From Closterium sp. NIES-65 (taxonomy: Eukaryota; Streptophyta; Zygnematophyceae; Desmidiales; Closteriaceae), in contig CANXME010002068.1 of assembly GCA_948144175.1 (NCBI GenBank), positions 744,001 to 808,000 on the forward strand: DNA of 64,000 bases, written 5' to 3'. How positions within the stretch are numbered: position 1 is the first letter of the stretch; every line of letters begins with the position of its first letter. Made by a program: the position numbers and the translations under genes. The notes under the pieces are model-generated. The model did no database searches. It worked only from the letters and a program-made list of their open reading frames with translations, and was not told where the DNA came from. This document shows, piece by piece, positions 1 through 64,000 of this stretch.

Positions 1-1012
1 CTGCGCAGAGCCACCCCGACTATCTCCACCTCCTCCGCCGCCACCTCTGCCACCGCCACCATTGCCTCCTCCTCCGCTCCCACCGCCACCGCCCCCGCCG
101 CCTCCGCCGCCACCGAAGCCCCCACCCCCGCCACCACTCCCACCACCACCCCCACTCCCTCCGCCTCCTCCACCTCCACCTCCACCGCCCCTGCCAGCCC
201 CTCCAGCGCCCTTGCCCCCCTTGCCCTTGCCGGTGCGGCGTCACCCGCTAGGGGCAGACGCAGCGCCAACCGACTCGGTGCCAACGAAGTTGACGACAGC
301 AGCAGAGGCAACAGAGGGCAAAAGGGGGGAGGGGGAGCACCCCTCAAAGACAGGGGCACGCGGGTCACCTCTAGAGGCTCCTATAGCGACTATACTCCTC
401 TCAGCTGCTAGGAGGCGCTCCTCGAGGAGGTCAACGGTGAGTGTGGTGGGGCAAACAGAGAGGAAGTGGTCCCTGACCGAGCGAAGGGAGTCAGGGAGCC
501 GGGTGACTATGTAGTAGAGGGTGATGCACATGGGGGGGGGGGGGGGGGGGTTCTTGGCGCAGAACTCAGCAGGAAGCGCAGCGCGGTAGCGGGTGTCACT
601 AGTGCGAAGGTGCGTAAGGAGGTCAGCGAGAGTGGGAAAGGCGGCGAGGTCGGGAAACAGGTACGGTAGTATGAGGCGGCTAAGAGCAGCAGTGGCAGGG
701 GAAGAGTAGCGTGCAACTACAGCGTCGTACAAGGTCTTAGCACTCTTGTACTGACTAATGTGCGCACGCTCAGTGGTCGGTAAGTGGCGACGCACAGCAA
801 GACAGGGCAGCAGCATCCCGCGTGGCTCACTGTGAGCAAACAGTGCTGTCAGCATCAGTAGGCGGGGCAGGAGAGGCACCAGAGGTGAGATTGAACAGGG
901 AGAGTCCGTCTACCCTATCACACTGTAGGAAAAGCTGCAGGTCATCGACCCAGACCTCGAAGTCAACAGCACGACCCTCAGCATCAAAGGTAAGGACACT
1001 GGGGGTAGCCAT
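1..1012 (-). pseudogene. gag: Copia A Gag (broken, partial)
   Basis: The start at 1012 opens with MATPSVLTFDAEGRAVDFEV, the hallmark N terminus of this group's Gag. The UBN2/DUF-type Gag body follows, with segments such as YKSAKTLYDAVVARYSSP and FPTLADLLTHLRTSDTRYR, and then a glycine-rich tract encoded at about 235-50. An in-frame TGA at about 827-829 replaces a conserved Trp, and a frameshift near 805 breaks the frame. The proline run after CAKN is expanded by a 19-base G homopolymer (plus strand 532-550), which here stays in frame. The zinc finger and pol would lie left of the window. Confidence 0.85.
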
Positions 1013-1029
1013 GACAGCAGTGGTCTAGC

Positions 1030-1945
1030 AGGGAGGGCTCTCACCAGTCTGAGTGGGTAGGGTCGGGGTGCGCCGGAAGGAGCAGGGCTGCAACAGCGGT
1101 GGCAGCGGCTCGACAGGGGCAGTGGCGGCTCGACGGCAGCTGCCCGGCGGCTCGGCTGCTGGGCGGCTCTGCGGCTCGGCTGTTGGGCGGCTCGGCGGCT
1201 CGGCTGTTGGGCGGCTCGGCGGCTCGGCTGCTGGGCGGCTCAGCGGCTCTGCTGCTCGGGTGCTGGGCGGCTCGGCGGCTTGGCTGCTGGGCGGCTCGGC
1301 GGTGAAGGGGTCGTGAAGGGCGGCGACGGGGCCGGCAGAGGCGGCGACGGGGCCGTGAAAGGGCGGCGACGGGGCCGCTAGGGGCGGTGACGGGGCCGCG
1401 AAGAGCGGCGACGGGGCCGCTAGGGGCGGCGACGGGGCCGCGAAGGGCGGCAATGTGGCCGCGAAGGGCGGCGACGGGGCCTCCAGGGGCGGCGACGGGG
1501 CCGCTAGGGGCGGCAACGGGGCCGCAGAGGGGCCGCAAGGGGCCTAGAGGGGCGGCGACAAGGCCGCGACGGGGCCGTAAGGGGCCTAGAGGGGCGGCGA
1601 TGGGGCCGCTTGGGGCAGCGACGGGGCTGCGAAGGGGCCGGGAGGGGCCTAGAGGAGCGGCGACGGGGCCTAGAGCGGCGGCGACGGGGCCGCGAAGGGG
1701 CCGTGAGGGGCCTAGAGGTGCGGCGACGGGGCCTAGAGGGGCGGCGACGGGGCCGCGAAGGGGCCGTGAGGGGCCTAGAGGGGCGGCGACGGGGCCGCAA
1801 AGGACGGCGACGGGGCCGCTAAGGGTGGCGCGAGGGGCCGTGAGGGGGCCGCTAAGGGAGCGCGATGTGAGGGCGGCCTACGGGGCGCGCCTCGGGTAGG
1901 AAAAATCGAGTTCAGTGGTGGGCCCTGAGAAGCGTTCCCACGACG
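1030..1945 (-). repeat. GC-rich tandem-repeat leader of Copia A
   Basis: Between primer site and gag start lie two blocks of short GC-rich tandem repeats. One is built on GGCTCGGCTGCTGGGC-like units (about 1130-1305) and one on GGCGACGGGGCCGCGAAG-like units (about 1310-1890). Several overlapping open frames exist in them on both strands, but they are low-complexity Arg/Pro/Gly/Ala text without domains, so I treat the block as untranslated leader. The palindrome GGGCCC (1920-1925) lies 37 nt downstream of the primer-site start. Confidence 0.8.
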
Positions 1946-1962
1946 GAACCTGCTCTATACCA
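1946..1962 (-). promoter_or_regulatory. Primer-binding site of Copia A
   Basis: Read on the minus strand, TGGTATAGAGCAGG follows directly after the LTR terminal CA. It resembles the plant initiator tRNA-Met complement TGGTATCAGAGC with small changes. Confidence 0.75.
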
Positions 1963-2087
1963 TGTGAAGAATGAGGAATGAATGAACTAGGAAAGAGGTG
2001 GGTACAAGTAGGAAAACCTAGAAATGTTGTACCCCATATAGTCTACCCCACTACAGCCTACACAGACTATAGCATATAAGTTTGACA
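1963..2087 (-). repeat. 5' LTR of Copia A (125 bp)
   Basis: On the minus strand it starts TGTCAAAC and ends TTCACA (TG...CA). It carries the group's core blocks GTAGTGGGGTA and GGGTACAAC. The flank at 2088 is chromovirus B sequence. Confidence 0.85.
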
Positions 2088-3782
2088 ACATCGGCCTCGT
2101 GGGACGAACGAGGGCGCCACGATACGTGCCATCGCCGCAAACGCCATTGCCGCACCGTTCAAAGGGCGCTGCTTTGCGTGCAATCGGCCGGGACATCGCA
2201 AGAGCGAATGCCCGGAAAACGCTAAGGGAAAGGGGGAAGCTGAGCAGCAGAAACAGACCAAGCAGCAGGGAAACGCTGGGAGTCAGTAGCAGATGGGCCC
2301 TCTACTGACAGGTCACGCCGCTCGCCCGACCCAACGGACCCTCACCGAGTGATTGTGCCGGTTCACGCAATCGACCACACCCGGCCGAATAAGGAGGGTA
2401 CTACGGTAGACAGCCCCATACTGCTTAGTGGGAAAATTTGGACGGACTTAGTAAAAATCTTCGTAGACGGGGGAGCCAGCCACAGCCTCATCAACACTGC
2501 CACAGCACGAAAACTGCGACTGCCACTGGACAGATGTTTACCTGAGATCGACGCAAGACTGGTAGACGGCACGCCGCTGGCGATATGGGAACGCGTAGAC
2601 CGGGTTCGGATTCAATGTGGGGGTAACTTCACGTTTAGCCAGGAAATGCTCGCAACGACCCTCGACGTAACCGATATTTTACTCGGGCGTGATTGGCTGC
2701 GACGACACAATCCGCGAATCGACTGGACGACGGGTGACTGCATCGTGCGAGTGAACGGTAACAACATCGCCTTACCTCGCTGGGGCTCGCCTGAGTCTTC
2801 GTCGGTGCGTGTCAACGCGATCACGATGAAACGCGCTGTAGCGGCAGGAGCTGACATGTACGCGGTCGACATTCGGGAAGCCGAGGCAGCACACAAAGGA
2901 GGGGATTTACGAAAACTGTTGGCCGACGTACCGAGTGATCTGGCAGCACTGTTGAGGCAGTACAGCGACATTTTCCCGGACGATTTACCGACGGGAATGC
3001 CACCTCAGCGACCGCACGACCACAGGATAGAGTTAGAACCGGGGGCACAGCCAACAGTACAGCGACAGTTCCGACTGACCCAGCCCGAACTGGACGAACT
3101 GAGGAAGTAGCTCGATTACCTGCTCGAGAAGGAATTCATTCGCCCTAGTTCGTCGCCTTTTGCCGCACCGATACTGTTCACACCGAAAAAAGACGGGGGA
3201 TTTCGCATGTGCATAGATTACAGAGCACTGAACAGGGTTACCATCAAATCCTGTTACCCCATCCCGCGAGCCAACGAACTGATCGACCAGCTGCGCACAG
3301 CCCGGGTTTTCTCGAAAATCGACCTCCGAGGGGGTTACCACCAGATTTGCGTCAATCCGCCCGACTGCCCTAAGACCGCATTTCGCATACGCTACGGATC
3401 CTTCGAATACACCGTCATGCCCTTCGGACTGACCAACGCCCCCGCCACCTTTCAAATGACCATGAACGAAGCTTTCTGCCCGCTCTTAGATAAGTGCGTC
3501 ATAGTATACATGGACGACATACTGATTTACAGCCCTAACAGAGCACAGCACTTACAGGACATCGAAGTAGTTTCTAAAATACTGAGTGAGAACTGCCTAC
3601 TGACAAAAGCATCTAAGTGTGAGTTTTTGCAAGACCGCCTGGAGTTTTTGGGACACATAATTTCAGCCGTAGGAGTGGAAATAGACCCGAAGAAAATCGT
3701 GACGATTCAAGCATGGCACGCGCCGACCAACTTGACCGAGTTGTAGAGCTTTTTGGGGTTCGTCAACTACGTGCGCCGGTTC
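2088..3782 (+). pseudogene. pol: Chromovirus B Gag knuckle, protease and N-terminal RT
   Basis: A canonical CX2CX4HX4C knuckle (CFACNRPGH) lies at about 2167-2210, with a stop near 2285. The aspartic protease follows at about 2455-2500 (FVDGGASHSLI; DGG in place of the usual D-S/T-G). The RT core (3110-3780) has CIDYRALN, PFGLTNAPATFQ and catalytic YMDD at about 3507-3518. TAG codons at 3108-3110 and 3744-3746 interrupt it at positions where glutamine would fit, consistent with CAG to TAG decay. Element C interrupts the Arg-Phe-Val stretch after 3777. Confidence 0.9.
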
Positions 3783-3991
3783 TGTTGAGAACTAAGTCGA
3801 GTTTGGCTTAGAAGCCATAGTTTAGGAGTAAGCTTAGTGATCGAGTTGTGGGGTGTAAGGAAAATGTCGAGAGATTTTAGAAGGAGAATGTTGAAAGTAG
3901 GAAGGAGGGGGATACAAGTAGTAAGCCCTAAAAGGGTGATACTCACTTTTGAGTACCCCACTACAGACTAGACAAGCATTATAATCCGACA
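3783..3991 (-). repeat. 3' LTR of element C
   Basis: On the minus strand it starts TGTCGGATTATAATGC and ends TTCTCAACA. It differs from its partner by a few substitutions and a small indel. Confidence 0.88.
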
Positions 3992-4017
3992 CACCCCCAT
4001 AGTCAAAGTGGGGTGTA
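3992..4017 (-). promoter_or_regulatory. PPT hairpin of element C
   Basis: On the minus strand ACACCCCA and TGGGGGTG(T) pair around a short loop CTTTGACTA, with the TGGGGGTG arm directly against the LTR. The same arrangement is seen in D, I, J and K. Confidence 0.6.
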
Positions 4018-4494
4018 ATCAGTACAGCATGCAGGCATAGAGCAAGAGTTCACAATAGGTAAGTAAGGCTAGAGCCATTCAGAGAGGGCAAGTGAGGAGG
4101 AGGGGGCGAGACTCTAAGAGGAGAGGAGATAGGAGGGGACGGCTGAAGCTGCAGACACTCGGGCAACAGGAGTCACACTGGCACAGCGGCTACCGGAACA
4201 ACGCTCTGGACTAATGGAGTAACTGGCTCCGCGGCTAAGATTAGCGGCAGACGAGCAACGACCCACGAGCGACTGGCACAGCTGGCTACGACTGGGCTAC
4301 CGGAGCAACGCCCCGGACTACTGGTGCTGCTGACGACACGACGACAACCTCCGTTCAACTAACCTCCTCCAGCTGCCTCACTCCCCTCTCACACACCCCC
4401 TGCTGAAACCCTAGCCCTACACCCACAGCACCCACACCCATCACCCCCACAACCAACCCCCCACGGCTGCACCGGGTCCAGGAGCGGCTGCTGC

Positions 4495-4995
4495 AGGGGC
4501 CAGGGGCGGCTGCTGCAGCGGCGGCTGCTCCAGGGGCTGCTGCTGCAGCGGCGGCTGCTCCAGGGGCTGCTGCTGCTGGGGCGGCTGCTCCAGGGGCTGC
4601 TGCTGGGGCGGCTGCTCCAGGGGCTGCTGCTGCTGGGGCGGCTGCTCCAGGGGCTGCTGCTGCTGGGGCGGCTGCTACAAGGGCTGCTGCTGCTGGGGCG
4701 GCTGCTCCAGGGGCTCCTGCTGCTGGGGCGGCTGCTCCAGGGGCTGCTGCTGCTGGGGCGGCTGCTCCAGGGGGTGCTGCTGCTGGGGCGGCTGCTCCAG
4801 GGGCTGCTGCTGCTAGGGCGGCTGCTCCAGTGGCTGCTGCTGCTGGGGCGGCTGCTCCAGGGGCTGCTGCTGGGGCGGCTGCTCCAGAGGCTGCTGCCGC
4901 TGGGGCGGCTGCTCCAGGGGCTGCTGCTGCTGGGGCGGCTGCTCCAGGGGCTGCTGCTGCTGGGGCGGCTGCTCCAGGGGCTGCTGCTGCAGCGG
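4495..4995. repeat. Minisatellite of about 30-33 bp in element C
   Basis: There are about 16 head-to-tail copies of a unit built as CTGCTGCTGCTGGGGCGG followed by CTGCTCCAGGGG, with units of 27 to 33 bp. Read on the minus strand it gives Ala/Pro/Gly repeats. There are no spacers, so it is not a CRISPR array. Confidence 0.9.
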
Positions 4996-5430
4996 AAATT
5001 AGGAGGGAGGGGAGGGGAAGGGCGCGGCCCCCAGGGTGCCTGACGGGCGACGTGCTAGGGAGCCGCGCAGGCCCCTGAAAGTGCCTCGACGGGCAACGGG
5101 AGGGGACCGCGCGCAGGCCCCTAAGGCGCCGCGACGAGGCAACGGGAGGGGCCGGCTCGCGGGCCCCGAAAGTGCCGCGACGAGGCGACGGGAGGGGCCT
5201 GCGTGCGGGCCCCCAAAACGCCGCGACGAGGTGACGGTGGGGGCCAGTGCGCGGGCCCCCAAGACGCCGCGACGAGGTAGGAACCCGCCGCGCGCCTCGG
5301 GGAGCACAGCGGGCAGAAAACCGCCACGCGTTCCGAGTGCGTGGCGGGAAGAAAAATAGGATGTCACGCGCCACGGGGCGCGCGACACACAGTAGGGCAG
5401 CGGAAGCAAGTGGGCCCACAGGCCAGGAGC

Positions 5431-5447
5431 GTTAAGCTCTGATAGCA
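5431..5447 (-). promoter_or_regulatory. Primer-binding site of element C
   Basis: On the minus strand TGCTATCAGAGC directly follows the LTR and matches the initiator tRNA-Met complement except for one base. GGGCCCAC lies about 30 nt further (5412-5417). Confidence 0.75.
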
Positions 5448-5654
5448 TGTTGAGAACTAAGTCGAGTTTGGCTTAGAAGCCATAGTTTAGGAGTAAGTTT
5501 AGTGATCGAGTTGTGGGGTGTAACGAAAATGTCGAGAGATTTTAGGAGAATGTTGAAACTAGGAAGGAGGGGGATACAAGTAGTAAGCCCTAAAAAGGGT
5601 GATACTCACTTTTGAGTACCCCACTACAGACTAGACAAGCATTATAATCTGACA
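5448..5654 (-). repeat. 5' LTR of element C
   Basis: This 207-bp copy is the partner of 3783-3991, with TGTCAG...CAACA ends on the minus strand. It is followed by the target duplication GGTTC. Confidence 0.88.
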
Positions 5655-5855
5655 GGTTCGTCCCCGACATGGCGAAGCTGACTGCCCCGCTTACCGATCT
5701 GCTGAGGAAGGGGGTTGAGTATACGTGGGGGGAGAAAGAGCAAGCTGCCTTCTCGGCCCTCAAAAACATTTTGTGCTCACCGCCCGTGCTTCACATCGCA
5801 GATCCACACCGTCCGTTCGAGCTCGTCACGGACGCAACTGACATCACTGTGGGAG
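5655..5855 (+). pseudogene. pol: Chromovirus B RT-RNase H junction
   Basis: This continues the B frame interrupted at 3782: FVPDMAKLTAPLTDLLRKG is the usual RT thumb text. It is followed by the start of RNase H (PFELVTDATDITVG), which includes the first catalytic Asp. It is cut at 5855 by element E and resumes at 12372 as ATLLQDFGNDLQPIAYESR. Confidence 0.9.
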
Positions 5856-5982
5856 TGATGAGAAACGAGAATGATTGAACTATGAATGAGTTGGGTACAA
5901 GTACTAACCCTAATTGGGTTGTACCCCTTATGGGCTATCCCACTACATCCTACACAAATGTATAAGCTATAATGTTCTGACA
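5856..5982 (-). repeat. 3' LTR of Copia E (127 bp)
   Basis: On the minus strand it starts TGTCAGAACATTATAG and ends TCTCATCA. By eye it differs from the 5' LTR at about five positions. Confidence 0.88.
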
Positions 5983-6245
5983 CACCCCCATAGGCAAAGT
6001 GGGGGGAAACAAGTGGTCACAAGACCAGTCAAGCAAAGCAAAGCAAGCTCAGGGTGGATCACAAAGCCACCACACAGTCCGAGCACAAGAGTAAGGCCAC
6101 AAGGCCAGTTCACATGCAATATCATATATATAAAGGTAAACAAGCAAGTGCAGGTATAGAAAGAGGACAGTACAAACAAGATCAAGAAGTGAGCAAGTGA
6201 GGCAAGGTAGGCACAAGACCTAGCAAAGTACAGAAGCGCTGATGA

Positions 6246-9200
6246 TCACAAGGAGTACGTGAAGCCGAAGCGCTGAAGGACCTGCTGCACCATGTGTGAC
6301 TGAGTCAAGGTAATGGTGCGCTGTGCTCTGTCCCGGGTGATCTGCAAGCCAAGGTAGCTGCGCAGTTCACCCAGGTCTGTGCACGTGTGTCTCTTCTGCA
6401 ACTCCGACTTCACGTGGGCGAGTCCAGCAGTGTCAGCAGTGGCAAAGACCAAGTCGTCGACATACACGAGGATGTAGAACGGCGGCAGAGAGGTGTCGGT
6501 GCGCAGAAACAGCGTTGGGTCGGCTGTAGAAGGAGCAAACCCAAGAGCCGCAAGTGTAGTCCTCAGTGTATCGTGCCACTCACGGGGCGCCTGGCGGAGA
6601 CCGTAGACTGGCCGCCGGAGGCTCCACTGGGTACCAGGAGGAAACGACCCAGTGAAGCCAGGAGGGCGGCGCAGCCAGATCTCCTCGTGCAGGTTTCCCT
6701 GCAAAAACGTTGTGCTGAAGTCAGAGAGTGAAGCTCGTAGTCGCGCTGAGCGGCTATGTGCAGCAGCACCCGAAGAGTGGTCATCTTCGGGGTGGGAGAA
6801 AAGGTCTGAAAGTAGTCAACTCCCTGCCGCTGACTGAAGCCTCGAGCCATGTAACGCGCCTTGAAGACAGGCGGAGAACCCGGCGGCCGCTTCACCCTGA
6901 AAATCCACATGCCACTGACGATGTTCGCCCCAGGTGGGGGAACCTCGTCGACGTAGGTGCCTGTGGACTTCCAGGAAGCCATCTATGCGTCCATGGCTGA
7001 CTGCCACTGAGAGGAGTAGGGACCCTCGATCGCCTCAGCGTACGATCGAGGAGTCGGGATGTCTGGTGCATCCGGGTCTCCCTCAGGGGCAATCAGCGTG
7101 GACACGAGATGGGGCAAAGCAGCCGCAAAGCACTGGAACTCCTCCTGCCTGTCCTCAAGGACGTCCGTGCTAAGAGCACACTCACCCCCGACGGACAGAG
7201 GACAGACAGACTCATACTCAGCAACGAGACTGACAGCGTAGTCTAGACGACAGCGAGCAGCGAAGTCGACAAGCTCAGCAACTAAGGCAGACGCAATAGT
7301 GGACTCAAAGGAAGGGTCTGTGACAACAGTAGCAAGAAGGCGAGTGACCGAAGGACTAGCAGCACGAAGAGAGTCGGACTCCGGGTCAGCAAGAGTAGGA
7401 AGAGAGGACTCTGGAGGAGACGGCAATGGGACACGCAGAGGAGCAGTGGAAGGACGCAGTGCCATCTGGTGTGTGCCGGGGACCGCAGGAGGACGCGGAC
7501 GCGCAGTACGACGACTAGTGCGAGCAGCAGAAACAGGCAACGCAGGACGAGACGCAGACTCACGACGCTAAGCAAGACCTCCAGTAGGACCAGTGTAGGG
7601 AGAAGGAGCAGGAAGAGGGGAGGCGGGCTATAACTGTGACTGCGACTGGACAGGCTGTGGACACTCTAAGGGAGGAGCAGGACCATGAAAGGGCGGGAGA
7701 CCAAGAACCTGCTCCAGGAGCGAAACGAAGTACGGCCTCAGCCGCTCAGCGTCTCCAGAACTAGCAAGGACGGCACCAGTACCCCCAGCGGCAGCACCTG
7801 CGCCAGCAGCACCTCCAGCTCCAACAGCGCCAACTCTAATACCCTCAGAACCACCAGCTCCAGCAGGACCAACTCCAATAGCCCCAGCAGCACCCCCAGT
7901 CTCAGCAGCACGTCTCCAGCGGCGGGCAAACCACTCGCGCAGCTCCTGTGGAGAGAGCGGCTCCCGCCTCGACGAAGCACCGCCGGCGGACACACGAGCA
8001 GACCCAGCGCCCCCACGCTCCGCAACCCCAGGCTCAGCACCCCTTGGCTCTGCAACCCCAGGCTTAGCACCCCCAGACTCAGCACCTCCAGGCTCAGCAC
8101 CCCAAGTCTCAACACCCCCAGACTCAGCACCCCCAGACCCGGCACCCGCAGGCTCAACACCTCTAGCAGCACCAGAGTCAACAGCTACCTCGACAGGCTC
8201 GACTGCGTCTACCTGGGACACACCTGACGGGGCAGGACCCTGAGGGGGGAGGGGGTCTACCGGGGGAGGACCTGGCACAAGGAGGAGCGGCGGCGGGGGG
8301 AGGGGCGCAGTGCAGTAGGGGAAGAGACGGTAGTAAGGCACCGACTCGTCAAAGGTGACGTCCTGGGAGGACAAAGCACGGCGCGAGGTGGGGTGGTAAA
8401 ACTGCCACCCAGGCGCGTCAGGGGGGAAGCCAAGGAAGACGGAGGGAACAGCAGGGGGGGACAGCTTGTCCGAAGACAAGTCGCGGACAAACGCCCGAGA
8501 TCCCCAGACTCGAAACGCAGCCGCATCGCCAACCTTCCTGGTCCACCGCAAAGCGGGGGAGGTCTCTGGCAAGGAGACCCGGGGCTGAAGGTTGAGCTGA
8601 TGGGTGGCGTACTCAACCGCAAACGGCCACAGAAAATGGGGGGAAGCCGCATGCATCATGGACGTACGAGCGACGTCCATGACCATGCCAATGCGGCGCT
8701 CAGCAATCCCATTTTGCTGTGGAGAGGCCGGAAGCGTGAAGGTCTGGCAGATGCCCTGTGCACGAAAAAAGGCTCCCAGACAAGCAGAGGAAAACTCTCC
8801 GCCTGTGTCCGAATGCAGACGCAGAACAGGAAAGTCCGAGCCGAAACTCTCTCTGAGCTGGAGACGAGCTGCGCGGATCCAGTCGATCAACACGTCAGTG
8901 ACGTCACCCTTGCTTCGCGAGGGGAAGACTGTGGTGTAACGCGATTAGTCGTCAACCACCAGCAGAAAGTACCGCTCTCGCCCCTGCCCACTGACGCGAG
9001 CTGGGCCCCACACGTCCATGTGGAGAGTCTGCAGCGGAGCCTCTGTCGGAGGAATCTCGGAGGAGTGAGGGGCGGCGCGCTGTCGCCCCTCGACGCAGGG
9101 GACGCAGGTAGGGCTAGGCCCCGGAGGAAGGGGAGGGAGAGACCGAGGGAGACCAGAGACAAGGACACGAGAGGCCATGCCTCAGAGACGAGGCAAGGAG

Positions 9201-10030
9201 GGGTGACCAAGGCGGTGGTGCCAAAGGAGAGTCTGGTGGGACTGCAGACGGCACGAGCAGGGGGCAGACTCAAGACCAGACCTGGACGCCACAGCAAAGA
9301 CCTGATTCGACGCAGCTACCTAGGCAGACTCACCAGCAGGAGGAGACTCAGTAGTAAGGGTGTACAGGCTCGACCCTGGCCGACGGGTGAACGAGGCCAA
9401 GTGTCAGCCTATCCGAGCACACGTGCAGTGGGTCACTCGCTGTCTTGTAGGAGTGAACTGGTCAACCCCCCTATCCTGTAGGTCTGCTCCACTCACCAAG
9501 TTTGTACAGAACGAGGGGAGGTAGAGACCAGACAGGGTGCCAGAGGGGGCCGCCGGGCACGGTAGGACAATGGAGAAGCTAGCAAGGACAGGTCACCCAG
9601 AGGGGTCTACCAGGGAGACTGCAACCGGCCGACTGAGCGGCGTAAGAGTGGTGCGGTCTCGAAAGAAGGAGCGGGACGCACCCGAGTCCAGGGTGAAGGT
9701 GTGGAAGGCCTTAGCCGACGTAGTACCTGAGAGAGCAGACTCACCAGCACCTGGGGCAGCAGACGCACTGGCACCTGGGGCAGCAGACGCACTAGCACCT
9801 AGAGCAGCAGCCTCACCAGCACCTAGAGAAGCGGCCTCAATGCCCGGGTCAGGCGGTACACACAGGTAACAGTCACCAGCAACACTAGTATCAACAGCAT
9901 ACATGGCAGCAAGAATAGCATCAAAATCAAGTTCAAAGATAGCAACCCCGGCCTTAGACAGATCTCCCAAGCGAGGGATCTCTAACGCCTCAGGGAACTG
10001 GCGACGCCACGCGTCCGTAAGGCGACCAAA
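6246..10030 (-). pseudogene. pol: Copia E Pol (broken; RNase H missing)
   Basis: From right to left: protease TLDSGASRSFFRDRT (about 9680), GAG-pre-integrase (about 9200), and integrase with LHMDVWGPA (about 9025), LHSDTGGEF and PQQNGIAERRIG. The Ala/Gly/Glu/Pro-rich linker (about 8000-8200) follows. RT comes next (about 6985-6250) with MWIFRVKRPPGSPPVFKAR and the catalytic YVDDLVFA (about 6455). Stops include one after VVDD near 8946, and a frameshift near 6700 splits the RT. Relative to J, about 701 bp covering RNase H are absent, bounded by CAAGG. Confidence 0.88.
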
Positions 10031-11242
10031 TCAGCGCTGGGTGGAGTGCGGGCCCCCGCACTGCTCACGAGCGCGGTCGCCGGTACGGAGGACGTAAGCG
10101 CAGGGACCAAAACCCCCACCGCGCTGACGCGCAGTGTACCACTCACTAAGCTGCTGAGGGGACGGGGTCACACCACTCCGCTGCTGCTGGCGCGGACCAC
10201 CACCTGAGCCACTCCTCTGCGCAGAGTCGCGACCCGCTCCTCCACCGCCGCCGCCGCCTCCGCCGCCGCCGCCGCCTCCGCCGCCTCCTCCACCGCCGCC
10301 ACCTCCGCTACCTCCGCCACCTCCACCGCCTCCGCCGCCTCCACTGCTGCCGCCGCCGCCGCCACCCCCGCCACCACTCCCACCACCACCCCCACTCCCT
10401 CCACTGCCTCCACCAACACCTCCACCGCCCCCTCCAACCCCTCCAACGCCCTTGCCCCCCTTGCCCTTGCCGGTGCGGCATCTTCCGCTCGGGGCAGACG
10501 GAGCGCCGACCGACTCGAAACCAACGAGGTCGGCCTTAGAAGCAGAGGCAACAGAGGGCAAGAGGGGGGAGGGAGAACACCCCTCAAAGACGGGGGTGCG
10601 AGGGTCACCACGAGAGGCTCCTACAGCGACTATGCTCTTCTCTGCCGCTAGGAGGGCCTTCTCGAGGAGGTCAACGGTGAGAGTGGTGGGGCAAACTGAG
10701 AGGAAGTGGTCCCTGACTACGCGGAGAGTGTCAGGGAGCCGGGTGACTATGTAGTAGAGGGTGATGTACATGGGGGGGGGGGTCTTGGCGCAGAACTCAG
10801 CAGGAAGCGCAGCGCGGTAGCGAGTGTCACTAGTGCGGAGGTGCGTAATGAGGTCAGCGACTGTGGGAAAGGCAGCAAGGTCAGGGAAGAGGTACGGTAG
10901 CATGAGGCGGCTCAGTGCAGCAGTGGCAGGGGAAGAGTAGCGTGCAACTATAGCGTCGTACAAGGTCTGAGCACTCTTGTACTGGCTAAAGTGTGCACCC
11001 TCTGTGGTCGGTAAGTGGTTGCGCACATCAAGGCGAGCAGCAGCGTCGCGCGTGGCCCACTGTGAGCGAACAATGGCGTCAGCATCAGCAGCAGGGGCAG
11101 GAGAGGCACCAGAAGCGAGGTCAAACAGGGAGAGGCCGTCTGCCCTATCGAACTGGAGAAACAGCTGGAGGTCATCGACCGAGACCTCAAAGTCAACGAC
11201 ACGGCCCTCAGCATCAAAAGTGAGGACACTGGGGGTAGCCAT
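10031..11242 (-). pseudogene. gag: Copia E Gag
   Basis: This 403-codon frame begins MATPSVLTFDAEGR, has the Gag body, and then a long glycine-rich tract (plus strand about 10230-10440). It ends in the finger CAYVLRTGDRAREQCGGPHSTQR. In the C-X13-C-X3-H-X4-C finger (10031-10102) the last Cys codon has become TGA, which ends the frame. In K the same frame continues straight into pol. Gag would form the particle and bind RNA. This copy is truncated exactly at the fourth zinc ligand. Confidence 0.9.
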
Positions 11243-12225
11243 GACTGCAGTGACCTAGGAGGAAGTGAGCTCACCAGTCCGAGGAAGGAGGGGCCGGGGA
11301 GCTCCGGTAGGAACAGCAGCTGCTAGACAGTAGGGCGGCTCGGCGGCAGGGCGGCTCGGCTGCAGGGCGGCTCGGCTGCTGGGCGGCTCGGCTGCTGGGC
11401 GGCTCGGCTGCTGGGCGGCTCGGCTGCTGGGCGGCTCGGCTGCTCGGCGCCTCGCCTGCTCGGCTGCTCGGCGGCTCGGCTGCGGGGCGGCTCGGCTGCT
11501 GGGCGGCTCGGATGCTTGGCGGCTTGGCTGTTTGGCGGCTCGGCTGTGGGGCGGCTCGGCTGCTGTGCTGCTCGGCGGCTCGGTCGCTGGGCGGCGGAGC
11601 GGTGATGGGGCCGCTAGGGTAGGGCGACGGGGCCGCGGGTGACGGGGAGGGCCGCAGGTGGCGGCGGGGCTCCAGAGGGGCCGAGACGGGGCCGAAAGGG
11701 GCCTAAGCGGGGCCGAAAGGGGCCTAGCCGGGGCCGAAAGGGGCCTAAACGGGGCCGAAAGGGGCCAGTCGGTGCCGCGGAGGGGCCTAGACGGGGCCGC
11801 GGAGGGGTCTGAACGGGGCCGTAAAGGGGCGAGACGGGGCCGCAGAGGCGCCTAAGCGGGGCCGCAGAGGGGCCGCAACGGGGCCGCATGGGGCCAGACG
11901 GGGCCGCAAGGGGCCTAGACGGGGCCGCGGAGGGGCCTAGACGGGGCCTAGGCGGGGCCGTAAGAGGCCGTAAGGGGCCAGACGGGGCCGCGGAAGGGTC
12001 TAGACGGGGCCGCAAGGGGCCTAGACGGGGCCGCGGAGGGGCCGTAAGGGGGGCGCGAGGGGCCTTTAAGGGCGGCGCGAGGGGCCGTAAGGCGGCCAAA
12101 GGGGCCACTAAGGGCGGCTCGAGGGTAGGTAGGGCACACGAAACGCGACTCGGGTAGGAGTGAATTGCGCTCCGGTCAGGAAAAAAAAATCGTGGTGGGC
12201 CCTAGGCAGCATTCCCACTCGGGAA
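11243..12225 (-). repeat. GC-rich tandem-repeat leader of Copia E
   Basis: There are two repeat blocks: GGCTCGGCTGCTGGGC-like units at about 11335-11600 and GGGGCCGCGGAGGGGCCTAG-like units at about 11640-12090. No domain-bearing frame was found. GGGCCC at 12197-12202 lies 37 nt from the primer-site start. Confidence 0.85.
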
Positions 12226-12239
12226 CCTGCTCGATACCA

Positions 12240-12366
12240 TGATGAGAAACGAGAATGATTGAACTATGAAAGAGTTGGGTACAAGTACTAACCCTAATTG
12301 GGTTGTACCCCATATGGGCTACCCCACTACAGCCTACACAAATGTATAAGCTATAATGTTCTGATA
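12240..12366 (-). repeat. 5' LTR of Copia E
   Basis: This 127-bp copy has a TG to TA change at its outer end (plus-strand end CTGATA instead of CTGACA). The primer site TGGTATCGAGCAGG (minus) adjoins it at 12226-12239. Confidence 0.88.
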
Positions 12367-12887
12367 GGGAGCAACTCTGTTGCAGGATTTCGGGAACGAC
12401 CTCCAGCCAATCGCGTACGAGTCCCGCAAGCTACACCCGCCCGAACGCAACTACCTGATACACGACCGCGAAATGTTGGCGATCGTGCACGCGTTCAAGG
12501 TTTGGCGGTGTTACCTGACTGGCGCCGACGTGACAGTACGCACAGACCACTGATCACTACAGTACCTACGTGCCCAACCAAATCTCAATCCGCGACAGAT
12601 TCGCTGGTTGAACTACCTCGAGTCCAACTTCCACTACACGGTTACGTACAAGAAAGGCGCATCCAACATCGCCGACGCACTCACCCGCCCTACCGCCCAA
12701 TTCCATGCCATCCTACTCGCCCAAACCAACCCGCTTTTTACAGGCCTATCTACCCACGGATACCGCACCGACCCATTTTTCACGACCGGGAATTCACAGC
12801 AACTGGCAAAGCTAAAGGAGTTTATTACGTAAAAACAGGCACCAACCGCATCTGGGTACCCGCGTACAAACTACTGAGGGAGCTGTT
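12367..12887 (+). pseudogene. pol: Chromovirus B RNase H and linker to integrase
   Basis: This encodes the RNase H body: ESRKLHPPERNYLIHDREMLAIVHAFKVWR, then TDH. An in-frame TGA lies at 12551-12553, and the frame continues with RQIRWLNYLESNFHYTVTYKKG...NIADALTRP. A frameshift near 12805-12815 shifts the frame to GVYYVKTGTNRIWVP, the start of the integrase zinc-binding region. It is cut by element D within LLREL/LLQEAHDG and rejoins at 14498. Confidence 0.88.
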
Positions 12888-13010
12888 TGTCAGAATGTTC
12901 TCATCTAGCCTGTAGTGGGGTGCTCTAAAGCGAGTACAACCCTGTTAGGGTTTGCTATTTGTATCCCCATTCTTGCTAGTCAAACCCTCTTCTTTCTTCT
13001 ACTTTTAACA
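12888..13010 (+). repeat. 5' LTR of element D
   Basis: It is 123 bp, TGTCAGAATG...TTTTAACA. It contains CTGTAGTGGGGT and GAGTACAACCC, core blocks shared with A, C, E, J and K. Confidence 0.9.
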
Positions 13011-13050
13011 TGCTATCAGAGCAGGTCGATCCCCTTGGATCGATCCTGGG
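13011..13050 (+). promoter_or_regulatory. Primer-binding site and hairpin of element D
   Basis: TGCTATCAGAGC adjoins the LTR. It is followed by a perfect stem, GATCGATCC pairing with GGATCGATC around CCTT. Confidence 0.7.
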
Positions 13051-14369
13051 GGTGGGTTACCACCACCTCGTTGCTTCCGCTGCAACTGCTACTGCCACTC
13101 TCTGTGCCGCACGCCCCGTGGCGTGCGGCAGTTTTTTTCTTCCCGCCGTGCGCCCCGAGGCGCGCGGCGGTTTTCTGCCCGCCGTGCGCCCCGAGGCGCG
13201 CGGCGGTTCTCTGCCCGCTGTGCGCCCCGAGGCGCGCGGCGGGCTTCTGCCTCGTCGCTCGGCGCGTCGCCCTCGGGAGGCGCTGCGACGGGCGACGGGG
13301 ACCCGCGCGCCGGCCCGTCGACGCCCGTGCGCCGCTGCCCCGGCTCGTCGACGCCCGTGCGCCGCTGCCCCGGCCCGTCGCCGCCCGTGCGCCGCTGCCC
13401 CGGCCCCGCGCAGCTGCCCCGGCCCGTCGCAGCCCGTGCGCCGCCAGCCCCGGCCCGTCGCCGCCCGTGCGCCGCTGTCTCGGCCCCACACCGCCCGTGC
13501 GCCGCCCGTCCCGGCCCCGGCCCCGCGTGCGACCCCCCCTTTTCCCGTCGCCCGTCGCGGCTCCCTCGGGGGCTGGGGGAGGGGGGCGAGCGCCCCCCCC
13601 CCCCCCCCCCCTTTCTGCTGCCTGTCTTGGCGCCCTGGGCGGCCGCGCGTCGCTTCCCCCCCCCCCCCCCCCCCCCCTCCCCCTCCCCCGTTACCTCCCT
13701 ACCCGCCATCCCGCCCTGCCTGAGTTAGGGTTTGGGGAGTGGCGAGTAGGGGGTGGCGAGTATGGGGGTGGCGGGTGTGTGGTCTCCCCTGCTCCTCCTC
13801 CTCCTCCGTCTCCCACTGCTGCAGCTGCCGCTGAGGGGGGTGGGTGTGTGGGAGTCGCTGGAGTCGTGCTAGGGGGTGGGGTGTGAGTGACCCTAGGGGT
13901 GCAGTAGGGGGTGTGTGCAAGGGGGGGTGAGACTGTTTGGGGAGCTGAATGAAGGATGCCGCTGTGTCGCTAGCAGCACCTGTAGTCCGGGGGCTTCGTC
14001 CGGTAGCTCAGTCGTAGCCAGCTGTGCCAGCCGCCCGTGGGTCCGTTGCTCGTCTGCCGCTACTTTAGCCGCGGGGCCAGTTACCCCTGTAGTCCGGGGG
14101 CTTCGTCCGGTAGCCGCTGTGCCAGTCTGCCTCCTGTTGCCCGTGTGTCTGCAGCTTCATCCGTCGCCTCCTATCTCCTTTCCTCTCACTCTCGCCTCCT
14201 CCTCCTCACTTGCCCTCTGCGATAGCCTCTAGCTTTGCTCATAATTCTTAACTTTAAACTATTGCTTCTTGAACTTGTGCTCAGAATGTGTGGTGACATT
14301 GTGATCCACCCTGAGCTTGTACTGCTTTGCTTGCTCTGCTGATTACACCCCACTTTGGCTATGGGGGTG

Positions 14370-14492
14370 TGTCAGAATGTTCTCATCTAGCCTGTAGTGG
14401 GGTGCTCTAAAGCGAGTACAACCCTGTTAGGGTTTGCTATTTGTATCCCCATTCTTGCTAGTCAAACCCTCTTCTTTCTTCTACTTTTAACA
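14370..14492 (+). repeat. 3' LTR of element D
   Basis: This is a direct copy of 12888-13010 with no difference seen by eye. It is preceded by the PPT hairpin CACCCCA/TGGGGGTG (14346-14369). Confidence 0.9.
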
Positions 14493-15803
14493 CTGTTACT
14501 GCAGGAGGCACATGACGGAATCACCTCGGAACATTTTGGGGTAGAGAAAACGCGATAGCAACTGCATCGGTATTACTACTGGCCAGAGCTGCTGACCGAC
14601 GTGCAGCCGGAGCTGCTGACCGACGTGCAGCAGCACGTGGGCTCGTGCCCCACGTGTCAGATGATGAAGAGCTCGAGGAAGCGGAAGGCGGGTCAATTGC
14701 AGCCGATACCACCGCTCGAGCGCGCTTGGCAGCACGTTACCATGGACTTCGTCACAGGGTTACCTTCGAACCTTGGGGGTAACGACGCGGTGATGGTCGT
14801 TGTTGACAGGTTGACGAAGATGGCACACTTCGCTGCGTGCAAAAAGTCGATCTCAGCCAAGGAGACCGCTCGCATGTTCATCGCAACCGTTGTTCGCCTG
14901 CACGGGATACCAGCAGCGATTATCAGCGACAGGGACACGAAGTTCACCAGCAACTTCTGGAAGAACCTCTGGGAGCAGTTCGGGACCAGGCTACAGTTCA
15001 GTTCGTCGTACCACCCCGAGACCGACGGTCAAACGGAGCGGACGAATCAGACGATGGAGCAGTTGATTCGTGCCACGTGCGACGACCCCACGACTTGGGA
15101 GCAGCAGCTGACGCTGATCGAGTTCGCGTAGAACAACGCCACGTCAGCGATGATGCAGCAGTCCCCATTCTACCTGAACTACGGGCAAAATCCTACAGTG
15201 CCCATGACGCCGAGTCTGGACAACCCAACACCACGAGCATAGCAATTCGCCGAAATTCTGCATGCTGCTCGCACCAGAGCCGCAGAAGCAATTAAAAAAG
15301 CAAACGTCATCGCTAAGCGCAACGCTGACCGCCACCGCCGCCCAGTCACATACCAGTCAGGGGATTACGTACTGCTCGACACGCAAAATCTGTGACTGCC
15401 CGACGTACCGAAACTTCGACCGCGCTACTGTGGCCCATTCCAAATCAGCGACATGATCACGCCAGTAACCGCGCACCTACTGTTACCGACCGACTGGTAC
15501 ATCAACCCATCGCTCCACGTCAGCCTACTTCGCCCATACATCCCAACCACCAACCAACAGCCTCGTCACCGCCCGCATTCCATGACTCGCCCTGCATCGG
15601 AGCCGATCATCGCGCCCGAAAAAATCCTGAGCCATCGGATTCGCCACCCCACGGGAATCAGGAGGATTGAATTCCTCGTTCGCTGGAAGGACCGCACGCC
15701 AACTGAAGATAGCTGGGTGCCCCTGGCTAACATTGAAAACCACACTGCCCTGCAAGTTAACCTGAGGAGCCGGGGATTCCGCGATCTACACGCACTCGCG
15801 TAG
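14493..15803 (+). pseudogene. pol: Chromovirus B integrase with C-terminal chromodomain
   Basis: It begins with the H2C2 zinc-binding region (HVGSCPTCQMMK, about 14634-14670; a 24-bp duplication at about 14587-14634 precedes it). The catalytic core follows with the conserved MDFVTGLP, ISDRDTKFTSNFW and SSYHPETDGQTERTNQ. The C-terminal chromodomain is FLVRWKDRTPTEDSWVPLANI (about 15675-15740). Frame-preserving stops occur at 14556 (TAG), 15129 (TAG), 15240 (TAG) and 15393 (TGA). The intact protein would direct integration to marked chromatin. Confidence 0.92.
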
Positions 15804-15820
15804 CGGAGGGGGCTTCTTGA

Positions 15821-15837
15821 GGGGGGGGGGGGGGTAG
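15821..15837 (+). promoter_or_regulatory. Polypurine tract of chromovirus B
   Basis: A run of G residues (GAGGGGGG... TAG) sits directly before the 3' LTR start. Confidence 0.75.
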
Positions 15838-16164
15838 TGTAAGGAATTTTCTCGGCATTCCTTACGGAGCCCGACTACATCGCGTACAGCAACAGCTGGT
15901 GTTCGCCCGTTACTGCTAACGGGACTTCGCCAACTTCGCGCGCACTGTTTTGCCAAACCTCGCACTGCTGGCCCGGCCGTGTCGGCCTACGCTTCGGGAC
16001 TGGCCCGAGCCTCGCTGCCAGCGTAGCACTAGCTAGCTCGCACGCACCGCGTTACCGTTTGCATGTTCGCATATAAATGTTCGCTTATGCCTTCGCTCAC
16101 ATCTTTGTACTCGTTTGACACCTTAGTGCAATTCTAGCTACTTCGATTCATTGCACCCGTAACA
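15838..16164 (+). repeat. 3' LTR of chromovirus B (327 bp)
   Basis: It begins TGTAAGGAATTTTC and ends CCCGTAACA. A TATAAATG TATA-like box lies at about 16072. The next bases, ATGTG (16165-16169), are the expected target-duplication half. The 5' partner is outside the window. Confidence 0.8.
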
Positions 16165-17789
16165 ATGTGGCGAGAATGAGGGTGTACAGGTTATTTAGTT
16201 AATTTCGTCAAGCCGTTGCTCATTTGGACACGAGACGCGTTCTGCCCCGCTTTTCCACAGATCTGGAGTGTTCAGCAGTGCTCAACCAATACTGTAGTGG
16301 TAAGAGCGTGGAACATCCTTTTGAACAACTGTTTGGTAGGCTCTTTGGTCGGACATTCAATCGTCAAATTTTTGCGACGGTTTTCGCCATGTAACTTGCA
16401 AAACCCCACATTGCAAATCGGAAACACTTGGTCGCCCAGAAATACGGAGTCGCGATGGTACACTAAAGGCACCGACTTCGTCAAACACCTTTCTGCGAGT
16501 TGAATTGCAGCACGTCACTCACAACTACACCCGGTTGATTGTCGCGTGTTTCTCCTGACGTCGCCTCTTCTTGTCCTATCCGCGAGGTCCGAAAGTGGGG
16601 CGACCAACATGCATGGCCTGTGGAACGTGCATGCATCCTGCAGTTTTCGTCACTCTGTGTCGTAGGTCAATGGCGATGGTCGCAACAGTGGTTGCTGTCG
16701 CAGCTGGGCGACCAACCCCTTGTTCAAAAGGATGTTCCACACTCTAAGGATAATTCTGGCCATGAGGGAAGCAGTCGGTCAAGTTGCGTGAGTCGACTTC
16801 TGGGGGCTTTTTGTCGGGTTTTTTTTGCACCGGGTAGTTTGTCGTTTTCTCGTCTCGTCTTTGTCGTTTCATCGCCCCCTCCATTCCGTTGAGATTTACC
16901 ATGCTGTGTACAAGAAGCACGCCAAACAAGCAGTCTGGCGACTAGGCAGGACTAGAATGTTGCAAGGTGTCATGGCGTCGTGGGCCATCTTGTGTCATAT
17001 CATGACTTCCTTCGAACCCGGGTTGCAACACCTGTTTTTATTTGGTTTTTTGGTGGATGCATATACAGTAACTCTGCCCGCAGTCGTGACTGGGTGGCGA
17101 ACCAGCAGTTGCTACTCATTTGTTTCCTTGAAAAAGCAGCGCTTTCCGTGGTTACAGCTGTTTTCCATAATGTATGCATGAGAAAATCCTTCCGTTCCCA
17201 TACTTCGTCAATATTCAATGACGAGTTTGCATGGGACATTCGAGCTTTCAGGTTGTGGAATCTAGACAGGAATTACCCTAAACATCTACGCATACACACT
17301 TTTTAGGAGAAAACATGCCGCATAGGAGAGGCTGCAGGAAGGATCTGCTTCCCAATTCCAATTGCTTCGATGCCTGCTACTTCCTGCGCTGTGCGCGACT
17401 GTGTCGTATGTCCCATTAGTGCTCCCACAAGCAGAAAAAAACTGACAATTCACCTCCCTTGGCTTCTTCCGTTCCACTCGGTGTTATTTCTCCATCGCTC
17501 TTGAGTCGCTGACCCCATCAACACAACAGCCGTCCTCTTCTCTCCCTAACGCCAATTTCACCGTTTTAATATGCCGTACAGTAGTCTTGTTCTCCAGATC
17601 CACTGAGTGTCACTTGGTAAGCAAAACGCGTTTATTGTTCAATGCAACGACGTTTCTCGCTGACCTCGCCATCCAGATTTCCAGGCAATCACATTCATGT
17701 TTGTTCAACCATTTTCAAATTCATCTGCCTGGGACAACCTCACTGCTCTCTCTAACAGGTATTATCACAATTGTCAACACGCAGTCGCC
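16165..17789. other. Host intergenic / 5' flank without recognised gene
   Basis: There are about 1.6 kb of mixed composition, less GC-rich than the transposons. Short open frames occur on both strands, but none shows a known domain or codon pattern. The last few hundred bases probably hold the promoter and 5' UTR of the downstream gene. Confidence 0.6.
16301..16747. repeat. Inverted repeat, possible MITE
   Basis: GTGGAACATCCTTTTGAACA (from 16308) is repeated exactly in inverted orientation ending near 16740. One flanking base pair differs (GAGC versus GAGT), and there is looser similarity inward (TTTGGTCGG and GGCGACCAA). About 445 bp are enclosed. No clear target duplication was found, so class is unknown. 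Confidence 0.45.
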
Positions 17790-20700
17790 ATGGCGACGTT
17801 TGAGAAGTCATCTACGGCCTCGTCTCTCCTCTCTTCGCCTTCCTCCTTCTCCTGCCGCTCCCCCGCGCTGCAGCAGTCGCTTGGGACAGCTTCTCCCTCG
17901 CTCTCCCCCTGTCCGTCGCTCAACGCGTCGTCAGTGATCGTCCTCCTGCCCGACGACAGTGTGCGATTGTACGAGCAGCGAATCTCCGCCGATCGCGTGC
18001 TCGCGGAGTTTCCGAACCACGAGCTCCGCCGCGCGGGCAGCCGACGGTCGTTAGACGCCAACAGCCGCTTATCGTCGCGCGAAACTTACGCGCTAATCGA
18101 CCCCCAATGCCTTGTCCACACCAAGTCGCCTCTCCACAACTCCACTCTGTCACCCCAGCCGCAAAAGCGGCCTCCGCCGCTGCCGCAGTCGGAACCACCA
18201 GTGTCGCAGAACGAGTTATTCTCGCCCACGACGCCACCTTTCGAACGTGCGCGAACGACAAGCCCCGAGCGGAGCCAGCCGGCCGCTACAACAGTCTGCC
18301 GCTCTTGTACTGCTCACCACCATCATGTGCAGTCTGCCGGCCAGCTCCACGGGCGCATCACCGCCGGCGGCTCCGGAAAACCCGCCGCTTTTGGCGCAAC
18401 CAGCTCCAGCGATTTCGTGCATGCGGCGGAGGTTTCGAGCCGCCTTCGCGGCGGTCGCCGCGGCCCGGTCGCCCCGCAGCACGTGTTCGAGGCGATAGTG
18501 GCAGCTCCGTCCTCGCCTGAAGACCCATCACCGCCTTCGGGTCGCTCTTCTGATGTTGACGCGGCGCGCGACCTTTTGCGAAGCGCCTCGATGTCCGACG
18601 CACGGACAGCACAGCATGTCGGTCGGCATGATTTGTCAGCGGGCGCCGGCGCTTGCGGCAGAGCAACGGCGGAAGGGACCTCATTTCCACGAGAATGTCC
18701 TGGCGACGACGACCGGCGGGTTACTGACTTCCGCGACAAGTTCACGACATCGCCGGAGTCAGAAGCTGAAGGCGACGACACTCCGGCGGTAGTCACACTC
18801 GATCGGGACAGCTGCTGCTTCCGTACCAACGCCGCGCGGACCGCGCAGCAGCATTCAATGGCGTCGCCTCTGCTGCGCCAGACGTCGCTCACGACGTACT
18901 TGCCGTCGACGGCGGCAGCGATTGCGGGGTCAGGCGGGTTCCAGGCCGAGGCCGCAAGCACGATGCGGCACGGCGCGCACGCTGCGGCTTCTCTGTCGCG
19001 CTTCCCCGGGCCCAAAATGGCGGGCTTCTTCGACTCCCTCGGTTCGCGCTCCGTCTCGGCGGCCGGCGCGCCCGATGACTGTGTGCGGCCGGCTCCACCG
19101 CTGCTGGAGGTACCCGCGGAATTTCTTGACACGTCAGCAGGCCTTACTGGCACAAGCGACTCGGAGTTGCTGCGCCATGGCGAGGTGCGCTTCGACGCGT
19201 GGATGAACCACCCTGCGGCTGCTGACGTGCCAACGCCGCGCTTGCCGCGTCGCCGTCAAGGTTACCCCGCCGCCGAAGGAGGCCGCGGAACAGCGGCCAT
19301 GGCCGCGCAAACGGAGCGGCGCGGAGGCGACGCCAGCGGAAGTGGCGCTACAACTAGTGGCTCCTCGGGCGGCATTCCTGCTCCAAACCAGCCAGTTAGT
19401 TCTAGCCTTGCTCCAACGGATCGCTCAGTCTCTGTTTGCAACTGTAAGTCGCAAGATGCCGTCGGATTAGTTACCGCTTCTGAAAAAGACCAGCGGTGCC
19501 CTTCGGGAGGCAGCGAAGAGGAAGGATATTTCGAACGCGGAGCAGCCGCTGCGGCGGCCTCGGGTGCGCGACCCGGGTTTGTGCGGCAGCGCGCCACGTC
19601 AGCATGCCTCGACCTCTCATCGTCTACTATCAGTGGTGGCAGCGGCGACGGCAGAGGCGAGGATTTTCGTGAGACGACGCGCGGCGGTCGCGCTGGGAGA
19701 GCGGGGAGCTCGCTGTTCGAGGAGTGGACGGATCTGGGCGGCAGGCCGCCGTGGGTGACAGGCGACAGCGCGAATACGCCGCCTGGCAAGGACGCATCGG
19801 CCAAGGCGACGGAGACTCGCCGTCCGATCTTCCACCAGAAGACACCGTCGGGCCGCATCCTGCAGGAGGTAAGGCGACTCAAAGGGAATCGCTCTCGTGT
19901 GCTCTAAACCCGCCCGTCCGCCCGTCCGTCCGTCCGTCCGTCCCTTAAACTTACAGTGTATATCCCCATCATCCTAAAGCCCTCTCACACCCACCCACTG
20001 CACCTCACATATTCTTCCCGTCGCAATCCCTCCCTCCCTCGCTCCCCCTGCCAGTTGTTCGATCTAGAGAACGGCCCCCTGGACCTCGAGTTCCTAGTCA
20101 GTCTGCGCACGCCCAGCCGCCGCCATTACGACTCGCCCGCTCACTCCTCGTCCGCGCGCTCCTCGCCTTACGCCCGCCGCACGCCGGCCACCACGCCCCC
20201 TCGCCCCCCCTCGTCCCTCACTCCCTCTTCTCCTGCGCCTGCTCCTACTGCCCCAACTGCCGCTGCTGCCTCAGACAGCCCGGCTCTGTCAGATTCTGCC
20301 TCCGCGTCCGCCGCACTCGGTTCAGAAGCTACTGAATCTGCTATTTCCAGCGCCGCTTCTTCAGAATCTCTTGCTGCTCAAGATCCGGCTCTTTATTCCG
20401 CAAATCCAGTTGCTCCAGCTGCCGCTCTTGACGATTGCAGTGTTGACGAGGAGGACGAGGCAGCAGCAGCGGCGGCGTCAGCATGGGCGGCGATGGAGCT
20501 GGTGGATGGGTCGGTGTCGCCGGCTGCTTCTGTGTCGCGTGGCTGGATCGCCTCTGCTGCGCGCTCGCGCTTCATCTCTCGCATCGCTAGCAGCTTCAAC
20601 TACTCCTCTCTGCATGGCCGCCGCGGCCTCTTTGGCTTGCGTGCCAAGAGCAGCAGCGGCAACAGCAGCAGCAGCAGCTTCACCACTGGCGGGAATGGGA

Positions 20701-21851
20701 ACAGCATGACAACAATAGGTACGGTTGTGACGGCTTCTGCTGCTGCTGCTGCTGCCGCTGGTGCTGCTGCTGCTGGTTCTAGCAGTGCGGCTGGCAGTGG
20801 CAAGTCCGGCAGCAAGGTGGGAGGCGGCACTCGGTCGCTGATTCGCCGGGGAACCATGCCCGTGATAAGGCACGAACACATGGCAACAGCTCTGGATGGC
20901 AGCTTAGACCACTTCGCTGCTGCTGCTGCTGCTTCTGGTGAGGCGTCTGCTGCTGTTCATGCCAGTGTCTCAGATGGTGATGCCAGGCATGCTTTCCACC
21001 TGCCAGGCACTGCCCAACCACTCCCGCACTCCGCTGCTGCTGCTGCTGCCGCTGCTCCTGATGCTGTGGCTGGTGGGCAGAGTGGGGCCGGCAGTAGAGG
21101 CTGCTCTCGCAGCATGTCAGTAGGAGCAGCCAACAGCAGCAGCAGTGGAAGCAATGGCAGCAGCGCGGGAATGGTACACAGCAGCAGCACTGGTGGCGGA
21201 GGCGTGGCCCCGGCAACAAGCATGGTCGCACCTGGAGGCCCGGAGCCGAGCCTGCATGATGCTGCGTGGCGATTGCTGCTGCTGCAGCAGCAGAAGATTG
21301 CGATGATGGAAGAGGAGATTATGCAGCTCCGGCAGCGCTGCCGGGCCGCAGGACTAGGCTCGGATAAAAGCAGGAGCGGAGGAGTTGCGGTGACTGCTTC
21401 GGGCTCATCCAAGGGTGATGGTTTTCTGCTGGAGGGTCAGGGTGGGGAAGGGGCTTCAGGAGGAGTGGCGTATTGCAGGCTTGGCCAGTATTCGGTGATC
21501 AATGTGCGCAGGGGCCTGAGAGAGGGAGCGCAGACAAAGGGGGAGAGCAACTCGTGTCTTAACCTTCCACTGCTGGAGACAGGCAGTGATGCCACGGACG
21601 GCTTGGGAGGGAATGAGAGTTTGAGTGTGCACATCCTGTCCCCCACCTCTTCTCATTCCACGTTGAGTTGGACAAGCCATGCCGGCCGCCCCGATTCATC
21701 CGGGGATAGTATATTTTCGCCTAGATTTTCCCCACGGCCTGCTGTTGCAGCCATGGGTGCTGCTGCGGCGGCTGCTGCTGCTGCTGCCGGGAAGGCTCTT
21801 GTGTCGAGTCCCTCGGCTGGCGGTATTCGCCATGGCTTCAGAGCTTTCTAG
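17790..21851 (+). CDS. Unknown protein with PADRE (DUF4228)-like N terminus
   Basis: Two exons, 17790-19868 and 20055-21851, join in phase 0 to give about 1291 residues. The intron has CAGGAG|GTAAGG and a pyrimidine-rich CCTGCCAG acceptor. I chose the ATG at 17790 (context CGCCATGGCG); an in-frame ATG at 17697 is possible. Residues about 48-104 (SVIVLLPDDSVRLYEQ, then ISADRVLAEFPNHELRR, then TYALID) look like a PADRE/DUF4228 domain, a plant family tied to stress responses. The junction region has GRILQE then LFDLENGPLDLEFLVSLRT, a conserved-looking block. Most of the rest is Ser/Ala/Gly-rich and disordered, with a short coiled coil at about 1090-1130 (QQQKIAMMEEEIMQLRQR). No signal peptide or membrane span was seen. 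Function unknown; the domain call is by eye. Confidence 0.75.
19869..20054 (+). other. Intron of the PADRE-like gene
   Basis: This 186-bp GT-AG intron is phase 0 and CT-rich, with a CCGTCCGTCCGT run at about 19914-19940. The frame stops soon after the donor if unspliced, while the downstream exon is in the matching phase. Confidence 0.8.
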
Positions 21852-21950
21852 GGCCATTGGGGATGGCCAGAGCTTTGAGGTCGGCGGTTGTGCTGTATTC
21901 TTGCGTTCCCTCCCTTTATTTGTGGTTAGGTTCTCCGATGTAGAGGCTAA

Positions 21951-22100
21951 GGGCATGTTCCTACGCTCTTATCAGGCAAACCTCTTGTCAGCCTTGCCTG
22001 GTAAAAGTAGCGAGGGTTTTTAGGTTTATGAAATTTTCAGTGTGTTTTGACGCGAGCTTGATAAGAGGTTGGCCTGATAAGGGGCCGTAGGAACATGCCC
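21951..22100. mobile_element. Harbinger MITE (150 bp)
   Basis: Terminal repeats GGGCATGTTCCTACG...CGTAGGAACATGCCC are flanked by TAA on both sides (21948-21950 and 22101-22103). The ends match those of the large Harbinger element P at 24771 and 58813, including subterminal CTCTTATCAG/CTTGTCAG motifs. It lies 100 bp past the stop of the upstream gene, likely in its 3' UTR, and has no coding capacity. Confidence 0.88.
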
Positions 22101-22103
22101 TAA

Positions 22104-22479
22104 ATGCGCCTTGAAGATGGGGCATGTGCATTGCCAGCGGCATGAGCTGCCTGCTGCTTTAGAGGTTAGAGTTTTTTGTTTGATTTAGGTAGGTGACAGG
22201 CATGCCAGCTGGCACTTTTTTGGGCTTGTCCTGAGCCAAACTTTTTTTACTGCTGTTTGACCAGCAACATTTGATTATTTCAACAAGCACCCATGGTGTT
22301 ACTTTGGGAAACGGAAAACGGGTGCTAGCGAGGATTCGAAATGATCAAACCAGCTGTAACATCCCGTGCAAATTGTACAAATCGCCGCCGATAGTAACAT
22401 CACCGATGCCAACACCCAGCCACTCCCACTTGCCCCACTGCTCACTCCCGGTACTCCCCGCGCCTCATCCTTACCCACA
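22104..22479. other. Intergenic and 5' flank of the DTW gene
   Basis: No feature was recognised. The last part is probably 5' UTR, since the downstream frame is open upstream of the ATG without another ATG. Confidence 0.5.
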
Positions 22480-24644
22480 ATGGCGCACGACGCCGTCCGA
22501 CTCGCCGCAAAAGCCGCAGGTTCCGGATCCTGCTCGTCAAGCTCCCACGCTGCCGATCTTCCAGCCTCCTCGATCATAGCGGTCCGCTCTTCTTCCCCGG
22601 AAGTGGTAGATACCTCGAAATCACGCGGACTGTCCACAACCGTAGATACTATGTCCCGCAAGATTGACTCATCCGACGGTGGTGATTCTGAGCAGTCTTG
22701 TCCTGCCGCTGCGTCGATTCCCGACGAAGCCGGTCCGCTAGTCGCGTTATCGGAGCTGGACTCGTGCGACCTTATATCGGGTCCGCACTCGGCGCACCGC
22801 CAACCGCGCCAGGCGCGCAAACGCGGCGACGACGGCAAATTGCTCATGTCGTGGCGCGTTCCGGAATGGACGCTCCCGCCGCTGACGTCAGACCTGCGTC
22901 TCTCGTCACAGGAGCCGTTGGAGCAGCTGGAGTCGCGCACGCAGTGCCCCGGGTGTGGCAAGTCGCAACATTACTTCTGCTTCAACTGCCTCCGGGTACG
23001 ACGGATGGTTGGGAAAGTGGGAATGATGGCTTTTGAGCCGACTAATAAGTCGCGCGCAGTGCCCCCTCTTTTCCCTTCCCGCCGCCACTCCCATTTTCTC
23101 CTCCCTCCACCCCCCTCCCCCTTCCCCCGCACCCCGGCTCCCTCCAAATTCCTCACCCCATCAACTTTCTTACCACTCCTCCCAAACTCTTAAATTCTCT
23201 GCCTTCTTCCCTTCAATCTCCAACCCCAACTTATGTTTCGCCTAGCCACTCCTCTCCCCTCCCACTCCTCCCCACCCCTCTCCTCCCCCGTCCCTGCCTG
23301 TGATACCCAGGCGTTCACCCCTCCGCACTCCACCCCGCGAGTGGCCCTCCCATTCCACGCGCACATGATCTTCCATCGCACGGAGCGAGCCAGCATGAGC
23401 ACGGGCGTGCATGCTGCCGTGCTGGCGCCCGCGCACGTCACGCTGCACCGCTGGCCGGACGTGCATGCGCGCCGCCTCCCCCAGTTCGATGCGCGCGATA
23501 CGGTGGTGCTGTTCCCGAGTGCGAAGGCCAGGGAGGTGGGCGAGATGAGCGCGGAGGAGCGGCGGAGAGTGAAGCGCGTGGTGCTGCTGGAAGGGAAGGT
23601 GGGCGAGGGGCGAGGGGGGAGGGAATGGTGGGGAGGGATTCGTGGGGAGGTGTGATGGATAGGGAGAGACAAGAACACAAGAAGCTATGTGTAGGAGTGC
23701 TGCTGTAATGGACTGGGCATGACTTCTCTCTGTTTTTCTCACTCTTTCCTTGGCTTTCTGTTTCCCCTGTTTCTTTGTTTCTCGCTTCTCCATCCACGCC
23801 CCTCCCTCCCTCCGCACTCACTTCCCTACACTCCCCCCGTTTCCCCGCACACACCCACATAAAATCTCCATCCTTCTCATCCTCAACCCCTTCTCCCCCT
23901 CCTCTCCCCCGTCAACCGCAGTGGAAGGGCGCATCAGCGCTGCTCGCCCTCCCGCAGCTGGCGTCCCTGCCGCACGTGCGGCTGCCCAGCAGCATCCGCT
24001 CGGCCTTCTGGCGCTACCACACGCGCGGTGTGGCCCCAGACGCTGTCAGCACCGTCGAGGCTCTGCTCTGGCTCTGCCGCTGCTGGCACGCGGGGAGCTA
24101 TGTGGGTAACTCGCAGGGTATTGGGTGTGAGGTGGAGGGGAGGATGGTATGTGGAGGGGATGAGCGGAGAGGGGATGGGAGGGAGAAGGGGAGTGGAGGA
24201 GTGTGGGAGAAGGGGGAGCAGATGGAGGAAGAGAGGGGGAGGGTGGAGATGGAGGGGGGGGTGGGAGTGAGGTGCGGACAGGAGGGAGGTGGGGAGAGGC
24301 AAGGGAGGGCGTTGGATGTCAAGGGGAGGGGAGAAGGAAATGATGAAGGAGATGAGGGCAGGCAGAGGGACACTGCAGAAGAGATTCCCGATAGAACCAT
24401 GCCCGATAGAGATTCCCGGAATGGGGTTCATGGGGAAGCAGCCACTCTCCAGAGGGTGGCCAATGGCGGTGCAGAAGAGCCCATGGGTGGAGAAGAGCCG
24501 GCAGCAAGCTTGCAGGAGCAGGGTGAGTGTAGTGCGATGAGGGGGGCACACGCAAGTGACTGCCACTGCTTTGACGACTTGCTCTGGTTCTTTGCTCATT
24601 ATCACCGCCGCATCATGCATGAAGGATCTGACCTCTTTACTTGA
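22480..24644 (+). CDS. DTW-domain protein, DTWD1-type tRNA-uridine aminocarboxypropyltransferase
   Basis: Exons are 22480-22995, 23311-23598, 23922 to about 24101, and a last exon ending 24644. Introns 22996-23310 and 23599-23921 are phase 0 with GT-AG ends. Exon 1 has a disordered N terminus, then CPGCGKSQHYFCFNCL, the zinc-type motif before the family core. Exon 2 gives LPFHAHMIFHRTERASMSTGVHA and VVLFPS. Exon 3 gives EGKWKGASALLALP (at the place of the D-x-T-W motif) and FWRYHTRG...STVEALLWL. The last block is FDDLLWFFAHYHRRIM, the usual C-terminal helix. The family adds the 3-amino-3-carboxypropyl group of SAM to uridine in tRNA (acp3U). The third splice is uncertain: donors at 24102 and 24106 are both possible, the purine-rich 24102-24550 also stays open, and the acceptor near 24552 lacks a pyrimidine tract. 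Confidence 0.8.
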
Positions 24645-24747
24645 AGGTATTATTCTACATGTAACATGTTCCCAACATACATCATAAACTGAGAAATATT
24701 TTTCTTTTGTCATTATTGATTGGGCATTGTTGTCATAAGTGGCTGAT

Positions 24748-24770
24748 TGTTGGGCTGAGAAAAGCCCTTA
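24748..24770 (-). repeat. Left piece of LTR M1, split by Harbinger P
   Basis: TGTTGGGCTGAGAAAAGCCC then TTA matches the outer end of the M LTR at 58912. The sequence continues after the transposon at 58817-58911 (GGATTTTTGCAGG...). Together they form about 118 bp of an LTR-like copy interrupted at a TTA target. Confidence 0.75.
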
Positions 24771-24820
24771 GGGCATGTTCCTACGGCCCCTTATCAGGGC
24801 CGCCTCTTATCAGCCTCGCT
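24771..24820 (+). repeat. Left terminal inverted repeat of Harbinger P
   Basis: It starts GGGCATGTTCCTACGGCCCC and contains CTTATCAG twice. It pairs with the right end at 58764-58813. Confidence 0.9.
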
Positions 24821-25097
24821 AAATTCACCTGTTATTCGGCTGGAGCGAGAAACCTCTTGTCAGATAAACTTGCCGGTTTGCAGTTGTGTGCGAACTTGAA
24901 AGTTGGATGATGTGGCACAGTGCCGCGAAACCGTGGGCATCAAATTGTGACGTCCCATGAGAACCGCGATCCGTTCAATATGCGACATTGCCACATCAGT
25001 GTAAAACGTATTGCACAAAATACAAACCCAACAACCCACATAGTCTCAACCAAGCAACAATCGTTCACAGATAAAAGCACGCACAAACTATCAAAAG
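24821..25097. other. Harbinger P 5' non-coding region
   Basis: AT-richer sequence between the left terminal repeat and the first LTR insertion. It has an extra CTCTTGTCAG subterminal motif. No coding frame is supported. Confidence 0.6.
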
Positions 25098-25498
25098 TGT
25101 TGGGAAAATAAACGCATGACTTAGTGCGTTTCTGTAGTATCGAACCTCACCCGATACTGAAGCACAACAAAAGGAGTACGAAGTCGAAAAGGCGCGTACC
25201 ACATCAAACCGCAACTGGAGGTTGCGAACTGTAACCGCCTGGAGGTTACGTAACAGCAAGCGACGCTTCAGTGAACAGTAACCACCTCGATAGTCGAAGC
25301 GTTACGCGTCTCGATAAACATAACCGCTTCTTGTAATCTATCCTTTCTATATATTCCTGTATGCCCTTTGCTTTAATCAATTACTTGTTCTCACATACCA
25401 GCACAAGTACATTCACTCAAGACTTCCGCTGTGCTACTCTAGCACCCACTAGCCTATTCTCTGCAAAAGATCCTAAGGCTGAAATTCTCAGCCCAACA
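25098..25498 (+). repeat. LTR of the G family (5' LTR of a remnant)
   Basis: These 401 bp begin TGTTGGGAAAATAAACGC and end CAGCCCAACA. They are very similar to the two Copia G LTRs. The primer-like TGGTATCACGAGC follows at 25499. The left flank AAAAG has no partner nearby. Confidence 0.85.
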
Positions 25499-25787
25499 TG
25501 GTATCACGAGCAAGCGTTCAAACACTTGGACCTGTGGGAGCAGCTTCATTCAGTTTGGCTCACCACCTTTATCATCACCAGGAGCATCTCCTGGAGCAGG
25601 TCAGAACCTGCCACTACCCACGGAGAATTTTGTGGAGGAAATCTTCAACGCGCCGTCGCATAATTTTGGGCGACTTGGCAAGACGCATTTCAAGGCGTAC
25701 CGGTGAAGTCCCTGACGAGGACTTCAGAATTTCAACATGGAGAATTTCATCTCTCTTGGATTCTACACTTCCAACAGTGGAGGGGAG
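25499..25787 (+). other. Interior of a chimeric LTR-element remnant
   Basis: It starts with a primer-site-like sequence and ends with a purine tract (GTGGAGGGGAG) before the next LTR. The sequence in between does not match the Copia G leader, and no protein domain was recognised. Confidence 0.6.
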
Positions 25788-26301
25788 TGTTGGAAATATA
25801 TTTGTGTGTTATTTATCTTGCAGTGCACTGTTCGAAGTGCAGAAGCGAAGCCCTCAATAGCGGGGGTGTTGACTCAAGTATCGAACTGCAGGGGCGCAAC
25901 CGCGTACAGTGGTTGCGACCCGCGTGGCAGCCGAAGGGTCGAATTGAGCAAGAGGCAGTGTCTACAGTACGCGAAACCACCCTGGAGGCGCGGCAGAATG
26001 AAGCGCCCTTGCCGAAGCTGAAAGGTCTCGCCAGTAACTGGGCAACTGAAACGTTACAGCGCAACTGTAATACAGTTGCGCCTTGGTAACTGCCTCCCTG
26101 CTATGTTTCCTATATAACTCAATGTACTGCCATGCTATCATTACACAATTCTCAAGCTTGTGTCCGGCCTACCCTCGGCCGCCGCTTTGGCACCAAGTTA
26201 CAAGCCAGGAGAGCTACCTCTGAGTGACCATAGCCCCGCCGCTGGGACGTCGTTATTTCCTAGAGTATTTCCGCTACTCTAGCGACCTCCTAATTTCAAC
26301 A
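25788..26301 (+). repeat. LTR of a different family (H)
   Basis: These 514 bp begin TGTTGGAAATATATTTG and end CTAATTTCAACA. They carry a polypurine tract upstream and match G-type LTRs only at the outermost bases. Transposase coding sequence follows at 26302. Confidence 0.75.
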
Positions 26302-26536
26302 CATGCCTGCTAATAGTATGGCATGCGTTTTACTTCAGCTCCTTCTTAGACTGTGCCACGAAGGCCTGCATTCAACTGCTAGAGCACATCGACGCCGCGG
26401 AGCAGGAAGAGACATGTGTAGAGTCCCGAAGTGACCTGCGCACGCGGAACCACCAACTACGGCGGCGGAGACTAGACGTGTGGGAGGATGAGATGGCATC
26501 GATGTCGGACGAGACGTTTACAGACCTGTTCCGCAT
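26302..26536 (+). pseudogene. Harbinger transposase, N-terminal part
   Basis: The frame reads ...LLEHIDAAEQEE, then LRRRRLDVWEDEMASMSDET, then FTDLFRI, typical of the helix-rich region before the helix-turn-helix of PIF/Harbinger transposases. It is cut by Copia G at 26536. After removal of G and one CGCAT it continues in frame as NRAILDHICEGM at 56129. The true start codon is not clear, since LTR remnants lie just upstream. Confidence 0.8.
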
Positions 26537-26939
26537 TGTTGGGAATATAAACGCATGACTTAGTGCGTTTCTGTAGTATCGAACCTCACCCGATACTGAA
26601 GCACAACAAAAGGGGTATGAAGTCGAAAAAGGCGCGTACCACATCAAACCGCAACTGGAGGTTGCGAGCTGTAACCGCCTGGAGGTTACGTAACAGCAAG
26701 CGACGCTTCAGTGAACAGTAACCACCTCGATATTCGAAGCGTTACGCGTCTCGATAAACATAACCGCTTCCTGTAATCTATCTTTCCTATATATTCCTGT
26801 ATGCTCTTTGCTTTAATCAATTACTTGTTCTCACATACCAGCACAAGTACATTCACTCAAAGGACTTCCGCTGTGCTACTCTAGCACCTACTAGCCTATT
26901 CTCTGCAAAGATCCTAAGGCTGAAATCCTCAGCCCAACA
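26537..26939 (+). repeat. 5' LTR of Copia G
   Basis: TGTTGGGAATATAAACGC...CAGCCCAACA. TTTCCTATATATTCC near 26784 is a possible TATA region. Primer-like TGGTATGAGAGC starts at 26940. Confidence 0.9.
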
Positions 26940-27046
26940 TGGTATGAGAGCAGTCAGAGAACAAAGGCTCTCGTCACTAAGCCTCTTCCAGGCTACCGAT
27001 CTGCAAGCAACCAAGAAGTTCAATCTTCATTCAAGAAAGACAAGAC

Positions 27047-27580
27047 ATGGCAAGTGGCAAAGAAAGAAGATCATCTACGGGATCTACTCTACCCCCGGTC
27101 TCCGAGTTGCAGACCGAAGGAGGAACAACGCCCGGATTAACGCCGGAAGCGACGGAACGTTCTACTCAAGCGCCAGTAGCGCCGCCAACAATCTTCAACC
27201 CAAGCTTAATGGAGGAGTTCTTCAACTTCATGTCGCAGCAGCAGTCCTCACAACCTGCAAACAGCAACAGCGTAAACAACGGAGCGGCACCAATGAGTAT
27301 TGACAACTCATCGTTCGGACGACATAATCAACAAAGACCAAATTCGGTCTCACCTGGTTCCTTCACGTTCATGCCGCCTCGCCATCCAGCGACCCCTCTT
27401 CCCGCCATCAAACGAGACACCGAAGAAGTCCTGCAAGTACAAGCACAGTTCAACAACATCCTGGGACTGCACACATCCACACCATTCAACGGGAAGGACT
27501 TCTACTCTTGGAGCTTCGAGTTTGAACTCCTGATGGAAGGCGCGAATCTTCTTGGATTCTTCAACGGTACCTGGCCATAT
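27047..27580 (+). pseudogene. gag: Copia G Gag, N-terminal part
   Basis: The frame opens MASGKERRSSTGSTLPPV, is Ser/Gln/Asn-rich, and leads into the Gag fold at TPFNGKDFYSWSFEFELLME, the W-containing start of the UBN2-type domain. It is interrupted after GTWPY by Copia I and resumes in frame at 34853 (PHNGEDKDKENY). The sequence itself is intact up to the insertion. Confidence 0.88.
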
Positions 27581-27711
27581 TGTCAAACATTATATGTTTG
27601 TGTGGTTCTAGGCTGTAGTGGGTCACACCATAGGGGGTACACCAGTTTAGGGTTTCATATTTGTACTGTTGTTCCTGCTAGTCACACCCATTCCTGTTTC
27701 TCATTCTGACA
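27581..27711 (+). repeat. 5' LTR of Copia I (131 bp)
   Basis: TGTCAAACATTATATG...TTCTGACA. TGGTATTACGAGC follows at 27712 as primer site, and GGGCCC lies at 27753-27758. Confidence 0.9.
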
Positions 27712-27769
27712 TGGTATTACGAGCCTAGGTTCCACCTAGGACCGGAACGTTAGGGCCCACCGTTTCCGC

Positions 27770-28515
27770 TAGCCGCGCCCTCGTGCGCCGCCTTTTCCTA
27801 GCGCCCTCGTGCGCCTCGTTCCTAGCGTCGCCCCTTCAGGCCCCTCACGGCCCCTCGCGTCGCCCCTTACGGCCTCTCACGGCCCCGTCTTAAGACCCTG
27901 CGCTAGCCCCTTAAGGCCCCGCGTCGGCCCCGCGCTAGCCTCTCACGGCCCCCTACGGCCCCGCGCTAGCCCCGAACGGCCCACCTACAGCCCCGCGCTA
28001 GCCTCCTACGGCCCCGATTGGCCCCGCGCTAGCCTCGAACGGCCCCGTGTGGCCCCCGCGCTAACCTCCCACGGCCCCGTAAGGCCCCGCGCTAGCCTCC
28101 CACGGCCCCTTCAGGCCCCGCGCTAGCCTCCCACGGCCCCGTCAGGCCCCGCGCTAGCCTCCCACGGCCCCTTAAGGCCCCGCGCTAGCCTCCTACGGCC
28201 CCGAATGGCCTCGCGCTAGCCCCGACCGGCCCCCGAACGGCCCCCCGCGCTTGCCTCTCACGGCCCCTCCCGCGCTCGCCCCTCTACGGCCGAGCCGCGC
28301 TGTGCGACCCGACCCGAACCGCGCCGCCCTAGCCGAGCCGCGCCGCCCTAGCCGAGCCGCGCCGTCCTAGCCGAGCCGCGCCCTCCTTACCTGAGCAGCG
28401 GCACCAGTACTGAACTGCTACTACTACTGCTACTGCTACTGCTACTGCTACTGCTGCTGCTACTGCTGCTGCTGCTGCTACTGCTACTGCTACTTCTGCT
28501 ACTGCTACTTCAGCT
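27770..28515 (+). repeat. GC-rich tandem-repeat leader of Copia I
   Basis: About 20 copies of a unit like CCCGCGCTAGCCTCCCACGG (27880-28270) are followed by AGCCGAGCCGCGCCGCCCT repeats (28320-28385) and a CTGCTACTGCTACT trinucleotide run (28420-28515) up to the gag ATG. Confidence 0.88.
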
Positions 28516-31500
28516 ATGGCTAGCCCTCCAGTTCTCTCGTTCGATACTGAGGGCCGCCCGATTAAGTTTGAGACCTGGCTCGATGATCTGCATCTGTTCC
28601 TCCAACTCACTGCCAGAGAGGATATCTCGCTGTACGATCACGCACTAGGCACAGTCCCTACTCCTGCTACTACTGCTGCTGCTACTGCTTGCTCACAGTG
28701 GCAGACTCGCGATGCCCAGGCCCGCTTTGCTATTCGCAACTCCCTGCCAGTAGACGAGCGCGAGCACTTTGGCCAGCATCAGACTGCGCACGCCCTGTAC
28801 ACTGCTGTAGTTGCGCGCTACTCCTCCCCGGCCTCAGCTGCACTAGGCCGCCTCTCGCTTCCCTACCTGTTCCTCGACCTGTCCGCCTTCCAGACAGTCG
28901 CTGACCTCATCACTCACCTCCGCACTAGTGATGCCCGCTTCCGTGCAGCCATGCCCGCTGAGTTTCTTGCCTCCAACCCTCCCCCGCTCTGGCTCACTCT
29001 CTACCACCTAGTCACCCGCCTCCCTCACACTCTGCGTACAGTCAGGGACCACTTCCTAGCTCGCTGCCCCACTGAGCTCACCATTACCGCCCTAGAGAAG
29101 GAACTACTTGCAGCTGAGAAGAGTATTGTAGCTGTAGGTGCCTCTCGTGGCGACCCCCGCACCCCTTTCTTCGAGGGGTGTTCCCCCTCCCCCCTGCTCC
29201 CCTCTGTCGCCTCTGCTGCTGCTGTCGACCTCCTTGGTGCTGAGCAAGTCGGCTCTGCGTCCGCTCCCAGTGGGCGCCGCAGCGGCAAGGGCAGGGGAGG
29301 CAAGGGCGGTGGGGGTGACGGCGGGGGAGGCGGTGGTGGGGTTGGTGGCGGCGGTGGGGGTGGTGGCGGGGCTGGAGGGGCTAGTGGCAGCGGCGGGGGT
29401 GGTGGAGGCAGCGGCGGCGGAGGTGGCCGGGGTGGGGGCGGCGGTGGTGGCGGCAGTGGACGTGGAGGCGGCAGAGGCGGTGGTGGTCGTGGTGGAGGCG
29501 GCGGTGGTGGTCGTGGAGGCTCTGGCACTGGCCAGAGCGCGCAGCACCCTCAGTCCTCCCAGGAGCTTCGTGAGTGGTACTTACAGCACGGGGGTGGGGG
29601 GGGTAGCCTTAGCTGCACGTACGTCATCCGCACTGGTCGCCGCAAGGGACAGACGTGCGGGAGGGCGCACACTGCGCAGCGCTGCTTCTCTCGCCTAGAT
29701 GACGCGTGGCGTGCTCAGTTTCCTGACGCTCCTGAGCTCCCTCAGTGGGCTGATCTCCTCAAGAAGGATATCGATATCTATGCTCTTGATTTTGATGTTA
29801 TTCTCAAAGCCATGTATGCATTGACTATTAGTGGAGAGGAGGACCAGTACCTGTGTGTTCCGCCTGACCCAGGCATCCGCACGAGTGAGGCTGCAGCCCT
29901 AGGTGCTTGCGTGTCTGCTGCCCCAGGTGCTAGTGAGGCTACTGCTCTAGGTGCTTGTGTGTCCGCCACCCCAGGTACTACTGAGTCCACTGAGGCACTG
30001 CACACCTTCACTCTAGACTCAGGCGCTTCGCGCTGTTTCTTTCGTGACCGCACTGCTCTTGAGCCCCTTGCTCGACCAGTCGCTGTCTCGCTCGCTGACC
30101 CCTCTGAGGGTCCGGTCATTGCGACCTCCTCCACTGTCCTTCCTTGTCCTGCTGTCCCGTCGGGCACACTGTCAGGTCTCCACCTTCCCTCGTTCTCTAC
30201 GAACTTGGTGGCGGGTTGTGCGCTTCAGGATGGGGGTGTTCACCAGTTCACCCCTGCCTACAAGCGTGTGACACACTGCACGTGTGCTCGGACGGGCCGT
30301 CACCTGGCTACCTTCACTCGGCAGCCGGGGTCGGACCTGTACACACTTACCACTGAGTCCCCTCAGGTAGCGGCGTCTGCGTCTGCGTCTGCGTCAGGTC
30401 AGCTGTCTGCCCCCTGCTCGTGTCGCTCTCTAGCGCACAAGACTGTCCTCTGGCACCACCGACTTGGTCACCCGTAAGTGCAGCGCCTTTGGGGCATGCA
30501 CTCCCGGTACCTTGTCTCTGGTCTTCCTCGGGTACTCCCTCCCCTCCCACCCTCCCTTGCTCCTCCTTGTCTTCCCTGTGTCGAGGGGCGGCAGCGCGCT
30601 GCCCCTCACTCCTCCTCGTTCCCCCCGACGACTGCTCCTTTGCAGACGCTCCACATGGACGTGTGGGGCCCAGCCCGCGTCCGTGGTCAGGGCCAGGAGA
30701 GGTACTTCTTGATCGTCGTTGACGACTACTCGCTCTACACCACGGTCTTCCCCTTGCGCACCAAGGGTGAAGTCCCTAATGTTCTGATCCCTTGGATCAG
30801 CAGAGCACGTCTTCAGGTGCGAGAGCGTTTTCGCTCGGAGTTTCCTGTCCTGCGCTTGCACTCTGACAGAGGTGGCGAGTTCTCCTCCGACCTCTTGGCA
30901 GCGTACTGTGCAGAGCACGGCATTCGCCAGTCGTTCACGCTTCCGGCCTCTCCACAGCAGAATGGGGTTGCTGAGCGCCGCATTGGCTTGGTCATGGAGG
31001 TCGCTCGTACCTCCTTAGTCCACGCGGCTGCCCCCCACTTTCTGTGGCCGTTTGCGGTCCGGTACGCTGCGCATCAGCTCAACCTCTGGCCCCGTGTCTC
31101 CGCTCCGGAGACCTCGCCCACACTGCTGTGGACGGGGGAGGTTGGCGATGCGTCACGCTTCCGTGTCTGGGGATCCCGAGCTTTTGTTCGCGACACGTCT
31201 GCGGACAAGCTCTCCTCCCGCACTGCTCCCTGTGTCTTTCTTGGCTTTGTCCCGGATGCGTCTGGCTGGCAGTTTTACCACCCCGCCTCGCACCGCGTCT
31301 TCCCCTCTCAGGACGTCACTTTTGACGAGTCCGTGCCCTTCTACCGCCTCTTCCCCTACCGCACTGCCCCGCTCCCTCCCCCGCCTCTCTTCCTCGCGCC
31401 AGGTGCTGCAGTGGTAGACCCCCTTCCTCCTCAGGGTGCCGCTCCCTCAGGTGTCTCTCAGGTAGACCCGGCTGAGCCTGCCGAGGTAGCTGTCGACTCG

Positions 31501-34484
31501 CGTCCTGCTAGAGGTGCTGAGCCTGAGCGTGCGGAGCCTGAGCGTGCGGAGCCTGCGCGGGCGGAGCCTAGGGGTGCTGAGTCTGGGGGTGCTGCGACTG
31601 GGGGTGCTGAGCCTGGGGGTGCTGAGACTGGGGGTGCTGAGCCTGGGGGTGCTGGGTCTAGGGGTGCTGCGCCTGGAGTTGCTGAGTCTGGGGGTGCTGA
31701 GCCTGGTGGTGTTGCAGTTGATTGTGAGGCGCCTGGAGGACCTCCCTCTTCGCAGCAGCTACGTGAGTGGTACTCACGGTACTGCAGCCTTCGGCGGGGT
31801 GCGTCTCGGGCTAGTGGTGCTACTGGAGTTGGTACTCGTGTTTCCCCACCACGGCGGGAGCCGCCCTCTTCCCCACAGCTTCAAGAGTGGTACGCTCGGC
31901 ACATCAGTCTCCGGAGTGGAGCTGCTGGTGCTGGGGTCCCCGGAGTTGACGCTGCTGCGGGTGCTGCGGACCCTGGTGCTGGAGGTGCTACTGCTACTGG
32001 CGGTGCTGCTGGAGGTGCTGCTCGTACTGAGGACCCGGGCGTTGGAGCTACTGCGGGTGCTGCGGACCCTGGTACTGGAGGTGCTGCTGGTGCTGCTGGA
32101 GGTGCTGCTACTGCTGCTGGAGTGGAGGACCCGGCGAGTGGAGCTTCTGCTGGTCCTGAGGACCCTGCCGCTGGTGTCTTTGCTGGTTCGGGAGTTGCTG
32201 CACGGCCACGGCCGTACTTCTTTCCGCTCCTTCAGCAGGTTCTTGGTCAGCCTCCTCCTCCTTGTTCTCCTCTCGCCTTAGAGTGTCCGCCGTCTGTCCA
32301 GTTACAGCCACAGTTACCGCCTGCCTCCCCACTCCCTGTGCCTGCTCCTTACACTGGTCCGACTGGAGGTCTTGCTGAGAGACGTGAGCCTGCGTCACGT
32401 CCTGTGTCACCTGCGTCTCGTCGAGCGTCGCCTGTTCGTGCTGCTACCACTGGTAGTCGTGTCCAGCGTCAGCGTCCTCCTGCTGTCCCAGGCACTCACC
32501 AGATGGCGCTTCGTCAGTCCACTGCTCCGCAGCGTGTCGCTCTCCCGTCGCCTCCTGCGTCCTCTCTTCCTGCTCTTGCTGACCCGGAGTCAGACACCCT
32601 TCGCGCTGCCAGTCCTACTGTCACACGTCTCCTGGCTACAGTTGTCACAGACCCTTCCTTTGAGTCCGCTGCTGCGTCTGCCTTAGTCACTGAACTTGTC
32701 GACTTTGCAGCTGCGTGTCGTCTAGACTACGCTGCGAGTCTTGTTGCTGAGTCTGAGTCTGTCTGTCCTCCGTCCGTCGGGGGTGAGTGTGCTCTTGGCA
32801 CGGACGTTCTTGAGGACAGGCAGGAGGAGTTTGGTTGCCTTGCCGCTGCTTTGCCCCATCTCGTGTCCATGCTTGTTGCCCCTGAGGAGACCCGGATGCA
32901 CCAGACATCCCGACCCCACGCTCTTACGCAGAGGCGATGGCCGGTCCCTACTCCTCTCAGTGGCAGTCAGCCATGGACACAAAGATGGCTTCCTGGAAGT
33001 CCACTGGCACCTACGTCGACGAGGTTCCCCCACCTAGGGCGAACATCGTCAGTGGCATGTGGATTTTCAGGGTGAAGCGGCCGCCGGGCTCTCCGCCTGT
33101 CTTCAAGGCGCGTTACGTTGCACGAGGCTTCAGTCAGCGAGAGGGAGTTGACTTCTTCCAGACCTTCTCCCCGACCCCGAAGATGACCACTCTTCGGGTT
33201 CTGCTACACGTCGCCGCTCAGCGTGACTACGAGCTCCACTCTCTTGACTTCAGCACAGCTTTCTTGCAGGGCAGCCTGCACGAGGAGATCTGGCTGCGCC
33301 GCCCACCTGGCTTCACTGGGTCGTTCCCTCCTCGTACCCAGTGGAGCCTCTGGCGGCCAGTCTACGGTCTCCGCCAGGCGCCACGTGAGTGGCACGACAC
33401 ACTGAGGACTACACTTGCGGCTCTTGGGTTCGCTCCTTCTACTGCTGACCCGTCGCTGTTTCTACGCACCGACACCTCACTGCCGCCGTTCTACATCCTC
33501 GTGTACGTCGACGACTTGGTCTTTGCCACTTCTGACACAGCTGGTCTCGCTCACGTGAAGTCCGAGCTGCAGAAGAGACACACGTGCACAGACCTAGGTG
33601 AACTGACAAGCTATCTTGGCTTGCGGATCACCCGGGACAGAGCACGGCGCACCATCACCTTGACTCAGTCACACATGGTGCAGCAGGTCCTTCAGCGCTT
33701 CGGCTTCACGTACTCCTCGCCTCAGTCCACTCTGCCTACGGGACACTCGCTCTCAGCTCTGCCTTCGGATGAGTCCGTAGAGCCGAGTGGTCCGTATCCA
33801 GAGCTTGTGGGCTGCCTCATGTACCTGATGACCTGCACTCGACCTGACCTTGCATACCCTCTCAGCATCTTAGCACGCTATGTCGCTCCCGGCCGTCACC
33901 GGAAGGAGCACATGGATGCAGCTAAGAGGGTGTTGCGCTACTTGTGCAGTACGTCGGGCATGGGGCTAGTGCTTGGAGGGCGAGACCGGCCTGTTCTCAC
34001 TGGGCACTCAGACGCTTCTTGGGCAGACGACCAGGCTACTCAGCGGTCGTCTCAGGGTTACACCTTCAGTCTTGGCTCTGGCTCTGTCTCTTGGCGTTCT
34101 ACTCGTTCTTCTTCTGTTCTCAGCTCCAGCTGTGAGGCTGAGATCTACGCCACGGCCATGGCTGCCCAGGAGCTTCGCTGGCTCACCTACCTGCTGACTG
34201 ACCTTGGAGAGCAGCCTCGTTCTCCTCCAGTGCTGTACGTCGACAACAAGGCAACCATAGCCTTGTGTCAGGAGCACAGACTGGAGCACAGGACGAAGCA
34301 CATTGCTCTGCGTTACTTTCTAGCTCGAGAGCTACAGCAGCGTGGTCAGCTTCTTCTGCGTTACGTGGCCACTGAGGCCAACACTGCTGATGTGTTCACC
34401 AAGGCGCTTCCGCCTGTTGACCATCAGCGTTTTTGCACTCTTCTAGGTCTTGTGCCGACTGTTCCTCACTTGCTTACTTCTTGA
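28516..34484 (+). pseudogene. gag-pol: Copia I Gag-Pol polyprotein, one stop and one frameshift
   Basis: A single frame would give about 1990 residues. Gag (28516 on) has a Gly-rich tract (29290-29540) and the C-X13-C-X3-H-X4-C finger (29614-29685). Protease TLDSGASRCFFRDRT lies near 30015. GAG-pre-integrase ends HHRLGHP, where TAA (30475-30477) interrupts the same frame. Integrase has LHMDVWGPA, LHSDRGGEF and PQQNGVAERRIG (30650-30980). A repetitive Ala/Glu/Pro/Gly linker follows (31510-32160). A one-base deletion near 32885 shifts the frame. RT has YVDDLVFA near 33505, and RNase H ends near 34400. The RNase H codon that is TGA in J and K is CAG here. It makes the particle, cuts the polyprotein, copies RNA and integrates cDNA. 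This copy is probably inactive or dependent on readthrough. Confidence 0.92.
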
Positions 34485-34693
34485 CTTTGCCTGTACTGTG
34501 ATCATGATATATATACCTGCATGTTTGCCCTTGCTAGGTTGTGATCATTGTACCTCTTGCTCTATTATAAAACTGCATGTGAACTGGTCTTGTGACCGCT
34601 TACTTGTGCTCGGAATTTGTGTGGAATCCTCGAGATCCACCCTGAGCTTGTTTGCCTTGCTTTGCCTTGACTGGTCTTGTGACCCCTAGGTCT

Positions 34694-34716
34694 CCCCCAC
34701 TTTGCCTATGGGGGTG
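34694..34716 (+). promoter_or_regulatory. PPT hairpin of Copia I
   Basis: CCCCCA (34694-34699) pairs with TGGGGG (34709-34714) around CTTTGCCTA, directly before the 3' LTR. Confidence 0.65.
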
Positions 34717-34847
34717 TGTCAAACATTATATGTTTGTGTGGTTCTAGGCTGTAGTGGGTCACACCATAGGGGGTACACCAGTTTAGGATTTCATATTTGT
34801 ACTGTTGTTCCTGCTAGTCACACCCATTCCTGTTTCTCATTCTGACA
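34717..34847 (+). repeat. 3' LTR of Copia I
   Basis: This 131-bp copy is like 27581-27711 with one G to A difference. It is followed by the CATAT duplication. Confidence 0.9.
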
Positions 34848-34852
34848 CATAT

Positions 34853-36159
34853 CCACACAACGGCGAAGACAAAGACAAAGAAAATTATACGTATCACTCC
34901 CTGATGGCTTACACCGTTCTTCTCCGAAACCTGTCGCCGAACGAACAACAAAGCATCCGCGCCTACCGGAACTACGCAAACTCCGCGGAACTCGCCTATC
35001 AACATCTGCGAAGCATTCATCAAGCATCCGACAGCGTTACACAAAGCCGACTCATGGCACAACTGACAACAGTTCAAATGCAACCTGGAGAAAAGGCCAT
35101 GCCTTACATCAGTCGCTGTCAAGGACTACGCGACAGACTTATGCGCTGCGGAGGAAACTTATCTGAAGAAGCCTTCGTAACCGTCGTTCTTGCCGGCCTT
35201 GGACCTCAATGGCGCACCACCCGTTCACTTCTTCGCGCTCACGATCGACTCTCCGAAATGCATCTCTACGCCGAACTTCACGCCGAGCAGCAGGAAATGG
35301 ACCTGTTCGAAGAACGCAACAACAAAAGGCATCATCAACCAGTCGTTCTTTACACCAACCGACGACAGCCACGTTACCAAAATCGAGGACACGTACCTCC
35401 TTATTGTCATCTGTGTCGAACTTCAGGACACACACGCTTCAACTGCCCTCAGCAACAACGACAACCAGCACCATTCTCTCGTCCTCTGCGACCCGCGCCT
35501 CCCCACATCGCGTCAACTCAACAACGACCCGCTACCGCCTCAACGACTACTTCAACGCGACCGTCAACTTCCACTTCGTGACCTGCACAGACATCAAGAA
35601 TCGTCGCCATGGCACGAACAACACAGTCAAACATCGACTCGTGTATTACCGGCTCACCACCGACTTACAGTCCTGATGAGCAACCGTCACCACCACCGTC
35701 GTCTCTTAACGTGAATCCAACGTACGCCGCCATCGCGAACAGTGCACCCACCGGACTAGACACATGGTTCCTCGACAGCTGTTGCGGTCATCACATGTGC
35801 TCTTCATCACGATTTCTTCAGCGCGAACGACGTCTTCCGCGAGACGTCATCATCACCGTCGCCAACAACGAAAACCTGCGCACCAACAAACAAGGAGTCG
35901 TGGAGCTTCAGTCAAACGAAACAAACGTTATCCTTCAACTAAACAAAGTACTCGTCGTCGACAACCTCGGCTTCAACTTACTGAGCGTCAGCCAACTCAT
36001 GTCGAAAGGCATTCACCTGGAGTGTGACTCCGACGCCCGGGAAATCCGTCTTCACCACGGAAAAGGGGGGGTCTTCATCGGCCGCGCAATCCAACAAGAT
36101 GACGTGTTCATTCTTGATTTCGTCCCCGACAAAGGCACCGCAGACAGCGATGGCATAGT
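34853..36159 (+). pseudogene. gag-pol: Copia G Gag C-terminal part and protease
   Basis: This continues the Gag domain (YTVLLRNLSPNEQQSIRAY, ISRCQGLRDRLMRCGG) to a canonical CX2CX4HX4C knuckle (CHLCRTSGHTRFNC, about 35407-35450). An in-frame TGA lies at 35579-35581. Protease follows with DTWFLDSCCGHHMC (about 35757-35800), where the usual D-S-G is D-S-C, so catalysis is doubtful. It then runs VLVVDNLGFNLLSVSQLM into the pre-integrase region and is cut by Copia J at 36159. Confidence 0.88.
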
Positions 36160-36291
36160 TGAGAAGAAGTGAACGAGAATGAAATGACTATGAATGAAGT
36201 GAGTACAAATGGGAAACCCTAATTGGGTTGTACCCCCTACGGGATACCCCACTATAGCCTACACAAAAAAGTAAGCTATAATGTTCTGACA
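36160..36291 (-). repeat. 3' LTR of Copia J (132 bp)
   Basis: On the minus strand TGTCAGAACATTATAG...CTTCTTCTCA. It differs from the 5' LTR by a few bases and small indels. Confidence 0.9.
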
Positions 36292-36481
36292 CACCCCCAT
36301 AGGCAAAGTGGGGGAGAACAAGGGGCCACAAGACCAGTCAAGCAAAGCAAAGCAAAGCTCAGGGTGGATCACAAAGTCACCACACATTCCGAGCACAAGT
36401 TCAAAGGCCAGAAGGCCAGTCCACATGCAAGATCATATAAAGAGATATACAAGAGTCAAGCAAGCAAGGGCAAGAGTATAT
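36292..36481 (-). other. Distal 3' UTR and PPT of Copia J
   Basis: On the minus strand it ends in the CCCCCA/TGGGGG hairpin next to the LTR. It is separated from the rest of J by Copia K at a TATAT target. Confidence 0.75.
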
Positions 36482-36613
36482 TGTCAGAACATTATAGTTT
36501 ACTTATTTGTGTAGGCTATAGTGGGGTATCCCATAGGGGGTACAACCCAATTAGGGTTTCATATTTGTACTCACTTCATTCATAGTTCATTCATTCTCGT
36601 TCACTTCTTCTCA
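36482..36613 (+). repeat. 5' LTR of Copia K
   Basis: TGTCAGAACATTATAG...CTTCTTCTCA, 132 bp, with core blocks GGCTATAGTGGGGTA and GGGTACAACCC. Confidence 0.92.
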
Positions 36614-36661
36614 TGGTATCGAGCAGGTTCCCCTGTGGGACCTGTGCTTAGGGCCCACCAC
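36614..36661 (+). promoter_or_regulatory. Primer site, stem-loop and GGGCCCACC motif of Copia K
   Basis: TGGTATCGAGC abuts the LTR. GGTTCCC and GTGGGACC can pair just downstream, and the palindrome GGGCCC starts 37 nt from the primer-site start (36651-36656). The spacing is identical in A, E and J, which argues for a functional RNA element such as a packaging or dimerisation signal. That role is inference. Confidence 0.65.
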
Positions 36662-36679
36662 CTCGAAACGTCTTTTTTT

Positions 36680-37540
36680 TTCTGCCCTAGCCGCTAGCGC
36701 ACCGCCCGCCCTCGAACGTGAGCACCGCCCCTAGCGCCCTAGCGCCCGTCCGCTGCCTGCTCTAGCGCTAGCCGCCCGACGCGCCGCCCACAGCACTGCC
36801 CGACGCGCTGCCCTAGCGCCGCCCTAGCGCCGCTCGACGCGCCAGCCTAGCGCCGCCCGACGCGCTGCCCGACGCGCCGTCCTAGCGCCGCCCAACGCGC
36901 CGCCCTAGCGCAGCCCATCGCGCTGCCTGTGCAGCCGACCTAGCGCCGCCCGTCGCGCTGCCCAACGCGCCGCCCGTAGCGCTGCCCGCTGCCCGCCCTA
37001 ACGCCGCCCGTCGCGCTGCCCAACACGCCGCCCACGCGCCGCCCCAGCGCCGCCCGACGAGCAGCCCGTGCAGCCGCCCGTGTGCCCGCCCGTGCACCTG
37101 CCCGTACACCTACCCGTGCGGCCGCCCGTGCACCCGCCCGTGCACCTACCCGTGCGGCCGCCAGTGCAGCTGCCCGTGAGCAGCCTGCGAGCCGCCCCAG
37201 CAGCCCGTGCAGCCACCCAAGTCGCCCGTGAGCCGCCTCGGCCGCCCGTGCAGCCGCCCGTGAGCCGCCCGCTCGCCGCCCCAGCCGCCCGTGCAGCTGT
37301 CCACGAGCCGCACCAGCCGCCCGTGCTGCCGCCTGTGAGCCGCCCGCGAGCCGCCCGCGAGACGCCCAAGCCGCCCGAGCCGCCCACGCCGCCCGAGCCG
37401 CCCGAGCCGCCCGAGGAGCCGATCTTCTGCTCCTGTGGGGCTCCCACTGCTCCTGGGCCGGCGCAGCTCCTGTACTGCCGTGTTGCTGTGCCGCTGTGCT
37501 ACCCGACTCTTCCTGCCCGGTGAGACTGTCTGCTGCTACA
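36680..37540 (+). repeat. GC-rich tandem-repeat leader of Copia K
   Basis: Degenerate units such as CGCCGCCCTAGCGCCGCCCG (about 36690-37040) and CCGCCCGTGCAGCCGCCCGTG (about 37050-37420). There are no protein domains, although overlapping low-complexity frames exist. Confidence 0.85.
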
Positions 37541-40500
37541 ATGGCCACCCCCAGTGTCCTGACTTTTGACGCTGAGGGTCGCGCCATTGACTTTGCAGTC
37601 TGGATTGAGGACCTGCAGCTGTACTTACTGTGCGATGCGATCGATGAGGTTTCTCTCTTTGACTTTGTCTCTGGCGCTGTCCCTGCCCCTCCTGCTGATG
37701 CTGACCCCACTGTTCGCTCCAAGTGGGCCACACGCGATGCTGCTGCACGTCTTGCTGTGCGTCGCCACCTCCCTTCCTCCGAGCGTGCACACTTTAGTCA
37801 GTGGAAGACCGCTCAGGCCTTGTACGACGCTGTAGTTGCGCGCTACTCCTCCCCTTCCACTGCTACACTGAGCCGCCTCATGCTACCGTACCTCTTCCCT
37901 GACCTTGCTGCCTTTCCCACAGTCACTGACCTCTTTACCCACCTTCGCGCTAGTGACACTCGCTACCGAGCTGCGCTTCCTGCTGCCTTCCTCTCTGAAA
38001 ACCCCCCTCCCATGTACATCACCCTCTACTTTCTAGTCACCCGTCTCCCTGAGTCCCTTCGTGCTGTTAGGGACCAGTTTCTCTCTGTCTGTCCCACCAC
38101 CCTCACTGTCGACCTCCTCGAGAAGTCCCTGCTAGCGGCCGAGAAGAGCATAGTCGCTGTAGGGGCCTCTCGTGGTGACCCGCGCACCCCCATCTTTGAG
38201 GGGTGTTCTCCTTCCCCCCTGTTACCCTCTGTTGCCTCTACTGTTGCGGCCGACCTCGTTGGTTTAGAGTCGGTCGGTGCGGCGTCTGCCCCCAGCGGTA
38301 GGCGCCGCTCTGGCAGGGGCAAGGGGGGCAAGGGAGCGGGTGGAGCTAGCGGGGGCGGTGGCTGAGGAGGTGGGGGTGGCGGGGGGAGTGGGGGTGGCGG
38401 TGGGGGTGGAGCCGGGAGTGGAGGTACTGGTGGCGGCAGTGGAGGCGGAGGTGGCAGCAGAGGTGGTGGCGGAGGTGGCAGTGGGAGCCGCGGGGGCGAG
38501 GGTAGCGGTGGCGGCGGTGGCGGCGGAGGCGGAGGTGGCGGTGGTGGAGGTGGTCGGAGTGGCTCGTCCCAGCGGGGCGGCACTGGGGGTGGTCAGCGCC
38601 AGCAGCAGCAGCAGCAGCAGCACTCTCGCGACGTCCCCGCCCCTCAGCAGCTCCGTGAGTGGTACTCGCAGCGTCAGCGTGGTGGGGCGTTCGGTCCCTG
38701 CACCTACGTCTTTTGCACCGACAACCGCGCGGGTGAGCAGTGTGGGGGCACCCACACCGCTCGTCGCTGCTTTGCCCGCTTAACCGACGCTTGGCGCCAG
38801 CAGTTTCCCGAGGCCTCTGAGATCCCCCGCTGGGGAGAGCTGTCCAGGGCTGGTGTAGCTGTTTTTGATCTTGACTTTGATGCTATCCTTGCTGCCATGT
38901 ATGCTGTGACTGTTAGTGATGATGGTGACTGTTACCGGTGTTTCCCGCCCGACCCGGGCATTGGTACTGCTGCGTCAGGTGCCAGTGAGGCTGCTGCTCT
39001 AGGTGCCAGTGCGTCTGTGCTCTCAGGTACTGGTGAGTCTGCCCTCTCAGGTACTGTGTCGGCTTCTGCCTCTCACACCTTCACCCTTGACTCTGGGGCG
39101 TCTCGCTCCTTCTTTCGGGACCGCACCACTCTCACGCCGCTTAGTCGGCCTGTTTCGGTGTCCCTGGCTGACCCCTCTGGGGGGCCTGTCCTGTCTCGCT
39201 TCTCCACTGTCCTCCCGTGTCCGGCGGCTCCCTCTGGCACCCTGACTGGTCTTTACCTCCCCTCGTTCTCTACGAACTTGGTGAGTGGTGCTGACCTCCA
39301 GGATGTGGGTGTCCACCAGTTCACTCCTGCTCGTCAGCGGGTGACACACTGCACAGAGGCTAGCACAGGTCGCCACCTGGCTACGTTTACACGTCAGCCA
39401 GGGTCGAGCCTGTACATACTGACCACTGCTTCTCCTCCAGGTGCTGAGTCTGGTAGAGTCCCTTCATCTGGTCAGGTGTTTGCTGCAGCGTCCAGGTCTG
39501 GTCCTGAGTCTGCCCCCTGTTCGTGTCGCCGTCTGTCTCACGAGACTCTCCTCTGGCACCACCGCCTTGGCCACCCCTCTCTGCTTCGGCTCAGAGGCAT
39601 GGCCTCCCGTCTTCTTGTGTCTGGTCTCCCCCGGTCCCTCCCTCCCCTTCCTCAAGGCCCTGGCCCTGCCTGTGTCCCCTGTGTCGAGGGGCGCCTGCGT
39701 GCTGCCCCTCACTCCTCCCAGTTTCCCCCGACACAGGCTCCGTTGCAGACACTTCACATGGACGTGTGGGGCCCTGCCCGCGTCCGTGGACTCGGTCACG
39801 AGCGCTACTTCCTGTTGGTGGTTGACGACTACTCGCGTTACACCACAGTCTTCCCCTTGCGCAGCAAGGGTGATGTCACTGAGGTGCTGATAGACTGGAT
39901 CCGCGCAGCTCGTCTCCAGCTCAGGCAGAGCTTTGGCTCGGACTTTCCTGTGTTGCGTCTGCACTCGGACAGAGGCGGAGAGTTCTCCTCTGGCCTTCTG
40001 AGTGCCTTCTGTCGTGCGCGAGGCATCTGCCAGACCTTCACGCTTTCGGACTCACCGCAGCAAAATGGGATTGCAGAGCGCCGCATTGGCATGGTCATGG
40101 ACGTCGCTCGTACGTCTATGATGCATGCGGCTGCCCCCCATTTTCTGTGGCCGTTTGCGGTCAGGTACGCGGCGCATCAGATCAACCTCCACCCCAGGGT
40201 CTCCAGGCCGGAGACCTCCCCAGCCCTGCTGTGGACGGGGAAGGTTGGCGATGCGTCGGCGTTCCGGGTCTGGGGATCTCGGGCGTTTGTCCGCGACTTG
40301 TCTGCGGACAAGCTGTCCCCTCGCGCTGCTCCCTGCGTCTTCTTGAGGTTCCCCCCCGACGCCCCTGGGTGGCAGTTCTACCACCCCACCTCTCGACGTG
40401 TTCTGTCCTCCCAGGACGTCACGTTCGACGAGTCGGTACCCTACTACCGCCTCTTCCCCTACCGCACTCCGTCCCTCCCCCCGCCCCCGCTCTTCTTCGT

Positions 40501-43444
40501 ACCAGGTCCCCCCCCGGTAGACCCCCTCCCCCCTCAGGGTCCTGCCCCTTCAGGTGTGTCCCAGGTAGACTTGGTCGAGCCTGTCGAGGTCACTGGTGAC
40601 TCTGGTGCTGCTGCGGGAGCTGAGCCTGGGGGTGCTGAGCCTGGGGGTGCGGAGTCTGGGGGTGCTGAGCCTGGAGGTGCTGAGCCTGGGGGTGCTGAGC
40701 CTGGGGGTGCTGAGCCTGGGGGTACTGAGTCTGGGGGTGCTAAGCCTTGGGGTGCTGAGTCTGGGGGTGCTGAGCCTGGGGGTGCTGAGCCTGGGGGTGC
40801 TGAGACTGGGGGTGCTCCGCCTGGAGGTGCTTTGCCTGAGGGTGCTGAGCCTGGAGGTTCTTCGCCTGGTGGTTCTCCGCCTGGAGGTGCTTCGTCTCGC
40901 CAAGAGCCACTCTCCCCACAGGAGCTGCGTGAGTGGTTTGCCCAGCGCTGGAGGCGTGCTACTGGTGCTGGAGGTTCTTCGGCTGCAGAGGGTGCTACTG
41001 CCGCGCGTCCCGGAGGTGCTCGTGCTGTGGGTGCTGGAGCTGCTGGGCCTGAGGGTTCTCCTGGAGCTGGTGCTGCTGAGGGTGTTGGCGCTGGAGGTGC
41101 TGCTGGAAGTGTTGCTGGAGCGGGTACTCCTGCTGGAGGTACTGTTGCTGTCCCTGCTGTTTCTGGCGTTGCCACGCGGCCCCGACCGTACTTCGTTCCA
41201 CTCCTGCAGCACGTTCTTGGTCTTACACCTTCTCCTGGTCCTCCTCCGCCTCCCTTCGAGGGTCCACAGCCTGTCCAGTCCCAGTCACAGCTACAGCCTG
41301 CCTCCCCTTTGCCTGCTCCTTCTCCCTACGATGGTCCGACTGGAGGTCTTACTGAGCGTCGTGAGCCTGCGTCTCGTCCTGCGTCGCCTGTTCGTCCTGC
41401 ACGCACTAGTGGTCGCGGTTCGCGTCAGCGTCCTCCTCCTGTCCCTGGCACGCACCGGATGTCTCTGCGTCCGTCCACTGCTCCTCTGCGTGCCCCTTTG
41501 CCTTCTCCTCCTGAGTCCTCTCTTCCTGCTCTTGCCGGCCCGGAGTCGGACTCTCTTCGTGCTGCTAGTCCCACTGTCACGCGTCTCCTTGCTACTGCTG
41601 TCACTGACCCTTCCTTCGAGTCTTCTGCTTCGTCTGCCCTTGTCACTGAGCTTGTCGACTTTGCTGCGCGCTGTCGTCTGGACTACGCTGCTAGTCTTGT
41701 CGCTGAGTCTGAGTCTGCCTGTCCTCCGTCCGTCGGGGGTGAGTGTGCCCTAGGCACGGACGTCCTTGAGGACAGGCAGGAGGAGTTCCAGTGTCTGGCC
41801 GCCGCTTCACCTCATCTCGCGTCTGTACTGCTCGCCCCTGAGGGAGACCCGGATGCACTAGACATCCCGACTCCGCGCTCTTACGCGGAGGCGATAGAGG
41901 GTCCCTACTCCTCTCAGTGGCAGGCAGCTATGGATGCAGAGATGGCTTCCTGGAAGTCCACAGGCACCTACGTTGACGCTGTTCCCCCTCCTGGGGCGAA
42001 CATCGTCAGTGGCATGTGGATCTTCAGGGTGAAGCGGCCGCCGGGTTCTCCGCCTGTCTTCAAGGCGCGTTACGTGGCTCGTGGCTTCAGTCAGCGGCAG
42101 GGAGTTGACTACTTTAAGACCTTCTCCCCCACCCCAAAGATGACCACTCTTCGGGTACTGCTGCACGTTGCTGCTCACCGTGACTACGAGCTGCACTCTC
42201 TCGACTTCAGCACAGCTTTCTTGCAGGGCAGCCTGCACGAGGAGATCTGGCTGCGTCGCCCACCTGGCTTCTCTGGGTCTTTCCCTCCTGGTACCCAGTG
42301 GAGTCTCCGGCGTCCAGTTTACGGTCTCCGCCAGGCGCCACGTGAGTGGCACGACACACTGAGGACTACGCTTGCGGCACTTGGGTTTGCTCCTTCTACT
42401 GCCGACCCGTCGCTGTTTCTGCGCACCGACACCTCTCTGCCGCCTTTCTACATCCTCGTGTACGTCGACGACTTGGTCTTTGCCACAGCTGACACTGCTG
42501 GACTCGCCTACGTGAAGTCCGAGCTGCAGAAGAGACACACGTGCACTGACCTGGGTGAACTGCGCAGCTACCTTGGCTTGCAGATCACCCGGGACAGAGC
42601 ACGCCGCACCATTACCCTGACTCAGTCACACATGGTGCAGCAGGTCCTTCAGCGCTTCGGCTTCACGTACTCCTCGCCTCAGGCCACTCCTCTTCCTACT
42701 CGCCACTCGCTCTCAGCTCTGCCTTCGGATGAGTCCGTAGAGTCGAGTGGCCCGTATGCAGAGCTTGTTGGCTGCCTCATGTACCTGATGACCTGCACAC
42801 GACCTGACCTTGCATACCCTCTCAGCATTCTCGCACGCTATGTTGCTCCTGGGAGACACCGACCAGAGCACATGGCTGCAGCGAAGAGGGTGTTGCGCTA
42901 CTTGTGCAGTACGTCGGGCATGGGGCTAGTGCTTGGAGGGCGCAGTCCAGTGGTCCTCACTGGGCACGCGGACGCTTCTTGGGCTGACGACCAGGCTACG
43001 CAGCGGTCGTCACAGGGTTACACCTTCGGCCTTGGTTCCGGCTCTGTTTCGTGGCGGGCTACTCGCCCGTCTTCTGTTCTCGGCTCCAGTTTTGAGGCTG
43101 AGATCTACGCCGGGGCTATGGCTGCTCAGGAGCTTCGCTGGCTCACCTACCTGCTGACCGACCTTTGAGAGCCGCCTCGTTCTCCTCCAGTCCTATACGT
43201 AGACAACAAGGCCATGCTGGCCTTGTGTTGAGAGCAGCGACTGGAGCACAAGACAAAGCACATTGCTCTCCGCTACTTTCTTGCTCGTGAGCTACAGCAG
43301 CGTGGACAGTTGCGACTTGCGTACGTGGCCTCTGAGGCCAACACTGCTGATGTCTTCACCAAGGCACTTGCGCCTTGTGATCATCAGCGTTGCTGCACGC
43401 AGCTAGGTCTTGTGCCTGTCTTGCCTCACTTGCTCACTTCTTGA
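37541..43444 (+). pseudogene. gag-pol: Copia K Gag-Pol polyprotein with three in-frame TGA codons
   Basis: About 1967 codons. Gag: MATPSVLTFDAEGRAIDFAV, then a Gly-rich tract broken by TGA at 38363-38365, then the finger (38699-38770; CTYVFCTDNRAGEQCGGTH). Protease TLDSGASRSFF (Asp at 39089). Integrase LHMDVWGPA (about 39755), LHSDRGGEF (about 39960), PQQNGIAERRIG (about 40060). Linker with about 15 copies of a Gly-Gly-Ala-Glu-Pro repeat (40610-40900). RT with VKRPPGSPPVFKARYVARGF and YVDDLVFA (about 42460). RNase H (HADASWADD, then EAEIYA) with TGA at 43166 and 43229. Otherwise the frame stays open for 4.8 kb (38366-43165). The 43229 stop is shared with Copia J. Confidence 0.93.
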
Positions 43445-43633
43445 CCTTGCTTGTACCTTGACCTATATATACTCGTGCTCTTGTTTGCTTGACTCTTGTA
43501 TATCTCTATATATGATCTTGCATGTGAAATGGCCTTGTGGCCCTTGAACTTGTGCTCGGAATGTGTGGTGACTTTGTGATCCACCCTGAGCTTTGCTTTG
43601 CTTTGCTTGACTGGTCTTCTGACCCCTTGTTCT

Positions 43634-43656
43634 CCCCCACTTTGCCTATGGGGGTG
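43634..43656 (+). promoter_or_regulatory. PPT hairpin of Copia K
   Basis: CCCCCA (43634-43639) and TGGGGG (43649-43654) flank CTTTGCCTA right before the 3' LTR. Confidence 0.65.
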
Positions 43657-43788
43657 TGTCAGAACATTATAGCTTACTTATTTGTGTAGGCTATAGTGGG
43701 GTATCCCATAGGGGGTACAACCCAATTAGGGTTTCATATTTGTACTCACTTCATTCATAGTTCATTCATTCTCGTTCACTTCTTCTCA
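43657..43788 (+). repeat. 3' LTR of Copia K
   Basis: A 132-bp direct copy of 36482-36613 with one T/C difference. Confidence 0.92.
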
Positions 43789-43816
43789 TATATATAGGTG
43801 AAGGTACAAGCAAGGT

Positions 43817-46800
43817 CAAGAAGTGAGCAAGTGAGGCAAGACAGGCACAAGACCCAGCTACGTGCAGCAGCGCTGATGATCACAAGGCGCAAGTGCCTTG
43901 GTGAAGACATCAGCAGTGTTGGCCTCAGAGGCCACGTACGCAAGTCGCAACTGTCCACGCTGCTGTAGCTCACGAGCAAGAAAGTAGCGGAGAGCAATGT
44001 GCTTTGTCCTGTGCTCCAGTCGCTGCTCTCAACACAAGGCCAGCATGGCCTTTTTGTCTACGTACAGGACTGGAGGGGAACGAGGCGGCTCTCCAAGGTC
44101 GGTCAGCAGGTAGGTGAGCCAGCGAAGCTCCTGGGCAGCCATAGCCCCGGCGTAGATCTCAGCCTCACAACTGGAGCCGAGGACAGAAGACGAGCAGGTA
44201 GCCCGCCATGAAACAGAGCCGGAACCAAGGTTGAAGGTGTAACCCTGTGACGACCGCTGCGTAGCCTGGTCGTCAGCCCAAGAAGCGTCTGCGTGCCCAG
44301 TGAGGACCACTGGACTGCGCCCTCAAAGCACTAGCCCCATGCCCGACGTACTGCACAAGTAGCGCAACACCCTCTTCGCTGCAGCCATGTGCTCTGGTCG
44401 GTGTCTCCCAGGAGCAACATAGCGTGCAAGAATGCTAAGAGGGTATGCAAGGTCAAGTCGTGTGCAGGTCATCAGGTACATGAGGCAGCCAACAAGCTCT
44501 GCATACGGGCCACTCGACTCTACGGACTCATCCGAAGGTAGAGCTGAGAGCGAGTGGCGAGTAGGCAGAGGAGTGGCCTGAGGCAAGGAGTACGTGTAGC
44601 CGAAGCGCTGAAGGACCTGCTGCACCATGTGTGACTGAGTCAGGGTAATGGTGCGGCGTGCTCTGTTCCGGGTGATCTGCAAGCCAAGGTAGCTGCGCAG
44701 TTCACCCAGGTCTGTGCACGTGTGTCGCTTCTGCAGCTCGAACTTCACGTAGGCGAGTCCAGCAGTGTCAGCTGTGGCAAAGACCAAGTCGTCGACGTAC
44801 ACGAGGATGTAGAACGGCGGCAGAGAAGTGTCGGTGCGCAGAAACAGCGACGGGTCGGCAGTAGAAGGAGCAAACCCAAGAGCCGCAAGCGTAGTCCTCA
44901 GTGTGTCGTGCCACTCACGTGGCGCCTGGCGGAGACCGTAGATTGGACGCCGGAGACTCCACTGGGTACCAGGAGGGAAAGACCCAGTGAAGCCAGGTGG
45001 GCGACGCAGCCAGATCTCCTCGTGCAGGCTGCCCTGCAAGAAAGCAGTGCTGAAGTCGAGAGAGTGCAGCTCGTAGTCACGGTGAGCAGCAACGTGCAGC
45101 AGTACCCGAAGAGTGGTCATCTTTGGGGTGGGAGAGAAGGTCTGAAAGTAGTCAACTCCCTGCCGCTGACTGAAGCCACGAGCCACGTAACGCGCCTTGA
45201 AGACAGGCGGAGAACCCGGCGGCCGCTTCACCCTGAAGATCCACATGCCACTGACGATGTTCGGCCCAGGAAGGGGAACAGCGTCAACGTAGGTGCCTGT
45301 GGACCTCCAAGAAGCCATCTCTGCATCCATAGCTGCCTGCCACTGAGAGGAGTAGGGACCCTCTATCGCCTCCGCGTAAGAGCGCGGAGTCGGGATGTCT
45401 AGTGCATCCGAGTCTCCCTCAGGGGCGAGCAGTACAGACGCGAGATGAGGTGAAGCGGCGGCCAGACACTGGAACTCCTCCTGCCTGTCCTCAAGGACGT
45501 CCGTGCCAAGGGCACACTCACCCCCGACGGACGGAGGACAGGCAGACTCAGACTCAGCGACAAGACTAGCAGCGTAGTCTAGACGACAGCGCGCAGCAAA
45601 GTCGACAAGCTCAGTGACAAGGGCAGACGCAGCAGAAGACTCGAAAGAAGGGTCAGTGACAGCAGTAGCAAGGAGACGCGTGACAGTAGGACTGGCAGCA
45701 CGAAGAGAGTCCGACTCCGGGTCGGCAAGAGCAGGAAGAGAGGAAGCAGGAGGAGAAGGCAAAGGGGCACGCAGAGGAGCAGTAGACGGACGCAGAGACA
45801 TCCGGTGCGTGCCAGGGACAGGAGGAGGACGCTGACGCGAACTGCGACCACTAGTGCGCGCAGTACGAACAGGCGACGCAGGACGAGACGCAGACTCAGG
45901 ACGTTCAGTAAGACCTCCAGTCGGACCAGCGTAGGGAGAAGGAGCAGGCAAAGGGGAGGCAGGCTGTAGCTGTGACTGTGACGGGACAGGCTGTGGACCC
46001 TCTAAGGGAGGAGAAGGACCAGGAGAAGGTGTAAGACCAAGAACCTGCTGCAGGAGGGGAACGAAGTACGGTCTGGGCCGCGAGGCGACGCCAGAAACAG
46101 CAGGGACAGCCCCAGTACCCCCAGCAGGAGTACCCGCTCTAGTAGCACCTCCAGCAGCACCTCCAGTAGCTCCAGAACCCCCAGTAGCACCTCCAGCGGC
46201 ACCTCCAGTAGCACCTCTAGTAGCTCCAGAACCTCCAGCAGCACCAGGAGCACTGCCAGCCGGACCGCCAGCAGTAGTCTCAGCGCCAACACGCTCAGCA
46301 GTAACAGCTCCAGTAGAACCCGCAGGCCCAGTAGCTCCAGTACTCCAAGTACGAGCACCTCCGGGACGCGCGACAGCAGCACCCTCAGCAGCCGAAGAAC
46401 CTCCAGCACCAGCAGCACGCCTCCAGCGCCGGGCAAACCACTCATGCAGCTCCTGCGGGGAGAGTGGCTCTCGGCGAGACGAAGCACCCGGAGAACCTCC
46501 AGGCGAAGCACCTCCAGTCTCAGTACCCCCAGGCTCAGCACCCCCAGGCTCAGCACCCCCAGGCTCAGCACCCCCAGGCTCAGCACCCCCAGGCTCAGCA
46601 CCCCCAGGCTCAGCACCCCCAGGCTCAGCACCCCCAGGCTCAGCACCCCTAGGCTCAACACCCCCAGACTCAGCACCCCTAGGAACAGCACCCCCAGTCA
46701 CAGCACCCCTAGGCTCAGCACCCACAGCAGCACCAGAGTCATTAGTGACCTCGACAGGCTCGACCGCGTCTACCTGGAACACACCTGAAGGGGCAGGACC

Positions 46801-48811
46801 CTGAGGGGGAAGGGGGTCGACCGGGGGGGGACCTGGTACCAAGAAGAGCGGGGGTGGGGGGAGGGACGGAGTGCGGTAGGGGAAGAGGCGGTAGTAGGGT
46901 ACCGACTCGTCGAACGTGACGTCCTGGGAGGACAGAACACGGCGAGAGGTGGGGTGGTAGAACTGCCACCCAGGGGCGTCGGGGGGGAACCCCAGGAAGA
47001 CGCAGGGAGCAGCGCGAGGGGACAGCTTGTCCGCAGACAAGTCGCGGACAAACGCCCGAGATCCCCAGACCCTGAACGCCGACGCATCGCCAACCTTCCC
47101 CGTCCACAGCAGGGCTGGGGAGGTCTCCGGCCTGGAGACCCTGGGGTGGAGGTTGATCTGATGCGCCGCGTACCTGACCGCAAACGGCCACAGAAAATGG
47201 GGGGCAGCCGCATGCATCATGGACGTACGAGAGACGTCCATGACCATGCCAATGCGGCGCTCTGCAATCCCATTTTGCTGTGGTGAGTCCGGAAGCGTGA
47301 AGGTCTGAGGAATGCCTCGCGCACGGCAGTAGGCACGCAGAAGGCCAGAGGAAAACTCTCCGCCTCTATCCGAGTGCAGACGCAGAACCGGAAAGTCCGA
47401 GCCAAAGCTCTGCCTGGGCTGGAGACGAGCTGCGCGGATCCAGTCGATCAGCACCTCAGTAACATCACCCTTGCTGCGCAAGGGGAAGACTGTGGTGTAA
47501 CGCGAGTAGTCGTCAACCACCAACAGGAAGTAGCGCTCGTGACCGAGTCCACGGACGCGGGCAGGGCCCCACACGTCCATGTGAAGCGTCTGCAACGGAG
47601 CCTGTGTCGGAGGAAACTGGGAGGAGTGAGGGGCAGCACGCTGGCGCCCCTCGACACAGGGGACACAGGCAGGGCCAGGGCCCTGAGGAAGGGGAGGGAG
47701 GGACCGGGGAAGACCAGACACAAGAAGACGGGAGGCCATGCCTCTGAGCCGAAGCAGGGAGGGGTGACCCAGGCGGTGGTGCCAGAGGAGAGTCTCGTGA
47801 GACAGGCGACGACACGAACAGGGGGCAGACTCAGGACCAGACCTGGACGCTGCAGACAACACCTGACCAGACGAGGGGACCCTACCAGACTCAGGAATTG
47901 GAGGAGAAGCAGTGGTCAGTGTGTACAGGCTCGACCCTGGCTGACGTGTAAACGTAGCCAGGTGACGACCTGTGCTAGCCTCTGTGCAGTGCGTCACCTG
48001 CTGACGAGCAGGGGTGAACTGGTGGACTCCCGCATCCTGTAGGTCAGCACCACTCACCAAGTTCGTAGAGAACGAGGGGAGGTAGAGACCAGACAGGGTG
48101 CCAGAGGGAGCCGCCGGACACGGGAGGACTGTGGAGAAGTGAGACAGGACAGGACCCCCAGAGGGGTCAGCCAGGGACACCGCAACCGGCCGACTAAGCG
48201 GCGTGAGTGTGGTGCGGTCCCGAAAGAAGGAGCGAGACGCTCCAGAGTCAAGAGTGAAGGTGTGGGAGGCCGAGGCCGACGCAGTACCTGAGAGCGCAGA
48301 CTCACTAGTACCTGAGAGAGCAGCCTCACCAGTACCTGAGAGCACAGACGCACTGGCACCTAGAGCAGAAGCCTCACTGACACCTAGAGCAGCAGTACCA
48401 ATGCCCGGGTCGGGCGGGAAACACCGGTAACAGTCACCCTCATCACTAATGGTCACAGCATACATGGCAGCAAGGATAGCATCAAAGTCAAGATCAAAGA
48501 TAGCTACACCAGCCCGAGACAGCTCTCCCCAGCGGGGGATCTCCGCGGCCTCCGGGAACTGCTGGCGCCAAGCGTCCGTCAGGCGGCCAAAGCAGCGCTG
48601 GGCGGTGTGGGTACCCCCACACTACTCTCCAGCACGGTCGCCAGTGCGAACGACGTAGGTGCAGGGACCAAAACCCCCACCACGCTGACGCTGCGTGTAC
48701 CACTCATGGAGCTGCTGAGGCGTCAGGAGGTCGCGAGAACGCTGCTGCTGCTGCTGCTGGCGCTGACCACCCCCAGTGCTGCTCCGCTGCGAAGTGCCAC
48801 TCCGACCACCT

Positions 48812-48844
<33 letters not shown>

Positions 48845-49820
48845 CCGCCTCCGCCTCCACCGCCGCCGCCTCCGCCACCTCCGCTCCCACCGCCACCGCC
48901 GCCACCACCCCCGCCTCCACTGCCGCCACTAGTACCCCCACCCCCGCCACCACCTCCACCGCCACCCCCACTCCCCCCGCCGCCTCCACCGCCACCTCCA
49001 CCGCCCCCGCTGGCCCCACCCGCTCCCTTGCCCCCCTTGCCCTTGCCAGAGCGGCGTCTCCCGCTAGGGGCAGACGCCGCACCGACCGACTCAAGACCAA
49101 CGAGGTTGGCCGCAGCGGCAGAGGCGACAGAGGGCAAAAGGGGGGAAGGAGAACACCCCTCAAAGATGGGGGCACGGGGGTCACCTCGAGAGGCTCCTAC
49201 AGCGACTATGCTCTTCTTCGCCGCTAGGAGGGCCTTCTCGAGGCTGTCGACTGTGAGGGTGGTGGGTCAGACCGCGAGGAAGTGGTCCCGGACTACACGA
49301 AGGGAGTCAGGGAGGCGAGTGACTAAAAAGTAGAGAGTGATGTACATGGGGGGGGGGGGTTCTTGGCGCAGAAGTCAGCAGAAAGCGCAGCGCGGTAGCG
49401 AGTGTCACTAGTGCGGAGGTGCGTAATGAGGTCAGCGACAGTGGGAAAGGCGGCAAGGTCAGGGAAGAGGAAGGGGAGCATGAGGCGGCTCAGTGCAGCA
49501 GTGGCAGGGGAGGAGTAGCGCGCAACTACAGCGTCGTACAAGGTCTGGGCACTCTTGTACTGGCTAAAGTGCGCGCGCTCAGCGGTAGGCAGGTGGCGAC
49601 GCACAGCAAGACGTGCAGCAGCATCACGCGTGGCCCACTGTGAGCGAACAATGGCGTCAGCATCAGCAGCAGGGGCAGGGACGGCACCAGAGGTGAGGTC
49701 AAAGAGAGAAAGACCGTCTGCCCTATCGCACTGTAAGAACAGCTGCAGGTCGTCGACCCAGACCTCAAAGTCAATGGCGCGACCCTCAGCGTCAAAAGCT
49801 AGGACACTAGGGGTAGCCAT
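43817..49820 (-). pseudogene. gag-pol: Copia J Gag-Pol polyprotein (several breaks)
   Basis: It starts at 49820 with MATPSVLAFDAEGRAIDFEV. A 12-base homopolymer (plus 49347-49358) shifts the frame in Gag, and a TGA lies near 49265. The Gly-rich tract and finger follow (48592-48663), with TAG (48622-48624) at the codon before the second Cys. From there to 44323 a 1380-codon open stretch covers protease, integrase, the Ala-Glu-Pro-Gly-Gly linker (about 46490-46730), RT (YVDDLVFA near 44795) and early RNase H. TGA codons then occur at 44320-44322 and 44029-44031, before the end near 43817. The 44029 stop matches the one in K. Confidence 0.9.
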
Positions 49821-50700
49821 GACGACAGACTAGCAGTGCAAGCAGTGCGGGGAGGGGCACGCAGTAGCAGTGGAGCTGTGCTCACCAGACAGGACAGGTC
49901 GGGCAGCTCAGCAGCACAGGAACACGGTAACACAGCAGCTGCCGGCCCAGTAGCAACAGCAGCCCCACAGGACCAGCAGCTCGGCTCCCCAGGTGGCTCG
50001 GGCGGGTCGTGCGGCTCGGGCGGCTCGGGCGGCTCGGGCGGCTCGGGCGGCTCGGGCACGCAGCGGCACGGGCGACTCGGGCGGCTCCGCTGCTCGGGTG
50101 GCTCGCGTGGCTCGGGTGACGCGGGGGCTCACGGGCGGCGCGGGCGTCGTGGCGGGCGGCTCACGGGCGGCTGCACGGGCGGCTGGGGCGGCTCACGGGC
50201 GGCACGTTGGGCGGCTGCACGGGCGGATGCACGGGCGGCTGCACGGGCGGTTGCACGGGCGGCTGCACGGGCGGCTGCACGGGCGGCGCGTCGGGCTGCT
50301 GAGGGCGACGCACGGGCGGCCGACGGGCGGCTAGCGGGCGTCGGGTGGCGCGCGGGCGTCGGGTGGCTAGCGGGCGCCGGGCGGCTAGCGGGCGTCGGGC
50401 AGCTAGCGGGCGTCGGGCGGCTAGCGGGCGTCGGGCGGCTGGCGCGTCGGGCGGCTAGCGCACGGGCAGGCAGCTGACGGGCGGATCTGGGCGGCGCACG
50501 GGCGGCTCACGCGAGCTGCTCACGCTCTGCGTAGGGCAGCGCGCGGGGCGCTAGGGCGCTAGGGCGGGCAGCGCGCGGGCGCTACGGCGCCAGGGCGCTA
50601 GGGCGGTTAGCGGGGCGCGGGCGCTAAGGTGGCGCTTGGGCTGCTAGGGCGGGCGGCGCGCTAGCTGCTAGGGCAGAAAAAAAAAAATTTCAAGGTAGTG
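49821..50700 (-). repeat. GC-rich tandem-repeat leader of Copia J
   Basis: Repeats such as GGCTCGGGCGGCTCGGGC (49995-50060), GGGCGGCTGCACGGGCGGCT (50150-50290) and GCTAGCGGGCGTCGGGCG (50330-50460). No domain-bearing frame was found. GGGCCC at 50706-50711 lies 37 nt from the primer-site start. Confidence 0.85.
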
Positions 50701-50748
50701 GTGGTGGGCCCTAAGCACAGTTCCCACAGGGGAACCTGCTCGATACCA

Positions 50749-50878
50749 TGAGAAGAAGTGAACGAGAATGAAATGACTATGAATGAAGTGAGTACAAATA
50801 GGAAACCCTAATTGGGTTGTACCCCTATGGGATACCCCACTATAGCCTACACAAATAAGTAGCTATAATGTTCTGACA
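50749..50878 (-). repeat. 5' LTR of Copia J (130 bp)
   Basis: TG...CA ends on the minus strand. The primer site TGGTATCGAGCAGG (minus) adjoins at 50735-50748, and the ATAGT duplication follows. Confidence 0.9.
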
Positions 50879-50883
50879 ATAGT

Positions 50884-52239
50884 TGCTCTCGCACCTTGGA
50901 CACATCCGCCAGACCTCGACCCGAACTTCAGTCCTGAAGGCTTCTGGTACTCTCGTACCATTCCCGAAGCTGAACGCACCAACGCGCTTGCCGTCCTGCA
51001 AACACAGGCAACAACACCTGAGTCAGCACTCGTCATCGAAACAACAACTGCACCCGTCACAGCACCAACAACCACCGAACCTGCAGTTGAAGAACCAACC
51101 GTCGTCGCGGAACAACCTTCCGAAACTCCACAGCCCGGTCCCTCCGTCACGCCACCACCCCTCATCATCGACATGCCACCGATAGCCGCCCAACAGTTAA
51201 CACCAGTACCACGCGCTGTTCATCGAAGTGCAGCAACACACGCCGCCTTCTTCGCCAACGCAGACTTCTATCAACGCTCCGTCGGTCACAGCGCCTCCGA
51301 AGACATCTGGCATCAACGTCTCGGACATCCTGGAAACAAAACACTTTACAACACAATACGAGCCGGAGTGTTAGACAAGAACGCCCTACTTCTTCCCAAC
51401 GGACGTGAACTCGAACGACCACGCGGCATCTGCTTCATCTGCCCGGAAGCATATCTGCCTCACCAACCGTTCCCGTCACACCACAATCCGAGCGCCCCCG
51501 TTTATCAACCACTCGAGAAAGTCTACAGCGACATACTATACATACCTCGAACTGAAGGACGTGAAGATCTGAACTACGTCATCACCTTCATCGACGCCGC
51601 AACGAGATATGTCTGACACGTCAACTTACCGTCACAAGACATGGCTCTAGAAGCCTTCACAGCCTGGCTACCTATCGCTGAAAGAGACTCGGGAGTAAAA
51701 CTGAAGAGTTTTCAGTCAGATGGCGCGATGGAATACCAGTCACATCGCTTCAAACAGTTCTTGGCAGAAAGAGGCATCAAACGCTTCATCTCTCTTCCTT
51801 ACGCTCACCAACAGCAGGGTGTGGCAGAAAGGATGAACAGGACCCTGCAGACAACCATGCGAAAGCTGCTACATGGAACTCGACTGCCCAGCTCAGAATG
51901 GCCAGCAGCGATGGACCACGCTGTCCTCCTGCACAACTTGCTATCCTCGTCTTCACTGCCCAACAACGCATCTCCGCACCTGTTGTGGACTGGGAAGCTG
52001 GGCAACACAAAAATGTTACGAGTTTTTGGGTGTATGGTACAGTACCGCCCACACACTGCACGCGCAGGGAGATTTTTGCAACGTGCACAGTGGGGTCTAC
52101 ACCTCGGGCTGGCAAAACATTACGAAGCCTGACGAATCTTCGACGTCCACACAAAGGAAACAGTAGCAGCATGTGACGTTATCTTCTACGAGCGACTCAC
52201 CCTCAACCATTACCTGGACAACATCGCACGCCACGTCGA
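50884..52239 (+). pseudogene. pol: Copia G integrase region
   Basis: It continues from 36159. A Pro/Thr-rich stretch is followed by the pre-integrase zinc region (WHQRLGHPGNKTLYNTIRAG, then CFIC). The integrase core follows with VYSDILYIPRTEG, FQSDGAMEYQSHRF and HQQQGVAERMNR. In-frame TGA codons lie at 51614-51616 and 52130-52132. It is cut at 52239 by element L and resumes at 53750. Confidence 0.9.
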
Positions 52240-52469
52240 TCTCAGAAGTAGTTAAGACTTAGGCACTAGGGTGTTGGGTAGAACGAGAGTGACGAGAGGA
52301 AGGGGTCGAGGGAGTTTGACAAAAGAGGGTGATTCAATATTGAGCGAGGGTACAAATAGGAAAGAACAAACAAGAAAGGTGCACCACCAAACAGAAACTT
52401 CTATGACTACAGTATTCTACACTACAGGCAGTTACAAAACAATATATAGAGTTATATATTATTCTGACA
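52240..52469 (-). repeat. 3' LTR of element L
   Basis: On the minus strand it starts TGTCAGAATAATATATAAC and ends CTACTTCTGAGA. The 3' end is therefore GA, not CA. Confidence 0.88.
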
Positions 52470-53514
52470 CGCCCCCATAAGTGCCTGTAGGGAAGAAAGT
52501 GCAGTCAACGCCCCCATAATGGGGTACACCATACAGGTGCAGCGGAAGAAACAGATGCAGGCAAAAGCAGTGGTAACCGGTGCAAAAGTGGCAGAAACAG
52601 CTGTAGCCAACCCTCAGCCAAGGAAGAAGTAGTAACAGGTGTGGGAGGCGGCAGGTCGCCTGAGGAGCAGGCTCTGTGGCTGCATCAGGCAGCAGGACAG
52701 CAGCGGCTCGACGGCAGCACCTGCAGGCCCCAGCAGCAGAAAACAGAATACAGGGCAGGTGGCGACAGGGGCGACAGCTGGAGGTGCCAAAGTAGCAGCG
52801 GGCTGCAGCAGCAGATACCCGGCTGTCTTCCGCCACCCTCTCTCACCCTCCCCCCCACAGCTGCAAACGCAGCAGTGAGAGAGAGAGGAGGGGGGACGGC
52901 TGTTGGTGCTGCAAAATCTCTCTCACCAACCCCTCACACTCCCCCCCATCCCCCATAGCGACAGGCGCTGCAGGGAGAGAGAGGAGAGAGGAGGGCATCG
53001 GTTGGTTCCTGCGGGTACACTCCCGCCACCCTTTTACCCTCCCCCCCACAGCGACAGTCGCGTATGGGGCGACAAATGATGACGGCAGCTGCTGCAGACT
53101 GCTCACAGCGGTCGCCCCGACACACCACCTCCCCCATGGTCCCCCACTCCCACGACCTCCCCCCACAGTAGGAGCGCGCACGGCAGCAGCAAGTGCGACA
53201 GCTGCAGTGGGGACCGCGGGAGGGTGGGCGGGGATAGCTGCTCGAGCGCGACGAGCGGAATAGGGGGCCGAAACGGAGGCGCGACGAGGCGACGTCGGGG
53301 CAGCGTGGCCGCGAACGACGGGGCGACGAGGCAGCGCGACGAGCAGAGCGCCGCCTTCGCCCCGTCGATCGCACTGACGATCGAAACCGTCGCGGATTTT
53401 CACGCGACGGTCGCACTGACGGCCCGATCGCAGTAGAAAGTCGTTGGGAGGGAGGGCCGCCATGACAGGGTCGAAAATTGGTGGGCCCATTGGTCGAAAT
53501 CTAGCTCGATACCA

Positions 53515-53744
53515 TCTCAGAAGTAGTTAAGACTTAGGCACTAGGGTGTTGGGTAGAACGAGAGTGACGAGAGGAAGGGGTCGAGGGAGTTTGACAAAAG
53601 AGGGTGATTCAATATTGAGCGAGGGTACAAATAGGAAAGAACAAACAAGAAAGGTGCACCACCAAACAGAAACTTCTATGACTACAGTATTCTACACTAC
53701 AGGCAGTTACAAAACAATATATAGAGTTATATATTATTCTGACA
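53515..53744 (-). repeat. 5' LTR of element L
   Basis: No difference from 52240-52469 was seen by eye. The primer site on the minus strand starts right after it at 53514. Confidence 0.88.
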
Positions 53745-53749
53745 GTCGA

Positions 53750-55720
53750 CCCCACCGGCGGATTTTCTGGTTCCCGAGCCTTCGCTTCACCCTCCGACGC
53801 TGCTGACTGGGAAGAAGAAAACGTCGACGGCGCCTCCGAAGCTGCTGGACCCCTTCCCTACTGCTCCGTCCCAATCCCCATGGATGAGGAAAATCCTCGC
53901 GACAGCAACAATGCCGACGTCTACTACCATTTCGCCGACACTGGTTACGTAACACCCCAACCCGTCAACACCGACATCTCTGAACGATACGGCCCCGGAT
54001 TCGCACCTGATCCTGAAGCGGGAGACGAAGCAGTCTATCCCGAGGATCCCTTGCTGAACCGTCACACCCCCAGCGGACTCCAAGTCCCGGGACTCGTCGC
54101 TGCAGTGCACGGGCCTTCGTCGCCACCTGAAGAGCCTCGCTCTGTCAAGCAGGCTCTGGGGGGGGAACACAAAGAAAAATGGCGCGAAGCCATGGAAAAG
54201 GAGTTAAAAGCGCTTTCAGACCGCAACACCTGGAAGGTCGTCCCTGCATCACTCGCACAAGACAGACCCATTCTCTCCGGAAAATGGGTATTCCGGATCA
54301 AAACCAACTCCGACGGAACCATCGAACGATTTAAAGCTCGATGGGTCGTCCGCGGATTCGACCAAGAGTATGGTCGCGACTTCACTGAAACTTTTGCACC
54401 AGTCAGTCGACATACTTCCCTGCATATACTCCTTGCCATCGCCGCCTCACGTCGCCGCCCACTCCGACAAATCGACGTCGCCAACGCTTTTCTGTACGCC
54501 CCATTCGACGCTGAAATCTTCGTCGAACAGCCCCACGGGTTCGTCGACGACCCTTCCCTTGTCTGCCAACTACTTAAATCACTATACGGAATTAAGCAGG
54601 CACGGCGACTCTGGCAGCAGTACCTGCACGCACGACTTAAACGCATCGGATTCAACCAACTGCCCCATGACCAGGGCATGTATCGCCTCACTCACGACAA
54701 CGACTACGTCCTGCTAATCGTCTACGTCGACGATTTACTTTACATCGGGTCAACTACCACCATCGTCACTTGGTTCGAAAAGGAGCTTCAGACAGATCTC
54801 TCTCTCACAGTCTCACCCAACGTCACGCAGTACCTAGGGCTCAACATTCTCGACGAAGACAACGCCATTCGTCTCAGCGCCTCAAAATACGCAAGCACTA
54901 TCGCCGAACGCTTCTGCTTCACACCGACGCACGTCGCAACACCCTACAGTCACTTATCGCCCGACCCAACTGAAGAAACCAACCTACTGCCGCCTGCCGG
55001 AATCCAGGAATATCAACAGAAACTGGGCTGCCTACTCTTTGCCGCCGTTACGTGCCGACCGGACTTATCCTACAGCGCCAGCCAGCTAGCGACCTACCTC
55101 AAGCGCCCAGAACAACGTCACCTCAAGGAACTCAACCGTGCCCTTCTCTACTTCATCTCGACGCCAACAGTTGGCTTAACGTATCACAAGAGCACGACGT
55201 CCGACCTAAAACTACTCGGCTACGTCGACGCTGATCACGCTGCTGATCGTGTCGATCGTCGCTCTCGCACCGGCTACATTTACCGTCTCGAGCCCGTCGG
55301 AACTATCTCCTGGCAATCAAGTAAGCAGGAACTCGTCGCACTATCATATGCTGAAGCATAGTATATTGCTCTCTGCACCGCTACCAAGGAAGGTCTGTAC
55401 CTGCGCGAACTGCTGGAAGAAGCGAAAATTGCGAAAGTACCCAGCTTCTTGCTTTTCTGCGACAACCAGTCCGCGATACGGATCGCGAACAAGAATGGCT
55501 TCGCCAACAGAACCAAGCATATCGCACTGCGATACTTCTTCGTGAAAGACGAAATTGAGAAGGGAAAACTCCAGCTGGACTACTGCCCGACCACCGAGAT
55601 GGCAGCAGATTATCTCACCAAGAAGCTACCAAAGGGGAAATTCGAGTACTGCATGCTGCTCACCGGATTGGGCCACGTCACCGAAGCTGACCACGTCAAC
55701 ACTCCAGAAACGAAGGGGAG
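53750..55720 (+). pseudogene. pol: Copia G reverse transcriptase and RNase H
   Basis: It begins after the integrase C terminus with an acidic linker. RT follows (from about 54130) with KWREAMEKELKAL, GKWVFRIKTNSDG, QIDVANAFL, PHGFV and LYGIKQARRLW, and catalytic YVDDLLYIG (about 54724). RNase H (55210-55600) has GYVDADHAADRVDRRSRTGY and EGLYLRELL, then the NRTKHIALRYFFVKDEI block and the end near 55740. One TAG at 55359-55361 replaces the Glu of the usual EAEY motif. Otherwise 494 codons are open. Confidence 0.92.
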
Positions 55721-56123
55721 TGTTGGGAATATAAACGCATGACTTAGTGCGTTTCTGTAGTATCGAACCTCACCCGATACTGAAGCACAACAAAAGGGGT
55801 ATGAAGTCGAAAAAGGCGCGTACCACATCAAACCGCAACTGGAGGTTGCGAGCTGTAACCGCCTGGAGGTTACGTAACAGCAAGCGACGCTTCAGTGAAC
55901 AGTAACCACGTCGATAGTCGAAGCGTTACGCGTCTCGATAAACATAACCGCTTCCTGTAATCTATCTTTCCTATATATTCCTGTATGCTCTTTGCTTTAA
56001 TCAATTACTTGTTCTCACATACCAGCACAAGTACATTCACTCAAAGGACTTCCGCTGTGCTACTCTAGCACCTACTAGCCTATTCTCTGCAAAGATCCTA
56101 AGGCTGAAATCCTCAGCCCAACA
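55721..56123 (+). repeat. 3' LTR of Copia G
   Basis: A 403-bp direct copy of 26537-26939 with about two differences by eye. It is preceded by the purine tract AACGAAGGGGAG. Confidence 0.92.
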
Positions 56124-57224
56124 CGCATAAACCGGGCCATATTAGACCACATATGCGAGGGAATGCACCATGTATTGCACCCAGTCATACATAGGCACAC
56201 ACTGCCTATCCGAGTAGCTATTCTGATCCCTATAAAATAATTTGCGAGCGCCATGGCGTACATCGATCTTGCTTTTTGGTTCGGGGTCCCTAAAACGCTA
56301 TGTCATAGGCTTGTTGATTTGTTTTTGCAGAATTTCCCGCGGATTTTTAAGAAGGCCTGGGTCCGATTTCCAACGCAAGACGAGATGCGGGTCATGGTGG
56401 AGGAAATTAAGAGCATCAAAGGTGTTCCAGCGGTTATTGGTGCCATTGATGGCACCCATGTCCAGATCCGGGGAATGGAAGGGCATCGGTCGGAGCATTA
56501 TACGCGCAAATCACAGTATGCCGTACAGCTGCAAGTAACATGCGACGCTAGAGGAATTATCTGGGATTATTTGATAGGCTTTCCGGGCACAGCTCATGAC
56601 CAGCGGGTGTTCATACAATCCAACCTCTACAAACGACTGGAAAATGGTGACATCGCCCCATACCAGCTAGTCGGCGATGCGGCTTATCCCCTCCGCGACT
56701 TTTGCCTCACGCCATTGCACGCTCCGACTGGCCGCCTCATGCTCGAGTGGCAGCAGACATTCAACTACTGCCAATCTGCAACCCGCATGTCCGTGGAGCG
56801 CACGATCGGCCAGTTCAAGGGCCGGTACCGGCTGTTCGCTGGCCGTCACGATTGTGCGCTCTGGCGGGTTCTCGCCGGCGCCAGTTGTGTGTTTATCCTG
56901 CACAATATGGGCATTGGGATGGCAGGGCCACGCATGAAGACCCCAAACATCAGATGGGCGGCTATTTCACTCACCCGGGACCCGTGGTGGACGCGCAGAG
57001 AACTCGCCGAGTATAAGTGGGAGGCATGTGACATTGTCACGCCGTTCGAACTGAAGGAACGCCGTAAAAGGCTCGGAATGGCACTGCATAACGCATACCT
57101 TAAACGACGTCGTCAGCACCGCCACTCCTCAACCTCGTCGCTGAGCGTGGCATTGTCTGCATCCGGCCATGCGTTGTCACCGCCAGCACGTCCGCGGGAG
57201 AAGCGAAGCGGGCGACTAGTTTGA
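56124..57224 (+). pseudogene. PIF/Harbinger transposase (DDE_Tnp_4), main part
   Basis: The frame continues from 26536 after removal of Copia G. A TAA at 56238-56240 interrupts it just before FASAMAYIDLAFWFGVPKTL (the helix-turn-helix region). The catalytic core has VIGAIDGTHVQIRG (Asp codon 56448), LVGDAAYPLRDF (Asp codon 56676) and RMSVERTIGQFKGRY (Glu codon 56796), the DDE triad. From the ATG at 56253 the frame is open for 323 residues to a basic, Ser-rich C terminus. The active enzyme would cut at the terminal repeats together with the Myb-like ORF1 partner. This copy is broken twice. Confidence 0.92.
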
Positions 57225-57495
57225 GACTGCTGGCTTGCCATCCACTCCCGGATTACTCCGGTGATCTGGGAGACGCCCTCCTCTGAGCATCGCGTGAGAG
57301 TGTCGGCCAAAAGTTGAGCAGCCGCCATAGTTGCTGTCTCGTTGATGCGACGTTTTGCGCTCGGGGGTGTGCCGCAGCCTGCAGGCACATAGGCATTGGG
57401 GTGGAAAAAGTGTACACAATTTGAAATGCCTTGTTTGAAATCGCGAAGGTGATTGTGTACTTTGGTTCAGTAGCAAACGGTGAACTACAACTTAG
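57225..57495. other. Convergent gene spacer within Harbinger P
   Basis: This lies between the ends of the transposase (plus) and ORF1 (minus). No further gene was recognised; 3' processing signals for both are expected here. Confidence 0.5.
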
Positions 57496-58359
57496 TCACA
57501 TCCCCGTTCTGAATAACTCACATGTTGTAGTCGTAGCGTCGGTTTTCGTGGGCTTAGGGATGTTCAGGCCTGGATCGACGGTAACGTCGTCAGCATCGCC
57601 ACCATCCAGTGTGTGCGGGCCTGCCGCTGCAGTGTCCTTATAGAAAAGGACCATCCACTCCCACCACGGGGGCTTGATGACAGTTGCCCCACCCGACGCA
57701 GAGTCCCCCTTCGTCACCTACTTCCACAAGGCCTTCAACCGTTTCCACTGGTTGGTGCACGCGGTAGCGTTGCGGCTCCAGTCGGGGTGCTGGAGCTTAA
57801 TGTGCTCGCAGAGACGCAGCCAGTATTGGGAGCCTTGCTTCCCAGTCATCTGCTGCAGCTCGTCCTTCGTGAACCAACGAGCTACAACTAGGATGGTCGA
57901 CTCCTTCAGCGTCCACTCAATACGAGCGCCAGGCCCCGGGCTGCTGTTCACCTTAGCAGGGCTGCGCACTGCAGACTTTCCCTTCCGCTTCCCGTCAGAG
58001 TGCGAGGCAGCCGCAGATTGATCGTGATCGGCTTGAGCAGCTGTTGCATCGTCCTGATCAGGGCCGTTGTATTCAGCGATGCCGTGCCAGGCGGCAACGG
58101 CATCGTCGCGATCGGAGCTGGCAGCATCGTCCTCATCGTCCGAATCCTTCTCAATGTATTCGTCGTCCATGTCGTATTCACGGGGCAAGACTGTTGCTTG
58201 CTTCGGGTTTGAGCTCGCGGCTCCCACGCTACGTAACGGACGGGCGGTTGGTTTTCCGGCCGCGATTTCGGCATTCATCCATTTGACATAGGCTAGGTCC
58301 TCCACACTCCAACCTTCGTCGTCTGCTGGACGAACTAATCCTTTGCGTTTGCGTGCCAT
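57496..58359 (-). pseudogene. Harbinger ORF1, Myb/SANT-like DNA-binding protein
   Basis: The start at 58359 gives MARKRKGLVRPADDEGWSVE. An acidic, low-complexity middle follows (DDEDDAASSDRDD), then the trihelix/Myb-like domain: EWTLKESTILVVARWF, QYWLRLCEHIKLQHP, and ACTNQWKRLKALWK. An in-frame TAG (57718-57720), probably from CAG, breaks it. The same frame then continues KPPWWEWMVLFYKDTAAA to the stop at 57496, which fits the family's C-terminal half. In PIF/Harbinger elements this protein binds transposon ends and recruits the transposase. Confidence 0.85.
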
Positions 58360-58763
58360 GGCTAGCTGCTAAAGATCGATGATAATGTTCCTAATCTATG
58401 TCACGGTTTTGTATGCTTTGACTGATCTATGCAATTCTATGTTGTTGTTGGTTCCTTGTTTGCTGTGGTTTGTGGAACGTGTCGAACGTGCTGGTGCACT
58501 GGATGGCTTTGTGGCGGGAATTGAGATAAATGTTGGGAATCGTGAAAAATGAGCACGTAAGCTTCCCGTTGCACATTCGCCACGTCACAGTCGTGCGCAG
58601 GTTAAAGTGACGGGTGAGACTCATGCTTTGACGCTTACGCGATTCTGTGGACGTGCACAGTGGGTTCCGCGTCGTTGAGCGACATGGTGCGATCGATTTC
58701 ATTCGTGCGCGTTCACGGTACAAGCCTGACACGAGGCGTTCTATAACGTGCGTACAACGAATA
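58360..58763. other. Harbinger P right non-coding region
   Basis: This is the promoter side of ORF1 up to the right terminal repeat. No additional gene was recognised. Confidence 0.5.
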
Positions 58764-58813
58764 TGCGAAGCTGATAAGAGGATGCCCTGACAAGGGGCCG
58801 TAGGAACATGCCC
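58764..58813 (-). repeat. Right terminal inverted repeat of Harbinger P
   Basis: It ends GGGGCCGTAGGAACATGCCC, followed by TTA. Inward it reads CTTATCAG-type motifs in inverse orientation. It is nearly the same as the left end over almost 50 bp. Confidence 0.9.
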
Positions 58814-58816
58814 TTA

Positions 58817-58911
58817 GGATTTTTGCAGGACTAAATTCTGGGTAGGACAATGTAATAGCGGAAGCGTTTAGTGCCAAGTTTGTGAACCACCTTGCGCTGG
58901 TATGTGAGGGC
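58817..58911 (-). repeat. Right piece of LTR M1
   Basis: It resembles the first part of the following M LTR: both contain TTTGCAGG, TAGCGGAAGCGTT, and GTGAACCACCTTGCGCT. It joins the left piece at 24748-24770 across Harbinger P. It ends at AGGGC exactly where the next LTR begins. Confidence 0.75.
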
Positions 58912-59357
58912 TGTTGGGCTGAAAAGCCCTTAGGTAGGATCTTTGCAGGGGTGAACTCTAGGTAGAGTTGGTGTAGTAGCGGAAGCGTTAATTAAAGGGT
59001 TGTGAACCACCTTGCGCTAGTATGTGAGGGCAAAGTAAGTTGATTAAAGCAAAGAGATACAGGATTATATAAGAGTACAAGGAATACGAAGAGATACGGT
59101 TATAACTACTTTACTGTTGCTGTTGCGGTTCGATACAGTGACGACTCGGGCAACTGATCTGTAACGAGTCAGTTCTGTGTCCTTGCTGTCGTGCTGTACT
59201 TGTCAGGTCAAAGGTCGCTGACCTTTGTCTTTCACGTAACCTCTAGCAACCGCTCAACCTCCGAGGGTTGACTCGCCGGTGCTTCGATATACTTCGCTTC
59301 GCTTCTGACTTGGTGTTTTGACACGACAGAGGCGCTTAGGACCGATTGTTTCCAACA
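58912..59357 (-). repeat. 3' LTR of Copia M (446 bp)
   Basis: On the minus strand it starts TGTTGGAAACAATCGG and ends CTTTTCAGCCCAACA. It is preceded on that strand by the purine tract AGAAGCGAAGGGGAG. Confidence 0.85.
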
Positions 59358-59580
59358 CTCCCCTTCGCTTCTAGAGTGTCCCTGACATGGCTCTGTCCAG
59401 TCAGCAGCATGCAGTATTCGAACTTCTGCTTTTCGAGCTTCTTGGTCAGGTAGTCAGCTGCCATCTCGGACGTGGGATAGTATGACAGCTCGAGCCTTCC
59501 CTTCTCGATCTCGTCCTTCACGAAGAAATATCGCAGGGCGATGTGTTTCGTCCTGTTAGCGAAGCCGTTCTTGTTGGCGA
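59358..59580 (-). pseudogene. pol: Copia M RNase H C-terminal fragment
   Basis: On the minus strand: FANRTKHIALRYFFVKDEI, then TSEMAADYLTKKL, FEYCMLLTG and the end near the LTR. It is close to the C terminus of Copia G, so M belongs to the same broad lineage. It is cut by Copia N at 59580; the remainder lies beyond the window. Confidence 0.85.
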
Positions 59581-59712
59581 AGTCAGATTATTATAGCTGA
59601 TGCATGTTTGTAGGCTATAGTGGGGTAGCACATATGGGGTACGGCTTTCTAGGGTTGTATTTGTACCCAACACTGGCTTAGTCATTTCATTCCTGTTCTC
59701 TCATCTCTCACA
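59581..59712 (+). repeat. 5' LTR of Copia N (about 132 bp)
   Basis: It reads AGTCAGATTATTATAG...CATCTCTCACA. The first base is A rather than the expected T of TGTCAG. It contains GGCTATAGTGGGGTA. The primer site TGGTATAGAGC follows at 59713, and GGGCCC lies at 59751-59756. Confidence 0.8.
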
Positions 59713-59756
59713 TGGTATAGAGCGAGTCCTTCCTAAGGACTGTTTTTTTGGGGCCC

Positions 59757-60850
59757 ACCAAAGCGCGCCCCGAGGCGCGCATTTTTTTTTCGCGACCCTT
59801 CGGGTCGCCATTGCTCTCGCGGCCCCGCTGTCCCTCTGACGCGGCCCCGCCACCCCTGCTTGACGCGGCCCCGCCGCCTTCTCTGCAGCGGCCCCGCCGC
59901 CTCCTCTGACGCGGCCCCGCCGCCCGCTAATCGCGGCCCCGCCGCCGGCTCTTACGCGGCCCCGCCGCCGGCTCTGACGCGGCCCCGCCGCCCGCTGATC
60001 GCGGCCCGCCGCCGGCCCTGACGCGTCCCCGCCATCGGCTCTGACGCGGCCCCACCGCCGGCTCTTAGCCGGCCTCGCCGCCGGCTCCAACGCGGCCCCG
60101 CCGCCCGCCTCGACGAGGCCCCGCCGCCGGCTCTGACGCGGCCCCGCCGCCGCCTCCTGATCGCGGCCCCGCCCCGGCTCTCTCGCGGCCTCGCCGCCGG
60201 CCCTGACGCGGCCCCGCCCCGGCTCTCACGCGGCCCCGCCGCCGGCTCTCTTGCGGCCCCGCCACCGGCTCTCTTGCGGCCCCGCCCCGGCTCTCTTACG
60301 GCCCCTGCCGCCGGCCCTGACGCGGCCCCTACCTCGGCTCTCTTGCGGCCCTGCCGCCAGCTCTGAAGCGGCCCCGCCCCGGCTCTCACGCGGCCCCTGC
60401 CCCGGCTCTCAAGCAGCCCCGCCGCCGGCCCTCACGCGGCCCTGCCGTCGGCTCCAACGCGGCCCCGACCCGGTTCCTTCACGCGGCCCCGCCCCGGTTC
60501 CTTCACGCGGCCCTGCCGCCCCACCTGCAGCAGTCGGGCAGCCGTGCAGCCGAGCCGCCCGGGAGCCGAGCCGCCCTACACTCGAGCCGCCCTGTCGCCG
60601 AGCCGCCCGGGAGCCGAGCCGCCCTGCCCCCGAGCCGCCCTGCCGCCGAGCCGCCCGGGAGCCGAGCCGCCCTGCACCCGAGCCGCCCTGCCGCCGAGCC
60701 GCCCGGGAGCCGAGCCGCTGTGCACCCGAGCCGCCCGGTCGCCGAGCCGCCTTTCTGCTGAGCTGCACGACCTGCCCTGCCTGGTGAGCACAGTCCCACT
60801 GTCACAGCGAGCTCTTTCCCTACTGCTTGCACTGCGTCGCTGTCGTCGCC
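59757..60850 (+). repeat. GC-rich tandem-repeat leader of Copia N
   Basis: The first block uses CGGCCCCGCCGCCGGCTCT-like units (59815-60510). The second uses CGAGCCGCCCGGGAGCCGAG-like units (60540-60760). It runs directly into the gag ATG at 60851. Confidence 0.87.
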
Positions 60851-63800
60851 ATGGCTACCCCTAGTGTCCTAGCTTTTGACGCTGAGGGTCGCGCCATTGA
60901 TTTTGAGGTCTGGTTAGACGACCTGCAGCTGTTCTTACAGTGCGACAGGGCTGACGGCCTTTCTCTCTTTGACCTCACCTCTGGCGCCTCTCCTGCTCCT
61001 GCTGCTGATGCTGATCCCACTGTCCGCTCTCGGTGGGCCACCCGCGATGCTGCTGCACGTCTTGCTGTGCGTCGCCACCTCCCTACCTCTGAGCGTGCAC
61101 ACTTTAGTCAGTACAAGAGTGCTCAGACCTTGTACGACGCTGTAGTCGCGCGCTACTCCTCCCCTGCCACTGCTGCACTGAGCCGTCTCATGCTTCCCTA
61201 CCTCTTTCCTGACCTCTCTGCCTTTCCCACTGTCGCTGACCTCATTACGCACCTCCGCACTAGTGACACTCGCTACCGCGCCGCCCTTCCTGCTGAGTTC
61301 TGCGCTAAGAACCCACCCCCCATGTACATCGCTCTCTACTACGTAGTCGCGCGCCTCCCTGACTCCCTTCGCGTCGTCAGGGACCACTTTCTCGCAGTCT
61401 GTCCCACCACCCTCACCGTCGACCTCCTCGAGAAGGCCCTCCTCGCAGCGGAGAAGAGCATAGTCGCTGTAGGTGCTTCTCGTGGTGACCCTCGCACCCC
61501 CATCTTTGAGGGGTGCTCTCCTTCCCCCTTGCTGCCCTCTGTTGCCTCTGCTGCTGCTGCCGACCTGCTTGGTCTTGAGTCGGTCGGCGCGGCGTCTGCC
61601 CCTAGTGGGAGACGTCGCTCCAGCAAGGGCAAGGGGGGCAAGGGCGCGGGTGGAGCTGGAGGGGGCGGTGGCGGTGGCGGCGGTGGCGGCGGAGGGAGTG
61701 GGGGTGGCGGCGGGACTAGTGGCGGGGGTGGTGGTGGTGGTGGCAGCAGCGGCGGAGACGGTGGTGGTGGTGCCAGCGGCGGTGGTGGAGGCAGCGGCGG
61801 AGGTGGAGGCGGCGGAGGTGGAGACGGTGGAGGCGGCAGCGGAGGGGGCGGTGGTGGTGGAGGGGGTGGAGCTGGTCGGGGTGGTACCCAGCAGCGTAGC
61901 GGCGGTGGTGGTGGCCAGCGCTCGCAGCGGCAGCAGCAGCAGCGCTCGCGGGACATCCCTCCGCCTCAGCAGCTTCGTGAGTGGTACGCTGGGCGTCAGA
62001 GGGGTGGGGGTACTGGTCCCTGCACCTACGTTCTTCGTTCTGGCGACCGTGCGGGTGAGTAGTGTGGGGGTGCCCACGCCGCCCAGCGCTGCTTTGGCCG
62101 CCTGACGGACGCTTGGCGTCAGCAGTTCCCTGGGGCTACTGAGATCCCTCGCTGGGATGAGCTTCTTAGGGCTGGTGTAGCGATCTTTGATCTTGATTTT
62201 GATGCTATCCTTGCTGCTATGTATGCTGTGACTTATAGTGAGGAGAATGAGGGTTACCGGTGTTTCCAGCCCGACCCGGGCATTGGTACTGCTGCGCTAG
62301 GTGCTTGTGAGGCTGCTGCTCTAGGTGCCAGTGCGTCTGCGCTCTCAGGTACTGGTGAGACTGCGCTCTCAGGTACTGCGTCGTCCTCGTCCTCCCTCAC
62401 TTTCACACTTGACTCTAGGGCTTCTCGCTCCTTCTTTCGAGACCGCACTACCCTTACGCCGCTCGGCCGGCCGGTTGCAGTCTCCCTTGCTGACCCCTCT
62501 GGGGGTCCTGTCCTGGCTCACTTCTCCACTGTCCTCCCGTGTCCGGCTGCCCCTTCGGGCACCCTGTCTGGTCTGTACCTTCCCTCGTTCTCTACGAACT
62601 TGGTGAGTGGCGCGGACCTGCAGGATGTGGGGGTTCACCAGTTCACTCCTGCGAGTCAGCGGGTGACCCACTGCACGGAGGCACGCACAGGCCGACACCT
62701 GGCCACGTTCTCGCGTCGGCCGGGGTCGAGTCTCTACACCCTGACCGTTGAGTCTCCTCCTGTCCCTGCGTCTGGTCACGTGGCTGCGTTAGGTCAGGTG
62801 CTTGCTGCTGCGTCCCGGTCAGGTCCTGAGTCTGCCCCCTGTTCTTGTCGCCTCTTGTCTCACGAGACTCTCCTGTGGCACCACCGTCTTGGCCACCCCT
62901 CCTTGCCCCGTCTTCGGAGCATGGCTTCCCGTGTCCTTGTCTCTGGTCTTCCCCAGTCTCTCCCTCCTCTCCCCTCCGGGCCAGGACCTTCCTGTGTCCC
63001 CTGTGTCAAGGGTCGCCTCCGGGCTACTCCTCACTCCTCCCACTTCCCCCCGACAGAGGCTCCCCTGCAGACGCTTCACATGGATGTGTGGGGCCCAGCC
63101 CCCGTCCGTGGGCAGGGTCACGAGCGCTACTTCCTGTTGGTGGTTGACGACTACTCGCGTTACACCACAGTCCTCCCCTTGCGCAGCAAGGGTGCGGTCA
63201 CTGAGGTGCTGATCGACTGGATCCGCGAGGCTCGTCTCCAGCTCAGGAAGAGCTTCGGCTCGGACTTTCCTGTTCTGCGTCTGCACTCGGACAGAGGCGG
63301 AGAGTTCTCTTCTCGCCTTCTGCGGGACTACTGTCGTGCACGGGGGATTCGCCAGACCTTCACGCTTCCGGACTCACCACAGCAAAATGGGATTGCTGAG
63401 CGCCGCATTGGCATGGTCATGGATGTCGCTCGTACGTCCATGATGCATGCGGCTGCCCCCCATTTTCTGTGGCCGTTTGCGGTGAGGTACGCAGCGCATC
63501 AGCTCAACCTTCACCCCCGGGTCTCTCGGCCTGCGATGTCCCCAGCCTTGCTGTGGACGGGGAAGGTTGGCGATGCGTCTGTGTTCCGTGTCTGGGGATC
63601 TCGGGCGTTTGTCCGCGACTTGTCTGCGGACAAGCTGTCCCCTCGTGCTGCTCCCTGTGTCTTCCTTGGCTTCCCCACTGACGCCCCAGGGTGGCAGTTT
63701 TACCACCCCTCCTCTCGTCGTGTTCTGTCCTCCCAGGACGTCACGTTCGACGAGTCAGTCCCCTTCTACCGTCTCTTCCCCTACCGCACTCCTTCCCTCC

Positions 63801-64000
63801 CCCCTCCCCCGGACTTCCTTGTGCCGGTTCCCCCCCCGGTAGACCCCCTCCCCCCTCAGGTTCCTGCCCCCTCAGGTGTGTCCCAGGTAGACGCCGTTGA
63901 CCCGGTCGAGGTTACTGGTGACTCTGGTGCTGCTGCGGGTGCTGAGCCTGGAGGTGCTGACTCTGGGGGTGTTGTGCGCGGGGGTGCTGAGTCTGGGGGT
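60851..64000 (+). pseudogene. gag-pol: Copia N Gag-Pol, partial, with a TAG in the Gag finger
   Basis: It begins MATPSVLAFDAEGRAIDFEV. The Gag body, a long Gly-rich tract (61640-61890) and the finger (62021-62092) follow. TAG (62060-62062) sits just before the second Cys, the same codon as in Copia J. After it the same frame reads on through the protease (LTFTLDSRASRSFF near 62400, D-S-R instead of D-S-G), pre-integrase and integrase (LHMDVWGPA, LHSDRGGEF, PQQNGIAERRIG). It ends in the Ala-Gly-Gly linker at the window edge, with no other stop that I noticed. The rest of pol is off the edge. Confidence 0.85.

Follow-up and report, generated by a model that had tools for sequence, protein, structure and literature searches.

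How a DNA transposon of about 3.2 kb comes to span 34 kb, and in what order its inserts arrived, is the question raised by a 64,000-nucleotide stretch of Closterium sp. NIES-65 (contig CANXME010002068.1, positions 744,001 to 808,000, forward strand; hereafter the window). Target duplications, element edges and empty-site copies together resolve a nest with the levels M0 > P > G > J > K, in which G additionally hosts I and L, while a separate element, M, hosts C, D and a 375-bp TRIM. The nest very probably arose by ordinary serial insertion, that is, by independent transpositions into transposons. The genome searched was the 874-Mb assembly of 2400 contigs, and positions called window-extended are counted on past 64,000 into the same contig. 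The features are as follows.

3783-5654: small LTR element of 1872 bp left of the nest, exact duplication GGTTC
5856-12366: LTR element left of the nest, exact duplication GGGAG
12888-14492: small LTR element of 1605 bp left of the nest, exact duplication CTGTT
24748-24770, minus strand: first piece of M0, the left end of an old Copia LTR (net LTR 445 bp)
24771-58813, plus strand: P, a PIF/Harbinger transposon, together with all its nested elements, TTA duplication, about 55-bp terminal inverted repeats
25098-26301, plus strand: composite Copia remnant without a duplication, standing in place of 73 bp of P
26537-56123, plus strand: Copia G, LTRs 26537-26939 and 55721-56123, duplication CGCAT
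27581-34847, plus strand: Copia I in G, LTRs 27581-27711 and 34717-34847, duplication CATAT
36160-50878, minus strand: Copia J in G, LTRs 36160-36291 and 50749-50878, duplication ATAGT
36482-43788, plus strand: Copia K in J, LTRs 36482-36613 and 43657-43788, duplication TATAT
52240-53744, minus strand: small LTR element L in G, 1505 bp, LTRs 52240-52469 and 53515-53744, duplication GTCGA
56241-57221, plus strand: right part of the P transposase, DDE_Tnp_4 (E 7.8e-27)
58817-58911, minus strand: second piece of M0, between P and M, ending in the duplication AGGGC
58912 to window-extended 80113, minus strand: Copia M, 3' LTR 58912-59357, duplication AGGGC (window part 58912-64000)
59581 to window-extended 67094, plus strand: K-type Copia C in M, duplication GGCGA (window part 59581-64000)
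window-extended 70509-70883 (L064:6509-6883): 375-bp TRIM in M, duplication matching at four of five bases
window-extended 71175-78420: K-type Copia D in M, duplication CGAAG
window-extended 80119-80445: third piece of M0, where the LTR resumes beyond M

The sequence-only reading had proposed five levels, and five there are, but the outermost is not the one it named. It took 24748-59357 as a single LTR (M1), which begins TGTTGG, ends CCAACA and holds P with TTA on both sides. However, 58912-59357 by itself forms the LTR pair of M together with window-extended 79672-80113 (they differ by 14 mismatches and a gap of 4 bases), a primer-binding site adjoins the latter, AGGGC stands on both sides (58907-58911 and 80114-80118), and M0 picks up again at 80119, which makes a single outer LTR most improbable. 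The supposed LTR instead combines the left part of M0 with an entire 3' LTR that belongs to M, a full-length Copia in its own right, whose LTR pair and duplication are collinear with both flanking M0 pieces. Once the contig was read past the window, two other accounts of M1 were dropped: one took it for a single LTR carrying a 120-bp tandem repeat inside, the other for the 3' LTR of an element that had been truncated. The resumed M0 differs from M's LTR by 47 mismatches and 5 gaps over 340 columns counted from 80114. The three M0 pieces make up one 445-bp LTR scattered across 55,698 bp, in which P and M are neighbours 95 bp apart, forming two side-by-side nests over 55.7 kb. Net of its inserts, M measures 6052 bp. 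A genome search found no second copy of the whole locus with an empty site for M0, P or M in place, and the host flank past about 16.2 kb had no match there but itself, giving no empty site for the whole nest. Left of the nest, 17664-19904 is probably a host gene and matches the PADRE domain weakly (28.7 bits, just under the 29.6 cut-off); the stretch that holds it also matched only itself.

The target duplications and edges that had been listed for P, G, I, J, K and L are all exact, and the chance of five 5-bp and one 3-bp duplication at these fixed edges is about 3.5e-17. With M, C and D, nine elements carry exact duplications. The further claim that almost every boundary was proven holds for those six elements, but it overlooked the remnant at 25098-26301, which has no duplication. 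This remnant consists of a G-like 5' LTR (25098-25498, 96%), a primer-binding site, 286 bp and an unlike LTR-like stretch (25785-26301), a composition that suggests two insertions with a deletion between them; the 73 bp that it replaces carries the transposase start in other P copies.

The same duplications bear on whether the nest exists in the cell at all, or was produced by misjoined repeats during assembly. The families involved are highly repeated in the genome, and the N50 of the published NIES-65 reads, 30 kb, falls short of the 34-kb nest (PMC10407611). Nevertheless, misjoins would not leave nine elements with an exact duplication on either side, the net element lengths agree with those of uninterrupted copies, and the window contains no N; an assembly artefact is thus very unlikely.

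Under serial insertion, the old Copia LTR M0 would have received the Harbinger P and, 95 bp further on, Copia M. Copia G would have broken P within its transposase gene, and the composite Copia remnant would have broken P too. The K-type Copias I and J and the small element L would then have entered G, with K entering J, while the K-type Copias C and D and the TRIM entered M. Each element was presumably inserted by an integrase or transposase of its own kind, and L and the TRIM may have been mobilized in trans by Copia machinery. Three points stand against serial insertion: the remnant and the TRIM have no exact duplication, the LTR pair of J is more diverged than that of the enclosing G, and the genome search turned up no second copy of the whole locus.

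That P grew from about 3.2 to 34 kb, as the sequence-only reading had it, is borne out by 3247 bp of its own sequence in a span of 34,043 bp. TAA or TTA stands beside other P copies, and both the TWA duplication and the inverted repeats of PIF/Harbinger are present. The best 38 of 51 matches of the P transposase are from Closterium. An ORF at 57721-58368 on the minus strand of P, considered as a second, Myb/SANT-like protein, has no Pfam match. Distinct P loci were counted from matches of at least 95% identity covering much of the right arm, with two locus pairs that are 98-99% identical including flanks merged, and with short end fragments (C2176, C1255, C2039 and C957) and relatives of at most 76% left out; 11 loci remain by these criteria. 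The merged pairs (L018/L019 and L020/L021) lie on different contigs and have their inserts in common, indicating that the assembly holds duplicated regions, in agreement with the copy-number variation described in PMC10407611.

Empty-site copies, which had been proposed as a check, are present for both inner hosts. In four P copies without G (L014-L017), the left arm, the 73 bp, the second left piece and the right arm are consecutive and the G site is empty, giving an uninterrupted length of 327 + 73 + 235 + 2685 = 3320 bp; the protein relative P0001 spans the G-in-P site. For G, which measures 6081 bp once I, J and L are subtracted, a genome search with the LTR scored 40 of 980 candidates (42 rows), which were paired by contig, strand and spacing. 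Among the matches listed, 13 G LTR pairs are visible, six of uninterrupted length and seven enlarged, counting the window. Two enlarged pairs (C1809 and C485) have nearly equal spacing and may therefore be one locus seen twice, and the only enlarged copy examined internally (C106) holds a K-type insert. The six uninterrupted copies measure 6081, 6081, 6079, 6081, 6079 and 6072 bp, with LTR differences of 3, 1, 0, 1, 1 and 3 of about 403 places, and their duplications are all exact; three have CATTG in common and so may be copies of one locus. All six cross the I, J and L sites without a break; the exceptions are a single base next to the J site, different in every copy, and three bases of L012 that stay unaligned at its L site. 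Protein relatives P0094, P0113 and P0052, judged by eye, also span these sites.

Excision was said to restore the coding frames, and in part it does: no frame is lost at the I, J and L joins of G or at the G join of the P transposase. The restored genes are nonetheless damaged. The transposase has lost its start region and has an in-frame stop at 56238, just before its right part, that is open in all seven other copies checked. G has in-frame stops at 35579, 51614, 52130 and 55359, places open in 6/6 other copies, while in the same columns three of those copies have no stops and the others have 2, 4 and 2. A reverse transcriptase domain is found in G, with gag_pre-integrs at 20.7 bits, under the 28.4 cut-off. 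The idea that G was "dead on arrival" was tested on these stops: four against 0.55 expected from the LTR age gives p = 0.0025, but the upper limit of the rate gives p = 0.14, and p is 0.076 given the 37 private internal substitutions of G in 5262 columns, 22 of which are C>T or G>A.

An LTR pair with a 5-bp duplication was found for G, I, J and K, and integrase lies before reverse transcriptase in single ORFs in J and K and in two ORFs in I. The gag of J contains a frameshift and stops, and that of K one stop. A TAG occupies the same gag place in J (48622-48624, minus strand) and C (62060-62062), beside a CGG.H zinc-knuckle-like motif; programmed read-through was considered as its explanation, and the position is open in K, B and I. 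L, a candidate non-autonomous element with a longest listed frame of 227 aa, has LTRs, a primer-binding site like those of J and K, a polypurine tract and a 5-bp duplication.

The strict order of activity claimed for the nest is only partial. What the nesting establishes is M0 > P > G > {I, J, L}, with K later than J, and on the other side M0 > M > {C, D, TRIM}; it provides no ranking of P against M or among I, J and L. The LTRs of M are more diverged than those of G (14/442 versus 2/403 substitutions, p = 0.004), and M therefore probably came before G. The report of about zero to two differences per LTR pair in G, I, K and L was correct, with 2/403, 1/131, 1/132 and 0/230 substitutions, respectively. 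A recent burst is accordingly reasonable for these four, as well as for D outside the window (0/132), but J, left off that list of ages, has three substitutions and two 1-bp gaps in 130. The LTR pair of C, whose edge was placed one base off, differs by one mismatch and two gap events, and that of the TRIM by 3/141.

The sequence-only reading had named, as evidence that would count against the nest, an inner LTR pair plainly older than that of its host. J exceeds the enclosing G in direction, but not clearly: substitutions of 3/130 versus 2/403 give p = 0.096 by Fisher's test, counting gap events gives p = 0.012, a constrained likelihood-ratio test gives p = 0.045, and comparison with the private changes over the whole body of G (39/6068) gives p = 0.25. 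J is thus borderline older-looking than G. Conversion of its left LTR from another copy was considered and is unsupported by the states in the best 15 of 39 other scored matches, where the right-LTR state occurs in 13/15, 15/15 and 14/15 at the three substituted places; both one-base gaps are private to the right LTR. Age inversion is reported for about one fourth of nested elements among 4126 plant nested pairs (PMC7251063). The layers are mostly young, and 130-bp LTRs are no strict clock.

The TRIM has an A-box motif at the LTR end and a B-box motif past the primer-binding site. The two are separated by 44 bp, a spacing like that in a tRNA gene. No tRNA-like sequence lies inside its LTR, which has the A box alone, the B box being internal; ARAGORN found no tRNA on L064, and Rfam returned nothing at cut-off on L064:6400-6950. 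The same pairing of motifs occurs at a second place, within an insert in a P copy (C1978; L023:4304-4361), and inserts that start like the TRIM were seen in L030 (376 bp) and L020/L021 (141 bp, the LTR length).

On the surface, so many insertions into transposons might point to K-type Copias and small LTR elements that prefer transposons as landing sites, making the nest a product of targeting and not of chance. Inserts occur in six of the 11 distinct P loci (the window, C418/C1689, C1769/C1875, C1978, C1642 and one C531 locus), seven of the 13 visible G pairs are enlarged, and NIES-54 gene models P0021 and P0037, judged by eye, are fusions of a K-type reverse transcriptase with a P-type transposase. 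However, the published NIES-65 genome is 876 Mb with 62.6% repeated elements (PMC10407611), so random insertion would mostly hit repeats, and the insert counts are raw and come from P and G copies chosen by similarity. Targeting is therefore unlikely. A fuller version, in which Harbinger and Copia elements are landing pads, the double nest in M0 results from targeting, and one passenger is a TRIM with polymerase III promoter motifs split across the LTR/primer-binding-site junction, is somewhat less likely still. In another NIES-54 gene model, P0054, a K-type Copia appears by eye to be joined to a G-type reverse transcriptase. Similar nests probably occur in other strains, as P0021, P0037 and P0054 suggest.

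Clusters of nested LTR retrotransposons are known from maize, and the structure here is a new example of a well-described kind. In 12 plant genomes, 1491 nested LTR retrotransposon pairs have been reported (PMC6911290), and among the Closterium transposon papers covered, none concerned such a nest, judging by titles and abstract openings. In this freshwater green alga, a relative of land plants, the locus records past transposition with unusual clarity, which rests on the nine exact duplications and, for the inner layers, on empty-site copies. It also lets LTR dating be tested against a known order, and J in G shows the weakness of dating by 130-bp LTRs.

Plant nests likewise have duplications, elements several levels deep and young inner elements, but here the host is a charophyte alga, a DNA transposon forms one link of the chain, and a single LTR is shared by two nests. 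As in Ty1/copia, integrase precedes reverse transcriptase, most LTRs are TG..CA, duplications are 5 bp and the primer-binding site adjoins the LTR; in contrast, G, J and the remnant in P are broken, C starts with AG, and L, read in its own orientation, finishes with GA. P resembles PIF/Harbinger in its DDE_Tnp_4 transposase, inverted repeats and TWA duplications, and departs from it in a transposase broken by G, with one stop and its start region lost. Helenus TRIMs are described as having a tRNA-like sequence within the LTR (PMC10886601). They share short LTRs, a primer-binding site and A- and B-box motifs with the TRIM in M, but the A box of the latter lies at the LTR end and its B box past the primer-binding site.
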